The notes under the pieces were generated by a model that made no database searches, had not been told where the DNA came from, and saw only the letters and a program-made list of their open reading frames with translations. The position numbers and the translations under genes were made by a program. From Mesorhizobium sp. (lineage in GTDB: Bacteria > Pseudomonadota > Alphaproteobacteria > Rhizobiales > Rhizobiaceae), in assembly GCF_016793485.1 (NCBI RefSeq), contig NZ_JAEULZ010000051.1, positions 1 to 64,000 on the forward strand: a DNA stretch of 64,000 nt. Reading direction: 5' to 3'. This document shows, piece by piece, positions 1 to 64,000 of the stretch (the first letter of the stretch is position 1; every line of letters begins with the position of its first letter).

Positions 1-9
1 AACAGCCAA

Positions 10-37
10 GGGCGCTCCGCTCACCAGCGGGGCGCCC
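10..37. repeat. GC-rich stem-loop at the window edge
   Basis: Twelve-base arms (10-21 and 26-37) pair around the loop CACC, with a single T-G wobble. No T run follows, so it is either an imperfect terminator of something to the left or part of the dyad-rich recombination region that follows. Confidence 0.5.
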
Positions 38-55
38 GCCTCGTACCTCTCGGCA

Positions 56-122
56 TTATGCGGAGCAAAAGCTGCGCGAAAAGCCCGGAAACCGGGCACT
101 CCAGGCCACCGACTCCGCATAA
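56..122. repeat. Inverted repeat TTATGCGGAG/CTCCGCATAA enclosing a hairpin
   Basis: TTATGCGGAG (56-65) and its exact reverse complement CTCCGCATAA (113-122) bracket 47 bases containing a second perfect hairpin, GCCCGG-AAA-CCGGGC (83-97). A further partial copy, CGCATAA, lies at 133-139. The same 10-base word, with one C to T change, forms the palindrome at 145-166. Repeated arms of this kind are typical of tyrosine-recombinase binding sites at element ends. The assignment to a recombinase is inference. Confidence 0.7.
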
Positions 123-144
123 CGACACGCTACGCATAATCAAC

Positions 145-166
145 GTTATGTGGAGCTCCACATAAC
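145..166. repeat. Perfect 22-bp palindrome, probable recombinase target or junction
   Basis: The core TTATGTGGAGCTCCACATAA (146-165) is perfectly symmetric, with one more matching pair (G145/C166) outside. Immediately after it the reading frame of a DUF736 protein becomes recognisable, while nothing DUF736-like is seen before it. It therefore looks like the junction between an inserted element (left) and the interrupted host gene (right). Confidence 0.65.
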
Positions 167-331
167 ACCGAACTGGGCGCAGCCTGGCAGATGACCTCCA
201 ACAAGGGCCGCGACTACCTCTCGGTCAAGCTGGGCGATCCGAGCTTCCCCGCTCCGATCTATGCCACCCTGATCGAGGTGGAAGGCGAGGAAGGCCTTCA
301 GCTGATCTGGTCCCGACCGAATCGGGACTGA
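167..331 (+). pseudogene. DUF736 protein, C-terminal half only
   Basis: The frame running into the stop at 329-331 reads [19 protein letters not shown] and continues through [14 protein letters not shown] and [13 protein letters not shown]. This is the conserved C-terminal part of DUF736, a family of about 100 residues common on rhizobial plasmids and ICEs. Only about 54 residues remain. The N-terminal half is absent and is replaced by the palindrome at 145-166. An internal ATG at 191 could start a 46-residue peptide, but the homologous residues upstream of it show this is a truncated gene, not a short one. A strong terminator follows. Confidence 0.75.
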
Positions 332-346
332 TCACGTCAGCCTGCA

Positions 347-377
347 GGCCCCGTCGAAACGGCGGGGCCTTCTGCTT
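347..377 (+). terminator. Rho-independent terminator after DUF736
   Basis: A 10-bp stem (347-356 with 360-369, one G-U pair) closes on an AAA loop and is followed by the T-rich tract TTCTGCTT. It lies 15 bases after the DUF736 stop, as expected for the end of that transcript. Confidence 0.8.
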
Positions 378-487
378 GACGCCGCGGGCAAATTGGATGG
401 CTGGCCGTAGCGGCGAAAGGACTGCCGAGACTGGCTTTCGAGCCGAATTTCGGCTATACAAAAGAGCAAGTTATTGGAGCCTGGAGC

Positions 488-778
488 ATGACCTCAACGC
501 TAGTGGAAAACCCCGTTGTCGCAGATCGCGCACATGCGCTGCGGCTTGCCAAACAGGTCATCAGAACCCTCGATCAGAAGCCGCTTGAGCCCATCGTCGC
601 GGCGATGCTGACCGACGGCCACAAGGCCGCGCTTTCGGCAATGGCCGTGTCGCGAGACGAGCCAAACCTGTACGAGCAGTTCCTCGTCCTGTGTGAAGAG
701 GCCGGGCTGTTGAGCGAAGAGGATTGCGATCAGCTGGGCGATGCCTATGTCGAAGCAAGGCGTGCCCGTGCCGCTTGA
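488..778 (+). CDS. Small protein upstream of Fic; possible VbhA-like antitoxin
   Basis: A 96-residue, mostly helical protein whose stop overlaps the start of the Fic gene (ATGA at 778), so the two are translationally coupled. In Bartonella-type VbhA/VbhT modules, a small helical antitoxin encoded directly upstream inhibits the Fic toxin through a helix with an (S/T)xxxE(G/N) motif. The position and the N-terminal region (DRAHALRLAKQVIRTLDQ, residues 13-30) fit such a protein. I do not see a clear canonical inhibitory motif, however. The nearest candidates, TLDQK near residue 28 and SRDEPN near residue 55, are poor. It could equally be a chaperone or an unrelated conserved plasmid protein. The ATG at 488 is preceded by GGAGCCTGGAGC. 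Confidence 0.7.
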   Translation: MTSTLVENPVVADRAHALRLAKQVIRTLDQKPLEPIVAAMLTDGHKAALSAMAVSRDEPNLYEQFLVLCEEAGLLSEEDCDQLGDAYVEARRARAA

Positions 779-2169
779 TGAGTGACCCCTATCTTTACCC
801 GGGCACCACAGTCCTCATCAATCATTTCAAAATCAGGGATCAGGCCAAACTCGATAGCAAGGAGCGTCGGGAGACCCTGAAGACGTTGAAGGGTCTTTAC
901 GACAATCCGGTCAAAGGCGAATTCGGCCTCGCGCATCTGCTGGAAATACACCGGCGCATCTTCGCGCCGGTGTATCCGTTCGCCGGCGAAATCCGCCGTA
1001 TCGATATGGTCAAGGCCGAGGAGAAGCTGGGCGGCGGCAGCGTCGAATACGCGCCGTTCCACCTCGCGCGCCTCCAGGCCGAGTACCACCTGAAGGAACT
1101 CATTGCGCGCGACTGGTCGGGTCTCAGGGACCTGTCGCGGCCGCAGGACATGGCCGCATTTGCGGGCATGATTATCGACCTCTGGAGAATCCATCCTTTC
1201 CGGGAGGGCAATACCCGCACAACCATGACCTTTATGCACCAGTTCGCGGCGGCCAAGGGCTTCGCGCTGGAGTGTGAGCTGATCCGTGCGAATGCTGAAT
1301 ATGTCCGCCATGCGCTGGTGGTCGGAACCCATGGTGAAACCCATTATCTGACGCGCATCCTTACCGACGCGCGCCAACGCGAACGTGCGCGCGAGCGGAG
1401 CCAGGCGCGCATGGAGGCCCAAAGCCGCAGCGAGGGTAGGCAGGCAGAACGGGCAGTGTTGCTGCCCGGCCGGAACCTCTCCGCGGAAGTTCCCAAGGCC
1501 GAGCTGCAAGAACGGATTGCCGCTTCCGAAAGCGCCGCCGAGGCGATGAAACGCCTCATCGCCACCGCAAAGACGGTATTCGCCGAGTACCGGCCGGTGG
1601 TCGAAGCCGTCCGGAATGCCGCTTTTGATAGCGAGATCGGCGATCGGCAGGTGATTTCGGACTTGCAGGATGGACCGGAGCGGTTCGGGCCGCTCGCAGG
1701 CAAGGGCGCCATTCTTGCCAGCCGTCAGGAGCGGGAGGCACACCGGCAAGCGATTGCTGCACAGCGGTCCCTTCGCGGGATCGCCGAGAGTTACCCCAAG
1801 ATCGTGCATGGTATCCGGCAGACGATGCAGCAGCACCGTCATGACCAGGTGCGGCGCGCGAGCACGGAGGTTCCGCGGCCGAGCGGCCAGCTCATGAGCG
1901 CGCTTGATCGGGGTGATGTGTTGTCGCCCGAGCTCAAGGTCGAATTGCGGCAGACCACGAGCGCATTCGAGCGCCGTTTCGGTGACGACCTTGCGGCATT
2001 GCGTTCGGGCAGGAACCTGAACCTCGGTCCCCTCGCCACCAGACACGGCGTCGACGAGAAGCAGCTCGAGGAAGCGAGAGGCGTACTGAAAGCGCTCGAC
2101 CAGGCCCAGGCCCAGGAGCGCACCAGGGCAGGATTACGGTCTCTGGATAGGGGCGGCCCTACCCGATGA
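778..2169 (+). CDS. Fic-domain toxin with BID secretion domain (VbhT/Bep-like)
   Basis: 463 residues from the ATG at 778, which overlaps the upstream stop (an in-frame start at 724 would lie inside the preceding gene). The N-terminal half is a Fic domain, whose members usually transfer AMP to target proteins. The signature helix reads HPFREGNTRTTM (residues 139-150): the catalytic His, Glu, Asn and first Arg are present, but the usual GNGR is GNTR and the last Arg is Met. From about residue 225 to 375 the sequence follows the BID domain pattern (LLPGRNLS, a middle AGKGAILASRQERE), the signal by which Bartonella effectors are recognised by VirD4/T4SS. The tail is basic (RTRAGLRSLDRGGPTR), as T4SS signals are. 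The gene sits 2.6 kb from traG, the coupling protein that would deliver it. It is probably an interbacterial effector/toxin; activity is inferred. Confidence 0.85.
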   Translation: MSDPYLYPGTTVLINHFKIRDQAKLDSKERRETLKTLKGLYDNPVKGEFGLAHLLEIHRRIFAPVYPFAGEIRRIDMVKAEEKLGGGSVEYAPFHLARLQAEYHLKELIARDWSGLRDLSRPQDMAAFAGMIIDLWRIHPFREGNTRTTMTFMHQFAAAKGFALECELIRANAEYVRHALVVGTHGETHYLTRILTDARQRERARERSQARMEAQSRSEGRQAERAVLLPGRNLSAEVPKAELQERIAASESAAEAMKRLIATAKTVFAEYRPVVEAVRNAAFDSEIGDRQVISDLQDGPERFGPLAGKGAILASRQEREAHRQAIAAQRSLRGIAESYPKIVHGIRQTMQQHRHDQVRRASTEVPRPSGQLMSALDRGDVLSPELKVELRQTTSAFERRFGDDLAALRSGRNLNLGPLATRHGVDEKQLEEARGVLKALDQAQAQERTRAGLRSLDRGGPTR

Positions 2170-2481
2170 TTCTAGGCCGTCTGGAACGTGGCACTCAGCT
2201 ATGCCGGCCGATCGGACGTGCGCGGCCGTTCAACCTCCTTGGACCTCGTCTTTGTGTGGACATCTGCCGCAAGATTTCTCGATCTGAACGAGCAGGCAGC
2301 GCCATGAGCGTTCCGTCCTCTGGAATTGGTCGGCTGTTCTTGCTGTCTTTAGCGGGATTAGCTGACGACCCGCTGCAGGGTTCGGTGCCGACGTTTTTAA
2401 GTCGTGCCCGCGAAGTCGGAGGCGAAATACTGACCGCTCACGCGTGAAACTGGCGTATATGCATCCTAACGACACGGTATA
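2170..2481. other. Intergenic, 312 bp, no gene recognised
   Basis: Short open frames exist on both strands but have no recognisable content and no good ribosome-binding site. It separates the toxin module from the 705-aa gene and probably holds that gene's promoter. Confidence 0.5.
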
Positions 2482-4599
2482 TTGGCAAAAAAAACCTCAA
2501 TGGATGCTGGAGCCGATAATACGAAACGCCCAAGCCCGCGCGATCTGGACGGCATTTTTGACGATCTGCGAGCGCTTGCGCAGAGCGAAGGGGCTTTGCA
2601 CGATATTTCCTCGCTCATGTACCGAGACTGGGTCGTCGCCATCGACGTGGTCGAAGGCAAGGTCGCTGACGATCCTGAAAAGCGCTGGTCCGACACAAAG
2701 CTGAACAGCAACGAATTAATGCTCTTGCTGGGCCTGATGGTGCAGTCGTTATCCGATCGAACATATTCCGTCGTTGTTCCTGACAGCGGCTTCGAGGATA
2801 AGGCAGACACGCTGCTGCGAGAATTTCACGACCGCTTGATCGCGGATTCCCGGCCAAACATCGAAGACGCCTCCGACATCGAAAAGAAACTAGGCTCAGC
2901 TGCCCGCGAGGCGATCTACTATGGGGCGGACAGCTTCTACCTTCATCAGCTCGAACGGTTCGGCCGGGACCGATACCGCGAAGATTTCGAGTGGTTGATC
3001 CGGAACGCGGGTCTGTCCGCGCGGCCCATGGTCGAAATCGCACGATACGTCATGGAGCGCATCTCGCAGCAGATGACGGCCATTAACGCGATGAAGAAGG
3101 AGGGAGACGAAGTCAGTAAGGACGGCCTGACCAATAGTCTGTTGATCGCCAAGAGCGAGCTCGTTGAGAAATTCGGAACCGGCAAGGCGAGCGCCTTTGT
3201 CTCGAAATTCGCCACGCCTGTCACCGACGCCAATGCGGACTTCACGGCGCCATTCGTCGTCAACCAGGTCAATCTCGCGCCGGCGATCGATCTGGGCGAG
3301 CATCTGTATGCGCCCAACGCTTATCGGCTGTTCGAAAGTATCTACGAAAGCCCCTTCTACTGGATGATCGTCGATGACAGTTACCGCAACACAGCGGCGC
3401 AGCACAGGGGCACCTTTCTGGAGCGCACCGCCGCCGATCTCTTTCGGTCCGTGTTCGGCGGCGCCAATGTCCATGAGAACGTGACGATCCAGCCCAGCAA
3501 GAAAAAGACCGCAGGCGAAGCCGACGCGCTGGTGGTATATGGAGAGTTCGTGATCGTCGTGCAGGCCAAGTCCAAGCGCGTGACTCTCAAGGCTAGAGCG
3601 GGCGACGAGGCGGCGCTTGCAACGGATTTCCAGGGCGCCATTCAAGACCCCTATCGCCAGGCCTACGAATTCGCCGAAATGATTCAGGGCGGAGCGGAAT
3701 GCAAGACGAAGGACGGAAAGTCGCTCGTATTTCCACCGATCATCCGAGCATTTCCGGCCGTGATTTTGGGCGACGCCTTTCCCGCCGCAACATTTCTGTC
3801 CAGCATTATGCTGAAGCGGACCAAAACAATTGCACCGGTGATTTGGGACCTGGGCGTCCTCGATTGCGTGGCGCGCATTTTGCCCACGCCAATCGAATTT
3901 CTCTACTACCTGAAATGCCGGTCGGACGTGTTCGACAAAATGCACTCGGACAGCGAGTATAACTTTCTCGGCTACCACCTGAAATACAAACTGGCCATGG
4001 ACCCGCAGTACGACTTCATCACGCTCGAGCGGGGTTTCGCCGATACTGTTGATCATTTTATGACCCCGCAGGATCTTGGAATAAAGGTTGAGAGGCCGAT
4101 CGGCATTCTCGAACGACTTGATGTCCCGCTTATCTCCGATCTCTTCAAAGGCCTGAAGACGGCGCCGCCCGAATTGGCATCTGTGGTGGTCGACCTGTAT
4201 GATTTTTCCTACGCGGCACTGACGGACATCGCTAAGACGATGGAGCAGGTCCGCGGCGAGGTGGCTGCCGGCAAAAAACTGAAAGCGTTTTCGATCCTGA
4301 CGGAATCGGGCGGTTTCACGTATCTGGCCTGCAGGGAGATGGGCCGAGAGACACAGCGTGCTGCGGAGGCGATCGGTCAGAAGCACAAATACGACGACAA
4401 GCGCGACCGCTGGTATGTCATCGTGGACGACGTTACGACGGCCGGACCCGTGAATGCCCTGCTCCCTCTAACCGAGAAATGGAAGGAGGATACCGATCTG
4501 GCCGAAAATTCGCGCAACGTGGACAGGCTGTTCAATAGTAGGTGGGAACCGCGAACGACGGGGAATTCGACGTTGCGGCAACAACCGAAGTCTGTCTGA
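2482..4599 (+). CDS. Large hypothetical protein with PD-(D/E)xK-like nuclease core
   Basis: 705 residues from a TTG at 2482. An ATG at 2500 gives a start six residues shorter and is an equally good choice. No family is recognised along most of its length. In the middle, FLERTAADLF is followed by GEADALVVYGEFVIVVQAKSK: E346 and D348 in a strand, then Q361-A-K363. This is the layout of restriction-endonuclease-fold proteins such as NERD or Mrr domains, where the strand pair carries D and (E/Q)xK. The rest is soluble and mixed alpha/beta with no membrane segment. It lies between a T4SS effector-type toxin and traG, converging on traG. A role in defence, in exclusion or in processing transferred DNA is possible, but none is shown. 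Confidence 0.6.
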   Translation: MAKKTSMDAGADNTKRPSPRDLDGIFDDLRALAQSEGALHDISSLMYRDWVVAIDVVEGKVADDPEKRWSDTKLNSNELMLLLGLMVQSLSDRTYSVVVPDSGFEDKADTLLREFHDRLIADSRPNIEDASDIEKKLGSAAREAIYYGADSFYLHQLERFGRDRYREDFEWLIRNAGLSARPMVEIARYVMERISQQMTAINAMKKEGDEVSKDGLTNSLLIAKSELVEKFGTGKASAFVSKFATPVTDANADFTAPFVVNQVNLAPAIDLGEHLYAPNAYRLFESIYESPFYWMIVDDSYRNTAAQHRGTFLERTAADLFRSVFGGANVHENVTIQPSKKKTAGEADALVVYGEFVIVVQAKSKRVTLKARAGDEAALATDFQGAIQDPYRQAYEFAEMIQGGAECKTKDGKSLVFPPIIRAFPAVILGDAFPAATFLSSIMLKRTKTIAPVIWDLGVLDCVARILPTPIEFLYYLKCRSDVFDKMHSDSEYNFLGYHLKYKLAMDPQYDFITLERGFADTVDHFMTPQDLGIKVERPIGILERLDVPLISDLFKGLKTAPPELASVVVDLYDFSYAALTDIAKTMEQVRGEVAAGKKLKAFSILTESGGFTYLACREMGRETQRAAEAIGQKHKYDDKRDRWYVIVDDVTTAGPVNALLPLTEKWKEDTDLAENSRNVDRLFNSRWEPRTTGNSTLRQQPKSV

Positions 4600-4765
4600 T
4601 CGACCCCTTTCGTCAGCGAGCATAGTTGTGGGAACGGCCGGCGTCAGGCGGCCAAGGCACGAAGTCCCGTGCCGTCCCTGTTTTCCACCCCGCCCAAGGC
4701 GGGGCGGAGCGAAGCGGAGCAGGCGAGGGGGCTGAACGCGCTTCCCACATTGCGCCGAAGAGAAG

Positions 4766-4790
4766 CCCCCGAGCTTGTGGTAAACGGGGG
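4766..4790 (-). terminator. Probable terminator downstream of traG
   Basis: CCCCCG (4766-4771) pairs with CGGGGG (4785-4790). On the minus strand the stem is followed by CTTCTCTT. It is 21 bases past the traG stop, in the gap between the converging 705-aa gene and traG. Confidence 0.5.
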
Positions 4791-4810
4791 CGGGACGGCT
4801 GCCGTTTTAG

Positions 4811-6742
4811 CTAGGCTCCAGTCGCTTCCGTCTTCGGTTGGAAACTGCTCTTGCCGACGAGCGCCGCCATCTCCGGACGGCGGAAGTAGATGGCGCGGCC
4901 GCAACGTAGCGGCGGGTTGCCACCAGTCAGAATGATCTGCTCATCGGATCGCATCTGTGTCACTTCATGCGGCAGGATCAGCGGGCGTTGTGAGAGCTGT
5001 TGCGAGCGGGTGCGGGACGAACCCATGTCGCGTGAGGTTCGGCTGACCTGATTCACCTCCACCGTGGTCATCCCGCAACGCTCGGAAATGTACTTCGCGG
5101 TCTCCGGATCATTGATTGCTGAGAACGACACCCAAGATGCGGACTCGAACCATTTGCTTGTCGCATCACGCCCGCCAAAGGCTTCCCGCATCTGCCCGAG
5201 CGACTGGAACAGCATCAGGAGGGTGATGCCATATTTGCGGCCAGCATCGCGGGCCGTTTCGATGATGCGCATGTAGCCGAGGCGGGCGGCCTCATCAAGC
5301 AGGAACAGTGCGCGCTCTTCGAGATTGCCATTGCGATTGTAGATCGCCTTGAGGAACGCTCCGATGACCACGCGCGCCATGCCGGGGTGGTTCTCAAGCG
5401 TCGACAGATCGATATTGATGAACACCGTAGTGCGCCCGTTTGCGATGTCCTCGGTTTTGAAAGTATTGCCCGACACGATGGCTGCGTAGTTGTCGTAGGA
5501 GAGCCAGTGCGTCTCCTTGGCGGCGGTCGCGTAGACGCCGGAGAAGGTTTGCGGCGTCATGTTGATGAAGGGGGCGATGACCTCTTTGACGAACCGGGAG
5601 GTCGAGCTTTGATAAAGGTCGGCGAGCTTTTCCTTGAGCGTTTCTTCCGGTTCGGCCAGCCGCGCACGCACGACGCGCAAGGAGCGTTCGCGCTTGGTAT
5701 CGTCCTGATCGGAGAGCATCACGTCGGCGATGACGCCGGTGATGAGCTGTTCGGCCGAGGCGCGGAAGAAATCGTCCGCGCCCGACGTCACGCGCGGCTT
5801 CTCCGACATCAGCCAAGCCGCCACGGAGGCAATGTCTTCCTCCGGCGCATTGCCGAAGCGGCCGATCCAGTCGAGAACGTTGAACCCGATGTCGGGTCGT
5901 TTCGGATCGAGAATGAGCACGTCCTGTCCATGCGCCTCGCGATGGGCGGCGACCATTGGCGCAATCTCGGTCGAGGGATCGAGGACGACCAGCGAGCCCT
6001 TGAACTTGAGCGCCGTCGGCACGACCACGGAGGTGGTCTTGTAGCCGCCGGAACCGGCGAAGACGATCCCGTGGGTCGAGCCGAAACCGCAATCGAAGCA
6101 GACCAGCGGTGACTTTCCGCCCTTGCCCCAGGTCTCCTTGCGGTGCGGATCGAAGTTGACGCCGGCCACGGAATCCTCGTCGACGCGATAACGCTCGCCG
6201 AGGACGATGCCGCCGCTTTCGGGAAAGAGTCGAGCGATTGTGGCGCTGTCCATCCAATGGCTATCGCCATGGATGGCGCGACGGCCGGAGAGCCGTTTCG
6301 GACCCGTCGCTCCAAACGCGGCATTGCCGCGCAGTGCAACCCGCATTCCGAACATGCCGGCGACGAAGGCCGTCGCCGCGCCGCCGATGGTGTAGAGGTC
6401 AAGGAAGGCAAACAGCATTCCTTCCGACACCTGGTCAGCGAAGGCGGACAGGCGTTGCGTCTCCGAAACGGCGGCGAACACCACGGCGGCAAGCCCACCG
6501 ATCACGACGCCGAGGCCGGCCGACTGAATGGCAAGTGAGCCCTTGGCGGCAAGGAGGAAGATGACCCCGATCGCGGCCGCGGCGGCGTAGGGGACGGCAA
6601 GTCCGATCCGCCCGAGGGTCTGATAGCTTTCCGGCGAAGTGCCAAACGCGGCGAGCCAGGACTCAATTCCCTGGAGCCCCAACACGGCGCCCAACATCAT
6701 CACTACCGGTGCGGCCAGCAGCATCAGCTTCTTCGCTGTCAT
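4811..6742 (-). CDS. traG: T4SS coupling protein TraG (VirD4 family)
   Basis: 643 residues, the usual length for rhizobial TraG. It is the membrane ATPase that links the relaxosome (TraA bound to nicked DNA) to the Trb mating channel. Several hydrophobic segments lie in the first 135 residues. The Walker A motif GSGGYKTT is at about 230-237 and Walker B LFLLDEAA at about 479-486, followed by the conserved [20 protein letters not shown] region. The start at 6742 lies 80 bases inside traD, the normal overlap in this operon (traC-traD-traG, leftward). It is also the likely docking protein for the nearby Fic-BID protein. No truncation is seen. Confidence 0.97.
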
Positions 6743-6953
6743 TGTCGAATATCGCCTTTCCGATTGCGGTCAATCGTGCGTGCTCTGTTGCGTCGCCGAG
6801 GCGCGCAGCCGCATCGACCAGGGCGCCGAGAATGACGGCGCGATCCTCGCTGCGAAGTCCCGCCTTCACGACGAGCCCACCGAGTTGGATCTTCTCGCGC
6901 GCATCCTTCTTTCGGGCTTCCGTTTGTGACGCCCGGTAGCGGCGTTCATGCAT
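6663..6953 (-). CDS. traD: Conjugal transfer protein TraD
   Basis: 96 residues, beginning [19 protein letters not shown]. This is the small charged TraD family found only next to traC and traG in Ti-type transfer regions, not the VirD4-like TraD of F plasmids. The conserved part is [34 protein letters not shown], that is residues 21 to 54. The start overlaps the traC stop by 8 bases and the end overlaps the traG start by 80 bases, so the three genes are co-translated. It is thought to assist relaxosome formation at oriT; its exact role is not established. Confidence 0.9.
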
Positions 6954-7194
6954 CAGAAGCGTCCGCTTGAGCGCGAGCAGCCGGCCCGGACGCCTTCTGT
7001 TTCGTCCCTGCTTGAAATCGCTTTGCCATCTCTTCGAAGCCCGTGACCAGCTCTGTGTCGGATGCGTTCACGTCGCCCAATCCGGCCTTCAGTGCGAGCC
7101 GGCCGATTCGTTCGGCCTCCTTGGCTTCGGCAAGTTTCAGCTGCTCCTGCAGGCGTTCGATTTCCTCGCGGATGCGGGAAGAGGGTCGTTTCAT
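6946..7194 (-). CDS. traC: Conjugal transfer protein TraC
   Basis: 82 residues, [20 protein letters not shown] onward. An N-terminal charged coiled-coil segment (about 5-30) is followed by [11 protein letters not shown], the pattern of the TraC accessory relaxosome proteins of rhizobial plasmids. It is the first gene of the leftward traC-traD-traG operon and starts 261 bp from traA with the oriT in between, the standard Ti-plasmid arrangement. The ATG at 7194 gives the family's usual length; longer antisense frames through this region run opposite to traA and are not genes. Confidence 0.88.
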
Positions 7195-7283
7195 CGGCTT
7201 GGTTCTCCGGTTGCGTGGATGGTCAATGCGATGCGGAGAGTCGCATTGGACGTGCGCGCAGCGCACCCTGCGAAAAACCACAG

Positions 7284-7368
7284 GTAGGCGAAGCCTACGC
7301 TGATCTGCGAAGAATCCCGCCGTTCGGAAGAACGGTCCAAGGGCGCAGTAATACGTTGCAAGCAACGT
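7284..7368. other. oriT: Origin of transfer (oriT), Ti/RSF1010-type nick region
   Basis: CCAAGGGCGCAGTAATACG (7337-7355) closely matches the nick-region pattern of Ti-type oriTs (CCAAGGGCGCA followed by an AT-rich stretch and ACG). It is followed by a perfect dyad ACGTTGC-AA-GCAACGT (7353-7368) and preceded by GTAGGC-GAA-GCCTAC (7284-7298) and CCGTTC-GGAA-GAACGG (about 7319-7334). Its position between divergent traC and traA is the standard site. The exact nick cannot be read from the sequence alone. Confidence 0.85.
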
Positions 7369-7455
7369 TCCCGCGTTCGGCCCCAAAGGTATGGGTCGTA
7401 TGGGCCGCGCTCGACCGAACAGCATTCGCGTTCGGATCGAGAAAGCACCTGCCCT

Positions 7456-10400
7456 GTGGCGATCACGCACTTCACGCCCCAATTGATCAGCCGCGGCGAA
7501 GGCCGCAGTGCTGTCGCGGCGGCCGCCTATCGTCATTGCGCCCGCATGGAGAACGAGCGCGAGGGAAGGGTGGCTGACTTCTCGCGCAAGCCCGGCATGG
7601 TGCATGACGAATTCGTGTTGCCGGCCGATGCGCCGGACTGGGCGAGGGCGCTCATTGCGGAGCGCTCGGTTGCCGGCGCATCCGAAGCCTTCTGGAACAA
7701 GGTGGAGGCATTCGAGACCCGCAAGGACGCGCAGCTCGCCAAGGAGTTCATTCTGGCGCTGCCGCGCGAGCTGACCACCGAGCAGAACATCGTGATGATG
7801 CGCGAGTTCGTCGCCGAGCATGTGAGCACGCGCGGGCTGGTCGCGGATTGGGTTTATCATGACGCGCCGGGCAATCCGCACGTGCATCTGATGACGACGT
7901 TGCGCCCGCTGACGAAAGACGGGTTCGGCGGCAAGAAGGTGCCGGTCATCGGGGACGACGGACAGCCGGTCCGATCGAAATCCGGCCAGATCGTTTACAA
8001 GCTCTGGGCCGGTGACAAGGCCGACTTCCTCGCATTGCGGGAAGCCTGGTATGGTGCCCAGAACAGGCATCTCGAATTGAACGGCCATGACATTCGTGTC
8101 GATGGCCGTTCCTATGCCGAGCGCGGCATCGGCCTCGAACCGACTGCGCATATCGGGGTTGCCAGCAAAAACATTCAGCGCCAGCGGCAAGCCGAAGGGC
8201 GCGAGGTCAGGCTTGAGCGGCTCGCATTGCATGAGGAAACGCGGCGCGAGAACGCACGCCGGATAGGGCGCCGGCCGGAGATCGTTCTGGATACGATCGC
8301 ACGCGAGAAGAGCGTCTTCGACGAGCGCGATGTCGCCAAATATCTGCATCGCTATTTCGATGATCCCGGCCAGTTCGCTAATCTCATGGCGCGCGTCATG
8401 GGAAGCCCGGAAGCCGTCAGGATCGAGGTCGAGGGCGTCGATCCCGAAACCGGCGAGCGATTGCCGGAGCGTTTTGCGACGCGTGACATGATCCGTATTG
8501 AGGCTGAGATGGGGAACCAGGCCGAGCATCTTGCGACGAACGGCCGGTTCGGCGTCTCAATGAGCGCGCGCGCCGAAGTCGTTGCCGGCCAGACGCAGAT
8601 TTCCGACGAGCAGAGCATCGGCCTGGAACGCATCACCGGGGACGAGCGCCTTACCGTCATCGTGGGCCGCGCTGGCGCCGGAAAGACCACGATGATGAAG
8701 GCCGCGCGCGAAATTTGGGAGGCGTCCGGCTATCGCGTTGTCGGCGGTGCGCTGGCGGGCAAGGCGGCAGAGGGGCTGGAGAAGGAAGCGGGAATTGCCT
8801 CGCGAACGCTGGCGTCCTGGCAACTTCAATGGGAGAAGGGCCGCCTTCACCTGGACAACAGATGCGTGTTCGTCATGGACGAGGCGGGCATGGTGTCGTC
8901 GCGCCAGATGGCCGACTTCGTTTCTGCTGTTGCGCACGCCGGCGCCAAGCTCGTTCTTGTCGGCGATGCTGACCAATTGCAGCCGATCGAGGCGGGCGCC
9001 GCGTTCCGCTCACTTGCCGATCGCGTCGGCTATGCCGAGCTCGGCACGATCTACCGGCAGCGTGAACAGTGGATGCGCGATGCATCGATGGATCTTGCCC
9101 GAGGCAAGATTGGGGCGGCGATCTCCGCCTATCAGGGGCAGGGGCGCCTGGTCGGCATGGAGTTGAAGGACCAGGCGATCAGTGCGCTCATTCGCGACTG
9201 GATTGCCGACCACGACCCGAACCGGTCGAGCCTGATCCTCGCGCATCTTCGCCGCGATGTGCGGACACTGAATGAGCTGGCACGCGGCGCGCTCCTTGAG
9301 CGTGGTTTGATCGAGCAAGGCCATGCCTTCCGCACGGAAGACGGCATGCGAAACTTCGCTCCCGGCGACCAGATCGTGTTCCTGAGAAACGAGGGTTCTC
9401 TTGGCGTGAAGAACGGCATGATTGGCCGCGTCATCGAGGCCGAGAAGGGCCGCTTCGTCGCCGAGGTCGGAGACGACAAGAGAAGGGTGGAGGTCGATCA
9501 GCGGTTCTATCGCAATGTCGACCATGGCTATGCGACCACCATCCACAAGTCCCAGGGCGCCACCATCGATCGGGTGAAGGTGCTGGCGACCCTCTCGCTC
9601 GACCGGCACCTGACCTATGTGGCGATGACCCGGCATCGTCATGACGCGAAGCTTTATTACGGACGCCGCTCTTTCGAGAAGGTGGGCGGGCTCATCCAGA
9701 ACCTCTCCAAGCGCGGGGCCAAAGACATAACGCTCGATTTCGCCGGATCGAAGCTCTACAGTCGGGCGCTTTCCTATGCCAACAGCCGCGGCCTCTACGG
9801 CGCGCGCGTGGCGAAAGCCCTGGTCGAAAACCAGTTCCGTTGGATCAGGGAGCAGCGCGATCGGCTCGAGACGGCCGCCGCCAGGCTTTCAAGCTTCATC
9901 GGGCGGTTCGGCCGTGCCGCCGATCGTCAGGCAGCGGCTGCCGCGACCGCGACGGCCTCTCCCGTTTCCCGGCCCTGGGTTCGCGGCCTCGCGACCTGGA
10001 GGCAATCCATCCCGCAGCTCGTGGAGGCCAAATTGCAATCAGACGCCACACTCACCCATGCCTGGGCCCAGCTTCGCGACCGCGTTGCCCAGGTCTATGA
10101 GAAGCCCGATGGCGCTATTGATGCGATGAACCTTTCCGCAATCATGAGCGCCAATGCAGCGGAGAGGCAGGAAGCACAAAGCCGCGTGGTCGACCAGCTC
10201 GATCGCGATCCGGAGGCCTTCGGCGCGATCCGCGGCAGGACCGGCATGCTCGCCTCGTCGGCCGCGAAGGCCGAGCGGCAGCGGGCATCGAGCAACGTTC
10301 CGGCGCTCAAGGACAATCTTGCCCGCTATGTACGGCTGCGCGCCGAGATCGGAGATCTTCGCACCGTTGAATTGTCGCGCGAGCGCGACCGCAGCCGGGT

Positions 10401-10764
10401 CGACATTCCTGCGTTGTCCGGATCGGCGCAGGGCGTGCTTGACCGCATCCGCGATGCGATCGATCGCAACGACCTGCCCGCGGCCCTCGGGTTTGCGCTG
10501 GCCGACAAAATGGCGAAAGCGGAGATCGACCAGCTCAACAAGGCGCTCGATCAGCGTTTTGGCGAACGGGTCTTCCTTACCTCGAAAGAGGCCAAGGGTC
10601 CGGCCTATGACGCAGCCGCGGCACAGGTCGCCGAGGGCGACCGCTCCAAACTGGTCGCAGCCTGGCCGAGCTTCAGTGCCGCGCAGCGCGTTGCGGCCTA
10701 TGAGCGGGCGGTGAGCCAAACCCGGGCCCAGAGCCAGGTTCGCGATCAGGGCATGACGCGATGA
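7456..10764 (+). CDS. traA: Ti-type conjugative relaxase/helicase TraA
   Basis: 1102 residues from a GTG at 7456. The N-terminal MobQ-class relaxase starts AITHFTPQLISRGEGRSAVA. The likely nicking tyrosine is Y25 (AAAAYRHC), and the metal-binding histidines are in NPHVHLMTTLRPL (H142, H144). It is followed by a RecD2-like superfamily 1 helicase: Walker A GRAGAGKTT at about 404-412, Walker B VMDEAG near 474-478, and ATTIHKSQG motif near 690. The C-terminal 350 residues are helical and probably contact accessory proteins. It nicks oriT, stays attached to the 5' end and unwinds the strand for export through TraG. The stop overlaps the traF start by 4 bases (traA-traF-traB-traH operon). Confidence 0.97.
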   Translation: MAITHFTPQLISRGEGRSAVAAAAYRHCARMENEREGRVADFSRKPGMVHDEFVLPADAPDWARALIAERSVAGASEAFWNKVEAFETRKDAQLAKEFILALPRELTTEQNIVMMREFVAEHVSTRGLVADWVYHDAPGNPHVHLMTTLRPLTKDGFGGKKVPVIGDDGQPVRSKSGQIVYKLWAGDKADFLALREAWYGAQNRHLELNGHDIRVDGRSYAERGIGLEPTAHIGVASKNIQRQRQAEGREVRLERLALHEETRRENARRIGRRPEIVLDTIAREKSVFDERDVAKYLHRYFDDPGQFANLMARVMGSPEAVRIEVEGVDPETGERLPERFATRDMIRIEAEMGNQAEHLATNGRFGVSMSARAEVVAGQTQISDEQSIGLERITGDERLTVIVGRAGAGKTTMMKAAREIWEASGYRVVGGALAGKAAEGLEKEAGIASRTLASWQLQWEKGRLHLDNRCVFVMDEAGMVSSRQMADFVSAVAHAGAKLVLVGDADQLQPIEAGAAFRSLADRVGYAELGTIYRQREQWMRDASMDLARGKIGAAISAYQGQGRLVGMELKDQAISALIRDWIADHDPNRSSLILAHLRRDVRTLNELARGALLERGLIEQGHAFRTEDGMRNFAPGDQIVFLRNEGSLGVKNGMIGRVIEAEKGRFVAEVGDDKRRVEVDQRFYRNVDHGYATTIHKSQGATIDRVKVLATLSLDRHLTYVAMTRHRHDAKLYYGRRSFEKVGGLIQNLSKRGAKDITLDFAGSKLYSRALSYANSRGLYGARVAKALVENQFRWIREQRDRLETAAARLSSFIGRFGRAADRQAAAAATATASPVSRPWVRGLATWRQSIPQLVEAKLQSDATLTHAWAQLRDRVAQVYEKPDGAIDAMNLSAIMSANAAERQEAQSRVVDQLDRDPEAFGAIRGRTGMLASSAAKAERQRASSNVPALKDNLARYVRLRAEIGDLRTVELSRERDRSRVDIPALSGSAQGVLDRIRDAIDRNDLPAALGFALADKMAKAEIDQLNKALDQRFGERVFLTSKEAKGPAYDAAAAQVAEGDRSKLVAAWPSFSAAQRVAAYERAVSQTRAQSQVRDQGMTR

Positions 10765-11294
10765 CGAGGCAGGGCAGGGCGCTCGCGATCATCGGCGCCG
10801 TCGCCGTCTTCCTAGGTTCGATGGCGGCAGCCTTCGCATGGGGCGGCTATCGGGTGAACTTCACACCCTCCTATCCGTTGGGCATTTGGCAGATAGAAAC
10901 GCTGGACCGCCCGGTTGCGGTCGGCGACCGTGTGTTTATCTGCCCGCCTTCCGGTCCCGCCGTCGATCTTGCCCGCGCGCGCTTCTATCTGCCCAGAGGT
11001 CTTTGCCCGGCTGGTACAGCGCCGCTCATCAAGACCGTCGTCGCATTGGCCGGACAGTCCATCCGCGTCGCGAACCAGGTCATCATAGATGACGTGCCCT
11101 TGGCAGCTTCGATCGTTTACGCCCAGGACGCCGAGGGGCGGCCGATGACGCCCTGGTCGGGCGGCATCGTGCCCGTGGGCGAGGTGTTTCTTCATTCCGA
11201 TTTCGTTGGTTCCTATGATTCAAGATATTTTGGGCCGCTCCCGACCGACGGCATCCTCGGCCTCGCACGGGAAATCCTTACCTTCACGCCCTAG
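10761..11294 (+). CDS. traF: TraF, S26-family signal-peptidase-like pilin maturation protease
   Basis: 177 residues with an N-terminal membrane anchor (about 7-28). The catalytic Ser/Lys pair of the S26 family is visible as S37 in PSYPLGIW and K91 in LIKTVVALAG. A later VFLHSDFVGSYDSRYFGPLP matches the conserved C-terminal box of TraF. In RP4 and Ti systems TraF cuts and cyclises the TrbC pilin in the periplasm. The ATG overlaps the traA stop, and the end overlaps traB. Confidence 0.95.
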   Translation: MTRQGRALAIIGAVAVFLGSMAAAFAWGGYRVNFTPSYPLGIWQIETLDRPVAVGDRVFICPPSGPAVDLARARFYLPRGLCPAGTAPLIKTVVALAGQSIRVANQVIIDDVPLAASIVYAQDAEGRPMTPWSGGIVPVGEVFLHSDFVGSYDSRYFGPLPTDGILGLAREILTFTP

Positions 11295-12438
11295 GGTTCT
11301 GCAGGCCATTCTGTTCGTCGGCGGTGGTGCTGTCACCGGTGCGATCGGGTGGAGTGGGCATCCGCTCGCCTTCGCCCTGGGCATCGCCTTCCCGGCGCTT
11401 TGGGCCTTCGCCCCGTCGCGTACCGTTGCTGCCTTGGTCGCGCTGGCGCATTTTCTCGGCGCATCGCGCGGCCTGCCGGTCGGCGCGTCGATCTTTTTCG
11501 GCGCGCAGTTCGCCATCGGGTTGGGTCTATGGCTTGCCGCCTCGCTCATGTTCGTCGCTGTCCACACTGCGCTCTGGACGTCGCGCGGCGGCTGGCGTCG
11601 GCCCGTTCGCTACGCGATCGCGGCTGTTCTTATGAGCGTGCCGCCCTTCGGCATCGTCGGCTGGGCGCATCCGATCACCGCGGCCGGAGTTCTTTTCCCG
11701 GGCTGGGCCTGGTTCGGCCTTGCCGCGACCGCCTTCCTATTGATCGCGATGACGACCCGCGTATGGCCGATTGCGGCCGGCGTTGCGGCGGTCGCCTTCG
11801 CCTGGTCCGCCTCGAGCTGGACGCCGCCGGTCGAGCCGGAAGGCTGGCGGGGCATCGACACCAGGTTCAAGTTCGAAGCATCGGGCCAGTATGCCGACTA
11901 TCATCAGCAGGTCTCGACCATACGGCTGGTCGAGACTGCAGCCGGCGACGGCGCGCGTGTCGCGATCCTGCCGGAAAGCGCCATGGGCTTGTGGAGCGCC
12001 ACCACCGAGCGGCTCTGGGCCCGCGAGCTTTCCGGCCTCGACATCATGGTCAATGGCGGTGCGGCGATCATTGATCCTGTCGGCTATGACAATGTGATGA
12101 TCGGGGTTTCGAGGAAGGGCGCAGAGGTCCTTTACCGCGAGCGCATGCCGGTCCCGGTCTCCATGTGGCAACCCTGGACGACCGGCGGGGCGCATGCTCG
12201 CTTCTTCGCCAATCCAGTCTTCGAGTTCGCTGGGCTTAAGGTTGCGCCGCTCATCTGCTACGAGCAGCTGATCATCTGGCCCGTCATCCAGTCGATGTTG
12301 CATGCACCGGACGTGATTGTCGCGACCGGCAACGCCTGGTGGACGGGCAACACCAACATCGTCGCCATCCAGCGGTCGAGCGCGCAGGCCTGGGCCTCGC
12401 TGTTCGGTCTGCCGCTGGTGATGGCGTTCAACGAATAG
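11215..12438 (+). CDS. traB: TraB, membrane nitrilase-fold conjugal transfer protein
   Basis: About 407 residues. Roughly six hydrophobic segments occupy the first 190 residues, followed by a carbon-nitrogen hydrolase domain related to apolipoprotein N-acyltransferase. Visible motifs are ILPESAMG (candidate Glu), ERMPVPVSMW and LICYEQLI (candidate Cys). TraB is a standard member of the traF-traB-traH group on rhizobial plasmids and raises transfer efficiency; its substrate is unknown. The start is uncertain: ATGs at 11206 and 11215 both lie inside traF, and a start nearer to 11290 would remove the overlap and give the family's usual length of about 385. Confidence 0.9.
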   Translation: MIQDILGRSRPTASSASHGKSLPSRPRVLQAILFVGGGAVTGAIGWSGHPLAFALGIAFPALWAFAPSRTVAALVALAHFLGASRGLPVGASIFFGAQFAIGLGLWLAASLMFVAVHTALWTSRGGWRRPVRYAIAAVLMSVPPFGIVGWAHPITAAGVLFPGWAWFGLAATAFLLIAMTTRVWPIAAGVAAVAFAWSASSWTPPVEPEGWRGIDTRFKFEASGQYADYHQQVSTIRLVETAAGDGARVAILPESAMGLWSATTERLWARELSGLDIMVNGGAAIIDPVGYDNVMIGVSRKGAEVLYRERMPVPVSMWQPWTTGGAHARFFANPVFEFAGLKVAPLICYEQLIIWPVIQSMLHAPDVIVATGNAWWTGNTNIVAIQRSSAQAWASLFGLPLVMAFNE

Positions 12439-12449
12439 GAGATGGAGTC

Positions 12450-13070
12450 ATGATCGATGACGAACTGATTCAGCAATGCGCCGATCCCAGCCTCAAGGTC
12501 GAGATCGTCCAAAAGTTCATCGAGGAAGTCGGCGGCGCCGACCATCTGACCGTCACCGTCAGGGCAGGGGAGCGCATCATCCTCGTACCGAAACCGTCGA
12601 CCGAGGACGAGGCGATGCAGCTCATTCAGCAGAATTTGGGTCAGTCGATCGTCAGGGTTGGAGTGACACAGTATCCGGCGGGACTCGGAATTCAGGACGC
12701 GTCCGAGCTCAACCCCGACCTCCTCGATTCCTGCAAGAATATCAGCATGGGCACCGCGCTTTTTGCCAAGGTCTATCGCATCGTCACCAACTGGTACGGT
12801 GCGCCCGCCCAGGAGGCTCTTGAGGACGCGATACTCGCCTACAAATCGGGTTGGTTCGAAGGGAAACAAGTCTTTTATGAGCCCGATCCCGGCGAACCCG
12901 GGCTCGCCACGCATCCGGTGGCTGGACGGGACAGCAAAGAAGCGGAGCAGGGCGCCCAGGCTGCCGGCGGCGGCAATGGGCAATCGGCACAGCCGTTTTC
13001 GGAAGAAGATCCGAACAAGGCTGGCATCCGCATCGACTTGTCGGGTATCAAGGAGAACAGCAGGGAGTAA
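12450..13070 (+). CDS. traH: Conjugal transfer protein TraH
   Basis: 206 residues, MIDDELIQQCADPSLKVEIV onward, the conserved TraH of Ti-type systems. It is soluble, with a conserved N-terminal domain to about residue 155 and a low-complexity Gly/Gln linker (about 165-185) before an acidic C-terminal segment. It is preceded by GGAGATGGAGTC. It closes the rightward traA-traF-traB-traH operon, and cargo begins directly after its stop. Its molecular role is not known. Confidence 0.9.
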   Translation: MIDDELIQQCADPSLKVEIVQKFIEEVGGADHLTVTVRAGERIILVPKPSTEDEAMQLIQQNLGQSIVRVGVTQYPAGLGIQDASELNPDLLDSCKNISMGTALFAKVYRIVTNWYGAPAQEALEDAILAYKSGWFEGKQVFYEPDPGEPGLATHPVAGRDSKEAEQGAQAAGGGNGQSAQPFSEEDPNKAGIRIDLSGIKENSRE

Positions 13071-13107
13071 TGGACAGCCATGTCATCGCACCGCCATTGA
13101 CTGTCCA
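13071..13107. repeat. Inverted repeat directly after traH
   Basis: TGGACAG (13071-13077) and CTGTCCA (13101-13107) are perfect complements 23 bases apart. The left arm abuts the traH stop. It may be a weak terminator, a protein-binding site or an insertion boundary; there is no T run. Confidence 0.4.
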
Positions 13108-13464
13108 GCTGCCTGATGGCAACAAATTGGCGCGGCGGACCTTCGGGCGAGCATTGCGGGTCGGCATCTCGGGTAATGGTCCTTCGGGAGGGCCGGCTTA
13201 TCCTGATCTTTGAGGCCCGGCCGTGCCCTTCGTCTGCGGCGCCACCAGCTGTCCACCGACGCCGAAGCCCTGGTGTGGGTAGTTCCCGATCGGTTCAGGA
13301 CTCGGCCGGCGAAGTAGTGCTCAGGCGCGGGACGTCACTGGTGCCGGCGGCGGGTGCGCGAGCAACCACAGGATCGCCAGGGCGCACTTCCGGCGCTGTG
13401 ACGTCGCCTGCGTAAAAACTCCGCGGCAATCGCGCAACAGAAACCCGCCTCGTTCGTCGCGATG

Positions 13465-13492
13465 GACGTTGTAGCGCTTCGTCGCCGCCTTG
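13465..13492 (-). repeat. 28-bp fragment matching the bufC gene
   Basis: Positions 13465-13492 match 39911-39938 in 27 of 28 bases. On the minus strand both encode KAATKRYNV, the start of the conserved domain of BufC-type proteins. Homology stops abruptly on both sides here, so this is debris of a second bufC-like gene. The fragment abuts the nrsF fragment that follows. Confidence 0.6.
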
Positions 13493-13540
13493 CTCATCAA
13501 GACTCTTGCTAGAGATAGGCGGCAATGGCCGCCTGACCCT
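13493..13540 (+). pseudogene. Fragment of an nrsF (DUF1109) gene
   Basis: The 48 bases read LIKTLARDRRQWPPDP, against LIEMLAGDKRQWPPDP at the start of the intact nrsF (41540-41587); 38 of 48 bases agree. After the Pro codon the frame enters unrelated sequence. It is directly joined to the bufC-like fragment on its left, which makes this a mosaic of genes that stand together elsewhere in the window. Confidence 0.6.
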
Positions 13541-13589
13541 ATGCCCATGGCCGCGACGTTGTCGTAGAGCTTGCTGTCGTCAACGTCAG

Positions 13590-13795
13590 CTTTTTGGGTG
13601 GTGGCAACATCCGGATCATCAGCTCGGGATCGATCGAGGGCGCCCCGTGTCGTGTGATAGGGCCTCAGACGCTACCGGATGCCACCAAGATCGACGAACC
13701 GGTCGATCGAGCGCAACAAGTGATCCGCCGGCACGTGGTCCTCGATGCTGATCCAGTGCCTCCTGCATCACCGCTCGCTCGCCCATCATCAGAAA
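13590..13795 (-). pseudogene. Broken transposase N-terminus (IS1182/IS4-like)
   Basis: On the minus strand MMGERAVMQEAL is followed, after a frame change, by WISIEDHVPADHLLRSIDR, FVDLGGIR, an in-frame TAG, then PSIDPELMIRML. This order is the conserved N-terminus of a large transposase family (EDHVPADHLLR...GRPSIDPELLIRML). It is inactivated by at least one frameshift and one stop, and the remainder is missing. It indicates past transposition at the traH-cargo border. Confidence 0.7.
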
Positions 13796-14032
13796 ATCTC
13801 CCTACAACGAGACCACCGAATCAGGCATCCGCCGAAAGGGGATTGGCATCAGAGCAAGCCTTGGCCGCCGCTGCAATAGGAGGCGGCAAACAGGGGCAAA
13901 CAGGCCAGATCTCAGGCGCGTCTGCCAGAACTGGCGGCTGCAATGCTTCCTAGGCACCGGCTTGAACGCCAACGTCTTTGGGCCATCCTTCGTGACGCCG
14001 CACTCGGGGGCGCTCGAAACGAGAAAGCTGCC
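13796..14032. other. Debris between transposase remnant and glycoamylase gene
   Basis: I recognise no gene here. Together with 13108-13464, which is also featureless, it forms the scar region at the left cargo border. Confidence 0.4.
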
Positions 14033-15337
14033 TCAGGTCAGCCAAGCGCCGTTGAACCCGGCGCGGCGCAACCCGGCCACAACGTAGGGGCAACCGCGCA
14101 TCAATCGCCACAGCAGGCCGCTGTGATGGTTCTCGATCATCAGGATGATAGGGCCTTGGTTAAGTCCAAAGTGCCATGGCGACACCCACCAGCCATAGGG
14201 ATTGCCGGGCTCGCCCGGGTGGGTGGGATTGAAGGCCGCCTTGAAGCCGTACCTGTTGAAGGCCTTCAATTTGGCCTGGTGGATGCAGAAGCCGATCGCC
14301 TGCAGGACGATTTCGGGAGCAAATGGCAAGGATGCGACGACTGCCCAAGGCGCCAGCGTGCCGTCGTCTGGACCGTAGGGTACGCCGCGTCCGATATAGT
14401 CGTCGAATGCTCGCCGGATGCCGTTCAGTTCAAACGTGGCAGGGCCAGGTCCCTCGCTTGCGGTAATGCCCCAGCAATCCTCGCCGTAACCCGCAAACTT
14501 GTATGGATTTTCTATCGCGTAGCATTGTTGCACATGGGTTGCCCGGCGACTGTTCTCGAAATAGTCGATGCCTTTCTCGCGCATGAAGGCATCTTGGATC
14601 CCGCGAAAGTCGATCCAGACATGCGAAAGCTGGTGCGTGAACAATGGGCCGGCGTACAGATACTCATAGCCGTAGCAACTCTCCCATCGATAGCTGGATG
14701 TCCAAGCGCCATAGCTGCCTTCCGGCAGCGGGTGGGTGGGGGAGCCAAGACCCAGGATGTAGAGCAGCAGAGCCTCGTCATAGCCTCGCCATCGGCACTC
14801 GAGGAAGCCGCTCTCCGGTTTCCAGCCGTGCGTCACCGTCGCGCCCTGGTTCTGCGCCCACTGCCAGTCAGCCCGGCGATAGAGTGCGTCAGCGAGCGTC
14901 CGAATTTCGCCTTCATCGACCACGTCCGCATCGAAGTACGCCGCTGCCGCCAAGGCGCCCGCCAACAGGAAAGCGCTATCGACCGTCGACAGCTCGCATT
15001 GCCAGGCGCGCCGGCCGGTCTGCATGTCGAGAAAATGATAGTAGAAGCCGCGGTGCCCGGTGGCGTCGGGCTCCGGTCCGTGGGGACTTGTCCAAAAGAA
15101 GCGCAGCGTGGCCAAAGTCCGCGCCGCCGCGGCCTCCCGCGTCATAAACCCGCGCTCGACGGCAACGGGATAACAGGTCAGAGCCAGACCAGTCGCAGCA
15201 ATGCTGGCGGGCCAATTCGCGGCCGTCTTATCGAGGATCAGGCCGTTCTCCGGGTTCACCTCTTTGAGAAAGTAGTCGAAGCTGTCGTGCTGCAACTCAA
15301 GAAGCTCTGCCGTACTAGCGCGCCGCCGCGTTTTCAT
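14033..15337 (-). CDS. Glycoamylase-like protein (GH144-type, DUF/COG5368)
   Basis: 434 residues with no signal peptide. Conserved blocks are LQHDSFDYFLKEVNPENGL at the N-terminus, then HRGFYYHFLDMQTGRRAW, SGFLECRWRGYDEALLLYIL, PLFTHQLSHVWIDFRGIQDAF, YGEDCWGITASEGPG and IGRGVPYGPDDGTLAPWA. They match the glycoamylase-like domain (PF10091); characterised relatives cut beta-1,2-glucans. It may act on cyclic beta-glucans, but the substrate is inferred from family only. A fragment of a paralogue lies at about 38580-38745. It stands alone, with the membrane protein gene at 15540 reading toward it in the same direction. Confidence 0.85.
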   Translation of the reverse strand: MKTRRRASTAELLELQHDSFDYFLKEVNPENGLILDKTAANWPASIAATGLALTCYPVAVERGFMTREAAAARTLATLRFFWTSPHGPEPDATGHRGFYYHFLDMQTGRRAWQCELSTVDSAFLLAGALAAAAYFDADVVDEGEIRTLADALYRRADWQWAQNQGATVTHGWKPESGFLECRWRGYDEALLLYILGLGSPTHPLPEGSYGAWTSSYRWESCYGYEYLYAGPLFTHQLSHVWIDFRGIQDAFMREKGIDYFENSRRATHVQQCYAIENPYKFAGYGEDCWGITASEGPGPATFELNGIRRAFDDYIGRGVPYGPDDGTLAPWAVVASLPFAPEIVLQAIGFCIHQAKLKAFNRYGFKAAFNPTHPGEPGNPYGWWVSPWHFGLNQGPIILMIENHHSGLLWRLMRGCPYVVAGLRRAGFNGAWLT

Positions 15338-15539
15338 GGCGTTGTCCGCTGTCCTGAGGCTTGGAAATACAAAGCGCCTAACGTCTCTTGCTGTTTAGTG
15401 ACTTCTCCGCTTCAGCGATTGGCTGAATGCCGGAGCACCCTTCTCCCTGTGCTCTCAGCCTTGTGTTCCAAAACCGTGAGCCCGAACCTCCGGGCCTCCC
15501 GACGCGTGGCCGGCGGCCCTTGTCCTGCCGTGGCCACAG

Positions 15540-16064
15540 CTACTCCGTCGGAGCTTCCAGCCCGCTTCTCTGATGCGACCTCCATAGATAGTAACCGAGG
15601 ACCGAACCGAAGAAGAAGGTGTGCCCGATGAACTGCACGAGCGGGCTTGATTCCAAGAACCAGGGGAATGCGAGCGGCGCGATCACATAGAAGTTGATAA
15701 GCCAGAGGGCGAAGGCAAAGACGCTGGCTGCCGCGATGAAAGCCGTTGACCCTCGCAGCACTGTCGCAATCTCCCCGAAGATGACCCCGTAAATGACCGA
15801 GAGGATCATGTGGACAATTACGCCGGCAACGCCTGCGCTCACGAGAGAATAGCCGGGATCGAGGGCGCCCGGTCCGAGTACGATGGCCCCGATCATACGC
15901 AAAGGCATGAAGAACGCTTCCGCTCCCATCATGAACGCGCTCGCCATCATCTCGAACGCCGCAAATACAATGCCTGCGACAATGCCGGCAATGGCGCCCT
16001 GCGTAAGGCCCCATTTCATGTCGCGCGGTGTTAGTGGAGTGTGGATATACTCACGATAGGGCAT
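15540..16064 (-). CDS. Four-helix membrane protein, unknown function
   Basis: 174 residues from the ATG at 16064 (MPYREYIHTPLTPRDMKWGL). Four hydrophobic segments are visible: about 25-45 (IAGIVAGIVFAAFEMMASAF), 50-65, 75-100 and 105-130, then a C-terminal pair ending SVLGYYLWRSHQRS. No cofactor or transport motif is seen. A longer in-frame start at 16106 exists, but residues 1-14 from it look unstructured. I do not recognise the family. Confidence 0.7.
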   Translation of the reverse strand: MPYREYIHTPLTPRDMKWGLTQGAIAGIVAGIVFAAFEMMASAFMMGAEAFFMPLRMIGAIVLGPGALDPGYSLVSAGVAGVIVHMILSVIYGVIFGEIATVLRGSTAFIAAASVFAFALWLINFYVIAPLAFPWFLESSPLVQFIGHTFFFGSVLGYYLWRSHQRSGLEAPTE

Positions 16065-16502
16065 GTCACTCCCCGTGCTTGAGTGCGATCTTTCGACGAC
16101 GGCCAACGCGGGAGCCAGCGAGCTGTTCCGGGGTTCACGGCGATTTGAAGCGGTCAGCCGTTCCTCCGAGCCTGGGTGACCCTACATCCTGGGCTTGTGG
16201 AGCCAATTTGCTTGCCCTGAATCACCATCCGATCACAGCCTGGGCCCGCTTACGGGCAAGGCCGGAAACGATCTATGTGAGCAAAGGCCGAACCGTTCTC
16301 GCGACCAGATGCGACGGCTGTTCGACGACAGTCCCGAATGTAGTCGCGTTCCTGCTGCTGCCCGAGGCCCAACGGGTCACTCACGCCATCCGCGAAGGGG
16401 GTGATGGCGTGATGGCCGACGGGAAAGTTTGTTACACGAGGTCTGTGTGGTCGCCGGGGCGGCGAAGTTGCCCAAACGACAGCGCAACCGAAGCCGCACA
16501 GG
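16065..16502. other. Intergenic, about 440 bp, no clear gene
   Basis: A plus-strand frame across 16275-16440 encodes a CxxC-bearing stretch (ATRCDGCSTTVPNV) and looks protein-like for about 50 codons. It has no convincing start, and its ends look random. It may be a gene remnant. Confidence 0.35.
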
Positions 16503-17210
16503 TCAGGCACGGCTAGTCGGTGCCCATCTCGCGATCGCCGCTTCGGCAAAGGCGTGCATGTCGTCCACGACGATATCCGGTACTGGCACGTTCGGCGTGG
16601 GGAGGAGGGCATTGCCCGGTCGCTTAATTAGCGCGGCCCGACATCCTGCCGCCTGGGCGCCGATAGTGTCCCACAGGTGGCAGGCCACCATGCAGAGATC
16701 GGACGCGCTTACGCCGAGGCCGCTGACGACCATGTCGTAGCATTCCGGCGCTGGCTTGAAGCGCCCGACCTCATGGACGCTGAAGTTGCGCTCGAAGTAG
16801 ATCGAAATCCCCGCTCTTTCGAACGGTGTCGGAGTGGTAGCCGGCGCGGAGTTCGTGAGCGTCGCCAGACGAAAGCCGGCTGCTCGAAGTCGCTCCAGTG
16901 CCGGCACGACATCGGGCAGGACAGGCATCGACGGCACGCGGCGTATTAGTTCGTCGACGTCTTCGTCCGCAATATGCGCGCCCGACGTTTCCCCGACCAT
17001 CCGAAATGTGGCAGACGCGAGCTCGCCGAACGGCGCATAAAGCCCGGAAAGCGTCATCGCCTGGGAATAAAGTATGAGCTGGGCGAACCATTCCCGCATC
17101 TTGTCAGCGTTACCGAAGACACGATTGAAGACAGGAACGAGCGTCGTCAGGTCGAGCAGGGTTTCGTTGACGTCAAAAACGATGACGTTTGGTGCTTTCG
17201 GCTCAGGCAC
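16503..17210 (-). CDS. Haloacid dehalogenase type II (HAD superfamily)
   Basis: 235 residues from the GTG at 17210, chosen because AAGGAGG lies immediately upstream; an ATG at 17270 lacks this. The HAD nucleophile is in VIVFDVNETLLDL (D near 13), motif II in TLTNSA, motif III Lys in RFKPAPECY, and the type II dehalogenase box in MVACHLWDTIGAQAAG. These enzymes hydrolyse L-2-haloacids to D-2-hydroxyacids in the cytoplasm. Other HAD hydrolases share this fold, so the exact substrate is not certain. Confidence 0.88.
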   Translation of the reverse strand: MPEPKAPNVIVFDVNETLLDLTTLVPVFNRVFGNADKMREWFAQLILYSQAMTLSGLYAPFGELASATFRMVGETSGAHIADEDVDELIRRVPSMPVLPDVVPALERLRAAGFRLATLTNSAPATTPTPFERAGISIYFERNFSVHEVGRFKPAPECYDMVVSGLGVSASDLCMVACHLWDTIGAQAAGCRAALIKRPGNALLPTPNVPVPDIVVDDMHAFAEAAIARWAPTSRA

Positions 17211-17481
17211 GGTATCCTCCTTTCCGTGGGGCTTCGTTTCGTCACCGGCGCCTGCTCTTATTGACCACAAGCATCTCGGCTCACTTGTTCAACCATGCGG
17301 TAGCTTGTTTGTGAAACGCAGGGTTCCGAGAGGCAGTCCGACGCCGGTTCCCTTTTCCGTGCGCGACCCCAATCTATGCCAATGCATAGGCCAGCGCCGC
17401 CACGCCGCCTCCCATGGTCAGAAGCATAGTTGGAAGACCCCGGTAGATCGGGGGCGCAGGCGGTTGCGCCCCCCGTTTGCA

Positions 17482-17699
17482 TCATGCCTTGGGACCGGCC
17501 CTGGCGAGCGAGCGCAGGGCGTCGGCGGTGACGGGGGAGCCACCCACGCCCCAAGCGCCTGGCTGCACGTCCTGGATGGTGACACAGGTGACCGGCCGCT
17601 TTCCACCGATACCACCGCATCGGTAACCTTGCGGATGATCTCCTGCTTCTGTTCGAGGCTCAGGTATTCACCGACCCCGGTCATCTGGACGAGAGGCAT
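17482..17699 (-). pseudogene. 4-oxalocrotonate tautomerase-family gene with a 1-base frameshift
   Basis: The frame from the ATG at 17699 begins MPLVQMTGVGEYLSLEQK with the catalytic Pro2 position. It continues to VVSV, then shifts frame at the run GTGGAAAGC (about 17598), where one more G would restore RPVTCVTIQDVQPG and a stop at 17482. The restored protein would have 72 residues, right for this family. The break is either a real mutation or a sequencing error in a short G run. It is the last gene of a leftward group with the AhpD-like and isochorismatase-like genes. Confidence 0.75.
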
Positions 17700-17700
17700 T

Positions 17701-18252
17701 TCAGGCCGCGTCGGACCATTCGACCGGTTTGAAGGCCGCATCGAGTGGCGTGCCGGCGATATGGGTCGTGTAATTAGACATGGTCTTCAGCCCAACGCCA
17801 AGAATCACTTCCAGCACTTGCTGCGGCCCGTAGCCTGCGGCCAGGAAAGCCTTGGTCGCGCCGTCTTCCGGCCAGCCGCGGGTGCGTGTGACTTCGGCGG
17901 CGAAGACACGCAGGGCCTGAAGTTTCGGATCCGCGATGGCCCGGTCGCCACGGATGGCGTCGATCACGTCGGCCGGAACCTTCTGCATCCCAGCAAGCGC
18001 AGTGTGCACCGACATGCAGTAGGCGCAACCGTTCTCGCGGCTGGCGGCAAGCAGAACGATCTGGCGCTCGGTGGCGTTGAGCGAAGCGCTGTCGAAGATT
18101 CGCGACAGCGTCATGTAGCCCTCCAAAAGCGCGGGGGCGGTGGACATGACGGCCAGAAGGTTTGGCACGAAGCCGAAGCCCTTCTGCGCCGCGGTCAGGA
18201 TTGGCTTTGCTGCCTCGGGGGCGGCCTCGATGGTGTTGACGGGGTATGTCAT
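17701..18252 (-). CDS. AhpD-like / carboxymuconolactone decarboxylase-family protein
   Basis: 183 residues from the ATG at 18252, preceded by AAGGAGAG. The redox pair is visible in SRENGCAYCMSVHTAL (CxxC followed by SxH), the signature of alkylhydroperoxidase AhpD-type proteins. The C-terminal half (YGPQQVLEVILGVGLKTMSNYTTHIAGTPLD) is the conserved second part. It probably reduces peroxides or acts as a thiol redox protein in the cytoplasm. It stands one base from the tautomerase remnant and 105 bp after the hydrolase, all leftward and probably co-transcribed. Confidence 0.9.
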   Translation of the reverse strand: MTYPVNTIEAAPEAAKPILTAAQKGFGFVPNLLAVMSTAPALLEGYMTLSRIFDSASLNATERQIVLLAASRENGCAYCMSVHTALAGMQKVPADVIDAIRGDRAIADPKLQALRVFAAEVTRTRGWPEDGATKAFLAAGYGPQQVLEVILGVGLKTMSNYTTHIAGTPLDAAFKPVEWSDAA

Positions 18253-18356
18253 GTAACTCTCCTTGCAAGTTGAACTGGAACGTTCGTTTAAAATTGATCG
18301 CCATTGACCGATTTCGTCTTGGCGCGACCACTCGAAGCGGTCGCGCCAGGCAGGCA

Positions 18357-19190
18357 TCACAGGGCCGAAATCAGCGATACGGCCTCGTCGGTGGACCACA
18401 GCGCATTGGCCATGTAGCGGAAGTTCGTGAGCGCGGAGAGGTACCCGTCGCCCTCCGGCAGCTTCGCCGCGGCCGTGGCGTCTCTGATCACCGCCACTTC
18501 GAATCCCGTCTCCAGGAGTTCTCGCATATGAGATTCGACGCAGAGATTAGCCGACATACCGGCCAGGATCACTTGGCTGATGCCGTTCTTGCGCAGCTGC
18601 AACGCGAGGTCGTTGCTCTCCGGCCCGTAGACCTTGTGCGGTGATGTGATGATGGTCTTGCCGTCGAGAATGTAGTCTTTGTACTCGGCCATGAAGTCTG
18701 CGCCAGAGCCTTCGAAGCCGTCCAGCGAAAGCGGCCCTTTGCGGTCGAACATGCCGATGGCGTGCATCAGCTTCTCAAGCGCGCCTTCGAATTTCCAGCC
18801 GTGATCGGTGGGATAGTAGTAGTGCGGCGACACGGCGACCGTCAGGCCCCTGTCCTTGGCGGCGCGGAACAGCTTTCCGATGTTGGCGACTACCCCGTGC
18901 TCGGTCACGCTTTCCCCGACCACGCCCCAAGTCACCCCGTTGGGGCTCAGGAAGTCGATCTGTGGATCGGTGACGACCAGCGCGACGCGGTCCTTGACCA
19001 GCACCATGTCCGAGGGCGGCAGAGCAGGTTCCGCGGGTGGCGCGTAGGGGTCGGCCTCTTGGGCGTTGGCGCGGGATGGGATGGTCGCGGCTCCGGCGAA
19101 GGCGGCGGCGCCGACGCCGAACAGCGCTTGGCGTCGGGTGAAGCCGCAGTCGAACTCGTGGTCGTGATCATGGTGAGGCAGGTCGCACAT
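18357..19190 (-). CDS. Isochorismatase-family cysteine hydrolase, Tat-exported
   Basis: 277 residues from the ATG at 19190 (AAGGAGG upstream). The N-terminus has a His-rich patch (MCDLPHHDHDHEFDCG) and then a Tat signal, FTRRQALFGVGAAAFAGAA, with likely cleavage after RANA. The mature domain shows the isochorismatase-fold catalytic Asp in VVTDPQIDFL, a Lys in SPHKVYGPESNDL and the nucleophile Cys in AGMSANLCVESHMREL. Such enzymes hydrolyse amides or vinyl ethers; the periplasmic location is unusual for the family. It is divergent from the AraC gene, whose product probably controls it. Confidence 0.88.
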   Translation of the reverse strand: MCDLPHHDHDHEFDCGFTRRQALFGVGAAAFAGAATIPSRANAQEADPYAPPAEPALPPSDMVLVKDRVALVVTDPQIDFLSPNGVTWGVVGESVTEHGVVANIGKLFRAAKDRGLTVAVSPHYYYPTDHGWKFEGALEKLMHAIGMFDRKGPLSLDGFEGSGADFMAEYKDYILDGKTIITSPHKVYGPESNDLALQLRKNGISQVILAGMSANLCVESHMRELLETGFEVAVIRDATAAAKLPEGDGYLSALTNFRYMANALWSTDEAVSLISAL

Positions 19191-19272
19191 TCTGGTTGTC
19201 CTCCTTGGATGGATGGAACATAGATAGACGAGCGAATGTTCGGAATCGTCTCGAAGATGTTCGGAGGCAGGA

Positions 19273-20313
19273 ATGCTGCTTGATGATGTGTTGTCGGCGA
19301 TGGCGATCGAGGTCGACCCATTTTCTCTCTGCGAATTGGCGCCGCGGGGATGGCTGGACATGCCGAAATCCCCTTCGGCCAGCCTGCACTATGTGTTGAA
19401 CGGCACCGGCGCGTTGCACCTTGGGTCACGCCGGTCGTTGCCGGTGAAACCAGGCGACCTGGTCCTGGTACCTGCGGGCGCCAGCCATTCGCTTGGTGCG
19501 TTGGACGGTCGGTTCGTCTCGTTCGCCGCATGCCAGCCGGCCCAGCTGGGTCTCTCGCATCACCGGGCGGGATCTCAGGCAGACGGGCAGGGCTTGACGG
19601 TCCTATGCGCCAGAATCTCGCTAGGCCTCCAGGGCGCTGGAACGGTGATCGACCTTCTGCGTGAACCGATCGTCGAATCCGCCGGCGCCAGGCACCTGAT
19701 CGAAATGATCCTGCATGAACTGGCCGAGCCGGGACCGGGTTCGCGCGCACAGGTCAAGTCGCTGTTGCTATACTTGGTCATCGCCGCGCTGCGCGGCAGC
19801 GTGCGGCGTCAGAACGCAGGCACCGGATGGCTGGTCGCGCTGGCGGACCGCAATCTCTGGCCCGCGCTGGCCGATGTGATTGCCCGCCCAGGTGCGGATC
19901 ACAGTGTGGAGTCGCTGGCCGACCGGGTGGGGATGAGCCGGGCGCGCTTCGCCGCGCGCTTCAAGGCGAGATTCGGTACCGGCCCGATGCGAATCGTTCG
20001 CGACCTGCGCCTGCAGCATGCCGCGCGCCTGCTTATGGAAGGAACTTCCGGGGTGGCTCGCGTGGCGGAACTGGTGGGATTCTCCAGCCGCAGCCATTTC
20101 TCAGAGGCCTTCGAGGCTCGCTATGGCATCAGCCCCGGAAAATATGGCCGCGCGGGAGCGATCTCGGTTGCGCCGGAATCCATCGCCGAACAGATTCCAT
20201 CTCGATCGACGTCGCCCACGTCTCTCGTTCCGGACTATGCGAACTCGCAAAACGTCAAGGCGGATCAGAGGCTCTCGCCGCAGGAGGGCTTGTCACCGTC
20301 TCTGAAAGTCTGA
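19273..20313 (+). CDS. AraC-family transcriptional regulator
   Basis: 346 residues. An N-terminal cupin domain (SLHYVLNGTGALHL, KPGDLVLVPAGASHSL) is a likely ligand sensor. The C-terminal AraC double helix-turn-helix runs over about residues 215-295 (ESLADRVGMSRARFAARFK; VARVAELVGFSSRSHFSEAF; YGISPGKY). Only 82 bp separate it from the hydrolase gene on the opposite strand. The last 50 residues lie antisense to a broken oxidoreductase gene, so the native C-terminus was probably replaced by the junction. Confidence 0.92.
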   Translation: MLLDDVLSAMAIEVDPFSLCELAPRGWLDMPKSPSASLHYVLNGTGALHLGSRRSLPVKPGDLVLVPAGASHSLGALDGRFVSFAACQPAQLGLSHHRAGSQADGQGLTVLCARISLGLQGAGTVIDLLREPIVESAGARHLIEMILHELAEPGPGSRAQVKSLLLYLVIAALRGSVRRQNAGTGWLVALADRNLWPALADVIARPGADHSVESLADRVGMSRARFAARFKARFGTGPMRIVRDLRLQHAARLLMEGTSGVARVAELVGFSSRSHFSEAFEARYGISPGKYGRAGAISVAPESIAEQIPSRSTSPTSLVPDYANSQNVKADQRLSPQEGLSPSLKV

Positions 20314-20640
20314 AAGCGTGGCGGCGAACGAACCAGGCGTCGTTCCAATGCTTCCAGGCCGTCACCCACCGGCCGGCGAGCGCCAGTCTCCATTTGTCGG
20401 CTACGGTGATCCCGTTACCGAGCGAAATAAGCGCAAGCCAGGCCCGTTGTGGCGTTGTGGACTGAAGCGGATGAGTGGCTCGTCTCTCACCGTCCGGAGC
20501 AGGTTTTCTGCGAGCACTGGACCTACCCGCACCGCGAACACGCCTGCCTTAGGCCGGGGGTCGGGAAGGGCGGCGACATCGCCGGCAGCGAACACATGAG
20601 GATGCGACGAAGAGCGCAGGAAGGCAGGAAACCGTCTACT
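20255..20640 (-). pseudogene. C-terminal remnant of an NAD(P)/FAD oxidoreductase
   Basis: Minus-strand reading gives FPAFLRSSSHPHVFAAGDVA, ALPDPRPKAGVFAVRVGPVL and ENLLRTVRDEPLIRFSPQR, the C-terminal FAD-binding part of Ndh-like proteins often fused to or beside SelD. After an 8-base tandem duplication (CGTTGTGG twice, 20445-20460) the frame shifts and continues RAWLALISLGNGITVADKWR and WKHWNDAWFVRRHAF to a stop at 20255. The N-terminal two thirds are missing. It is non-functional. Confidence 0.7.
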
Positions 20641-20672
20641 TGGTCACCACCGTCTGCGTCGTAGTAGGGAGA

Positions 20673-21374
20673 TCAGACAACCAGGATCGGAGTACGGTTC
20701 GGGACGCGCCCATATAGATCGATCACGTCCTGATTAAGAAGGCGTACGCATCCCGAAGAAACTGACTTTCCGATCGAGGCCCACTCCGGCGTGCCATGGA
20801 GCCGATAGAGAGTATCGACGCCATCCTGGAAAATGTAGAGCGCGCGAGAACCCAGCGGATTGTCAAGCCCGGGCTTCATGCCGCCATTGTCGGCGCTGTA
20901 TTTCGCCAGTTTCGGGTCGCGCGCGATCATCTCGGCGGGCGGCGTCCAGGTCGGCCATTTGCGCTTCCATTGGACCACCGCCCTGCCGGACCATTCGAAT
21001 CCCGCCCGACCGAGTCCCACGCCATACCGGAGCGCCGATCCATCCTTCTGTACAAGGTACAGAAAATGCCGCGAGGTATCGACTACGACTGTGCCCGGGC
21101 CTTCGCCGGTCGGGTTTTCGACGGTCTGCCGAAGATACTGCTTGCCAATGCGCTCGAAAGGAGCGGCTGGAATGATATAGCCATCATCCGATACGGCCGA
21201 ATACATCTGGCTGTATTCTTCGGGGGATGGTGGCATGTAGCTAAGCTGGGGTCCTCGCTCGCGCGTCGTGCTCGTGCAAGCGGTTGACATGGCCGTAAGG
21301 CCCGTCGCGCCGAAACCAAGCAGCAGTCCGCGTCGACTGATCCCGCAATCGATATTCTTCACCTGCATCCCCAC
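20673..21374 (-). CDS. L,D-transpeptidase (YkuD family), exported
   Basis: 233 residues. The N-terminus has SRRGLLLGFGATGLTAMSTAC, either a Tat-type signal or a lipoprotein-like signal (the cysteine is preceded by STA, not a classical lipobox). The catalytic YkuD core is HGTPEWASIGKSVSSGCVRLL: the His and the Cys of SxGCxR are present. These periplasmic enzymes make 3-3 cross-links in peptidoglycan or attach proteins to it. A second family member follows directly upstream in the same direction. Confidence 0.92.
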   Translation of the reverse strand: MGMQVKNIDCGISRRGLLLGFGATGLTAMSTACTSTTRERGPQLSYMPPSPEEYSQMYSAVSDDGYIIPAAPFERIGKQYLRQTVENPTGEGPGTVVVDTSRHFLYLVQKDGSALRYGVGLGRAGFEWSGRAVVQWKRKWPTWTPPAEMIARDPKLAKYSADNGGMKPGLDNPLGSRALYIFQDGVDTLYRLHGTPEWASIGKSVSSGCVRLLNQDVIDLYGRVPNRTPILVV

Positions 21375-21419
21375 GAATTCGTGAAATTTTCGAGAACCGG
21401 TACCCTCGGCGTAGGCTCA

Positions 21420-21977
21420 TCACAGAACGAAGACCTTCGTTCCGAGCGGGACGCGCTCATAGAGGTCCTCGACATGCTCGTTGAACATGCGAATGCACCC
21501 GTTCGAGACCGCGCGGCCGATCGATGAGGGTTCGTTGGTTCCGTGAATCCGGTACATGGTGTCGCGACCATCGCGATAGAGATAAAGCGCGCGCGCACCG
21601 AGAGGGTTCGAACGACCTCCCGCCACACCATTTGCATAGCGCGCATATCTCTTCGGGTTGCGTCGAATCATGTTCTGCGTCGGCCGCCATCTCGGCCATT
21701 TGGCCTTACGATCCACGGTCGCCGCGCCCTTGAACGCAAGTCCGGCACGCCCGACTGCGATGGGATAGCGTATTGCGAACCTCTGCGTTTCGACAAGCAC
21801 GAGTTGGCGATTCCCCGTGTCGACGACCAGCGTACCCGCCGCATGCCCGGGATTGTCGACCTGCCGCGGCTGAAACTCCGGCGGGATGACGAAAGCTTTG
21901 CCGCCCTGTGACGAAGCCAGCGATGGCGTTGCCACAACAGCCAGCGAAGCAAACAGAAAAGAACGTCTCGAAATCAT
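21420..21977 (-). CDS. L,D-transpeptidase (YkuD family), second copy
   Basis: 185 residues from the ATG at 21977 (MISRRSFLFASLAVVATPSL), which gives a clean export signal with RR; an earlier ATG at 22079 adds 34 residues without signal character. The catalytic motif is YRIHGTNEPSSIGRAVSNGCIRMF. It resembles the neighbouring 233-residue enzyme in its whole YkuD domain (KAKWPRWRPT against KRKWPTWTPP), so the pair arose by duplication or repeated acquisition. Being shorter, it lacks the N-terminal extension of the other copy. Confidence 0.92.
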   Translation of the reverse strand: MISRRSFLFASLAVVATPSLASSQGGKAFVIPPEFQPRQVDNPGHAAGTLVVDTGNRQLVLVETQRFAIRYPIAVGRAGLAFKGAATVDRKAKWPRWRPTQNMIRRNPKRYARYANGVAGGRSNPLGARALYLYRDGRDTMYRIHGTNEPSSIGRAVSNGCIRMFNEHVEDLYERVPLGTKVFVL

Positions 21978-22234
21978 CGACCCCCCCGCGAACTCCGGCA
22001 CGACAGGCCGCCGCGCCACAGATATTGCTCCATTGCCAAAGCCTAACCACAAAGTGTTTTCGGGTGGTTCAAACCGCATCTTTCCGCAATCAATTTTCTG
22101 TCAGAAGTGCTTGACGTCACGTCGCTGCCCGGCTTCGCGGCGCTTCCCAACCTCGACACCTGGCTTCTGACCCACATAGAGGTTCGCGAAGTGTTTTCTG
22201 GAAAGTTTTGGCGAGAGCTATCGCGTTGCCAAGC

Positions 22235-23578
22235 TCAAGATGACGCGATGATCAGTGGCCTGACCACGCCCGACCGGTAGATAATCACGCGGACCCGGCC
22301 GTGGGCCTCGTTGACGAGCCGGTCGCAGACCTGCGGGCTCGCGACCAGGACGTCATTTATCGACATGATGACGTCGCCATTTTGCAGTCCGGCTAGTTCG
22401 CCCGGCGATCCGGCGACAACTTCTGTCACCACGACACCCGTCACGCCGTCCGGTAGCCCATCCTCGATTAACGCGGGCCGGACTGTGACCCCAAGTTCCT
22501 TCAATCCTTCGACTGTCGGCTGTTCAATGGGGCGGACTGTCACCGAAACTGTGCTCTTTGTTCCTGACCGCATGTAGGTAAGATCCAGCGGAGTTCCGAT
22601 CCTGCTGATGCCGATCCATGTTCGCAGTCCTTCGGGCGATCTGACGTGCCGCGCATTGAATGCGGTGACTACGTCACCGGGCCAGAGTCCTGCCGCCGCT
22701 GCGGGTGAACCTGGCGAGACAGCCACGATCAACGCGCCGTCCCAGTTCGTTGTGCCAGCCACTGCCGAATCCTTCTCCGTGACATTACCGAGGACAACAC
22801 CGATCTCGCCGCGGCGCACCTCGCCGAATTCGGCCAGTTGCGCGGCGATTTCCATTGCGACGCGAGACGGGATGGAGAACGCGATGCCGATATTTCCGCC
22901 GGAGGGTGAAAGAATTGCCGTGTTGATACCGACGAGGCGGCCCTGTGTATCTAACAAGGGGCCTCCGGAGTTCCCTGCATTGATCGCGGCATCGGTCTGG
23001 ATGAAATCCGGCAGTTCCGAGCCGCCGCCGGACCTGCCCAACCCGCTGACGATACCCATCGACAGAGACTGCTCAAGCCCCAGCGGATAGCCCGCCGCAA
23101 ATACCACATCGCCGACCCGCGACTTGTCGGAGTCCGCGACTTCGATCTGGCGAAGTGAAGTGTTGTCAACACGCAAGAGGGCCACATCGGTCGGAACGTC
23201 GACGCCGGCGAGTTCCGCGTCGAGCCAGCGCCTGTCCTGGAGCTGGATCCGGAAGCTATCGCTATCGGAAACGACATGAGCGTTTGTCAGGATCAGGCCA
23301 CGGCCAGCGTCAATAACCACCCCCGAACCAGTGGTGTCGGGACGTCCGCTGCCGTCCGGCGTTGAATATGCGGCAACCCTCGTAACGGAAACCAGCGCCG
23401 GTTCGAGTGCATCGGCATAGCTGTAGGCTCGCGGATGTTCTGTAGCGAAAGCTTCACTTGCCCACGGGCCGGGGTCTGCCACCGTGACGAGGATCGCCAC
23501 TTGTAGCGCCGTCACCAGCGCGGCGGTTGGCCTTGCCTTCTTGCCTGCCAGTGTGAAATCAGAACGAACGCACTTCAT
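22235..23578 (-). CDS. DegP/HtrA-type periplasmic serine protease
   Basis: 447 residues from the ATG at 23578 (GGAGG upstream). A hydrophobic N-terminal segment (about 18-35) directs export. The trypsin-like triad is visible: H101 in LTNAHVV, D131 in DVALLRV, S204 in AGNSGGPL. Two PDZ domains follow (about 260-350, with GSPAAAAGLWPGDVV, and about 355-447, with GSPGELAGLQNGDVI). HtrA proteases remove damaged envelope proteins. Next to two L,D-transpeptidases and a mercury operon, it suggests envelope stress defence. Confidence 0.93.
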   Translation of the reverse strand: MKCVRSDFTLAGKKARPTAALVTALQVAILVTVADPGPWASEAFATEHPRAYSYADALEPALVSVTRVAAYSTPDGSGRPDTTGSGVVIDAGRGLILTNAHVVSDSDSFRIQLQDRRWLDAELAGVDVPTDVALLRVDNTSLRQIEVADSDKSRVGDVVFAAGYPLGLEQSLSMGIVSGLGRSGGGSELPDFIQTDAAINAGNSGGPLLDTQGRLVGINTAILSPSGGNIGIAFSIPSRVAMEIAAQLAEFGEVRRGEIGVVLGNVTEKDSAVAGTTNWDGALIVAVSPGSPAAAAGLWPGDVVTAFNARHVRSPEGLRTWIGISRIGTPLDLTYMRSGTKSTVSVTVRPIEQPTVEGLKELGVTVRPALIEDGLPDGVTGVVVTEVVAGSPGELAGLQNGDVIMSINDVLVASPQVCDRLVNEAHGRVRVIIYRSGVVRPLIIASS

Positions 23579-23613
23579 ATCATCTGCCTCCGCGGACAAT
23601 TGGGAGTCAACCG

Positions 23614-23823
23614 TCATCCAATCGCTGGTTCTGCCTTGCGCACATCGAGGCGGGCGGCTAGTTTCGCGCCGGAATGGCCGAGAAGCTCCAGCCGCTTGGT
23701 GATGGTGGCGCACTGGATTTTGGCGTAGCGCTGGACATCGGGCTGGCTGACGGCCAGGAGGCGCTCCAAAGCCGCACGATCGCCCTGCCGGGCAGCATCG
23801 ATCAGGCTCTGGGTCGCGTCCGT
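23614..23823 (-). pseudogene. Remnant of an ECF sigma factor gene
   Basis: The minus-strand frame reads TDATQSLIDAARQGDRAALE then RLLAVSQPDVQRYAKIQC, closely parallel to LIEAARHGDRVALERLLAIS in the intact sigma factor at 43315. It then switches to an unrelated tail (KRLELLGHSGAKLAARLDV) and stops at 23614. A good GGAGG stands before codon ACG at 23821-23823, where an ATG would be expected, so even the start is mutated. Sigma region 2 beyond the first 35 residues and all of region 4 are lost. Confidence 0.65.
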
Positions 23824-24064
23824 GGGTTACCTCCGTTCGCGTGCTCCGATGCTGCATTGAAACTGCAGCATCCTTGTCCTCCGCCCAATCCTGCCATCTC
23901 GTGCAGACAGTTCGATTGAGCATCGTTGTTTCATAGAGGCGTCAAATCGGCGAAAGGGTGCAAACGAAATTGCAAGAATGGTCACAGTGTCGTGAACCCG
24001 GTTAATTAACGTTGCGTTTTGCGCGGCCTCATCGAAACACGTCGCCGGACGGCTCGAAAAAAGT

Positions 24065-24742
24065 TCAAGCAGGCCCGGGTGGTGCGGCAAACAGGCCGAA
24101 CCAGATCGACCACAGACCGAGGGCGATGAGCAATAGCCCGGCCCAGAACGGCATTTTGGTAGAGAGACCCGCAATTCGATCGAACAGCCGGCGTGCCGGC
24201 TCGAATACCGCTGCCGCGACAAGCGGCAGGGACAGGGCAAAGCCGAACACGGCAAGTGACACGAAGCCGCCGAGAAGCGGGTTGCCGCTCGCGCCACCAG
24301 CGGCCGCAACGCCCAGCAGAACCAGAAGCAGCGGCGCGGCGCAGGCGGGGATGTTCAGGCCGAAGATGAGGCCGAGCCCGATCGAGCCGCGCATGCCGTT
24401 CAAGCCGGCCAACCTTGGCCCGATCGACCGCATGAGAAGTCCAGCACGACCAAATAGGTAGAGGAAACCGATGACCACATAGATAGTGCCGAGCACGATC
24501 CACGCGCCGCGCTGAAAACCCAGAAATGCCGACCCGACCAGCACCGCCAACATGCCGAGGGCGCCGATGAAGAGCGCCCTTGTGAACGCGAAAAGGACTG
24601 TCTCCGTGAGTTTCTGCGTTCCAGGCTTGCCCTCCAAGTATTTGATGAAGATCAGGCTCGACCCGATCGAGCACGGTTCGATAAAGCCGAACAGACCGAG
24701 TCCGGCAGGCAGGACGAGGAGATTGAACAGGCCAAATTCCAT
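24065..24742 (-). CDS. CcdA/DsbD-like membrane protein in the mer operon
   Basis: 225 residues from the ATG at 24742 (MEFGLFNLLVLPAGLGLFGF). Six membrane segments. Two conserved cysteines sit in the CcdA positions: FIEPCSIGSSLIF in the first helix and IPACAAPLLLVLL in the fourth. CcdA-type proteins carry reducing power across the inner membrane. The gene starts 112 bp after merA in the same direction and ends before a 240-bp gap with no gene. It may keep periplasmic MerP or MerT thiols reduced, or act as a metal permease; both ideas are inference. Confidence 0.8.
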   Translation of the reverse strand: MEFGLFNLLVLPAGLGLFGFIEPCSIGSSLIFIKYLEGKPGTQKLTETVLFAFTRALFIGALGMLAVLVGSAFLGFQRGAWIVLGTIYVVIGFLYLFGRAGLLMRSIGPRLAGLNGMRGSIGLGLIFGLNIPACAAPLLLVLLGVAAAGGASGNPLLGGFVSLAVFGFALSLPLVAAAVFEPARRLFDRIAGLSTKMPFWAGLLLIALGLWSIWFGLFAAPPGPA

Positions 24743-24854
24743 TACCGCCGACGCTCCACGACGAAATATCCGGCCCGTGTGACAACTTCCTTCAACCGCT
24801 CGCCCCACTTCCCGGCGCGCGAGAAGACTGGCCGCGGCAATGCAAGCGAGCTCC

Positions 24855-26285
24855 TCAGCCCGCGCAGCAGGAGAGTTTCGCCACGTCCTTGTCGAAGCCT
24901 TGGGCGGCCAGTTTCAGTCCCTCGACTGTAGTAAGATAGGGGAAGATCATCTCGCCGAGGGCCTGCGCCGTCATTCCGTGCTTAAGCGCCAGCGCCAGGG
25001 TCTGGATCGTATCAGCGCCCTCAGGAGCGAGAACCTGGCCGCCGAGGAGCCGGTCGCTCCTTGCGTCTGCCACCAGCTTGATGAGCCCACGGGTATCGCG
25101 GGCGGCGAGAGCGCGCGGCACTTGGTCGAGCGGCACCACCGACGTCTTGACCTCGACTCCGCGCTCGATTGCCTGCGCCTCGCTGAAACCGACACCGGCT
25201 ACCTGCGGATCGGTGAATACCACCCAGGGCATGGCGGTGTTGTCATAGACGAGGCTGTCGCTGTTGAGCGCATTGCGCGCCGCGAGCTTGGCGCCGTAAG
25301 CCGCCATATAGACGAACTGATCGCGCCCCGTCACATCGCCCGCGGCATAGACGCCGGATTTCGAAGTGCGCATCCGGTCATCGACGACGATCCCACCATT
25401 GGGTGCCAGCCTTATGCCGGCCTCCTCCAGGCCAAGAGACGCCGTGTTGGGTATGCGTCCGGTGGTTACCAGAACTTGCTCGGCGGTGAGAGTTTCGGCG
25501 CGACCATTCACATCAATGGTCAGCACAATTTCGCCGTCCCGGCTCTCGATCCTTGAATAGGCCAGCCCGGTGCGAACCGTGATGCCCTCGTCGGCCAGAT
25601 AGCGAGTGAGGGCCTCCGCGATTTCCGGTTCCGCCTCGGGCATCAGCCGCGAGCGCGTGACCATGATGACGGCGGTCCCGGTGCGGGCGAACATCTGGGC
25701 CAACTCGCAGCCAATATAGCCGCCGCCGATGACCAGAAGCGAGCGCGGCAACTGGTCAAGTTCCAGCGCCGTGGTGCTGGTGAGATAGGGAACATTCTCA
25801 ATGCCGGGGATGTTCGGCATGGCCGGCGATGCGCCGGTGGCGATGATGATCTTGCCAGCAGCGACGGGGCTGTGGTTCACGATCACGCCGGCGCCGTTCA
25901 GCCGCGCCGCGCCATCCAGATAGGCGATGCCGTTATATTCGGGCAGCAGGTCGACATATTTCTTCTGCCGCAGCGTTCCGACGAGATCGTCCTTGGCCGC
26001 AATCAGCGCTCGCCAATCACCGACATGGGCCTCGCCGGCGAGGCCGGCGAAACGGCTTGCCGCGCGTGCGCCATGCAGGGCTTCTGCGGCGCGGATCATG
26101 GTCTTTGAGGGCACACAGCCGACATTGACGCAGGTGCCGCCAATCGTGCCATGCCCGATGAGGGCCACATTCGCGCCTTGCTCGGCGGCCGTAATCGCAG
26201 CGGAGAAACCCGCCGAACCCGCGCCGATGACGGCGAGATCATAGCCATCCTTCCGGCTTCCGTCCGTGCTGCAGCAATCGGCCAT
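24855..26285 (-). CDS. merA: Mercuric reductase MerA
   Basis: 476 residues from the ATG at 26285. It reduces Hg(II) to Hg(0) with NADPH in the cytoplasm. Visible are the FAD site VIGAGSAGFSAA, the redox pair in GGTCVNVGCVPSK (C52, C57), an NAD site VIGGGYIGCELAQ, the second FAD box VYAAGDVT, and the C-terminal vicinal pair C473-C474 (KLSCCAG) that receives Hg. The N-terminal HMA domain of Tn501-type MerA is absent; short forms like this are common in alphaproteobacteria. It ends the core merT-merP-merF-merA unit, one base after merF. A decayed second merA lies at 42170-43026. Confidence 0.96.
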   Translation of the reverse strand: MADCCSTDGSRKDGYDLAVIGAGSAGFSAAITAAEQGANVALIGHGTIGGTCVNVGCVPSKTMIRAAEALHGARAASRFAGLAGEAHVGDWRALIAAKDDLVGTLRQKKYVDLLPEYNGIAYLDGAARLNGAGVIVNHSPVAAGKIIIATGASPAMPNIPGIENVPYLTSTTALELDQLPRSLLVIGGGYIGCELAQMFARTGTAVIMVTRSRLMPEAEPEIAEALTRYLADEGITVRTGLAYSRIESRDGEIVLTIDVNGRAETLTAEQVLVTTGRIPNTASLGLEEAGIRLAPNGGIVVDDRMRTSKSGVYAAGDVTGRDQFVYMAAYGAKLAARNALNSDSLVYDNTAMPWVVFTDPQVAGVGFSEAQAIERGVEVKTSVVPLDQVPRALAARDTRGLIKLVADARSDRLLGGQVLAPEGADTIQTLALALKHGMTAQALGEMIFPYLTTVEGLKLAAQGFDKDVAKLSCCAG

Positions 26286-26286
26286 G

Positions 26287-26535
26287 TCAGGCCCTTTCCT
26301 TGTTCGATTGTGTTTCGGAGGCGCAGCACGCCGCCGCCCGCTGCCGCCGCCAGAGCCCATAGGCAGTGACCGCGAGAAAGAGGAGGAGCGCCGGAATGAG
26401 CACATAATCAACCCAGCCGAGCCAGGCTGACAGACCAAGAGCGCCGAGCGCTATAACCAGGATCGGTGTTGAGCAGCAGATCGCCGCGACGACCGATCCG
26501 ATGATGCCGGTCTTGAGGATCGTCGTGTCCTTCAT
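26287..26535 (-). CDS. merF: Mercury transporter MerF
   Basis: 82 residues, two membrane helices. The Hg-binding vicinal pairs are C20-C21 (AAICCSTPILVIAL) and C70-C71 (AAACCASE), as in MerF. It moves Hg(II) across the inner membrane for MerA. It lies between merP and merA with spacings of 10 bases and 1 base. Confidence 0.9.
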   Translation of the reverse strand: MKDTTILKTGIIGSVVAAICCSTPILVIALGALGLSAWLGWVDYVLIPALLLFLAVTAYGLWRRQRAAACCASETQSNKERA

Positions 26536-26545
26536 CTTCCCGGAC

Positions 26546-26878
26546 TTAGCTTCCCGCTGTTGCCGGATAGCCAGCATCCGTCGAGGCTGCCGCGATCGCT
26601 TGCGGCGTCGCGACCGTGGGATCAAAGATGACAGTCGCCGTCTTGGCGTCGAAGTCGATCTCGACCGACTGCACGCCGTCGACGCGTTCCATCGCAGACT
26701 TCACAGTGACCGGGCACAGGGCACAGGTCATGTTTTCGATGGCGAACGTCGTGGTCCGGACCGCCGCAACCTCGGTGACCGCCGATTGCGCGGCAAGCGG
26801 CGAGACGGCAATCGTGGACAAGATGCTGGCAGCGCCCAGAGCAAACGCACTCGCGCCGATGATGATGGATCGTTTCAT
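26546..26878 (-). CDS. merP: Periplasmic mercury-binding protein MerP
   Basis: 110 residues from the ATG at 26878. A signal peptide covers about 1-30 (IIGASAFALGAASIL, cleavage near PLAAQ). The mature part is one HMA domain with FAIENMTCALCPVTVKSAME (C52 and C55), a MTCxxC motif. It captures Hg(II) and passes it to MerT/MerF. Confidence 0.95.
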   Translation of the reverse strand: MKRSIIIGASAFALGAASILSTIAVSPLAAQSAVTEVAAVRTTTFAIENMTCALCPVTVKSAMERVDGVQSVEIDFDAKTATVIFDPTVATPQAIAAASTDAGYPATAGS

Positions 26879-26889
26879 GTCGACTTCTC

Positions 26890-27288
26890 CTAGTAGAACA
26901 GTGGCGCCCACCAGTTGATCGTCAGCGCAAGGATGACCAGCAGGGTTGCCAGCCAGAGAACGATCTTGGTGATGCGGGCGGATTCCGGCTTCGCGCAATA
27001 GGTGCCTTCCACACAGGCCGGCCTCGCCTTGAAATAGACCTGCCGGAAACCAAGGCCGATGAAGATGAGCGCAATGCTCGCAAAAATGGGCTTGTAGGGT
27101 TCGAGCGCAGTGAGGTTGCTGATCCAGGCACCGGATATGCCGAGCGTCAAAAGCACGAGCGGCCCGATGCAGCAGGTCGAGGCGAGGACCGCCCCGATCA
27201 CACCACCAGCTGCGAACAGATTCTTTTTTCGATCCCCCGATACAGCCGGCGCGTTCAACGGTGCTGTTTTAATGTCGGCATTGCTCAT
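26890..27288 (-). CDS. merT: Mercuric transport protein MerT
   Basis: 132 residues, three membrane helices. The first helix holds C39-C40 (LASTCCIGPLVLL) and the cytoplasmic loop holds C92 and C98 (RPACVEGTYCAK), the two pairs that relay Hg(II). It is the first gene after the divergent merR promoter. Confidence 0.95.
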   Translation of the reverse strand: MSNADIKTAPLNAPAVSGDRKKNLFAAGGVIGAVLASTCCIGPLVLLTLGISGAWISNLTALEPYKPIFASIALIFIGLGFRQVYFKARPACVEGTYCAKPESARITKIVLWLATLLVILALTINWWAPLFY

Positions 27289-27318
27289 GCGGTCGACCCT
27301 CGAATTTCGTTCAAGAGC

Positions 27319-27349
27319 AAGCTACAGTCTGTAGCAACTACAGGCTCAA
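27319..27349 (-). promoter_or_regulatory. mer operator-promoter (MerR type, 19-bp spacer)
   Basis: On the minus strand the -35 TTGAGC (27344-27349) and -10 TAGCTT (27319-27324) are 19 bp apart, the over-long spacing that MerR-family activators correct. The spacer holds the dyad CTGTAG-TTG-CTACAG (27329-27343). It lies between merT and merR and probably controls both. Confidence 0.85.
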
Positions 27350-27363
27350 GAGGTTTCGAACCA

Positions 27364-27777
27364 ATGGCCGATCACGTTTCCGGGAAGTGGTTGCAGCGTG
27401 CGGGACTCGCCCAGCGCACCGGCTGCAATCTTGAAACCATCCGCTACTACGAGAGGATCGGCATGATGCCCGACCCGCCACGCACCGCCTCGGGCTATCG
27501 CATCTATGACGACAGCCACGTTGCGCGCCTGCGCTTCATCCTGCGAGCCCGCGAGCTCGGCTTCGCCATCGAGCAGATTCGTGGTCTCCTCGATCTTGTC
27601 GACTGTGGCGCCCAAACCTGCGCCGAGGTGAAAGAGCGGACCGAACGGCATCTGGCTGATGTGCGCGCCAAGATCGCCGACCTCCGCCGCATCGAAAAAG
27701 TGTTGGCGTCTACGGCCGCGCTGTGCTCGGGCGATGAAGTTCCTGAATGCCCGGTTCTCGACGCGCTGGCTTCCTGA
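27364..27777 (+). CDS. merR: Mercury-responsive regulator MerR
   Basis: 137 residues. An N-terminal winged helix (LAQRTGCNLETIRYYERIGM) is followed by the dimerisation helix. Candidate Hg ligands are C81 or C86 (DCGAQTC) and C121 and C128 (ALCSGDEVPEC); in Tn501 MerR the last two are nine positions apart, here seven, a form usual in alphaproteobacterial MerR. It is divergent from merT across the operator above. Confidence 0.93.
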   Translation: MADHVSGKWLQRAGLAQRTGCNLETIRYYERIGMMPDPPRTASGYRIYDDSHVARLRFILRARELGFAIEQIRGLLDLVDCGAQTCAEVKERTERHLADVRAKIADLRRIEKVLASTAALCSGDEVPECPVLDALAS

Positions 27778-27810
27778 GTGTCAAACGGCTTCCAAATTTT
27801 GCACACCGCG

Positions 27811-28029
27811 TCACACCGCGTCTTCGGTGCTGGCCGGCTGGATAGCGATTTCAAGATAAGCGTCGAGCAATGCCCGGCGACGGGAAAAAGACGATGTCTC
27901 CAATTGTTCCTGATCGAGCTTCTCCAGCGCCCTGAGCATGAATTCGGCAATATCTGGCCTGCTTAGTCGACAAGCACATTTGAACACGCGGAGGATATCG
28001 CGCTCCAGTTCCTCGGTTTTTGGGTTCAC
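27811..28029 (-). CDS. Conserved small hypothetical protein
   Basis: 72 residues from a GTG at 28029 with GGGAGG seven bases upstream. Helical and soluble: ERDILRVFKCACRLSRPDIAEF, LRALEKLDQ, RRRALLDAYLEIA. Pattern and size resemble small conserved proteins of rhizobial genomes of unknown function. It converges on merR, 34 bp away. Confidence 0.6.
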   Translation of the reverse strand: MNPKTEELERDILRVFKCACRLSRPDIAEFMLRALEKLDQEQLETSSFSRRRALLDAYLEIAIQPASTEDAV

Positions 28030-28301
28030 AGTGGCGCCTCCCAGTCAAATGCAACTGTGCGCCCTGCAGCAGCTGGAAGGTCCAATCACGATTCATTGAA
28101 TCCAAGGGCCTCCTTCCAACCGGGCCGATCGTCGGCAGCATCGGAAATGCCTCCAGCACCTAAAGCCGAACGTCGACAGGCAACCGATCATCGCAACGCC
28201 CACGGCGAACATGATCACCCCGACGTGGCGCTGACCGGTAGAATGGTGCTAGATAGCTACTCTTGAGGATGGCTCCACCCCTGGCTTCCGAGGAGCCCAG
28301 G

Positions 28302-28964
28302 TCAAGCGCGTCCTTCAACTGGCAGTCCGGCAGCTCGCCACTCTGGCAGACCATCTTCCAGGCGCCGGACCTTGAACCCCATGGCGCGCAGTGCGACCAC
28401 GGCCTCGACGGACAGCACGCACCACGGTCCCCGGCAATAGGCGACAATTTCGCGATCGGGATGGAGATCGGCAAACCGCTCTTCCAGTTTGCCGAGCGGG
28501 ATATTGACGGCGCCGGGCAGGTGCCCAGCGTCGAACTCATCGGCCGGGCGGACATCGAGCACCGTCACCAGACCGGCGCGCGTCCTCTGCAACAGCTCCT
28601 CGCGCGACATTGGCTCCATGCCGTCGCGATCGTCGAAATAGCTCCGCCGGATGCGATCGACCTCGGCGAGATTACGTTCCGCGATACCGGATAGCCCCGC
28701 CATCAGCCCGAGTACACCATCGTCCGCGATACGATAGAGCACGAACTTGCCGTCGCGGCGAGAGGCGACTAGTCCCGTCCTTCTAAGCTGTTGCAGATGT
28801 TGTGAGGCGTTGGCGACCGATAATCCAACGCGCTCCGCCAGGGCTTCCACGCCGCGCTCGCCCTGGGCCAGATGTTCCAGGATCTCCAGGCGGTGCTGCG
28901 ATCCGAGCGCACGAGCGACGGATGCAAACTCGGAATAGAGCGCCTGCTTGGGAGCAATTGACAT
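28302..28964 (-). CDS. ArsR-type regulator fused to a rhodanese domain
   Basis: 220 residues. Residues 1-100 form an ArsR winged helix (RLEILEHLAQ, RVGLSVANASQHLQQLRRTG). Residues 115-215 form a rhodanese domain with VTVLDVRPADEFDAGHLPGA and the active loop YCRGPWC (C177, C182). Fusions of this kind sense sulfane sulfur or metal through thiols; the rhodanese part may act as the sensor. The gene is divergent from the sterol-desaturase-family gene, with a dyad between them. Confidence 0.9.
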   Translation of the reverse strand: MSIAPKQALYSEFASVARALGSQHRLEILEHLAQGERGVEALAERVGLSVANASQHLQQLRRTGLVASRRDGKFVLYRIADDGVLGLMAGLSGIAERNLAEVDRIRRSYFDDRDGMEPMSREELLQRTRAGLVTVLDVRPADEFDAGHLPGAVNIPLGKLEERFADLHPDREIVAYCRGPWCVLSVEAVVALRAMGFKVRRLEDGLPEWRAAGLPVEGRA

Positions 28965-28981
28965 TTCCTCATGCCTTACAT

Positions 28982-29012
28982 TATATCATTCAAGATAGTG
29001 ATTGAATATAAT
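28982..29012. promoter_or_regulatory. AT-rich dyad between ArsR-rhodanese and desaturase genes
   Basis: ATTCAA (28988-28993) and TTGAAT (29002-29007) form an inverted repeat, extended by TATAT and ATAAT outside. AT-rich dyads of this form are usual ArsR-family operators. It stands 18 bp before the regulator's start and about 55 bp before the divergent gene. Confidence 0.6.
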
Positions 29013-29061
29013 CTATCTGGGGGGCTTGGCAAGGCCCCCGGTATCCAACGAGCGACATCCA

Positions 29062-29907
29062 ATGACCGACCTCTTGCTGGCAAACGAGCCGTTGATCCGC
29101 ATGGTTTTCTTTATCGGCATCCTCCTGGCCATGGCGCTCTGGGAGGTGGCGGCGCCGCGTCGGCGGCGGGAAATCCCGCGGCTGCTCCGCTGGAGCAACA
29201 ATCTCGGCATCGTCGTTATCGACACGCTGCTGGTGCGGCTGACGTTTCCGATAGTCGCCGTCGGGCTGGCGCTGTTGGCGCAGGAGCGCGGCTGGGGCCT
29301 GTTCAACGTTTTCGATGCGCCTGCCTGGCTCGCCTTCGTCGTTTCGGTGCTGGTGCTCGATCTCGCCATCTATCTTCAGCACGTAATGTTTCATGCTGTA
29401 CCGGCGCTGTGGCGGCTGCACCGCATGCACCACGCCGATCTCGAATTCGACGTTTCCACGGGGTTACGATTCCACCCGGTCGAAATCCTGCTGTCGATGG
29501 GCATCAAGCTTGCCGTCGTCGCCGCGCTCGGACCGCCCGCGGTCGCCGTCCTGGTCTTCGAGGTACTGCTCAACGCCACCGCAATGTTCAACCATTCCAA
29601 CATCCGTATCCCGGCGGCAATCGACCGCATCCTGCGGCGCGTCGTCGTCACGCCCGACATGCATCGCGTCCATCATTCCATCCACCCCAACGAGACCAAT
29701 TCCAATTTCGGATTCAACCTGCCCTGGTGGGATCGCATGCTGGGAACCTATCGCGCCCAACCGCGTGAAGGCCACGAGACCATGACCATCGGCATCGAGC
29801 AGTTCCGCGCCCGCCGCGATCTCTGGCTCGACCGGATGCTGATCCAGCCGCTGCGCGGTCCGGCCAGCGGATATCCGATCAACCGGGAAGAGGAGGACAA
29901 GCAGTGA
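29062..29907 (+). CDS. Sterol desaturase / fatty acid hydroxylase-family membrane protein
   Basis: 281 residues from the ATG at 29062 (MTDLLLANEPLIRMVFFIGI); an upstream in-frame ATG lies outside a plausible start context. Four membrane segments. The di-iron histidine boxes are visible: LQHVMFHAVPALWRLHRMHH (about residues 110-129), FNHSN (about 175) and MHRVHHS (about 200). These enzymes hydroxylate or desaturate lipids using O2. Expression probably depends on the divergent ArsR-rhodanese regulator. The substrate is not known. Confidence 0.88.
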   Translation: MTDLLLANEPLIRMVFFIGILLAMALWEVAAPRRRREIPRLLRWSNNLGIVVIDTLLVRLTFPIVAVGLALLAQERGWGLFNVFDAPAWLAFVVSVLVLDLAIYLQHVMFHAVPALWRLHRMHHADLEFDVSTGLRFHPVEILLSMGIKLAVVAALGPPAVAVLVFEVLLNATAMFNHSNIRIPAAIDRILRRVVVTPDMHRVHHSIHPNETNSNFGFNLPWWDRMLGTYRAQPREGHETMTIGIEQFRARRDLWLDRMLIQPLRGPASGYPINREEEDKQ

Positions 29908-30052
29908 GTGCTCAGCGTCTTCTACCGCGCGTGCTGCTTCAAGCGGCGGTAATTTGCCGCGCAAGGGGGCGCTGGCATCAGGTGGCGCCTGAGATAGGCG
30001 TCACGCCAGAGGCGTTTTACCGCGAGCCGACGCGTTGCCAGCAAATTGCAGC

Positions 30053-30553
30053 TCATTTCGCGGAAGACTCTCGACGTTCGTAAGCGCGATTCAGTTGATC
30101 GTGTCGGCGACGCATGTCTTCCGGCCAACGCGACTTGATGTACGACAGGGCCGCGATGATGTCGTCGTCGCTCAATGTCTCCCGGAACGCGGGCATCCTG
30201 GTCTTGTAGTCCTTGAGATTGGCGGCCTCGGCAATGCCGAGTTTCGTTATCTTGAACAGCAGCGTGTCCGGATGGTGCCAGGTGTGCCCGCTCTCGTCAT
30301 GCGGCGGCGCGGGGAGAAACCCTTCCTTGTCCAGCTTCCTCCAGTCCGGCTGCCCTTCGAGGTTTCGCCCATGGCAGGAGGCGCAATGCTCCATGTAGAT
30401 CGCCTCGCCGTGCGCGACGCGCCGGGTATCATCAGGTTCGAGAAGTGCGCTCGAAGAGCCGACAAGGAAGATATGCCCGCCGACCGCTGCAATCGCAGAA
30501 ACAGCAGCAACCGCCGCGGCAAGCGCGAACCTTCCGGCTAGAGGGCGATCCAT
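30053..30553 (-). CDS. Membrane-anchored or secreted cytochrome c
   Basis: 166 residues from the ATG at 30553. An N-terminal hydrophobic segment (about 10-33) is followed by the heme site HCASCHG (C57, C60, H61) and a likely axial Met in KTRMPAFRETLSDDDI. It is a class I c-type cytochrome of the periplasm. Its start is 13 bp after the BNR-protein gene, and the pair stands next to copper genes, so it may be an electron carrier in periplasmic copper oxidation. That role is inferred. Confidence 0.9.
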   Translation of the reverse strand: MDRPLAGRFALAAAVAAVSAIAAVGGHIFLVGSSSALLEPDDTRRVAHGEAIYMEHCASCHGRNLEGQPDWRKLDKEGFLPAPPHDESGHTWHHPDTLLFKITKLGIAEAANLKDYKTRMPAFRETLSDDDIIAALSYIKSRWPEDMRRRHDQLNRAYERRESSAK

Positions 30554-30566
30554 TGCCACGATGACG

Positions 30567-31439
30567 TCATTGACCGAATGCGGCCCAATTTGTGCCCCCG
30601 TCGGTGCTGGCGAAGATATCGCCTTGATGCGAGGCGGTGAACATCCGATTGCCGTCGGCCGGATCGACCGCCATGTGCAGCAGGATCTGGTCGCCCCAGG
30701 ACGCGAAGGTCGTTTTGAAGACCATGTCGGCCTCTTCCGCCTGGACAAGACCTTGGCCGAGCACAAACGCGTGGAGGGAACCGTCGGCTGTCACCTCGAT
30801 CAAACTGACGGGCGCGCCATCAATGACCGTTTCCCAGCTTTGGCCTCCGTCCCCGCTGACCAAAAGGCCTTCTTCCGTGGCGGCGTAGATCGTGCCGGCG
30901 TCCTTCGCCGATGCAGCAAGGTCGATCAGCTTTGCCGGCAGCGGTCCAATCACCGACCAGGTCTTCCCGGCATCGCGGCTCACCTGGAGCGCGCCATAGG
31001 CACCGTAGAGAACCTGTGGATCCGCGAAGCTGACCGTCATCTGGTGGAAGTCGACCGGGCCGTCTGCTCCCGGCGCGACTTGCGTCCATGTCGCGCCGTT
31101 GTCGGTCGAGGCGATGAATCCGAGATTGCCACCGCCCGCGGGGTGGCCGCTGGCGTAGAGCGACCTCGGGTCGGATGGGTCCGGCGTGAATCCCATGAAG
31201 TCCTGCACCGGCGAAATGAGCTCCGCCTTTCCGTCCGGCCCAGCGCGGAAGAGTCCGTGGTGGGTTGCTATCAGAAGTTTTTGCGATTCTTCCCTGTCGA
31301 CAGCTAGCCCATGGATGTGGGTGCTCTCCTTCAGCTGGGAAACCGAGACAGGCTCCGCTCCTGCAGACGACCCTGTCGAGACGGCAAACGTCAGTGCCGA
31401 GATCGAGGTTACGGTGATCATCACCAAAAATCGTCTCAT
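30567..31439 (-). CDS. Exported BNR/sialidase-fold (YCF48-like) repeat protein
   Basis: 290 residues from the ATG at 31439 (MRRFLVMITVTSISALTFAV), with a signal peptide ending near SAGA. Repeats of the type STDNGATWTQV, SRDAGKTWSVI, SGDGGQSWETV and STDGGTNWAAF are BNR/Asp-box motifs of a beta-propeller. Related proteins often sit beside cusA/cusB in copper islands and are annotated as exo-alpha-sialidase-like. A sialidase role is unlikely here. It is co-transcribed with the cytochrome c. Confidence 0.8.
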   Translation of the reverse strand: MRRFLVMITVTSISALTFAVSTGSSAGAEPVSVSQLKESTHIHGLAVDREESQKLLIATHHGLFRAGPDGKAELISPVQDFMGFTPDPSDPRSLYASGHPAGGGNLGFIASTDNGATWTQVAPGADGPVDFHQMTVSFADPQVLYGAYGALQVSRDAGKTWSVIGPLPAKLIDLAASAKDAGTIYAATEEGLLVSGDGGQSWETVIDGAPVSLIEVTADGSLHAFVLGQGLVQAEEADMVFKTTFASWGDQILLHMAVDPADGNRMFTASHQGDIFASTDGGTNWAAFGQ

Positions 31440-31673
31440 GTGGTCACCTCCTGCGCACGCTGCCACCTTATGTGCATGATATCAGGACTGGGATTGCAAT
31501 GCATATGACGCCGTGCGCAGTCCGACCCCGGTTTGACCGGCGCGGAACAGGGCCGCGCAAGTGCGCCGCCGATGTTGGCAGTCGGCTCGGGATTCTGCAT
31601 TTTCGACTACGTACGAATTTTTTGCTTACTCGGCCCTTGGCTGGATCGATATGGTCTTACCGACATTTCTATC

Positions 31674-32699
31674 TCACGCGTGCATTCCTTTTTTGGAGCG
31701 AGCACGATGTTCCGCGATGCTGGCGGCCATCCTGATCGCGGAGATGAGACTGCCAGGATCCGCAATCCCACGTCCTGCGATGTCCAGAGCTGTGCCGTGG
31801 TCCGGCGATGTGCGCACGAATGGCAAGCCCAGGGTGATGTTCACCCCTCCGTCTACGTCCAACGTCTTCAGCGGGATCAATGCCTGATCGTGATACATGC
31901 AGATTGCCGCGTCGTATGTTTGGCGGGCACGCGGCGTGAACATCGTGTCCGGCGGATATGGTCCCGAGGCTTCAATCCCTTCCCGCTTCAGAATTTCGAT
32001 TGCCGGAGCGATAGTATCGATTTCTTCGCGGCCCATGCTGCCGCCCTCGCCTGCGTGCGGGTTGAGCCCGGTTATCGCCAGACGTGGATTCGGAATTCCG
32101 AAATCCGCGCTCAATCCCGAGGCGGTGGCGAGCGCGACATTCACGATTTTTTGGGTCGATAGTCCGCTCACGGCTGCGGCCAGCGCCTCATGTATCGAGA
32201 CCGGAACCACCTTCAGTTCTTCGCTGGCGAGCATCATGGTTGCCCGATAACCGGCGCCGCTAAGTTCCTCGAGAAATTCCGTGTGCCCTGGAAACGGAAA
32301 CCCGCTTTCGTACAGAACCGACTTCTGGATCGGATTCGTCACGAGAGCGGTTGCCTGGCCTGTTACAGTCAGCTCGACCGCGAGACGGATAGCGTCAGTT
32401 ACCGATGCGGCGTTGCGGGAATCGGGTTGACCCAACCGGATCGGCGCCGGGAGATGGACGGGCATGACGGGCAGCGCTCCACTGAATGCCTCGCGCGCCT
32501 CGCTCGGATGCGAAATGACTTTGATGGGAACACGCAACGACAGTGCCTGCGCGAGTTCGGAGACGTGAACCGGATCATGGAGAAGATAAAAGGCGCAATC
32601 GGTTTCCCGAAGACGCAACCACGCGCCAAGTGCTATCTCGGCGCCTATCCCTGCGGGTTCGCCCATCGTTACGACAATGGATTGCTTGGCTTCACTCAT
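31674..32699 (-). CDS. 4-hydroxythreonine-4-phosphate dehydrogenase-family protein (PdxA-like)
   Basis: 341 residues. PdxA signatures are IVVTMGEPAGIGAEI at the N-terminus, TNPIQKSVLYESGFPFPGHTE with the metal-ligand His, GLNPHAGEGGSMGREE, and MYHDQALIPLKTL. The enzyme oxidises 4-hydroxythreonine 4-phosphate in vitamin B6 synthesis. PdxA2-type relatives act on other phosphorylated hydroxy acids, and no other pdx gene is near, so an accessory role is possible. It follows the small peptide and cusA in the same direction, 150 bp on. Confidence 0.88.
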   Translation of the reverse strand: MSEAKQSIVVTMGEPAGIGAEIALGAWLRLRETDCAFYLLHDPVHVSELAQALSLRVPIKVISHPSEAREAFSGALPVMPVHLPAPIRLGQPDSRNAASVTDAIRLAVELTVTGQATALVTNPIQKSVLYESGFPFPGHTEFLEELSGAGYRATMMLASEELKVVPVSIHEALAAAVSGLSTQKIVNVALATASGLSADFGIPNPRLAITGLNPHAGEGGSMGREEIDTIAPAIEILKREGIEASGPYPPDTMFTPRARQTYDAAICMYHDQALIPLKTLDVDGGVNITLGLPFVRTSPDHGTALDIAGRGIADPGSLISAIRMAASIAEHRARSKKGMHA

Positions 32700-32849
32700 C
32701 TGGCTTTGACTCCAAGCTCACAGGGCCACGCGGAGCGCTTCCATCTTGATCTTTGCTCACTGCGATGATCGCAGCATGCTGGCAACAGCAAGAAACTCCT
32801 CGATCGCAACCACAATTTGCAGGACGCGCGCCCCTGATTATTGCGGTTG

Positions 32850-32966
32850 TCACCTGAAGAACACGAACTTGACCAAGGCAGCAATCACCAGCACGACCAG
32901 AGCGAGGAGGATGAAGCCGGCCACGCCCATTCCCCACATTCCGCCCGACATCATCTGATCCATCAT
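32850..32966 (-). CDS. 38-residue Met-rich single-helix membrane peptide
   Basis: Reads MMDQMMSGGMWGMG, then one membrane helix (VAGFILLALVVLVIAALVKF), ending VFFR. Six methionines in the first 13 residues fit Cu(I) binding. It begins 9 bases after the cusA stop, so it is the next cistron of the cus operon. Small Met-rich membrane peptides are common companions of copper pumps; the function here is inferred. Confidence 0.7.
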   Translation of the reverse strand: MMDQMMSGGMWGMGVAGFILLALVVLVIAALVKFVFFR

Positions 32967-32975
32967 TTTTCGCTC

Positions 32976-35900
32976 CTATTCCGCGGCCAACTTCAACTGA
33001 GCGTCTGCTCTTGGCTCGTCGACCACACTCCGGCTCGGCAATCGCCAGCCCTTAACGATGCCGTAGACGGCCGGAATCACAACAAGGGTCAGGATCGTTG
33101 AAGAAATCATGCCGCCGATCATGGGCACGGCGATCCGCTGCATGACCTCCGATCCAGCACCCGTGCTCCACAGGATGGGCAACAAACCCGCCATGATGGC
33201 AACGACGGTCATCATTTTCGGCCGCACACGCTCGACAGCGCCGAACATGATTGCCTTGTTAAGATCCAACTTGCTTGAACTCCGCTTCTCGGCCTCACAG
33301 CTGGCCCTCGCTTCGCTCCACGCGTTGTCGAGATAGATCAGCATGATGACCCCGGTTTCGGCGGCCACGCCGGCGAGCGCAATGAAGCCCACCGCGACGG
33401 CGACCGACATGTTGAAGCCCAGCCACCACATCATCCAGATGCCGCCGACGATCGCGAAGGGCAGCGACAGCATGACGATCAGCGTCTCGGTTAGCGCGCG
33501 GAAGTTGAGGTAGAGCAGCAGGAAGATCAGTGCGAGCGTTAGCGGCACGACGATCTTCAGCCGCGCCTGGGCACGTTCGAGATATTCGAACTGCCCGCTC
33601 CAGGCGATCGAATAGCCCGGAGGCAGCTTTATCTCGGCGGCGACCGCCTGTTGCGCCTCGTTGACATAGCCGCCGAGATCGCGTCCGGCGATGTCGACGA
33701 AGATGTAGACTGCGAGCTGTCCGTTCTCGGTGCGGATCGAGGTCGCTCCGCGCGTGAGTTCGACCTTGGCCACTTCTCCTAGAGGTACGAAACCGCCGCC
33801 AGGCAGTGCGATCTGCACCTCGCGGGCGATCGCGCCCGGATCGCTCCTCAGCGCGCGTGGATAGCGGATGGCGACGCCATAGCGTTCGCGGCCTTCGACC
33901 GTGGACGTGATCACCTTTGCGCCGAGCGCCATGGAGATCACGTCTTGCACGTCGCCGATCGATAGTCCGTAGCGGCCCAAAGCCGCCCGGTCAGGCACGA
34001 TGTCGAGATAGTAACCTCCGATCACCCGCTCGGCATAGGCGCTGGACGTGCCGGGCACGGCCCTCAGCACTGCCTCGATCTGGCGCGCGACATTTTCCAT
34101 CTCGGCGAGGTCGTTACCGTAGACTTTGACCCCCACGGGCGTACGTATGCCCGTCGACAGCATGTCGATGCGGGCGCGGATCGGCATGGTCCAGGCGTTC
34201 GACACACCCGGAAACTGCAGCGCGGCGTCCATCTCGGTCTTGAGGCTTTCCGACGTGACTCCGGGCCGCCATTCCGATTTCGGCTTGAGGTTGATGATCG
34301 TCTCGAACATCTCGGTCGGCGCGGGATCGGTCGCGGTCTGCGCCCGGCCCGCCTTGCCGAAGACGGACTCGACTTCAGGGAACGACTTGATGATGCGGTC
34401 CTGCATCTGCATCAGTTCGGCAGCCTTGGTGACCGAGAGGCCCGGCAGCGTCGTCGGCATGTACATCAGCGTTCCCTCGTCGAGGTTCGGCATGAACTCG
34501 CTGCCGAGTTGGCGCGCCGGCCAAACCGTAACTGCAAGGGCGGCGATCGCGAGCAGGATAGTGAATGTCTTTGCCCTCAGCACGCCGGCGATGATCGGCC
34601 GGTAGAGCCCGATAAGCAGCCTGTTGAGTGGATTTCTGTGCTCTGGCACGATGCGGCCACGCACGAGCATCACCATCAAGGCGGGCACCAGCGTCACCGA
34701 GAGCAGCGCCGCGGCCGCCATGGCGAAGGTCTTGGTGAAGGCGAGCGGGCCGAACAGACGGCCTTCCTGACTTTCCAGCGTGAAGATCGGCAGGAACGAG
34801 ACGGTGATGATGAGCAGGCTGAAGAACAGCGCTGGTCCGACCTCGGCTGCTGCCTTGATCAAAACCTCGATGCGCGGCTTGCCCGGAGGCGCCCGTTCCA
34901 GATGCTTGTGGGCGTTCTCGATCATGACGATCGCCGCATCGATCATAGCGCCGATGGCGATCGCAATGCCGCCCAAGCTCATGATGTTGGAGCCGAGGCC
35001 AAGCAACTTCATAGCGGCAAAAGCCATCAGGATGCCGACGGGCAGCATGATGATGGCGACCAATGCGCTCCTCACATGAAGCAGGAACACGATGGTGACG
35101 AGGGCCACCACGATGCTCTCCTCCACCAGCGTCGACTTCAGGGTCTCGATCGCAGCGTTGATGAGTTCCGACCTATCGTAGACGGGCACTATCTCGGCAC
35201 CGCCTGGAAGGCTCCTTTCGATCTCGGCGAGGCTCTGCTTGGCATTCTCGATGACGGTCAGCGCGTTCGCGCCGACGCGCTGAAGCACGATGCCGCTCGC
35301 GACCTCGCCCTCGCCGTTTAGTTCGGCGATGCCGCGGCGCTCGTCAGGCACAATCTCGACCTTGGCAACGTCGCCGAGCCTGAGCGGTACGCCGCCGACC
35401 GACTTCAACGCGATGCTTTCGATGTCGGAGACACTCTTCAGATAGCCGCGTCCACGCACCATGAACTCGAACTCGGAGATTTCGACCGTGCGGCCGCCCG
35501 TGTCCATGTTGCTGGTGCGAACCGCTTCGCCGAGATCCGAAAGCGTCACGCCCTGGGCGCGCATCCGCGACGGATCGACGACGATCGAGTACTGCTTGAC
35601 GAAGCCGCCGACGCTTGCGACCTCGGACACGCCATCCGCCTTTGAGACTGCGAAGCGCACCACCCAGTCCTGCAGGGAACGGAGTTCCGCGAGAGACAAT
35701 TCCTTGGCAACGACCGCGTACTGGTAAACCCAGCCGACGCCTGTCGCGTCCGGTCCGAGCGCCGGGGAGACGCCGTCGGGCAGACGGCTGGCGGCCGCGT
35801 TCAGATATTCGAGCACCCGGCTCCGCGCCCAATAGGGATCGGTGCCGTCCTCGAAGATCACGTAGACGAAGGATACGCCGAAGAAGGAGAAACCGCGCAC

Positions 35901-36143
35901 CACCTTCGACCGTGGCACGGTCAGCATAGAGGTCGTAAGCGGATAGGTGACCTGGTCCTCGACGACTTGCGGGGCCTGGCCCGGATAATCAGTGAACACG
36001 ATGACCTGGACGTCGGAGAGGTCCGGTATGGCATCCAGCGGCAAGGTCTTGACCGCATAGACACCGGCGGCAGCGGCAAGTGCGGTCGCAAAGAATATGA
36101 GGATCAGATTTCGGGCGGACCAGGCAATGAGCTTGGCGATCAT
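32976..36143 (-). CDS. cusA: CusA/CzcA-family heavy-metal RND efflux pump
   Basis: 1055 residues, full length for HME-RND pumps: 12 membrane helices and two large periplasmic loops. The helix 4 motif GAMIDAAIVMIENAHKHLE (about residues 395-413) is the CusA form, typical of monovalent Cu(I)/Ag(I) export, rather than the CzcA form with paired Asp/Glu. It expels metal from the periplasm using the proton gradient with CusB and an outer-membrane channel. The start overlaps the cusB stop by 4 bases. No outer-membrane CusC is found in the window. Confidence 0.95.
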   Translation of the reverse strand: MIAKLIAWSARNLILIFFATALAAAAGVYAVKTLPLDAIPDLSDVQVIVFTDYPGQAPQVVEDQVTYPLTTSMLTVPRSKVVRGFSFFGVSFVYVIFEDGTDPYWARSRVLEYLNAAASRLPDGVSPALGPDATGVGWVYQYAVVAKELSLAELRSLQDWVVRFAVSKADGVSEVASVGGFVKQYSIVVDPSRMRAQGVTLSDLGEAVRTSNMDTGGRTVEISEFEFMVRGRGYLKSVSDIESIALKSVGGVPLRLGDVAKVEIVPDERRGIAELNGEGEVASGIVLQRVGANALTVIENAKQSLAEIERSLPGGAEIVPVYDRSELINAAIETLKSTLVEESIVVALVTIVFLLHVRSALVAIIMLPVGILMAFAAMKLLGLGSNIMSLGGIAIAIGAMIDAAIVMIENAHKHLERAPPGKPRIEVLIKAAAEVGPALFFSLLIITVSFLPIFTLESQEGRLFGPLAFTKTFAMAAAALLSVTLVPALMVMLVRGRIVPEHRNPLNRLLIGLYRPIIAGVLRAKTFTILLAIAALAVTVWPARQLGSEFMPNLDEGTLMYMPTTLPGLSVTKAAELMQMQDRIIKSFPEVESVFGKAGRAQTATDPAPTEMFETIINLKPKSEWRPGVTSESLKTEMDAALQFPGVSNAWTMPIRARIDMLSTGIRTPVGVKVYGNDLAEMENVARQIEAVLRAVPGTSSAYAERVIGGYYLDIVPDRAALGRYGLSIGDVQDVISMALGAKVITSTVEGRERYGVAIRYPRALRSDPGAIAREVQIALPGGGFVPLGEVAKVELTRGATSIRTENGQLAVYIFVDIAGRDLGGYVNEAQQAVAAEIKLPPGYSIAWSGQFEYLERAQARLKIVVPLTLALIFLLLYLNFRALTETLIVMLSLPFAIVGGIWMMWWLGFNMSVAVAVGFIALAGVAAETGVIMLIYLDNAWSEARASCEAEKRSSSKLDLNKAIMFGAVERVRPKMMTVVAIMAGLLPILWSTGAGSEVMQRIAVPMIGGMISSTILTLVVIPAVYGIVKGWRLPSRSVVDEPRADAQLKLAAE

Positions 36144-37591
36144 GGCTGCGCCTCAGCGGGCGTCAGCGCGCTGAGCGCGGCCTTCAAGTTGCTTTCGGCA
36201 TCGATCAGGAAGTTGGCCGAGACGACGACCTTTTCGCCTTCGACAAGGCCTTCCACGATCTCGGCCATGCCCTCGCCCCGCATGCCGACCTTCACGTTGC
36301 GTGGCTCGAAGCTGCCTTCGCCCTTGTCAACGATCACAACCTGGCGGTCGCCGGTGTCAATAACCGCGCTATCAGGCACGGTCACGACAGGATCGGTCCC
36401 ACCCGTCGCGATCTCCACCTCGGCATACATGTTGGTAAGCAGCAGCCCGTTGGCGTTTGGCAGTTCGATGCGAATCCTCGCGGTACGCGTCTGCTCCTGG
36501 ATTTCGGGATAGATCAGCCCGACCTTGCCCTCAAACACGTTGCCCGGGAGGCTGCGGATGCGCACAGTCGCCCTGTCCCCGACACGAACGGAACTCAACG
36601 CGTATTCCGGCACGTCGGCCATCACCCAGACGACTGAAACGTCGGCGATCCGGAACAAGGTCTGGCCCGCCTCCGCCATCATGCCGTCGACGGCCATCCG
36701 TTCGAGGACGACGCCGCTTCGCGGGGCCGTCAGCGCGACCGATATCGGCACTTTCTTGGTCTTCTCGATTTCCTCGATCGCCTCGACCGGGACGGCAAGA
36801 TTTTCGAGGCGTTGGAAACTTCCGCTAGCGGCTTTGCGTCCGCCACCGCTTTTCAGATCAGCAGCGTAGAGCGCTCCGGCAGCGGCGATTTCTTTGGCAT
36901 AAAAGCGCACGAGCGGCTGACCCCGCTCGATTACATCTCCTGTGGTGATGGCCGCCACCTCCTCGAGGAACGCCTCGGTGCGGATCGACACGACGCTGAC
37001 GCGGCGTTCGTCCAGCGTGACTGTGCCGGGAACCCGGACCGGACGTTTGATGGAGCCTTTGGTAGCCAGCGCTGTCTTCACGCCTGTGCGTTGCAGCTTC
37101 CCTGCCGATACCTTGACGGTCGACCCGTCGTCCGCCTCGCCGTCGAAGACGGGGATGTAGTCCATCCCCATGGAGTCTTTCTTGGGGGTCGGCGAGGTGT
37201 CCGGCAGTCCCATGGGATTTCGGTAGTAAAGTATCCTCCGGTCGCTCGGCGCCACCGCTTCGCCGCCGCCTGCTTTCATCTCGGGGCGAATCTCGAAGCT
37301 CACGTCTTCGCTCGCCAGGACCGCGACGAAATCCCGGCCATCCTCGGTGCGCTTCGGCGTCGACGAATAGGCGGGATCTCCATCGGGATGGCGGTAGTAG
37401 ATGACGGGACCGGAGGGAGCCGGATCGGCAGTCGTCGGCATCGGTTCCGCGTAGAGCGGGCGCCCGATGGTCGTCTCAATCATTTGCACGACGTCCGAGA
37501 CGGACAGATCTTGTTGTCCGGCCGAGTATCCGCCGGCGCCCGCCCCGGCCGCCAATACGGCGAGGGTCAGCAATGAACCGAACCTTTTCAT
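36140..37591 (-). CDS. cusB: CusB-type periplasmic adaptor (membrane fusion protein)
   Basis: 483 residues with an N-terminal signal/anchor. Two copies of a heavy-metal-binding domain precede the adaptor core: IYYRHPDGDPAYSSTPKRTE (about 68-87) and ILYYRNPMGLPDTSPTPKKD with MGMDYIPVF (about 119-150). A barrel-sandwich/lipoyl part and a beta-barrel domain follow (VWVMADVPEYALSSVRVGD). It joins CusA to the outer-membrane channel and hands over metal. The ATG overlaps the stop of the FixH-like gene. The first metal-binding copy lacks the usual Met pair and may be inactive. Confidence 0.93.
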   Translation of the reverse strand: MKRFGSLLTLAVLAAGAGAGGYSAGQQDLSVSDVVQMIETTIGRPLYAEPMPTTADPAPSGPVIYYRHPDGDPAYSSTPKRTEDGRDFVAVLASEDVSFEIRPEMKAGGGEAVAPSDRRILYYRNPMGLPDTSPTPKKDSMGMDYIPVFDGEADDGSTVKVSAGKLQRTGVKTALATKGSIKRPVRVPGTVTLDERRVSVVSIRTEAFLEEVAAITTGDVIERGQPLVRFYAKEIAAAGALYAADLKSGGGRKAASGSFQRLENLAVPVEAIEEIEKTKKVPISVALTAPRSGVVLERMAVDGMMAEAGQTLFRIADVSVVWVMADVPEYALSSVRVGDRATVRIRSLPGNVFEGKVGLIYPEIQEQTRTARIRIELPNANGLLLTNMYAEVEIATGGTDPVVTVPDSAVIDTGDRQVVIVDKGEGSFEPRNVKVGMRGEGMAEIVEGLVEGEKVVVSANFLIDAESNLKAALSALTPAEAQP

Positions 37592-37989
37592 TGGACGGCC
37601 TTGAATTCCAGGCGGCGCTCGACCGTTTCGGTCTCACCCTGGACCTTCGCTGCGATGGAGAAGCGCCAGCCTCCCGCCATCATGAGGTTTGTCTTGAAGC
37701 GATAGATGCCAGGCTTCTCGGATGGCAGTGCCTCGACGGGCGCCGCCATCGTCTCCATCCCGTCCGGAGCCATGTCCATTCTGGTGGCGAATACGACAGC
37801 GTTGTTCACCGGAGCGCCTGTCCCCTTGTCGAGGAGCCTGACGGCGACGATGGCGCCGTCCCCTTCCTTGATCTCGTTCTCAACGAGCTGGAATTCGTAG
37901 TCCTCTTGCGCTGCTTTGGCCGCCTGGAAAGCTACGATGCAGGACGCGAGCGCCAGCATTGCTGAGCGAAGTGCGAGTTTCGATTTCAT
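37588..37989 (-). CDS. FixH/YtkA-like exported protein
   Basis: 133 residues from the ATG at 37989, with a signal peptide ending near AKAA. The body is an immunoglobulin-like domain of the YtkA/FixH type: VENEIKEGDGAIVAVRLLDK, then FATRMDMAPDGMETM and MMAGGWRF. The Met-rich segment MDMAPDGMETMA could bind copper. It is the second gene of the operon cys-rich protein, FixH-like, cusB, cusA, small peptide. It may stand in for the missing CusF chaperone (inference). Confidence 0.8.
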   Translation of the reverse strand: MKSKLALRSAMLALASCIVAFQAAKAAQEDYEFQLVENEIKEGDGAIVAVRLLDKGTGAPVNNAVVFATRMDMAPDGMETMAAPVEALPSEKPGIYRFKTNLMMAGGWRFSIAAKVQGETETVERRLEFKAVQ

Positions 37990-38113
37990 GTTCAAGAATC
38001 CCGACTGTCATTGACCGTGCCTGCGCACGGCATTGGGCATGGCAGACACCACGCGGCCTCACCCGTGCAGCATTCAGCCGCACGGGTTCCGGCGCCAAAG
38101 GCGCCTATGACAG

Positions 38114-38461
38114 TCAGGCTTTGGGTGGTCTTGGCGGCGGTTCGCCGATAAGCGAGGGAAAAATCACGTCTCTGCCATTCAGGAAGTCGTCTCCGATCGG
38201 CGCAAGGAGAAAGAAGGAAAACGTTTCGGCAAGCGGGGCGCTGACCATCCCCGACACGCACAAAACAGCCAACGGGCAATCCTTGCCGCAGTCCGGCACC
38301 ATCGACTTGCCATCCGGGCAGCAAGGCATGTCGTCTTGCATGATGGACAAAGCTGGCCCGGCGGCAGCAGCACCCGAAGGCGAAGCTCCAAAAGGTGCAA
38401 AGGCCAGCCCGAATACGGCCAGCAACAAAAGCATCCTTCCGAAACCGAACGAACTCGTCAT
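38114..38461 (-). CDS. Small exported Cys-rich protein, first gene of the cus operon
   Basis: 115 residues with a signal sequence (about 8-35). The mature part has DMPCCPDGKSMVPDCGKDCPLA, five cysteines within 21 residues, a likely metal site. The C-terminus is hydrophobic then Pro-rich. It is followed, after 124 bp, by the FixH-like gene in the same direction. I do not recognise a named family; DUF2946-type copper-island proteins are similar in size and layout. Confidence 0.7.
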   Translation of the reverse strand: MTSSFGFGRMLLLLAVFGLAFAPFGASPSGAAAAGPALSIMQDDMPCCPDGKSMVPDCGKDCPLAVLCVSGMVSAPLAETFSFFLLAPIGDDFLNGRDVIFPSLIGEPPPRPPKA

Positions 38462-38579
38462 CGATCACATTTTGGCACAGGAAGCCACCGGACGATAGTG
38501 TTTCCGGGATTTGTGACCTTCTTGTGAGACGGCCCACAAGGCGTCGGTACGCGACCTGACAGTAAATGGCACGCGCAAG

Positions 38580-38745
38580 CAATCAGCGTGGTTACGATGG
38601 CCCAGGGGGCGAGCATGCCGTCGTCCGGACCATACGGGACGCCGCGCCCGACATAGTCCTCGAACCGGATACCGTTCAGCTCCTCGAACGGCACGGCCGA
38701 CCTGGAAAAATCCGTCTACGAACCTTCGCGATCCCAATCCTAGCA
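38580..38745 (-). pseudogene. Fragment of a glycoamylase-like gene
   Basis: Minus-strand frames give FEELNGIRFEDYVGRGVPYG, then PDDGMLAPWAIVTTL, closely matching the intact protein at 14033-15337 (FELNGIRRAFDDYIGRGVPYG, PDDGTLAPWAVVASL). Upstream residues continue with frame changes. Only about 40-55 codons of 434 remain, between the cus and buf operons. Confidence 0.75.
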
Positions 38746-38751
38746 TTCATT

Positions 38752-39255
38752 TCACCGCATTATGAGCCGCCCGATCCAATAGTCGAGCGAGAATCGACCT
38801 GGTCCCCAGGCCATTATGCCTAGCGCCATGGCCGCCCACGTGACATGGATCGGCCAACCGCTTGGAACCGTGAGCTGTATGACAATCGTCATGATAAGAA
38901 GTCCCAAGGCAGCGAACCGAGAAAAAAGGCCGAACACGAGCATGATCGGTAACAGGATTTCAGCGAGGCCGGACGCAAATGCCATCATCCCAGGGGCCGG
39001 GAACGGATAGGGACCGCCTGGGAGGTGCAAGCGAAACTCCGAACTGAAGAGAAAGACCGCGACGTCGTTCAACTGCAGGAAGCCGTCCCATTTGTTGACG
39101 CCTGAACGCCAAAACGGCACCGCGAGGCCAAAACGCAAGGCGAATTGGGTGAGGGACGGTTGGGCAATGGCCCGAATGATGGCGGTTGCCCGTTCACCAA
39201 CATCGACGATCCAGCTCTGACCGTTGTCGTCGACAAGCCGTGGTTCACTAGCCAT
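38752..39255 (-). CDS. BufD-type DoxX membrane protein
   Basis: 167 residues from the ATG at 39255 (GGAGG upstream). Four membrane segments: about 40-55 (FALRFGLAVPFWRSGVNKWDG), 83-105, 110-130 and 140-160. DoxX-family proteins close many bufferin operons, probably to support maturation or export. Here it starts 4 bases after the bufC stop, in the operon order bufA-bufB-bufC-DoxX. Confidence 0.88.
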   Translation of the reverse strand: MASEPRLVDDNGQSWIVDVGERATAIIRAIAQPSLTQFALRFGLAVPFWRSGVNKWDGFLQLNDVAVFLFSSEFRLHLPGGPYPFPAPGMMAFASGLAEILLPIMLVFGLFSRFAALGLLIMTIVIQLTVPSGWPIHVTWAAMALGIMAWGPGRFSLDYWIGRLIMR

Positions 39256-39259
39256 CCTG

Positions 39260-40060
39260 TCATCCTCCGAACTTGACGTCGCTGAATGCACCCGCCGCCA
39301 GAATTCCGGCAATGTTGGCCGGGAGGTCGAATGATGGGCTGTCTGCCAACGCCGCAGATGCGGCAGCGCCCAGTGGTTCGCCCGACATCAGATGCGTGAG
39401 AAAGACCGCGCCGCCGGGTGGGAGGTGCCTGACGACGACTTCAAGCTTGGGTCTCGTCACCAAAGCATCCTCCGGATCGGCCGCCTCGATCTGACCGAAA
39501 GGATCTCTGCCGCGGTTCGCTGAGAAAATCGTGACCGCAGGATAGCGTGAGCGGACGATGCGCATGGCCGGGTGGGGTAACAAGATGGTGTTGCCCAAAT
39601 GCTCTGGCGGGATCGGCGCGAAAGCCTGCGGCGCCAACGGCTCGGCGTCGGCGGCGTGATACGCATCGAGCCACGCCCGCTCGATCCGAGCCACATCAGC
39701 CAGCCACGGCAGCGATTGTGCGTATTCGTAACGTTCGATGAAATCGGGAAAGTCGCGGCCATATTCGAACAGGAGGGGCGAGACCGGCGGCGTTGCGCGC
39801 ACATGAAAACGCGCCATCGCTCGGAAGAAATCCGTCCCGGTGATGCGCTGTGTGGCTGGAAAGACAGCCGCCAGTGCATTGATAAGACTGGCTGTGACAT
39901 TGTTGCGATAGACATTGTAGCGCTTCGTCGCCGCCTTGCCATGGGGCCCGGCGACTGCGGCCGGCGTCACGCGGCCGGGATCGAGCAGCGCCGGAGCAAA
40001 GGACTCGGCGTAAGAAGATTGGACGCTGCGATCGAGTTCGCGCAATTCAGCGGGAAGCAC
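39260..40060 (-). CDS. bufC: BufC/HvfC-type partner protein (DUF2063)
   Basis: 266 residues. The N-terminal domain contains [20 protein letters not shown] and [20 protein letters not shown], the family once called putative DNA-binding domain (DUF2063). In bufferin and MbnC/TglI-like systems this partner holds the peptide leader and positions it at the MNIO enzyme. The start overlaps the end of bufB by 14 bases, indicating tight coupling. A 28-bp scrap of a paralogue lies at 13465-13492. Confidence 0.9.
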
Positions 40061-40973
40061 GGATTTTTTCCTGCGTGAAGGTGCGCGCGTGGCGGTCGAG
40101 GATTGCCTGAGCCGCAGCGGCTTCGGCGCGAAGCACCGGCCAATCTGGGATGTCGCTGTCCCACTCGATCAGCGTCGGCATTGGCCCGCAACGGCCGATT
40201 ACGAGATCGTAGAGTTTCCAGACCGCATCCGCAACCGGACCGTCGTGGCTATCGATCAGCAGAAGGTCACCCTCGTCATCTGTTTGCCGCGCATGCCCAG
40301 CCAAGTGAATTTCCCCGACCTGGTCGAGCGGAAAGGCTGCGAGATAAGCCAGCGGCGAGTAGCCATGATTCGTTGCCGAGACAAAGACGTTGCTCACGTC
40401 GAGCAGGAGCCCGCAGCCCGTTCTCCGGGCGATTTCGCGAATGAAACCAGTCTCGCTCATCGTCGATTCCGGGAAGACGACATAGGTCGACGGGTTCTCC
40501 AGAAGGATCGGACGTCCGATCGCCACCTGCACTTCGTCGATGTGATCGGCGACGCGCGCAAGCGTTGCCTGGGTATAGGGCAATGGCAGCAGATCGTTGA
40601 AAAATGTGGTGTCGTGGGTCGACCAGGCCAGGTGCTCTGAAACAAGTGTCGGCTCGTAGCGGTCGACGAGCGCCTTGAAACGCGCGAGATGAGTTTTGTC
40701 TATAGGCTGCGGGCCGCCGATCGACATGCACACGCCGTGCAGCGACACAGGGTGGTCGCGGCGGATGCGGGTCAGGGCATCGTGGGGAGGCCCGCCGGCG
40801 CCCATGTAGTTTTCGGCGTGAACCTCGAAGAAGCCTTCCTGTTTCCCCTCGTCCAGAATCGCTGGCAGATGCTCATGCTTGAAGCTGGTGCCGGCTAGGC
40901 CGGCAATCGGATGTGCCGGAAAGCGCGAGGTTGCCGACGCCGGTGTGGCACGGTAAGTAACCAGATCGTTCAT
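40047..40973 (-). CDS. bufB: BufB, multinuclear non-heme iron oxidative enzyme (MNIO, DUF692)
   Basis: 308 residues with a TIM-barrel fold. Metal ligands of the MNIO family are visible: H79 (SLHGV), E113-H114 (VSEHLAWS), E159 (ILLENPST), D192/N195 ([10 protein letters not shown]), H223 and H227 (EIHLAGHA), and D241/H243 (IDSHDGPV). The conserved [14 protein letters not shown] is at about 48-61. In bufferin maturation the enzyme converts cysteines of BufA to thiooxazole-type heterocycles using O2. It starts 37 bp after the precursor gene. Confidence 0.93.
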
Positions 40974-41010
40974 CGCCTCCTCCTTCGCTTTCCGGCGCTT
41001 CGATTTTTGC

Positions 41011-41334
41011 TTACGCGGGGACGTCGCGCGTCAGCGGCTCAGGCGAGCCCTGGCGGTCGCCCGGTACCTTGATCGAGGCGCAGGTGCCGCCCGCAACGAA
41101 CGACCAGGCATTGCCCTGGAAATCGACCGTCGAAGTGCCCTGGCAAGTAGTGCCGGGTCCTGCCGCGCAGTCGTTCATGCCAGCAAGAGAAACGCCGTAG
41201 CACTTCTCCTTGCCAGACTCCATTGCCGCCTTTCCTTCCGCTTCCGTCAGGGGCGCCGCACTCGCGAAAGACGCGAGCGCGGTTGCGACCGCGCCAGCCA
41301 GGACAGAAGTGCTTACAGTCGATCTCATAGACAT
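41011..41334 (-). CDS. bufA: BufA1-type bufferin precursor (DUF2282)
   Basis: 107 residues from the ATG at 41334 (GGAGG eight bases before). A signal peptide ends near ASFASA (residue 26). The core has the four conserved cysteines of bufferin 1: [11 protein letters not shown] (C45), NDCAAGPG (C56), TTCQGTS (C64) and GGTCASIK (C85). Bufferins are exported copper-binding RiPPs that protect against Cu stress. It is the first gene of the operon, with a matching ECF-type promoter upstream. Confidence 0.93.
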
Positions 41335-41392
41335 GACATGATCCTCCAATTGGGGGTGTTTCGCACGCAGATTGCGGCGTGCGTGACAGATA

Positions 41393-41419
41393 ATTCGGCC
41401 GAAACGGGCTGCGGGTTAC
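41393..41419 (-). promoter_or_regulatory. ECF (SigF-type) promoter of the buf operon
   Basis: Minus strand: GTAACC (41414-41419), 16 bp, CGAAT (41393-41397), about 58 bases before bufA. This equals the known promoter pattern of SigF/NrsF-controlled genes in Caulobacter (GTAACC-16-CGAA). Confidence 0.8.
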
Positions 41420-41470
41420 GCAGCCCCAACACACGGTTTCGTGATCTCGGCTCCTCTGAACGCGCGGAGC

Positions 41471-41496
41471 GTAACTTTCGCCATCGGCCATCGAAT
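41471..41496 (+). promoter_or_regulatory. Possible ECF promoter of nrsF (15-bp spacer)
   Basis: GTAACT (41471-41476), 15 bp, CGAAT (41492-41496), 22 bases before nrsF. One base shorter in the spacer than the buf promoter on the other strand, so weaker support. Confidence 0.45.
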
Positions 41497-41518
41497 TAGC
41501 GCGAAGAAGGCTCGTGGA

Positions 41519-42160
41519 ATGACGATGGACACAATCAGGCTCATCGAAATGCTTGCCGGAGACAAACGGCAGTGGCCGCCTGACCCTACCTTCGCCTTGC
41601 GAAGAGCGACAGGCCTTGCGATCGCACTTGCGGCAGCCATCATCTTCCTGACGCTCAGCATCAGGCCCGATCTGGCTATTGTCGCCAAGACACCGGGGTT
41701 TGCGTGGAAGCTCGCCGCAACGGTGTCGCTGGGGGTGAGCGCATTCGGCCTGGTCTTGCGGGTGTCTCGACCGGGGGACGAATGGCGCCTGGCGGCTGCA
41801 AATCTGACGGTTGCGCCTATGGTGCTCGCGATGGGGATTGCCTCCGACTTCCTTCCACGGTCGGCGATTCTGTCCTCCGTATCGACCAATCCAAACGGTT
41901 TCGTGTGTCTCGCCAGCATCGTTTTAGCTGGCCTTGCCCCCTTTGGTATCATCGTTGCTGCGCTGCGGCAGGGGGCACCAACAAATCCGGCCTTGGCGGG
42001 GGCGGTCGCGGGACTTTTGGCAGGCGGCATAGCTGCCACCTTCTTCATTGCTCACTGCGTGAGCGATTCATTACTGTTCGTGGCCACGTGGTACACGTTG
42101 GCCAGCGTGACACTGGCTGCGCTGGGTGCGGCGGTCGCTCTTCGACTGGTCCGTTGGTAA
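41519..42160 (+). CDS. NrsF-type anti-sigma factor (DUF1109)
   Basis: 213 residues; ATG at 41519 or 41525. After a cytoplasmic start with the family hallmark RQWPPDPTFALRRA there are six membrane helices. NrsF proteins hold a SigF-type ECF sigma factor at the inner membrane until a metal or redox signal arrives. It is divergent from the buf operon, but no sigma gene is adjacent upstream, where one is normally found; a broken merA follows its stop. Confidence 0.88.
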   Translation: MTMDTIRLIEMLAGDKRQWPPDPTFALRRATGLAIALAAAIIFLTLSIRPDLAIVAKTPGFAWKLAATVSLGVSAFGLVLRVSRPGDEWRLAAANLTVAPMVLAMGIASDFLPRSAILSSVSTNPNGFVCLASIVLAGLAPFGIIVAALRQGAPTNPALAGAVAGLLAGGIAATFFIAHCVSDSLLFVATWYTLASVTLAALGAAVALRLVRW

Positions 42161-42169
42161 AACCGGAAC

Positions 42170-43026
<857 letters not shown>

Positions 43027-43314
43027 ATCTTAGATATCTGGATCGAGCGACGGATGGAGTTGGTGTGAGAAGTCAGCTGTTCCTGACGGGGCCCAGTTCA
43101 GACGGGCTACAGACCATCTGATTGACGGCACGCCATTGCCCGGTGGAAATGCTCCCAGCCCGCCCGACCACCTGTCGCAAAGGGGGATCACAAAACAGTG
43201 ACCTCTCGCATGTCGCGCGACCGAACCCTTTTTCCCTAGTGACGCCTCTATAGGGCAACATGCAGTCTATTGTTCCGTGACCGAGCTTTAACGCAGCAGC
43301 AAAGGGAGCGCTCC

Positions 43315-43821
43315 GTGGAGAACCATCTTGTTCTGATCGAGGCCGCCCGCCACGGCGATCGTGTAGCCTTGGAGCGTCTACTCGCCATTAGCCAACCAGA
43401 CATTCGACGATTCGCACAGTCGCAATGTGCCGGGAGCGATACGGATGACGCCGTCCAGGAAACGCTCTGGCTCGTGTATCAACGTATCGGCGCGCTGCGA
43501 ACGGTCACGTCGTTTTCGGCCTGGGTCTTCTCGATCGTCCGGCGGGAATGCAGCCGGTTGTGGCGGCAGATGCATGGTCAGACCGAACTGCCGGCGGACG
43601 ATCATCCGGCCTTCGTGTATCGGCCGGAGCCGGAATTGCGCGAGGATTTGATTGCGGCAATCCATTCGCTGCCGGACAGGCACCGCGAGGTGATCGTGCT
43701 GCGGGATATTCGGGAGTTCTCGATCAGCGAGATCGCGGTCGAGCTCCGCCTGTCGCGCGAGGCCGTCAAGAGCCGCATCCATCGCGCCCGCTTGATGATC
43801 CGCGAATATCTCGAGGACTAG
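43315..43821 (+). CDS. ECF-family RNA polymerase sigma factor
   Basis: 168 residues from the GTG at 43315 (GGAG upstream). Region 2 is visible in DIRRFAQSQCAGSDTDDAVQ and ETLWLVYQRIGAL, region 4 in LPDRHREVIVLRDIREFSIS and AVELRLSREAVKSRIHRARL. No anti-sigma gene follows directly; instead a small basic protein and a YiiX-type hydrolase are coupled to it. A broken relative of its N-terminus lies at 23614-23823. Confidence 0.92.
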   Translation: MENHLVLIEAARHGDRVALERLLAISQPDIRRFAQSQCAGSDTDDAVQETLWLVYQRIGALRTVTSFSAWVFSIVRRECSRLWRQMHGQTELPADDHPAFVYRPEPELREDLIAAIHSLPDRHREVIVLRDIREFSISEIAVELRLSREAVKSRIHRARLMIREYLED

Positions 43822-43823
43822 GA

Positions 43824-44069
43824 ATGCCGAGTTCCGAGCAATCTCCGCGGCGAAAGACCCTTCGCCCTCACAGCAAGAAGGAGAGGACCGTAAGCGCTTG
43901 TGCGCGCTCGGGGACCTACAGAAGCGTGGCGAACCTCGTCGCAGGTCGTGAACGTTGCGCTGTGCGAGATGCAGCGTTTTCGCCGGCACGGGATCGCGCA
44001 AACCGCGCGCCGAAGCGGCGCCTTGAACCCGAAACCAAGACCGTTCGTCGGCGGGAGGGATTGAAATGA
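43824..44069 (+). CDS. Small basic hypothetical protein
   Basis: 81 residues, MPSSEQSPRRKTLRPHSKKE onward, strongly basic and probably disordered. Its ATG is 2 bases after the sigma factor stop, and its own stop overlaps the next start (ATGA at 44066). This operon spacing is the main evidence that it is real. No family recognised. Confidence 0.45.
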   Translation: MPSSEQSPRRKTLRPHSKKERTVSACARSGTYRSVANLVAGRERCAVRDAAFSPARDRANRAPKRRLEPETKTVRRREGLK

Positions 44070-44842
44070 ACCGTCTGTCCCGCCAGGTCGGTACTCTGCT
44101 ATCGCGCTACCTCAATGCGAGGGTGCGTGGCCCCTACCCCCATCCGGCGGCGGATCTCGACGCCATGCGCCAACTGCTGCAGCCCGCGGACGTGATTTTG
44201 GTCGAAGGAGACCGTCGAATCAGCGGCGCCATCAAGTACCTCACCCAGTCAACCTGGTCTCACGCGGTGCTCTTTGTGGGCGAGCGCGGTGGCGTCGATG
44301 CAGACGGGCGCGTTCGTGCTCTCGCTGAGGCTGACACCGAGCATGGGATACGAGCATTTCCCCTTGACGAGCTCAAGGGCTACCACCTCCGCATCTGTCG
44401 GCCAGCCGGGCTGTCTCCGGAGGACGCCCGCCGCGTGATCGACTATGTGCTGGCCAGACTCGGCGACCGTTACGATCTCAAGAATGTGGTCGACCTTGCA
44501 CGCTACCTGCTGCCGACGCCGCCGGTGCCGGCTCCTTGGAGGAGGCGCATGCTGGCATTGGGCAGCGGCGACCCGACGCGAGCCATTTGTTCAACGCTGA
44601 TTGCCCAGGCTTTCCAGTCGGTTGGCTTTCCAATCCTGCCCGTGATCAGCGCCGAGGCAGGCTCCGTACCGGACTGTCGCGATTGTGTGCGCGAAATCTA
44701 TCACATTCGCCATCATAGCCTTTTCGTGCCGCGGGATTTCGACGTGTCGCCATACTTCTCCGTAATCAAGCCAACATTGATGCATACCATCGACTACCGG
44801 ACCTTGACCTGGGCAAAGGTCGATCAGACGGTAGGTTCGTGA
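44066..44842 (+). CDS. YiiX/YebB-like NlpC/P60-superfamily hydrolase
   Basis: 258 residues, no signal peptide. Residues 40-180 follow the permuted papain-like fold: ADVILVEGDRRISGAIKYLT, catalytic H66 in STWSHAVLFVGE, and C175 in AICSTLIAQAFQSVGFPILP. Relatives are amidases or lipid-modifying thiol hydrolases. It is coupled to the ECF sigma gene through the small ORF; with no export signal it probably acts in the cytoplasm or on the inner membrane face. Confidence 0.85.
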   Translation: MNRLSRQVGTLLSRYLNARVRGPYPHPAADLDAMRQLLQPADVILVEGDRRISGAIKYLTQSTWSHAVLFVGERGGVDADGRVRALAEADTEHGIRAFPLDELKGYHLRICRPAGLSPEDARRVIDYVLARLGDRYDLKNVVDLARYLLPTPPVPAPWRRRMLALGSGDPTRAICSTLIAQAFQSVGFPILPVISAEAGSVPDCRDCVREIYHIRHHSLFVPRDFDVSPYFSVIKPTLMHTIDYRTLTWAKVDQTVGS

Positions 44843-45074
44843 TGCCCTCGCCGTGCTCTTCTCTTGTGAAGCATCCCGGTCCTGGTTCCGACCACTGGGC
44901 GGTCGGTGCGAAGGTCCGGCTCCAGACGGCGCATGCCTCCGCCGCACGGTCGGCCGCGGGTCAGAAGCACGCCCCTCATCGACCCGTCGTCAGGCCGGGT
45001 CTGGTCGGATCGGTTCCCGGGCAAGGATCGTGTGAGTGCTTGCCTCTCAATCCCTCGAATGGGTCCACTCCGCG

Positions 45075-45644
45075 ATGACCGGCATTCCCGGGAACAGCCA
45101 GCACCTCGGCGATCTCATGCGATCCGCGCAAGAGGGCGACGGCAAAGCCTACCTTGAGTTGCTTCGAGCGATCACACCGATGCTGCGGGCGACCGCTCGC
45201 CGGCAACTCTCCGTCTATAATCGTCAGGAAGTGGAAGATGTCGTGCAGGACATCCTGATGTCGCTGCACGCCGCCATGGCAACCTACGATCCCGAGCGGC
45301 CATTCATACCCTGGCTGATGGGAATCGCCCGCAACCGCGTTGCCGATGCGGTTCGCCGTTACGCCCGGCGGGCAGCGCACGAGCAAGTCGTCGAGACCGT
45401 CCCCGAAACCTTTTTTGATCCCGGAGCGAATATATCAGCGGAGGTGTACGGCGATCCCGAGGCGTTGCGGCGGGCCATCGATGGTCTACCCCACCAGCAG
45501 CGCCGGGCAATGGAGTTGTTGAAGCTGCGCGAAATGTCTCTGAAGGAGGCGGCAGCCATCAGCGGCACGAGCGTCGGCGCTCTGAAGATCGCCGTGCACA
45601 GGGCCATGGGAACGTTGCGAGAAGTGCTGAGCAAAGGGACCTGA
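45075..45644 (+). CDS. ECF sigma factor paired with NrsF (SigF-like)
   Basis: 189 residues from the ATG at 45075. Region 2: RQEVEDVVQDILMSLHAAMA and PFIPWLMGIARNRVADAVRR. Region 4: LPHQQRRAMELLKLREMSLK and AISGTSVGALKIAVHRAM. The next gene, 2 bases on, is an NrsF-type anti-sigma factor, the arrangement of the Caulobacter SigF system that responds to metal and oxidative stress. It is the best candidate to read the GTAACC-16-CGAA promoters in this window. Confidence 0.92.
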   Translation: MTGIPGNSQHLGDLMRSAQEGDGKAYLELLRAITPMLRATARRQLSVYNRQEVEDVVQDILMSLHAAMATYDPERPFIPWLMGIARNRVADAVRRYARRAAHEQVVETVPETFFDPGANISAEVYGDPEALRRAIDGLPHQQRRAMELLKLREMSLKEAAAISGTSVGALKIAVHRAMGTLREVLSKGT

Positions 45645-45646
45645 AC

Positions 45647-46303
45647 TTGGAAACGGATGATCTGATCGAGCGCCTGGCGACGCGCCACAAGCCGATCCGC
45701 CGTCTGCCGCCGCCACGGAAACGGACTCTGCACTGGCTGTCGATTGCGCTGTGCGGCGTGGCAGCGGTCGTGGCACTGATGTCGCCGCGGGACGATCTGG
45801 CCGCAAAACTGACCGATAATCGGTTCTTGGTCGAAGAGATGGCCGCGCTCGCCACCGCGGTAGCGGCGGCGTTCTCGGCGTTCTGCCTGATCATTCCCGG
45901 CCAAAGCCGAGCCGTGGCTTTGCTCCCCGCGCCACCGTTGGCGTTATGGCTGGGCAGCCTCGGACAAGGATGTTGGCAGGCTTGGCTCAGGTACGGCCAG
46001 GAGGCCTGGCGGCTCTCGCCCGATTGGGTCTGTTTACCCGCAATTGCTATAGTCGGCGCGATACCAGCTTTGACGATGGTCGCGATGCTTCAGAAAGGCG
46101 CGCCGATTGCCCCACGAATGACAGTCATGCTGGGCGCGTTGGCCGCCGCAGCTCTCGGAAACGTCGGGTTGCGCCTGTTCCATCCACAGGATGCCAGTCT
46201 CATGGTTCTTGTGTGGCAATTCGGAAGCGTGGCGCTCCTGTCTCTACTTGCAGGTTGGGGCGGCCGCCAGATACTGGCCTGGCGACACCTTGGGAACGCC
46301 TGA
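45647..46303 (+). CDS. NrsF-type anti-sigma factor (DUF1109)
   Basis: 218 residues from a TTG at 45647, 2 bases after the sigma gene stop. Cytoplasmic N-terminus (TDDLIERLATRHKPIRRLPP), then six membrane helices. Two cysteines in the membrane part (SAFCLI, GQGCWQ, SPDWVCLP nearby) may sense metal, as conserved Cys pairs do in Caulobacter NrsF. An IS630-type element is inserted two bases past its stop. Confidence 0.9.
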   Translation: METDDLIERLATRHKPIRRLPPPRKRTLHWLSIALCGVAAVVALMSPRDDLAAKLTDNRFLVEEMAALATAVAAAFSAFCLIIPGQSRAVALLPAPPLALWLGSLGQGCWQAWLRYGQEAWRLSPDWVCLPAIAIVGAIPALTMVAMLQKGAPIAPRMTVMLGALAAAALGNVGLRLFHPQDASLMVLVWQFGSVALLSLLAGWGGRQILAWRHLGNA

Positions 46304-46525
46304 ACCTAGTGGATTGAATCAGACAATTCGAACCGTCGTTCGCAGCTCATGTGAACTGTTTGCGTAGGGCCGCTATGCGGACAACCTGCCAGAGAATTTG
46401 AGTATCTTTGCGCAAAGTATCCGGCTACTGATCATGCGGCGACCTGTGTGAAGCTATCGGTGCAGCTCGGCCCACTTCGACTTTCATGGCGCCTGCAATA
46501 ATCTATAAATGCGGGGGACAGTAAT

Positions 46526-46954
46526 ATGGGCCAAGAAGAATTGTTCGGCGTCTGGGCGCTGATATCACTTCAATTCGTAATGTCCGAAGGCGGAGAGTCC
46601 AAGGATATGTATGGAGCCGATCCACTTGGCTATATCTTCATAACCCCGGACAAACGGATGATCACAGTCATAACTTCAAGAGATCGAAAACCATCAAGCA
46701 ACGATTCTGGAGATGCAGATCTTTTCAAAAGCATGATGGCCTATTCAGGTCCATTCCGTGTTGAAGGCGAAGATCAGTTCATAACCGATGTCGAGGTTTC
46801 GTGGCATCCCGGATGGGTGGGAACCGAGCAAGCGCGGACATTTTCGATAGACGGCGATATCCTTTCGATTATCACAGCAGAGACCCTGCACCCGATGTTT
46901 CCCGGTCAGAAAGGACGTGGTGTGCTGAAGTGGAAACGGACGTCGACGTTCTGA
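46526..46954 (+). CDS. Lipocalin-like domain protein, probable IS passenger
   Basis: 142 residues, MGQEELFGVWALISLQFVMS onward. The pattern LxGVWxLxS..., GYIFITPDKRMITVIT, RTFSIDGDILSI and the final GRGVLKWKRT match the lipocalin-like family PF13924 (about 140 residues), cytoplasmic and of unknown ligand. Codon use is more AT-rich than neighbouring genes (many ATA, TCA, CAA codons), indicating a different origin. It lies between the IS630-type inverted repeats. Confidence 0.8.
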   Translation: MGQEELFGVWALISLQFVMSEGGESKDMYGADPLGYIFITPDKRMITVITSRDRKPSSNDSGDADLFKSMMAYSGPFRVEGEDQFITDVEVSWHPGWVGTEQARTFSIDGDILSIITAETLHPMFPGQKGRGVLKWKRTSTF

Positions 46955-47031
46955 AGCGCGTGAGGGGCTGTCAAGTCCGCTTTGGGCTCGTTGCCGCCAT
47001 CTGATAGTTTCTGTCGGATTTTGGCCGGGGC

Positions 47032-48045
47032 TTAGCGGGGTGAAGACAACGCTTGGAACCCACGGTTTCTGGCGGCGATGATGTCGTCGGGGTCGGCGCG
47101 CCAGATAAACGGCTTGGCTTCGGTGATGTTGTGTTCGGCGATGAAGCGATTGATCGCGGCTTGCAGGTCGACGACCGAGTGGAACACGCCGTGTTTGAGC
47201 CTGCGCCGCGTCAGTTTCGCGAAGAACCCCTCCACCGCGTTCAGCCAGGATGACGATGTCGGGATGAAGTGGAACGTCCAGCGCGGATGCCGTACCAGCC
47301 AGGCCCGCACTTTGGAATGTTTGTGGGTACAGTAGTTGTCGAGGATGACGTGGATGGCCTTGCCCTTGGGGACGTCCCGTTCGATCTGGTTCAGGAACCG
47401 GATGAACTCCTGATGCCGGTGGCGCTGCATGTTCTGGCCGATGACCGATCCGTCGAGCACGTTGAGCGCGGCAAAGAGCGTGGTCGTGCCGTTGCGCTTG
47501 TAGTCGTGGGTCATGGTCGGGCCGCGCCCCTTCTTCAGTGGCAGGCCGGGCTGGGTCCGGTCAAGCGCCTGTATTTGCGCCTTTTCATCCACCGACAGCA
47601 CAACCGCATGGGCGGGCGGCGAGACGTAGAGCCCCACCACATCGTGCAGTTTCTCGGCGAAGGCCCGGTCATTTGATAACTTGAACTGACGCCAGCGATG
47701 CGGGCTCAGCCCATGCGCCTTCCAGATTTCCCGTACCGTGGAGGCGGCCAGCCCGACCGCCTCGCCCACCTTCTCGTCCGACGTCCTGGGAGTTCCCGGC
47801 GGGCGCGTCTTCTCTTGCAGCAGGCCATCGACACCCTCGGCCATGAACCGTTCCTGCCAGCGCCAGACGCAGGTCTTGGACTTGCCTGCGGCGGCCATGA
47901 TCGATGTTGTTCCGGCTCCATCGGCGCTCAAAAGAACGATACGACAGCGCCAGACATGCTTCTGCCGCGAGGACGGGTGCGAAATGATCGCCTCAAGCCG
48001 AGATCGATCCTCGCGTAAGACCGTGAAAGATATTCCTGTGCGCAT
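47032..48045 (-). CDS. IS630-family transposase, probable internal deletion
   Basis: 337 residues from the ATG at 48045 (MRTGISFTVLREDRSRLEAI); a GTG at 48060 is in frame. The N-terminal helix-turn-helix (AAGKSKTCVWRWQERF) and the DDE catalytic parts (VVLSVDEKAQIQALDR; VILDNYCTHKH; SSSWLNAVEGFFAKL) are present. Around residues 93-103 TSDEKVGEAVGLAASTV appears to lack about 30 residues found in relatives between the linker and AxAVGxSxSSV (the stretch with LTLAxPPxxxTHWT). The reading frame stays open, but activity is doubtful. Confidence 0.9.
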   Translation of the reverse strand: MRTGISFTVLREDRSRLEAIISHPSSRQKHVWRCRIVLLSADGAGTTSIMAAAGKSKTCVWRWQERFMAEGVDGLLQEKTRPPGTPRTSDEKVGEAVGLAASTVREIWKAHGLSPHRWRQFKLSNDRAFAEKLHDVVGLYVSPPAHAVVLSVDEKAQIQALDRTQPGLPLKKGRGPTMTHDYKRNGTTTLFAALNVLDGSVIGQNMQRHRHQEFIRFLNQIERDVPKGKAIHVILDNYCTHKHSKVRAWLVRHPRWTFHFIPTSSSWLNAVEGFFAKLTRRRLKHGVFHSVVDLQAAINRFIAEHNITEAKPFIWRADPDDIIAARNRGFQALSSPR

Positions 48046-48192
48046 CAGTATGACTCGCACAGAGAAAGCCCGAACGGAATCCCAATTCGGACTCCTTCGT
48101 CCCGCTCAATCCACTAGGTCCATCGTACGCGCTCGCCGGCAACGGCTTGGCCTAAAATCCGGCGCTCTTCCCAACCGGACTGCAGCAGCGCT

Positions 48193-48219
48193 GTAACTTT
48201 CCGTCCTTGACACGCGAAC
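48193..48219 (+). promoter_or_regulatory. ECF-type promoter of the DUF3047-cyclase genes
   Basis: GTAACT (48193-48198), 16 bp, CGAAC (48215-48219), 39 bases before the DUF3047 start. Same pattern as the buf promoter with one change in each box. Confidence 0.6.
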
Positions 48220-48258
48220 TAACCTGCAGACCACCGTGAACGTGGCGAGGGCGAAGCA

Positions 48259-48933
48259 GTGAAGCAAGGAGATTCGACGTTGAGGCTGATCTGCATTCTC
48301 TTGTCTGTCATCGTTGTGAACTTCCCGCTTGAGCGAGCGGCCGGCCAGGACATACCGGTCGGTTCTTTTTCGCAACGCTCCCTCTCGGGCTGGAGCAGCC
48401 GCTCCTTCAAAGGCGAGACCAAGTACGAGTTGGTCGAGGATGCCAATCTGCGAACCGTCGTGCTAGCAGCGGTGGCGGATGCAGCAGCGTCGGGCCGCTA
48501 CCGAAAGATCAGGATCGATTTGAAAAAAACACCGTTCCTCAACTGGTCGTGGAAAGTGACTGACATATTCCCGGGGATCGACGAAAGGCATAAGTCGGGT
48601 GACGACTTCCCCGCGCGGATTTATGTCGTCGTCGAGCGCGGCCTGCTCGGAGCCCGGTCTCTATCCCTCAACTACGTATGGGCGAGCCAACACGCCGCAG
48701 GAAGCGAGTGGCCAAGCCCCTACACGGCTCAGGTCCGTCTGATCGCGGTCGATAGCGGGCAAAAGGGGCTCGGCTCCTGGGTCCAATACAAGCGCAACGT
48801 CCGGGACGACCTGCGGAGGGTCTTCAGCGAGGAGATCGGTGAGATCGATGCGGTTGCGATCATGACGGATGCCGATGATCACAAGGGGCGCGCGCAGACC
48901 TTCTACGGTGACATCTGGTTTAGTCCAGAATAA
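48259..48933 (+). CDS. DUF3047 exported protein
   Basis: 224 residues from a GTG at 48259, with a signal peptide (LRLICILLSVIVVNFPL, cleavage near RAAG). Conserved DUF3047 blocks: FLNWSWKVTDIFPGIDERHK, DDFPARIYVVVERG, LNYVWASQHAAGSEWPSPYT and EIDAVAIMTDADDHKGRAQT. The fold is thought to be carbohydrate-binding-like; function unknown. A matching ECF promoter precedes it and a cyclase gene follows 72 bp on. Confidence 0.88.
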   Translation: MKQGDSTLRLICILLSVIVVNFPLERAAGQDIPVGSFSQRSLSGWSSRSFKGETKYELVEDANLRTVVLAAVADAAASGRYRKIRIDLKKTPFLNWSWKVTDIFPGIDERHKSGDDFPARIYVVVERGLLGARSLSLNYVWASQHAAGSEWPSPYTAQVRLIAVDSGQKGLGSWVQYKRNVRDDLRRVFSEEIGEIDAVAIMTDADDHKGRAQTFYGDIWFSPE

Positions 48934-49005
48934 TGAGCTTCACTCCGTCTTTGCTCAGGGATCGCTCCGACGGAACGGTGCGCCCGACAAGCGACGGAGC
49001 GGTAC

Positions 49006-51057
49006 ATGCGGGTAAGGGTCAGCGTCGCCATTTCGGTTTTCCTGCTGTGCTGCATTGCGGTCAGCGCGATAGCAGTGCATGTCCTGTGGCGACGAACTGC
49101 CGACAGCAACAGTCGTCTTCTCGTGGCGACCCTCGACCACCAGATCACAGAAACCGTACGCAACGAAGTGGCGGGACGCATCGCAAGCGCGGAAGCGGCG
49201 TTCGGTGCGGTTCGCACAATCTTCCTGCAGAACGTGATCGAGACGCGACAGGCCGATAAGCGCGAGTTCGTTTTCCTATCCCAACTGCAAGCGCAGCCCT
49301 CGCTTTCGTGGGTCGCTTTCGGATGGCCCGATTCGACGTTCTTCGCCTCCCACAAGCTTGGCGACGGCGAACTGGAAATGATGGAGATCTACGTCAAGGA
49401 CGGCGCCTGGACCCGGCGCGTCGACCACTACAAGGTCGTGCCGGGCGACATCGAGTTCTACCAGAGGAAGTTCGAGCCGACCGACTACCTCGTCACCGAC
49501 CATGCCTGGTATCAACAGGCCATTAAGGCCAATGCGCCCGCGTGGTTCATCGTCACCGAACACCCGGTTGCCACGCGCTCGGCGGCCGCGTTTGCGGGCC
49601 CCATCGACGTCTACCAGAGACGTCAGGGCGTGCTCGCCACGATGATCGAACTCGACCGTCTCTCACGTTTCCTCGGCTTCCTTGAGGTCGCCCGCACCGG
49701 AGCCGCCTTCATCATGTCGTCCGAGGGCGACATCGTAGCTGGCCCGGATAAGACCGCCGACGAGGTCAATGGCGCCGATCTTGGCGGTCATCCCCTTCTC
49801 GGGGTAGCGCATCAACTAGGACAACGTCTGGCAAGCCGCACGGAGGCCGGCTACGACGAGGCGATCAGGGTACGTCTCATTGATCAGGGTGTGTCCTACA
49901 ACGTCACCCTGACGCCGCTCGACTTCCTCGACTGGCATGTTGCGGTCATCATTCCAGAAGCCGAGTTTCTCGCCGAGATCGATCGCACCACTACCCGCCT
50001 GGCCTTCACGTTGCTGGCGCTCGTTGTGGTGGCGGGTATCGTGTCGGTAACGATTGCACAACGCCTTCTGGCCGAGCCCCTTCGCGCGGTTGTGGAGGAT
50101 CTACGAGCTGTCGAAACCTTCGAACTAAACCGTATTTCGAAACGCCATTCATGGTTGGTCGAACTCGACACGCTTTCCGTCGCGTTGGTTCGCATGGCAA
50201 CCGGACTGAGCGCATTCGCGAAATACATTCCCACCGATCTCGTGCGGACGCTGGTAACGGAGGGCATCGAAGCAAGGCCCGGCGGGGAAATGAAGTCCCT
50301 CACGATATTTTTCGCCGACATCGCGGGATTTACCGGCATGTCAGAACGGCTCGGCAAGGATATCGTACCGGTGATCAGCAGCTACCTCGATCTCGCCTCG
50401 CAGGCGATCGAAGCCGAGGGCGGCACCATCGACAAGTTCATTGGCGACGCCGTGATGGCCTTCTGGGGCGCTCCGCGTGGAAGAGACGATCACGCCATTG
50501 CCGCTTGTAGGGCGGCGCTGGGCATCTGCCGGGCCGTGGCGCTTAATGGGCCCAGAGACGATGCGGGCAATGCGCTCACCGTCCGCATCGGGATCAACAG
50601 CGGGGTCGCCCTCGTCGGCAACATCGGGTCCGCCACGCACCTTGGCTACACCGCCATCGGCGATGCGGTGAACGTTGCAAGCCGGCTCGAAACCGCCAAC
50701 AAGCTCTACGGGACGGGCATCATAATGGGTGAAGAGGTCCGCAAGGCTGCTGGCCCCGACATCATCGTACGCGAACTCGATCGCATCGCCGTCTACGGCC
50801 GCGAAGGTGGAATCGCCATTTTCGAGCTTATCGGCTTGTCCGGGGAGAAGCGGCCGTCATGGATCGACTCGTATGAAGCCGGCCTTGAGCTTTACAGGGC
50901 GCGACGGTGGCGCGACGCCGAGAGCAAGTTCCTGGAGGTTGTGGCAGCCCGGGGCGATGACGGTCCGTCCCAGCGCATGATCACTCGCTGCCAATCCCTG
51001 TGTCAGCACTCGCCGGACGATGGCTGGGAGCCGATCACTGTGATGGAATCAAAATAG
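49006..51057 (+). CDS. Membrane-bound class III adenylate/guanylate cyclase with Cache-like sensor
   Basis: 683 residues. One membrane helix at about 5-27, a periplasmic sensor of roughly 310 residues (with FGWPDSTFFASHKLGDG and AWYQQAIKANAPAWFIV, Cache-like), a second helix at about 330-352 (LAFTLLALVVVAGIVSVTIA), a HAMP-like linker and a class III catalytic domain. The metal Asp residues are in IFFADIAGFTGMSERLG and KFIGDAVMAFWGAP; transition-state region GINSGVALVGNIGSATHLGY. It turns an envelope signal into cAMP or cGMP. Follows the DUF3047 gene, probably co-transcribed. Confidence 0.93.
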   Translation: MRVRVSVAISVFLLCCIAVSAIAVHVLWRRTADSNSRLLVATLDHQITETVRNEVAGRIASAEAAFGAVRTIFLQNVIETRQADKREFVFLSQLQAQPSLSWVAFGWPDSTFFASHKLGDGELEMMEIYVKDGAWTRRVDHYKVVPGDIEFYQRKFEPTDYLVTDHAWYQQAIKANAPAWFIVTEHPVATRSAAAFAGPIDVYQRRQGVLATMIELDRLSRFLGFLEVARTGAAFIMSSEGDIVAGPDKTADEVNGADLGGHPLLGVAHQLGQRLASRTEAGYDEAIRVRLIDQGVSYNVTLTPLDFLDWHVAVIIPEAEFLAEIDRTTTRLAFTLLALVVVAGIVSVTIAQRLLAEPLRAVVEDLRAVETFELNRISKRHSWLVELDTLSVALVRMATGLSAFAKYIPTDLVRTLVTEGIEARPGGEMKSLTIFFADIAGFTGMSERLGKDIVPVISSYLDLASQAIEAEGGTIDKFIGDAVMAFWGAPRGRDDHAIAACRAALGICRAVALNGPRDDAGNALTVRIGINSGVALVGNIGSATHLGYTAIGDAVNVASRLETANKLYGTGIIMGEEVRKAAGPDIIVRELDRIAVYGREGGIAIFELIGLSGEKRPSWIDSYEAGLELYRARRWRDAESKFLEVVAARGDDGPSQRMITRCQSLCQHSPDDGWEPITVMESK

Positions 51058-51078
51058 CATATGTGAACTATGGCGTCG

Positions 51079-51543
51079 CTAACCCGCTACGGCCGCATCG
51101 GTGATTGCGTTAAGTGCACCCGCCATCTTGTCTGTCACCTCCTTCAGGTTCTCAATCCCGTGAACATCTGTGATATGCGACGGCGGCCGGTACCCAATCT
51201 GCACCCTGCCATTTTCATCTTCCCAGATCAGGACGCGTAGGGGCAAATCGAGCCCAGCCGTCTGCCGGTCCTGCATCAGGGGTGTGCCAAGCGCCGGGTT
51301 GCCAAATAGGATGACGGTTGTCGGTCGCAATTCAAGTCCAGTCACCTTGGCGGCCGCGGCATGATCGACGGTCACGACGATTTTGGCGCCTCGCTTTTCA
51401 ATCTCGGTCTGGAGGCGTTGTACCGTAGTCGCAAAGTCAAAAGCGCTTTCCTTCACGATCAAATCAGCGTCTTCAGTCCGTACAGGTTGGTTGAAGGCTA
51501 TCGCGACGATCATGGCTGCTGCTGCTATAACCAATCGAAACAT
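51079..51543 (-). CDS. DUF302 exported protein
   Basis: 154 residues, AGGAGG before the ATG at 51543, signal peptide ending near VRTEDA. DUF302 core: FDFATTVQRLQTEIEKRGAK, VDHAAAAKVTG, PTTVILFGNPALGTPLMQ. The family is widespread in copper and sulfur stress clusters and its function is unknown. It converges on the cyclase gene. Confidence 0.88.
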   Translation of the reverse strand: MFRLVIAAAAMIVAIAFNQPVRTEDADLIVKESAFDFATTVQRLQTEIEKRGAKIVVTVDHAAAAKVTGLELRPTTVILFGNPALGTPLMQDRQTAGLDLPLRVLIWEDENGRVQIGYRPPSHITDVHGIENLKEVTDKMAGALNAITDAAVAG

Positions 51544-51591
51544 AGTCTCCTCCTGTTCGCGTTATGTACGAGCGGGCATCCTACACCCTGT

Positions 51592-52293
51592 TCAAATCTT
51601 AGGCTGCGCCTCACTGTGAGCCGGAGGCGGACTACCCCACGGCGCGTCAGCATCAAGAGGTGGAGATGGGCGTGGCCGGCGCCGACGAGCAGGACTCGCT
51701 GTGGTCCACGGGGTATGCGACCGCTCAGCCAGCGCGATCGCGGACTTGGCGACGCTGCGGAGCCGATCCCCGTCACCACCTGCACGAGCCAGCACTCGCA
51801 AGGCTATGACTGCCGACAGCATGAGCCGTGCCGTCGCGCGGATATCCCGTGAGCCTTGAAAAGAGCCTTTTGGAAGACGTTTCAGCGCGCGATAGAAACC
51901 ATCCTCAATTTCCAGCAGGCACTGTTCGATCAAGGTGGCGAACTCGGCATCCCATGGTGCGACCTCCATCGCGGAATTGACGAGAAGGCAGCCGCGACGG
52001 TCACGCAACGATGCCTCCACGAGATCGTCGAAGAACGCCCGGATTCCACGGATCGGATCATCGCTGGCGTCGAGTTCTGCGATGCGTTTCCGCGCGTATG
52101 TGTCCACGTAAGCGTGCAGGCAGCGCCGGAACAAGGAGCGTTTGTCTCCGAAGGCATTGTACAGGCTGGCGCCGGTGATCGACATTGCACCGGCAAGATC
52201 GCGGACGGATGTTGCCTCGTATCCGCGACGCCAGAACTGGTCCATCGCCGCCGCTAGCGCCGCCGGCTGATCAAAAGTTCGTGGTCTCCCCAT
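51592..52293 (-). CDS. TetR-family repressor
   Basis: 233 residues from the ATG at 52293 (MGRPRTFDQPAALAAAMDQF). Helix-turn-helix at about 25-50 (TSVRDLAGAMSITGASLYNA, FGDKRSLF). The last 30 residues are Pro/Arg-rich and probably disordered. It is divergent from the peroxiredoxin-like gene (122 bp between), which it may control. Confidence 0.9.
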   Translation of the reverse strand: MGRPRTFDQPAALAAAMDQFWRRGYEATSVRDLAGAMSITGASLYNAFGDKRSLFRRCLHAYVDTYARKRIAELDASDDPIRGIRAFFDDLVEASLRDRRGCLLVNSAMEVAPWDAEFATLIEQCLLEIEDGFYRALKRLPKGSFQGSRDIRATARLMLSAVIALRVLARAGGDGDRLRSVAKSAIALAERSHTPWTTASPARRRRPRPSPPLDADAPWGSPPPAHSEAQPKI

Positions 52294-52415
52294 TTTGTGA
52301 ACTCTTCTGCGTCTCACCGCCCCTTGCAAATGCAATGGAGCTGTGCGCGTTTTATAGCGGTCGATCTAAAACTACAACCTCTACCGCTTGACGCAGGGTC
52401 GAAAGGACGTCTGCA

Positions 52416-52991
52416 ATGAACACCGCATTTCCCCACCTTGTTCCGCGCCGGGCCGTACCTGAACTTAGGGTGCCGGTTGTCGGAGGACGCACCTACGACA
52501 TTCGGAACGAGACGCCGACAGCATTCTCCCTGGTCGTCTTCTACCGCGGGCTGCATTGTCCGGTCTGCAAAACCCAACTCAAGGACCTCGACGCAAAGAT
52601 CGGCGAGTTCGATCGGCGGGGCGTGTCTGTTGTTGCGATCTCGACAGACGTCGAGGAGCGCGCGGTCATGACGAACCTCGAATGGCAATTGCCACAGCTT
52701 CGCATAGGTTACGGCCTGTCACTGCCGGCAGCGCGCGAATGGGGCCTCTACATCTCTCGCGGCCGTGGAAAGACCTCGCTTGGAATCGAGGAGCCGGTGC
52801 TATTTTCAGAACCCGCACTTTATCTGGTGCGCCCTGACGGCACCCTTTTCTTTGGCAGCGTCCAGACCATGCCGTTTGCGCGCCCTCATTTTTCCGACAT
52901 CCTCGGGGCGATCGACTACGTCCTGAAGACGAATTATCCGGCGCGCGGCGAGGTCGACGGAGTAACCTTTGAGTCTGCCGCCGCGAAATAG
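52416..52991 (+). CDS. AhpC/TSA-family peroxiredoxin-like protein
   Basis: 191 residues, no signal peptide. Thioredoxin fold with the redox site FYRGLHCPVCKTQLKDLD (CxxC), then VVAISTDVEERA and PALYLVRPDGTLFFGSVQTM. The CPVC pair is of the kind found in peroxiredoxin-like proteins that pair with oxidoreductases. It stands 61 bp before the VTT-FAD fusion gene in the same direction, so it may share a redox path with it. Confidence 0.88.
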   Translation: MNTAFPHLVPRRAVPELRVPVVGGRTYDIRNETPTAFSLVVFYRGLHCPVCKTQLKDLDAKIGEFDRRGVSVVAISTDVEERAVMTNLEWQLPQLRIGYGLSLPAAREWGLYISRGRGKTSLGIEEPVLFSEPALYLVRPDGTLFFGSVQTMPFARPHFSDILGAIDYVLKTNYPARGEVDGVTFESAAAK

Positions 52992-53052
52992 AACAAGAAC
53001 GTAACGTCCGGCGCCGTGAGTGGCGTCCCGTGTAAAGGAAGCCGCTCGAGTC

Positions 53053-55200
53053 ATGCATGGAACTAGGGTTGCTCGCCGCCGGACGAAGACCGTTGGCGTC
53101 CTTCTTCTTCTGGCCGCAATCCTTGTCCTGGCATTGCTTGCAAGGGGGTATCTCGACCCCCATGGGGTTGCGGCCAGGGTTACATCCGCAAGAGACTGGA
53201 TCGCACTGAACCCGGGCAGCGCGGCGTTTCTGTTCGCGATCACCTACATTGTAGTGACAGGCCTGTCGCTGCCGGGCGCAACAGCTCTTTCGCTCCTTGG
53301 CGGCAGCCTTTTCGGCCTCTGGCTGGGAACACTGCTGGTATCCTTTGCGAGCACGATCGGCGCGACAATCTCCATGGTCGTCGCACGCTTCTTTCTACGC
53401 GGTTCGGTGGAGCGCCGCTTTCCCGATGCCGTCGCCAAGGTTGATCGCGGTGTTGCGCTGGATGGCACGCGCTATCTGTTCGCGTTGCGCCTCGTGCCAG
53501 TGTTCCCCTTCTTTCTCGTCAATGTCGCGATGGGCCTGACTCGCATGCCCGTCGTCACCTTCGCGTGGGTGAGCCTGCTTGGCGCGCTCCCCGCGACGAT
53601 CCTTTATGTGAACGCAGGCGAGCAACTCGGCTCGATCGAGAATGCCGGCGACATATTGAGCCCACGGATCGTTCTCGCTTTCGCCGCGTTGGCTGCGCTG
53701 CCGTTCGCCGCCAAAGCCGCGGGTGCCTGGTGGGGCAATCGAAACGCGTTGCGAAAATGGAGACGGCCCCGCCGCTTCGACTACAACCTGATTGTGATCG
53801 GCGCGGGCTCTGCCGGGCTCGTGACCGCCTATATCGCGGCGGCCGCCCGCGCTCGTGTCGCACTTATCGAACAAGGAAAGATGGGTGGCGATTGTCTGAA
53901 CACCGGCTGCATCCCGTCAAAGACCCTGATTCGGTCCGCGAAGCTCGCCAAAGAGGGCAATCATCCCGAGAGGTTCGGACTCAGCGGACGGCTGGACCCT
54001 GATTTTCCGGCGATCATGCGCCGGATCGAGAGGACGATAGCGCGCGTTGCACCACATGACTCGGTCGAGCGCTACAGCAGGCTTGGCGTCGATGTGGTCA
54101 AAGGACGGGCCAAGCTCATCGATCCCTGGACTATCGATGTTGATGGCAGGCGCCTGACCGGACGACGAATCGTGCTCGCAACCGGTGCCGAACCAGCTGT
54201 CCCGCCGATTCCAGGGCTCGCTGACGTCGAGCCTCTGACCTCCGAAACTCTCTGGAGCCTGACCGAGATGCCGGAACGGCTGCTCGTCCTGGGCGGCGGG
54301 GCGATCGGGTGTGAGCTCGCGCAAAGCTTTGCCCGCCTCGGATGCCGTACGACGCTGGTGGAAGCTCAGCCCCGGCTTCTGGCGCGCGAGGACGAGGAGA
54401 TTAGCGACGCGATGCTCGCCAACCTCGAGGCCGACAGCGTGACCGTCATCACCGGCGCCAGCGTCCGTTCATTCGAACCGGGCGCCCAAACCCGATTTGC
54501 CGTGCTTTCCGACGACCAACGTTTGCCCTTCGATCGTGTCCTCGTCGCGATCGGTCGCCGTCCGCGCACACGGGGGTTTGGGCTAGAGGAACTTGGCCTT
54601 CTGGATGACGGTCACCTGATCGTCGACGAGCGTCTGCGGACACGGCTCCCGACCGTCTATGCCGCTGGCGACGTCATTGGACGTCTGCAGTTCACGCACG
54701 CGGCCGGCCACTATGCCTGGTTCGCAGCGATGAACGCGCTCTTCGGTAGCTTCAAGACCTGGAGGTTGCAGACAAAGGCATTCCCAACGGTGATCTACAC
54801 CGATCCCGAGATCGCACGCGTCGGACTGAGCGAAGCAGAGGCGCGCGAGCGCTCTATCGCATATGAGGTTACACGGTACGAACTCGCTGAACTCGACCGC
54901 GCAATTGCCGACGGTGCGAATGACGGCTTCGTCAAGGTACTGACGGTTCCGGGCCGTGACCGGATCCTCGGCGCTACAATCGTCGGAGCCCGAGCCGGCG
55001 ACATGCTCGGCGAATTCACGCTGGCGATGCAGCATGGCCTCGGGCTCAACGCGATCCTTCGGACCGTGCACCCTTATCCCGGCTGGACGGAGGCAGCAAA
55101 GGCCTTGGCCGGAGAATGGCGACGGTCTCATATGCCTGGTTGGGCGCTCAATCTGTCGGCCCGGGTCCTCCAATGGCAAAGGGGTGACACGAATGTTTGA
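53053..55200 (+). CDS. Fusion of a VTT (TVP38/TMEM64) membrane domain and a MerA-like FAD disulfide oxidoreductase
   Basis: 715 residues from the ATG at 53053 (a GTG at 53020 adds 11). Residues 1-235 form a TVP38/TMEM64 (DedA-like, VTT) domain with GLSLPGATALSLLGGSLFGL, then FALRLVPVFPFFLVNVAMGL. Residues 240-715 are a pyridine nucleotide-disulfide oxidoreductase: NLIVIGAGSAGLVTAY, redox pair GGDCLNTGCIPSK (C281, C286), LVLGGGAIGCELAQSF, PTVYAAGDVIGR, dimerisation domain with KAFPTVIYTDPEIARVGLSE. There is no C-terminal Cys pair, so it is not a mercuric reductase. It probably reduces a disulfide or quinone-like substrate at the membrane; substrate unknown. Confidence 0.92.
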   Translation: MHGTRVARRRTKTVGVLLLLAAILVLALLARGYLDPHGVAARVTSARDWIALNPGSAAFLFAITYIVVTGLSLPGATALSLLGGSLFGLWLGTLLVSFASTIGATISMVVARFFLRGSVERRFPDAVAKVDRGVALDGTRYLFALRLVPVFPFFLVNVAMGLTRMPVVTFAWVSLLGALPATILYVNAGEQLGSIENAGDILSPRIVLAFAALAALPFAAKAAGAWWGNRNALRKWRRPRRFDYNLIVIGAGSAGLVTAYIAAAARARVALIEQGKMGGDCLNTGCIPSKTLIRSAKLAKEGNHPERFGLSGRLDPDFPAIMRRIERTIARVAPHDSVERYSRLGVDVVKGRAKLIDPWTIDVDGRRLTGRRIVLATGAEPAVPPIPGLADVEPLTSETLWSLTEMPERLLVLGGGAIGCELAQSFARLGCRTTLVEAQPRLLAREDEEISDAMLANLEADSVTVITGASVRSFEPGAQTRFAVLSDDQRLPFDRVLVAIGRRPRTRGFGLEELGLLDDGHLIVDERLRTRLPTVYAAGDVIGRLQFTHAAGHYAWFAAMNALFGSFKTWRLQTKAFPTVIYTDPEIARVGLSEAEARERSIAYEVTRYELAELDRAIADGANDGFVKVLTVPGRDRILGATIVGARAGDMLGEFTLAMQHGLGLNAILRTVHPYPGWTEAAKALAGEWRRSHMPGWALNLSARVLQWQRGDTNV

Positions 55201-55891
55201 CCGTCACCTTCTGCCACTGCAGAAGCGCCTGCTGGAGCCGCCGGCGGCCCGTCTCGCGCAAGCCGGAATCTCTGCCGACACCGTCACCATTCTGGGGTTT
55301 GTCGTCGGGCTGGCGGTTGTTCCATTGCTGGCATACGGCCAATACACCGCAGCGTTGGCCGTCATCCTCGCCAACCGAGCACTCGACGGCCTTGACGGAG
55401 CGCTTGCACGGCGCACGCGGCCCACGGATCGCGGCGCATTCCTCGACATCGCGCTTGACTTCGTCTTCTACGCACTTGTGCCGTTCGGCTTTGCACTCGC
55501 CGATCCGGCTACGAACGCTCTACCCGCTGCGACGCTGCTGCTCGCCTTTGTCGGGACCGGCAGCAGCTTTCTCGCCTTTGCCGCGGTAGCTGCACGGCGG
55601 GGCATGTCGTCCGCGGCCTATCCGGGGAAGGGCTTCCACTACCTTGGTGGCTTGACCGAGGGAGCCGAAACGATCGCCGTCTTCATGGCGATGTGCCTCT
55701 GGCCGAGTGCGTTTGAAATCATCGCATACGCTTTCGCCGCGCTGTGCGGCCTGACGACTCTTACCCGCTGGTGGTGGGGCTGGCGAGCCTTCGCTGCCGA
55801 TACCCCACGTGGCACGGGCGATCGGCCGACCTCGTCAACTGCAAGCAAGACCCGAAAGGGGAAAGCAACCGGAGTGGAACTCGCATCATGA
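55193..55891 (+). CDS. CDP-alcohol phosphatidyltransferase-family protein (YnjF-like)
   Basis: 232 residues; the ATG overlaps the fusion gene stop by 8 bases. The family motif is complete: ALDGLDGALARRTRPTDRGA then FLDIALD, i.e. DGxxAR-x8-Gxxx-Dxxx-D. Six membrane helices. Such enzymes move a phospho-alcohol from CDP-diacylglycerol. In E. coli YnjF, of unknown substrate, lies beside ynjBCD, as here. The last 35 residues are a basic, disordered tail. Confidence 0.92.
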   Translation: MFDRHLLPLQKRLLEPPAARLAQAGISADTVTILGFVVGLAVVPLLAYGQYTAALAVILANRALDGLDGALARRTRPTDRGAFLDIALDFVFYALVPFGFALADPATNALPAATLLLAFVGTGSSFLAFAAVAARRGMSSAAYPGKGFHYLGGLTEGAETIAVFMAMCLWPSAFEIIAYAFAALCGLTTLTRWWWGWRAFAADTPRGTGDRPTSSTASKTRKGKATGVELAS

Positions 55892-57105
55892 GATACAAAA
55901 TTAGAAGCTCCTTCCTCGGCCTTTTGGCGACCGGACTGGCCATCATCGTTGGTCATGTTCCCGCCTACGCCTCCAACACGTGGGACGAGATCGTTTCAAG
56001 AGCACGCGGCCAGACCGTTTACTGGAACGCGTGGGGCGGCGACGAGAGAACCAACGCTTTCATCGACTGGGTCGGACAGCAGGTGCGAGCCCGGCACGGG
56101 ATCACGATCAGGCACGTCAAACTCGCGGACACCGCCGAAGCCGTCTCGCGCGTCATTGCTGAAAAGACGGCCGGCCGCGATGATGACGGTTCTGTCGACC
56201 TGATCTGGATCAATGGGCCGAATTTCCTGTCGATGAAAGAAAACGGCCTTCTCTACGGTCCGTTCACCCAGCTGCTGCCCAACTATCGTTACGTCGATGT
56301 ATTGGGCAAACCCTCGAACGTCACGGACTTCACGATCCCGGTGGATGGCATGGAGTCGCCGTGGCGTCTGGCCCAGTTCGTGTTCAACTACAACTCCGCT
56401 CGCGTGAAGGATGCACCACGCACGATCAAGGAATTCGTGCCTTGGGCCAAGGCACATCCTGGCCGTTTCACGCATCCTGATGTGCGCGATTTCATGGGAG
56501 CCACCTTTCTCAAGCAGGCGCTCATAGAGTTGGCGCCTGATCGGAAAAGGCTCCAGCAGCCGGTTAGCGACGAGGTTTTCGCTGAGGTGACGGCACCGCT
56601 CTGGTCCTGGTACGATCAGTTGAAGCCCGCGCTTTGGCGCGCAGGCGAGCAGTTTCCGGCGAACGGCCCGGCCGCCAAGCAGCTCCTCAACGACGGCGAG
56701 ATTGATCTCTCCATGTCGTTTGACCCTGCCGAAGCGGCAGCCTCGATCGAATCGGGCCTGCTGCCCGACACCGTGCGAACCTACACTCTTTCCGGGGGGA
56801 CGATCGGCAATACGAGCTTCGTCACCATCCCCTACAACTCGCCGCACAAGGAGGCGGCCATGGTCGTGGCCGACTTCTTGCTAGACCCGGCAACCCAGGC
56901 CCATGCACAGGACATCCGTGTGCTTGGCAGCTTCACTGTTCTGGCCGTGGAAAGCCTGGCTGCCGATCAGCGTCGGCTCTTCGCCGATCTGCCGGCGAAC
57001 CCGGCGCTCCCTACCAACGCGGACTTGGGACCAGTGCTTCTCGAGCCACACCCGTCCTGGATGACAAGGATCACCAACGAATGGAAGCAGCGTTACGGCG
57101 GATAG
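55888..57105 (+). CDS. ABC transporter substrate-binding protein (YnjB-like)
   Basis: 405 residues from the ATG at 55888, overlapping the previous stop. Signal peptide to about residue 28 (VPAYAS). The mature part, TVYWNAWGGDERTNAFIDWV onward with DLIWINGPNFLSMKENGLLYG, is the YnjB pattern of the family 1-like binding proteins. The ligand is unknown. The next gene begins 25 bases before its stop. Confidence 0.92.
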   Translation: MRYKIRSSFLGLLATGLAIIVGHVPAYASNTWDEIVSRARGQTVYWNAWGGDERTNAFIDWVGQQVRARHGITIRHVKLADTAEAVSRVIAEKTAGRDDDGSVDLIWINGPNFLSMKENGLLYGPFTQLLPNYRYVDVLGKPSNVTDFTIPVDGMESPWRLAQFVFNYNSARVKDAPRTIKEFVPWAKAHPGRFTHPDVRDFMGATFLKQALIELAPDRKRLQQPVSDEVFAEVTAPLWSWYDQLKPALWRAGEQFPANGPAAKQLLNDGEIDLSMSFDPAEAAASIESGLLPDTVRTYTLSGGTIGNTSFVTIPYNSPHKEAAMVVADFLLDPATQAHAQDIRVLGSFTVLAVESLAADQRRLFADLPANPALPTNADLGPVLLEPHPSWMTRITNEWKQRYGG

Positions 57106-58832
57106 GGTTTCGGCCACGCGGCCTTGCCCCGCGCCTGCCGAGGCTACGTTTGTTGCATGTGGTCGGCGCAGTCGCTCTTGGAGTGCTCGGTGCTCCGATC
57201 GCGGCTGGCCTTGTCTTCACGGTCCTGCCCTCGTTCGGCTATCTGCCATCGATCGGCGGCGACACGTTGAGTCTGCAGCCATGGCGGGAACTTTTCGGTA
57301 CGCCGGGTTTAGCCACGAGCTTATGGCTCACATTGTCGACGGGCCTTGCCGCGACCGTTTTGGCATTGGTTTTGTCGTTCAGCTTCTGCGCGGTGGTCCA
57401 CAATCGCATGCGCAACCGCGGTGCCGATGGCCTGCTGGCCCCGCTGCTTGCCGCACCCCACGCCGCAATCGCGATTGGACTCGCTTTCATGATAGCGCCG
57501 AGCGGCTGGCTGTTCCGGATCACCAGCCCGTGGCTGACGGGATATGAAGTGCCGCCTGATCTCGCCACCGTTCAGGATCAATGGGGAGTGGCCATCGTTA
57601 TTGGCCTGCTGATCAAGGAACTGCCTTTCCTGCTGATCGTCATCCTCGCGGCTTTGAACCAGATTCCCGTGGATCAGCAGATGCGGGCGGGACGTGCGCT
57701 TGGCTACGGGCAAGGTATCGTCTGGATCAAGATCATTGCACCCCAGGTCTACGCACAGATACGGCTGCCCGTTTATGTCGTCCTGGTCTTTTCGCTCTCC
57801 GTCGTCGACATGGCATTGATCCTCGCGCCGACCAACCCCCCGCCGCTATCTGTCGTCGCCCTGAAATGGTTCATGTCTTCAGATGTCGCACGATTGATGC
57901 CCGCTGCGGCGGCAGCCACGCTTCAGTTGCTGGTGGCCGCCGCTGCGGTCGGTTGTTGGCGCCTCGGCGAACGGGGCATCGCATGGGGTGGCCGCTGGTG
58001 GACGATGAGGGGCGGCCGTGGCGTGACGGGCGAGCCGGGTCTGAAACTTGCCGCGGCCTTCACGATGAGCGTCCTCATGCTTGGGTTTGGTTCTCTTGCT
58101 GCTCTCGCTACCTGGTCCGTGGCGTGGCGGTGGCCATTTCCCGATGCCCTACCGTCGACGTGGAGCCTCCAGATCTGGAGCCGTCAGATCCACGCTCTCG
58201 CCTGGCCGTTCGGAAACACATTAGCGTTGGCAACCGTCACGACCGTGATCGCGGTTCTGCTCGCGATCGTCTGGCTTGAAGCAGAAGATCGTGGGGGTGT
58301 GAAGCGAAGGACCGCGGTGTTCCATCCAGTCTACGTTCCTCTGCTGCTTCCGCAGATCGCCTTCATGTTCGGAGCCCAGGTGCTCGTCGCGAAGATGCGT
58401 ATCGATGGTACTTTCCTGGCGGTGACCTGGGCGCACCTTCTGTTCGTGTTCCCCTATGTGCTGCTAGCGCTCGCGGACCCATGGAAAGCCCTCGATCCGC
58501 GCTACGCGCGGTCCGCGTCGGCACTCGGCGTTTCGCCGAGCGCCACGTTGATACGAGTCAAACTACCCATACTGCTCAGGCCCATCCTGGTCGCGTCGGC
58601 GATCGGCTTCGCGGTGAGCGTCGCCCAATACCTGCCAACGCTCTTCGTCGGCGGCGGACGCGTCGCCACGCTCACGACGGAAGCCGTGGCGATGGCAAGC
58701 GGGGGAGATCGCCGCGTCGTCGGCGTTCTGGCCTTCCTGCAGATCCTTCTGCCCCTGACCGTCTACCTGGCGGCGCTGCTCATCCCGCGTATCGTGTTCG
58801 CCAATCGGAAAGGACTTGCGGGGCGCGCATGA
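57081..58832 (+). CDS. ABC transporter permease, double-length (YnjC-like)
   Basis: 583 residues with about 12 membrane helices in two homologous halves. The EAA-type cytoplasmic loops are visible in each: QQMRAGRALGYGQGIVWIKI (first half) and RYARSASALGVSPSATLIRV (second half), so one chain makes the whole channel, as in YnjC and in FbpB-type permeases. Start overlaps the binding protein gene; stop overlaps the ATPase gene start. Confidence 0.93.
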   Translation: MEAALRRIGFRPRGLAPRLPRLRLLHVVGAVALGVLGAPIAAGLVFTVLPSFGYLPSIGGDTLSLQPWRELFGTPGLATSLWLTLSTGLAATVLALVLSFSFCAVVHNRMRNRGADGLLAPLLAAPHAAIAIGLAFMIAPSGWLFRITSPWLTGYEVPPDLATVQDQWGVAIVIGLLIKELPFLLIVILAALNQIPVDQQMRAGRALGYGQGIVWIKIIAPQVYAQIRLPVYVVLVFSLSVVDMALILAPTNPPPLSVVALKWFMSSDVARLMPAAAAATLQLLVAAAAVGCWRLGERGIAWGGRWWTMRGGRGVTGEPGLKLAAAFTMSVLMLGFGSLAALATWSVAWRWPFPDALPSTWSLQIWSRQIHALAWPFGNTLALATVTTVIAVLLAIVWLEAEDRGGVKRRTAVFHPVYVPLLLPQIAFMFGAQVLVAKMRIDGTFLAVTWAHLLFVFPYVLLALADPWKALDPRYARSASALGVSPSATLIRVKLPILLRPILVASAIGFAVSVAQYLPTLFVGGGRVATLTTEAVAMASGGDRRVVGVLAFLQILLPLTVYLAALLIPRIVFANRKGLAGRA

Positions 58833-59500
58833 CGAATGCATTGATCATTCGCTCGGCGACGATTTCCATAGCTGGCAGGTCACTCGTCTCGAACCTGAGC
58901 CTCACCGTCGAACCCGGAACCGTCACGACGATCATGGGGCCGAGCGGATCGGGAAAATCCACCCTGATCGCCTTCATCGGCGGCCATCTGGACCGCTCCT
59001 TCCGCGCGACCGGTCGGGTTTTAGTCGGCAACCGCGACGTGACGGAACTGCCTCCCGAGCGGCGGGATATCGGCATGCTTTTCCAGGACGACCTCCTCTT
59101 CCCGCATCTTTCTGTCGGCGCGAATCTCTCTTTCGGCCTTTCAGCTTCCATCGAGAGTCGCCAGGCGAGGCGGGCGCTTGTTGTGAAGGCACTGGAGGAA
59201 GCCGATCTCGCTGGCTTCGAAGACAGGGATCCTGCAACACTCTCTGGCGGTCAGCGTGCCCGCATTGCCCTGATGAGGACGCTTCTGGCGGCGCCGAAAG
59301 CCTTGCTTCTCGACGAACCGTTCTCCAAGCTCGATTCGGAATTGCGGCGCGATTTCCGCCGCTTTGTGTTTGACCGGGCGACCGCTGGTCGGCTGCCCGT
59401 GCTGCTGGTCACCCATGATCCGGACGACGCCGCGGCAGCCAATGGCGAGATACTAATTCTGGGACATTCCGCTGAAACCCCTGCCATCACGCCAGTCTGA
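58829..59500 (+). CDS. ABC transporter ATP-binding protein (YnjD-like)
   Basis: 223 residues from the ATG at 58829. Walker A GPSGSGKST (about 38-46), Q-loop in GMLFQDDLLFPHLSV, signature LSGGQRARIALMRTLL, Walker B ALLLDEPFSKLD, H-loop LLVTHDPDD. Completes the YnjBCD-type importer, the last gene of the six-gene rightward run. Confidence 0.95.
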   Translation: MTNALIIRSATISIAGRSLVSNLSLTVEPGTVTTIMGPSGSGKSTLIAFIGGHLDRSFRATGRVLVGNRDVTELPPERRDIGMLFQDDLLFPHLSVGANLSFGLSASIESRQARRALVVKALEEADLAGFEDRDPATLSGGQRARIALMRTLLAAPKALLLDEPFSKLDSELRRDFRRFVFDRATAGRLPVLLVTHDPDDAAAANGEILILGHSAETPAITPV

Positions 59501-59535
59501 TGGCTGGCACCATCAATCTTGCGCCGGACTTTGAG

Positions 59536-60537
59536 CTATTGGCGGACCGGTCCCTCTTCCGTGTGGAGAACCCCGTCGGGCTCGAAGGCAAAGAATGCGA
59601 ACGCGAACGTTACGGTGTGCGGCACGTCTTCACCGTCGCGCTGCACCACGACATTGCCGACGTCGGCGCCGTGCGTGATGTCCGCCGTATCCAGCGCGGA
59701 AACCTGCCCCGGCCGCCAGGCGATGCTGAGATCCCCTGCCCTGACCGTGCGCTCGGCGCGTATAAGCGGAAGGGCCCAGGCTTCCTTGCCCACCACCACG
59801 ACGCGCATCATTGCAGGGACATTTTCCGGCAGGTCGCCGGTGAACAGGAACGGCCGCGGCGCCTGGTCGTAACCGACATACGGGTTGCTTCCATAGGCGC
59901 GAGAATGAGGATCGTTGGGGACCAGAATGCGGCCCTTCGGTGCGCGCTCGCGGAAGCTCTCCCATGATTCGAGGCGCGAAGGCAGCATTCTGAGCGTACG
60001 ACCCGCCAGTTCGCCGACGATCGCTTGGCCGCCGAACTGCTGCCACCAGCTTTCGGTCTGACGGTCGTACATGACGAGGTCCGAGTGGCGCAGCTTGCCT
60101 GTCGTGCCGAAATCGAGCGTCCGGTCGTCAAGGCGCCGGTCGAAGACGATGCCGGTGTTGCAGAGAGGACAGTAGGTCACGGTGACCGGAGTGCCGGCCA
60201 CCACGTCGTTGACGATCTCGTGCCACATCATCACGCGCAACGGATAGGCCCGCGCTTCCCCTGCAATAACGAGCGAAAGGACGGGTTCCTGCGGCGCGAG
60301 TTCGGTCGCCTCCGCGACCGGGATGAAGCTTGGATCGTCGATAGACGGAATGCCGTCCTTCGGCGGTCCCCCCGAGATGATTTCCGAAAGGTCGACCGTC
60401 GTCCTGGAGAAATCGGTTTGCGGCCATTCATGCTTCCATTGCTGTGCGATTTCGCTCTCAGCACGGGCGGTCGGCGCCAGAAGCAACGCTGCCAGCAAAA
60501 CAGTACATAGGTTCCGTCGTGGGTTCATTGTGCTCAC
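59536..60537 (-). CDS. DUF3179 exported protein
   Basis: 333 residues, signal peptide to about 27 (APTARA). DUF3179 hallmarks: SIDDPSFIPVAEA, ARAYPLRVMMWHEIVNDVVA, VTYCPLCNTGIVFDRRLDDR (CxxC), LVMYDRQTESWWQQFGGQAI, RAYGSNPYVGYD. Function unknown; the CPLC pair and the His suggest metal or redox chemistry in the periplasm. It converges on the ABC operon and has its own ECF-type promoter. Confidence 0.9.
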   Translation of the reverse strand: MSTMNPRRNLCTVLLAALLLAPTARAESEIAQQWKHEWPQTDFSRTTVDLSEIISGGPPKDGIPSIDDPSFIPVAEATELAPQEPVLSLVIAGEARAYPLRVMMWHEIVNDVVAGTPVTVTYCPLCNTGIVFDRRLDDRTLDFGTTGKLRHSDLVMYDRQTESWWQQFGGQAIVGELAGRTLRMLPSRLESWESFRERAPKGRILVPNDPHSRAYGSNPYVGYDQAPRPFLFTGDLPENVPAMMRVVVVGKEAWALPLIRAERTVRAGDLSIAWRPGQVSALDTADITHGADVGNVVVQRDGEDVPHTVTFAFAFFAFEPDGVLHTEEGPVRQ

Positions 60538-60581
60538 TCCGCTTCGCCGCGCCGGAAATCGCGCGCTCGTCCTTTTAAGAG

Positions 60582-60608
60582 GTTCGCGGGGGCGCCTGAT
60601 TTTGTTAC
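60582..60608 (-). promoter_or_regulatory. ECF-type promoter of the DUF3179 gene
   Basis: Minus strand: GTAACA (60603-60608), 16 bp, CGAAC (60582-60586), 45 bases before the start at 60537. Confidence 0.55.
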
Positions 60609-60904
60609 GGAGCAGGGCTACGAGCCAAACACGGAAGCGCGGTACCGCGCTCGGCGGCTACTAAGCCTTGGAGCCAATGAGCTACAAATACGGCCTGAAT
60701 CGTGTCCTTGAAACTCAGGCCGGAACAGGTCAGGCAAGCGGCCCCAGCCGTTTGAACTTCCGCGCGGAAAATGCTTAGCTGGACCGTGCATTGAGCCGGG
60801 AACCGCAAGACCCTCTTCAACGGCGGCGGATGCGGGCGTTCTGTCGCGATTTTAAGCCGTTGTGTCGACTGTTGCGACTAGCCTTCCCTTTCGGCCGACC
60901 ACTC
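60609..60904. other. Intergenic, about 300 bp, nothing recognised
   Basis: No frame on either strand has recognisable content or a good start. It marks the right border of the cargo together with the small gene that follows. Confidence 0.4.
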
Positions 60905-61057
60905 TTACTCGATCTCGCGATGCTCTGGGTCTTCGGTGATCTCCGACACGATACAGTGCGCCATCGCAACCGCTTGGGCGTCGTCATCGAGCGGTTCTCC
61001 TGTTCGATCCGAGTACTCGTCGTCGTGGCTATAGATGTGAAAGTAGTAGCGGGGCAT
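60905..61057 (-). CDS. Small DUF6894-like protein, possibly shortened
   Basis: 50 residues from the ATG at 61057, which follows GGAGGAGGA directly. MPRYYFHIYSHDDEYSDRTG is the usual opening of DUF6894-type proteins (MPRYYFHxxD...D..G). These are usually 70-90 residues, so the C-terminal part may be lost. Function unknown. Confidence 0.6.
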   Translation of the reverse strand: MPRYYFHIYSHDDEYSDRTGEPLDDDAQAVAMAHCIVSEITEDPEHREIE

Positions 61058-61219
61058 TCCTCCTCCTCCGGGCCAAGCCGCCTCAATCAACGGCCGGATC
61101 AACCTTGAGTAGCACGTGATCATCCCACGACGATCTGTTCCGGCAATTCGCTCCACCGAAGAACCCGAGCGTTCCGTCGGCGTAGGTCTCAATGACCGTG
61201 CCGGACACGGTCACGGCAA

Positions 61220-62527
61220 TTACCGATAAACTCCCGGGAAAATGATGTCCTGCTCGACGATGATGTTGAACCCATAGCCCGGACGGATGGTTAGGGTCGG
61301 CTGGACATTGAGATTCCGGGAGATGGTCTGGTCCGCTACCCGGCCGAAGCTTTCCGCGAAGTTGCGCCGCGCGGCGTCCGAGGCGGTGTCCTGCGTTGCA
61401 CGCGTCGAGCTTTCCGGCACGGCCATGTCGATGCCCGTCCCGATCAGGGCAATGAGGATCGCCGAGCCGAAGGTCCGCAGGTACTTATTGTCGACCTGGT
61501 CGCGGAAGCCGCCATAGCCTTGCGCGTCGACGCCCGCCATGCCGCCGATTTGGAGAGTTGATCCATTCGGGAAAATGAGATCGGTCCAGATCACCAACAC
61601 CCGGCTTTGCCCGAACGAGACATTGGAATCGTATCGGCCGAAGAGTTTTGCTCCTTGCGGCACCAGCAGCCGGTGGCCGGTGGCGCTATCATAGACGTTT
61701 TGGCTGACCTGGGCGGTAATACGGCCGGGAAGGTCGGAGTTGATGCCGGTCACGAGCGTCGCCGGGATCACCGAGCCGCGTTTGAGCTCAAAGGGCGACT
61801 GCTGTGGCACGACGCGGTTCGGCAGATAACCGAGATCGGCAATGCCCTGATTGAAGAAGTCAGTCTTGCCGGCCTGGTTGTTCGGATCGGCCTGTTGCCC
61901 GGCGCCGCCGGTGCGCAGCGCGGCCGCATAGAGATCGGCCATACCGGCCCGATCGCCAAGCGTCCCCTGCCCCGCCGCCGCCTGTGGCGTTCCCGCTTGC
62001 GCCGCTTGCCCTACGCTGCCGATATTGACCGCGATTGGGCTGTCGTAGGCGACATCGTCGGCCTGGAGTCGGGCCATACGCTGCTGATGCAGCAAGCGCA
62101 ACATCTGCTCTTCCTGTTCCCTTTGCAGCCGCTCGCGCCAGTCGACCTCGCTTTCGACAGTTCGCGGCTGTTGCTGTTGCTGGGTCACCGGTTGGCGCTG
62201 GAAAGGATTGGTGGATTGCGGCTCTTTTTCCGTTTCCTCGACCGGCTGCACCACCTGAATCTGCGGCGCGGGGCGCGGCTCCTCGATCACGCCATCCGAA
62301 ACACCGCGCTTGAGCTGGTCGGCGAAGTCGGTTGCCGGTGCGCCGGTGGAGGTATCGAGCGGGCCGCCGCTCCGGTTGAGCCCCCGGATCGACAGCCCCC
62401 AAATTATAACGCCGAAGAAAAGAACGACCAGGCCGATGAAAAGAACGACCGGCAGCTTGTTCAAGCGCCGGATCCTGGGCTTGCCGTCGCCTCTTTCGGC
62501 GCCGGCGGAAAGATCGAGTGAACTCAT
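61220..62527 (-). CDS. trbI: T4SS core protein TrbI (VirB10 family)
   Basis: 435 residues. Cytoplasmic start, one membrane helix at about 25-46 (LPVVLFIGLVVLFFGVIIWG), a Pro/Gln-rich periplasmic stretch (about 85-175) and the conserved C-terminal barrel (RGSVIPATLVTGINSDLPGR, then LIFPNGSTLQIGGMAGVDAQ, and RPGYGFNIIVEQDIIF). It spans the envelope and senses ATP use by the channel motors. Last gene of the leftward trb operon. Confidence 0.96.
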   Translation of the reverse strand: MSSLDLSAGAERGDGKPRIRRLNKLPVVLFIGLVVLFFGVIIWGLSIRGLNRSGGPLDTSTGAPATDFADQLKRGVSDGVIEEPRPAPQIQVVQPVEETEKEPQSTNPFQRQPVTQQQQQPRTVESEVDWRERLQREQEEQMLRLLHQQRMARLQADDVAYDSPIAVNIGSVGQAAQAGTPQAAAGQGTLGDRAGMADLYAAALRTGGAGQQADPNNQAGKTDFFNQGIADLGYLPNRVVPQQSPFELKRGSVIPATLVTGINSDLPGRITAQVSQNVYDSATGHRLLVPQGAKLFGRYDSNVSFGQSRVLVIWTDLIFPNGSTLQIGGMAGVDAQGYGGFRDQVDNKYLRTFGSAILIALIGTGIDMAVPESSTRATQDTASDAARRNFAESFGRVADQTISRNLNVQPTLTIRPGYGFNIIVEQDIIFPGVYR

Positions 62528-62538
62528 GGCCCCTCCCC

Positions 62539-63000
62539 TCAGCTCACACGCTGCATGACGGACAGCGGGCTTGTCGGCGTGGCGCCGGTCGCCGACATGG
62601 CATAGGAGCGGGTCAATTCAACCGACGGCGTCGAAATCCGGGTCATGACCGCACCCTTGAAGGTGTCGACGACATAGGCGAGCGGGATCATATTGTCGCC
62701 GGGAGCTTGCCTGTTCGAAGCGACGGCATAGCCCCATCCGCGCAGCGATTCTTCGAGCGCCAGGCCGAAGGCGGAATCGTCGGGTTTGATGACGATCGTG
62801 CCGGTGCCCGGGCCGACATGCTCGGCGAGCTTGGCGACCATGTCGTCGGCGACGGCCGAGGCCGCGGCCGGCGAGAGATTGGCGGCATCGGCACTCACGG
62901 TCGGCGTGAAATATCCCCCGCCCGTGGTGGTGCATGCGCTCGTTGCGGCTGTGAGAACGACGAGTGCCAGAACACGGGAAAGTCGGTGGATGGCGCGCAT
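62539..63000 (-). CDS. trbH: Conjugal transfer lipoprotein TrbH
   Basis: 153 residues. Lipoprotein-type signal VLALVVLTAATSACTTTGGG with a Cys at about residue 23. The body (VADDMVAKLAEHVGPGTGTI, LEESLRGWGYAVAS) is the TrbH pattern. It sits at the VirB7-like position between trbG and trbI and probably anchors TrbG in the outer membrane. Confidence 0.92.
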   Translation of the reverse strand: MRAIHRLSRVLALVVLTAATSACTTTGGGYFTPTVSADAANLSPAAASAVADDMVAKLAEHVGPGTGTIVIKPDDSAFGLALEESLRGWGYAVASNRQAPGDNMIPLAYVVDTFKGAVMTRISTPSVELTRSYAMSATGATPTSPLSVMQRVS

Positions 63001-63002
63001 GG

Positions 63003-63842
63003 TCAGCCCTTCCTCGAAATGGTGATCTTCTGCTGGCGGGAGCCGACGCCGGAAAGCAGCACGGCGCGATCGAACACATAGTCGACAATCATCATCGTGC
63101 CGTTGAGCCGGTAGTTGACGATGCGGTTTTCGCCGCCTGAGACGACGAATAGCACCGGAGCATCGCCGCTCATCATCTGGCCGGGGAACTGGATGTAGGT
63201 CTTGACGCCGTCGGTGTAGACGCGGGTCGGGCGCCAACGGGCTTGCCCGCTGATAGCGAAATTGAAGTTCAGATTTTCGGCCCGGATGCCGGCGCCGGGA
63301 ATGATGCTCGCTTCGACGCGCGCGTTGAGCGCATCGAACTTGGCCTGCACGTCTTCGGGATACTCGAAGGCAACGCGGGCCATGTAGTCGCGATGATGTG
63401 ACCTGAGCCGGATATGGTAGGTGCGCCGCGATGTCGTCACCACCATGGAGGTCTCGAGCCCGGGTTCCGAAGGCTTGACGATCAGGTGGATTTTCTGGCC
63501 TTCGGCCGAGCCCGAGGTTGCCGGCTCGACCTTCCAGCGAACCGTGTCGCCCACCAGCACGTCACGCACGGCTTCACCGGCCTGCAGTTCGATTTCGCAG
63601 AGCTGGAGGGGCGAGCAAACGACGGACGGCTGCGTTTGGCCGTAGAGGTAAATGACCTTGCCATCTGGCCCGCGCGTCATCACCGCGGCCGTGCCCTGCC
63701 ATTGGGTGGAAAGTCCGGTTCCCCGCACCTCGTTGCTGCTGAGGCCCTGCTGATCGGCCGCAACCGCGACATTGAGGGCGAACGTGCCCAGCAACAGGGT
63801 TGCCGCACACACGTCCGCGTGCATTTTCTTTTGGTTGAACAT
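63003..63842 (-). CDS. trbG: T4SS outer-membrane complex protein TrbG (VirB9 family)
   Basis: 279 residues from the ATG at 63842, with a signal peptide ([14 protein letters not shown]). Conserved VirB9 parts: [62 protein letters not shown] and [20 protein letters not shown]. Forms the outer ring with TrbH and TrbI. Stop and trbH start are 2 bases apart. Confidence 0.95.
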
Positions 63843-63865
63843 TACTCTGACTCCGCGAGCGTTTC

Positions 63866-64000
63866 TCAAAGCTGGGCCGTCCAATCGAAATCCTTGAGGT
63901 AGAGGCCGATCGGGTTCAGACGAATGACCGCCTCGTCCTGGGGCGGCGAAAGATTCACGGTGGCGATGCCGCGAAAGCGGCGGGTGCGTAGTTCCTTGCC
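63866..64000 (-). CDS. trbF: T4SS inner-membrane protein TrbF (VirB8 family), C-terminal end
   Basis: The last 44 codons before a TGA at 63866: [20 protein letters not shown], then [16 protein letters not shown]. This is the conserved end of TrbF. The rest runs off the window edge. Order trbF-trbG-trbH-trbI is the standard one. Confidence 0.9.

Follow-up and report, generated by a model that had tools for sequence, protein, structure and literature searches.

A plasmid-borne gene cluster of Mesorhizobium sp. with the probable makeup of a self-contained SigF/NrsF (ECF16)-type sigma factor regulon

Several ECF16 sigma factors with NrsF-type anti-sigma factors have been described. In Caulobacter crescentus, SigF-NrsF acts on bufferin-type targets (DUF2282, DUF692, DUF2063 and DoxX) through the promoter GTAACC-N16-CGAA, a promoter of this type precedes sigF, and NrsF has the cysteines C131 and C181 (PMC3511200). 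The RpoE7-EcfR7 pair of Sinorhizobium meliloti, also from a rhizobium, controls a divergent DUF692/DUF2063 operon through TGTAAC...CGAA promoters, two of which are given, and rpoE7 itself has such a promoter; fusions to rpoE7 and to its target gave no response when exposed to H2O2, Cd or chromate, and an S. meliloti strain that lacks its ECF sigma factors is reported (PMC6180224). In Bradyrhizobium japonicum EcfF-OsrA, the two-cysteine NrsF-type anti-sigma factor OsrA uses C129 for binding and C179 for the H2O2 response, and the consensus promoter is autoregulated (PMC3420878). The ECF16 pair BcrS-AbcS of Brucella melitensis, with the consensus (T/C)GTAAC-N17-CGAA, switches on an operon for methionine sulphoxide repair as part of the response to chlorine (PMC8315932). 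Bufferin (Buf1) clusters place DUF2282, MNIO, DUF2063 and DoxX genes together with sigma and NrsF genes (PMC12452194).

The locus described here, in a 64 kb stretch of DNA that we call the window, has much in common with these systems. Its bufferin operon has the composition of a Buf1 cluster by Pfam (DUF2282 precursor, MNIO enzyme, DUF2063 partner and DoxX), it encodes a SigF-like ECF sigma factor and NrsF-type anti-sigma factors, and the ECF16 promoter form (T/C)GTAAC-N16/17-CGAA is found at its putative target genes (Table 1). Its further putative targets set it apart: neither DUF3047, DUF3179 nor VTT-MerA is among the entries shown in the Caulobacter table of SigF-dependent genes (PMC3511200), the main text on Buf1 clusters has no occurrence of DUF3179 or DUF3047 (PMC12452194), and the targets of the Bradyrhizobium pair are other ones (PMC3420878). 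The contig of 99,374 bases that bears the window also carries repABC genes (ParA-type, RepB and RepC), TraG, a relaxase and type IV secretion genes and is most likely a conjugative plasmid; an earlier note had placed the locus on a mobile element. We suggest that this plasmid probably carries a self-contained SigF/NrsF (ECF16)-type regulon in which the sigma factor sigB reads five promoters.

Table 1. Genes and candidate promoter sites of the proposed regulon and its surroundings
Feature	Coordinates	Strand	Basis
Bufferin operon: bufA (DUF2282), bufB (MNIO, MbnB family), bufC (DUF2063), doxX	38752..41349	-	Pfam
Promoter site GTAAC-16-CGAA before bufABC-doxX	41394..41419	-	exact scan, weight matrix
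Promoter site, 15-bp spacer, before nrsF1	41471..41495	+	pattern scan
nrsF1, NrsF-type anti-sigma, both conserved cysteines (C130, C180)	41519..42160	+	PF06532, 147.7 bits
sigA, second ECF sigma	43315..43821	+	Pfam, tree; outside SigF group
C92-family permuted papain-like protein	44066..44842	+	PF05708, just over cut-off
sigB, SigF-like ECF sigma	45075..45644	+	Pfam, tree, best SigF match in genome
nrsF2, partner anti-sigma of sigB	45647..46303	+	PF06532, 87.8 bits
Promoter site before DUF3047-cyclase genes	48193..48218	+	exact scan, weight matrix
DUF3047 protein	48280..48933	+	PF11249; N-terminal hydrophobic stretch and start codon by eye
Guanylate/adenylate cyclase-type protein, possible dCache sensor	49006..51057	+	PF00211; dCache_1 below cut-off
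Promoter site before VTT-MerA-like reductase and ABC transporter genes	52962..52987	+	exact scan, weight matrix
VTT-domain and MerA-like FAD/NAD disulphide oxidoreductase	53053..55200	+	Pfam; likely ATG at 53053
ABC transporter genes (binding protein, permease, ATPase)	55744..59500	+	Pfam; permease domain below cut-off
DUF3179 protein, C-P-L-C motif	59536..60537	-	PF11376; N-terminal hydrophobic stretch by eye
Promoter site before DUF3179 gene	60583..60608	-	exact scan

The pattern GTAAC-N17-CGAA, which corresponds to the six-base box with a 16-bp spacer of the earlier note, has four exact matches in the window against 0.31 expected, and none of 100 shuffles reached four. The earlier note had listed sites upstream of bufA, of the DUF3047-cyclase genes and of the DUF3179 gene, and a 15-bp-spacer site before nrsF. 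All four are real, since the scans locate them, but the list was incomplete: the site at 52962-52987 had been overlooked and adds one operon. Other NrsF loci also have spacers of 15 bp, in 9 of their 40 sites. A single match with a 13-bp spacer stands at 1772-1794 on the reverse strand of the window.

The earlier note had also proposed a comparison of the whole genome with shuffled sequence, and here the excess did not extend beyond the window: both strands of the genome hold 22 exact matches against 32 in a reversed control, so there is no genome-wide enrichment, and the count is likewise below the reversed control in five relatives searched. A pattern this frequent could suggest that the five sites are themselves chance matches. 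However, position separates the window from the rest of the genome, where exact 16-bp-spacer sites were scanned. Seventeen of the 18 matches outside the window lie inside ORFs of at least 180 amino acids and none of the 18 is followed within 100 bp by a co-directional ORF of at least 100 amino acids; these look like chance occurrences. In the window, three of four lie outside ORFs of at least 180 amino acids and all four are followed by an ORF within 100 bp (Fisher p 1.4e-4; mechanical ORFs rather than gene calls), the distance to the first possible start being 33-46 bp for all four 16-bp sites. The rate outside the window predicts 0.22 matches for its whole 64 kb and 0.067 for the 19.2 kb span that holds the four, a span picked after the fact. 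The sites are thus clustered, and their conservation in other genera contradicts the chance explanation, which we regard as very improbable.

A weight matrix built from 40 sites at 30 NrsF loci in other genomes ranks the five sites 1, 2, 3, 4 and 6 within the window, although it leans to the pattern because it was trained only on sites with exact GTAAC and CG[AT]A. Rank 5 is a site inside sigB (45405). High scores also arise by chance: one of the five random runs shown scored up to 22.3, and the top-scoring exact match genome-wide (22.05, L007) falls within a gene.

A syntenic cluster of Mesorhizobium tianshanense has all five sites; it holds six matches in 21 kb, of which one falls within the cyclase gene, and Aminobacter has seven in 29 kb, each before an ORF. 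At the bufA site of M. tianshanense the core is intact and the spacer agrees at 13 of 17 bases, and the nrsF1 site has a syntenic counterpart there with a 16-bp spacer. Bufferin-type operons are known SigF/RpoE7 targets (PMC3511200, PMC6180224), and the true targets might be only bufA and nrsF1, with the DUF3047, VTT-MerA and DUF3179 sites inherited without function as the cluster descended. The DUF3047 and VTT sites, which hardly differ from their M. tianshanense counterparts (16 of 17 spacer bases shared), would fit such inheritance. The DUF3179 site argues otherwise: between the window and M. tianshanense the core is intact (9/9) while only 5 of 17 spacer bases agree, and across the four closest DUF3179 relatives, all of which have the site (two with the same sequence, so three distinct), the core is 9/9 with 5, 5 and 8 of 17 spacer bases kept. 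In Aminobacter ciceronei the DUF3047 site also has an intact core (9/9) and a diverged spacer (5/17), though it stands about 205 bp before the ORF. We therefore consider functionless inheritance unlikely; as judged from these comparisons, the sites are maintained across genera despite spacer change.

The 52962 site overlaps the last codons of an AhpC ORF and precedes the VTT-MerA ORF by about 33 bp and the likely ATG of that ORF by about 65 bp. Because the site falls in AhpC codons, its conservation cannot be counted apart from that of the AhpC protein. Such a site was present in all three genomes in which VTT-MerA follows AhpC and absent at all three AhpC genes with no VTT-MerA found downstream, two of which are only 55% and 67% identical with a C-terminus that differs as a whole. 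Beyond close relatives the motif is rare: an upstream site was found in only 5 of 80 DUF3179 relatives, and at one locus (L167) a DUF3179 gene lies near buf and sigF genes without an exact site. Distant DUF3047 and VTT loci have the motif anywhere in only 2 of 29 and 1 of 29 cases, and the promoter link is therefore a lineage trait rather than a family trait.

Two sigma factors are encoded within the block. Across the genome sigB gives the strongest SigF match (86 bits), with sigA next (44 bits), and by eye sigB is like canonical SigF in regions 2 and 4.2. The arrangement is that of ECF16, with sigB (regions 2 and 4) followed 2 bp later by nrsF2 (DUF1109/NrsF) by Pfam. The SigF/NrsF-type pair that the earlier note placed at 45075-46303 is thus present, and its sigma factor stands apart from the canonical sequences in a supported clade of 30 rows (96/99), in a position compatible with a sister of the canonical rows or an origin among them. 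It could be argued that sigA, alone or together with sigB, reads the promoters and that sigB serves other genes, as M. tianshanense and Aminobacter also carry sigA in this block and its M00 relative adjoins a promoter-bearing DUF3179 gene (L213). Against this, sigA is a long way from the SigF group in the tree (branch 4.13), its regions 2 and 4.2 are by eye unlike canonical SigF, and SigF-type and NrsF2-type loci in general come with the motif; we find this reading improbable, though sigA could act on some of the promoters as well. It is likely, from the sequence evidence, that sigB is the reader of the five promoters. The regulon that the earlier note had proposed thus gains support from the conservation of the sites, the ECF16 promoter type at canonical loci and the presence of the best SigF match in the window.

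The locus departs from described systems in the control of the sigma gene. In the canonical set (the best-scoring 30 loci, with a sigma gene found in 29) 27 of 29 sigma genes have the promoter type beside them, compared with 15 of 25 at NrsF2-type loci, and the motif occurs at none of 30 loci with other DUF3179 genes. It stands directly before the sigma gene in 26 of 29 canonical versus none of 25 NrsF2-type loci. At loci of the sigB clade the promoter stands divergently, and neither an exact scan nor the 25 best weight-matrix sites placed one within 250 bp before the sigA or sigB ORF. The usual ECF16 autoregulation, seen in Caulobacter and S. meliloti, therefore appears to be missing, as the promoter is absent before sigB and before all 25 NrsF2-type sigma genes.

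The two anti-sigma factors differ from each other. NrsF1 is a canonical NrsF with both ECF16 cysteines, no adjoining sigma gene and its own promoter of the regulon type, a layout shared with M. tianshanense. NrsF2 lacks the two-cysteine signature: the first conserved cysteine (C129) is kept, His179 replaces the second, at the position of C179 in the Bradyrhizobium protein, and a new cysteine lies at residue 109; a crude profile did not separate six individual helices. The second cysteine is present in 30 of 30 canonical rows and 0 of 25 nrsF2-type rows, histidine taking its place in 25 of 25 and the new cysteine occurring in 23 of 25. This clade offers an anti-sigma variant testable by point changes.

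We infer the following sequence of events. NrsF2, in the membrane, would hold sigB until periplasmic metal or thiol stress, sensed via the NrsF2 cysteines and perhaps the histidine, releases it, and sigB-RNA polymerase would then read the five GTAAC-N15/16-CGAA promoters. This would switch on the bufferin operon (a copper-binding peptide), the DUF3047-cyclase pair, the VTT-MerA-like reductase with the ABC transporter, the DUF3179 CxxC protein and the extra anti-sigma factor nrsF1, which would damp the response by negative feedback. The S. meliloti fusions, silent to H2O2, Cd and chromate, caution against taking a metal or redox inducer for granted. A more elaborate version, which we hold to be doubtful, has sigB held by both anti-sigma factors, NrsF2 answering to metal through a Cys-Cys-His site and NrsF1, made only once the regulon is on, answering to oxidation through the classical two cysteines. 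If so, metal would switch the system on and persisting thiol stress would keep it on, giving a two-signal, self-resetting switch moved between hosts.

On the simpler reading with nrsF1 as a damper, too, the plasmid appears, from sequence, to bring its own sigma switch and at least five matching promoters as one stress response, and as switch and targets travel together the response need not depend on host regulators. DUF3047 and DUF3179, families of unknown function, can now be placed in a regulatory setting that lends itself to testing, a stress response linked to bufferins, where we infer that they have a role; in DUF3179, Cys123, Cys126 and His106 are invariant in 81 of 81 rows (80 homologues and the query). 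In M. tianshanense and Aminobacter, too, the papain-like gene lies between the two sigma genes.

The earlier note had proposed that one ECF-type promoter joins scattered operons of the window into a regulon, listing three sites with a 16-bp spacer, before bufA, the DUF3047-cyclase genes and the DUF3179 gene. All three were recovered with the pattern GTAAC-N17-CGAA (a six-base box and CGAA, 16 bp apart), and they make up three of the four matches in the window, where 0.31 were expected and none of 100 shuffles gave four or more. The fourth, before the VTT-MerA genes, was absent from that list, and the 15-bp-spacer variant placed before nrsF was confirmed at nrsF1, an NrsF-type anti-sigma gene. 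Scanned against control sequence, the pattern stood out in the window and failed to do so in the genome at large: counting exact 16-bp-spacer sites, the 5.2 Mb genome (52 contigs) held 22 matches against 32 in the reversed control, and so shows no general enrichment. With ORFs called mechanically inside and outside the window, 17 of the 18 outside matches lie within an ORF of at least 180 aa and none is followed within 100 bp by a co-directional ORF of at least 100 aa, as four of four in the window are. The 19.2 kb span, chosen after the matches were known, holds four against 0.067 expected at the outside rate.

Positions of sites and genes in the window and in related loci
Feature	Sequence	Positions	Strand
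Fic-domain protein gene	window	724-2169	
MobA/MobL relaxase-helicase gene	window	7456-10764	
15-bp-spacer site before nrsF1	window	41471-41495	
nrsF1	window	41519-42160	+
Apparent MerA-like fragment	window	42291-42989	
sigA	window	43315-43821	+
sigB	window	45075-45644	+
Site within sigB	window	45405-45430	
nrsF2	window	45647-46303	+
IS630-type transposase gene	window	47032-48060	
Site before VTT-MerA	window	52962-52987	+
Long MerA-like ORF	L209 (M. tianshanense)	13639-15879	
Glucoamylase-family gene	L209 (M. tianshanense)	6983-8224	
Glucoamylase-family gene	L215	7154-8539	
Third NrsF gene	L217 (own genome, contig C5)	67371-67955	
Site within sigma gene	L310 (Paraburkholderia)	4760	
First GTAAC-16-CGAA copy	L156	8857-8882	
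Second GTAAC-16-CGAA copy	L156	9846-9871	

A weight matrix was built from 40 sites (spacer 16 bp in 31 and 15 bp in nine) at the 30 best-scoring NrsF loci in other genomes of the order, 120 of whose 297 genomes have an NrsF match. On this matrix the five sites of the window take ranks 1, 2, 3, 4 and 6; it leans to the pattern because its training sites had exact GTAAC and CG[AT]A. Six window sites scored at least 14, against a mean of 0.6 in 20 first-order Markov sequences (top six kept per run); chance sites can equal or exceed the window scores, one random run giving 22.3, and the genome's top exact match (22.05) sits within a gene. Rank 5 falls within sigB, the gene of the SigF-like sigma factor that is the likely reader of the sites. 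This internal site, GAAAC-16-CGAA, scores highly, and the Paraburkholderia sigma gene carries GTAAC-16-CGAA at about the same place; it might serve the anti-sigma gene as an internal promoter, or be a codon effect.

The M. tianshanense cluster is syntenic with the window throughout (doxX-bufCBA, nrsF1, MerA-like, sigA, C92, sigB, nrsF2, DUF3047, cyclase, TetR, AhpC, VTT-MerA, ABC genes, DUF3179) and has all five sites, the one at nrsF1 with a 16-bp spacer. Aminobacter ciceronei has seven matches within 29 kb, before two bufA-like genes and the VTT-MerA, DUF3047 (about 205 bp off), DUF3179, cyclase-like and patatin-like genes. As in the window's own genome, the pattern has fewer matches across the relatives' whole genomes than its reversed control. 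The DUF3179 promoters of the window and of M. tianshanense share 9/9 core and 5/17 spacer bases; spacer identity to the window's DUF3179 promoter is 5/17 in Aminobacter and 8/17 in another relative's promoter (R129_N). The DUF3047 promoter likewise keeps 9/9 core and 5/17 spacer bases in Aminobacter. Against M. tianshanense, the DUF3047 and VTT-MerA sites say little, since the spacer itself is 16/17 identical.

The VTT-MerA site overlaps the final codons of AhpC. It was found in three of three genomes with VTT-MerA after AhpC and was absent at three of three AhpC genes with no VTT-MerA found downstream; the closest of these contrast genes (in M00) reads GTAAA in the first box, and the C-terminus of the remaining two is wholly different. 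Among the best 80 of 442 DUF3179 relatives, five (L099, L100, L101, L102 and L156) have a site upstream of the gene, 44 to 104 bp from the position matching the query's residue 1. The first four are the closest relatives within those 80 (72-85% identity) and represent three distinct sequences, since L100 and L101 are one. L156 has two identical copies of its site, the second directly before the DUF3179 gene.

At canonical SigF/NrsF loci (30 fetched, sigma gene found in 29), a site immediately upstream of the sigma gene is co-directional in 26/29 and divergent in 11/29, and 27/29 have at least one. At NrsF2-type loci, whose anti-sigma resembles nrsF2, the partner of sigB (29 fetched, sigma gene found in 25), the counts are 15/25 divergent and 0/25 co-directional, and the 30 best-scoring DUF3179 loci of the order gave 0/30. 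Judged by sequence, the promoter type is one that belongs to SigF/NrsF systems. A BufA match lies in the 1.5 kb flanks of 11/29 NrsF2-type versus 4/30 canonical loci. A plasmid of Paraburkholderia fungorum has an NrsF2-type gene flanked by a mer operon and a buf operon, and the bufA there is directly preceded by a site with a 15-bp spacer.

A canonical SigF from the same family matched sigB in the window's genome at 86 bits, the second ECF sigma gene, sigA, at 44 bits and four others at no more than 39 bits. The tree built from 64 sigma sequences (two long-branch rows, L234 and L247) joins sigB, its M. tianshanense and Aminobacter relatives and all NrsF2-type rows in one supported clade (96/99), which may be sister to the canonical rows, themselves on several branches, or nested among them; sigA lies far outside both. 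Exact and matrix scans found no site within 250 bp upstream of the sigA or sigB ORF, which for sigB agrees with the lack of co-directional sites in its clade.

Binding by B. japonicum OsrA depends on C129, and its H2O2 response on C179 (excerpts of PMC3420878). Their Caulobacter NrsF equivalents are C131 and C181, where, according to excerpts of PMC3511200, both single Ser mutants are still inducible and the double mutant is not; thus, sensing may persist when the second Cys is lost. The first Cys is present in 30/30 canonical and 25/25 NrsF2-type rows, the latter being higher-scoring matches picked by similarity to nrsF2, less three unusable rows and one locus without a protein. The second is kept in 30/30 canonical and 0/25 NrsF2-type rows (His in 25/25), and 23/25 NrsF2-type but 1/30 canonical rows have a new Cys ahead of the first one. 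Within the window, nrsF1 has the classical pair and nrsF2 the new residue set, as does the Paraburkholderia protein; excerpts of the open, non-subscription literature on NrsF/ECF16/DUF1109 make no mention of this pattern. No sigma gene separates nrsF1 from its promoter, in the window and M. tianshanense alike. The genome's only other NrsF match, on contig C5, is a shorter ORF (194 aa) that stands closer to nrsF2; no SigF-like gene turned up in the surrounding 15 kb. At L088 (genome G222), an NrsF gene and a buf operon run divergently, no adjoining sigma gene was found, and the genome has a sigma-NrsF pair elsewhere (L089); the NrsF gene at L088 is perhaps a second orphan, and no site with a 14-18 spacer was found upstream of its bufA on the + strand.

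Pfam calls in the cluster comprise a bufferin operon, DUF3047, cyclase, VTT plus pyridine-nucleotide oxidoreductase, ABC transporter and DUF3179. The DUF3179 protein has, by eye, a hydrophobic N-terminus; both cysteines of its C-P-L-C motif and His106 are invariant in 81/81 rows, and its predicted fold gave no firm structural match. Its listing with a UxxC/T motif in selenoprotein tables (excerpts of PMC9312934 and PMC13188914) suggests that C-P-L-C has a redox or metal function. With regard to the inducer, Caulobacter SigF responds to chromate and cadmium (excerpts of PMC3511200); S. meliloti rpoE7 and target fusions, in excerpts of PMC6180224, showed no response to H2O2, Cd or chromate. Excerpts of open, non-subscription papers on DUF3179 and DUF3047 mention no sigma regulation. 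By eye, the window has an apparent fragment of a MerA-like reductase gene; at the matching place in M. tianshanense there is a long MerA-like ORF. The IS630-type transposase gene has a lipocalin-like gene on one side and the DUF3047 promoter on the other; in M. tianshanense that promoter is found some 100 bp after nrsF2. Near the cluster, two different genomes have a putative glucoamylase-family gene (PF10091).

On the contig are repB, repC and a ParA-type gene; the cargo has TraG and a MobA/MobL relaxase on its left and TrbI, CagX and a CagE/VirB4-type gene on its right. NrsF2-like genes occur on 68 other plasmid records (67/68 below 60% identity), so such pairs are carried by plasmids elsewhere as well. 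The Fic-domain protein has a weak BID match just under the cut-off and the relaxase-helicase a BID domain, signals that fit a conjugative type IV system.
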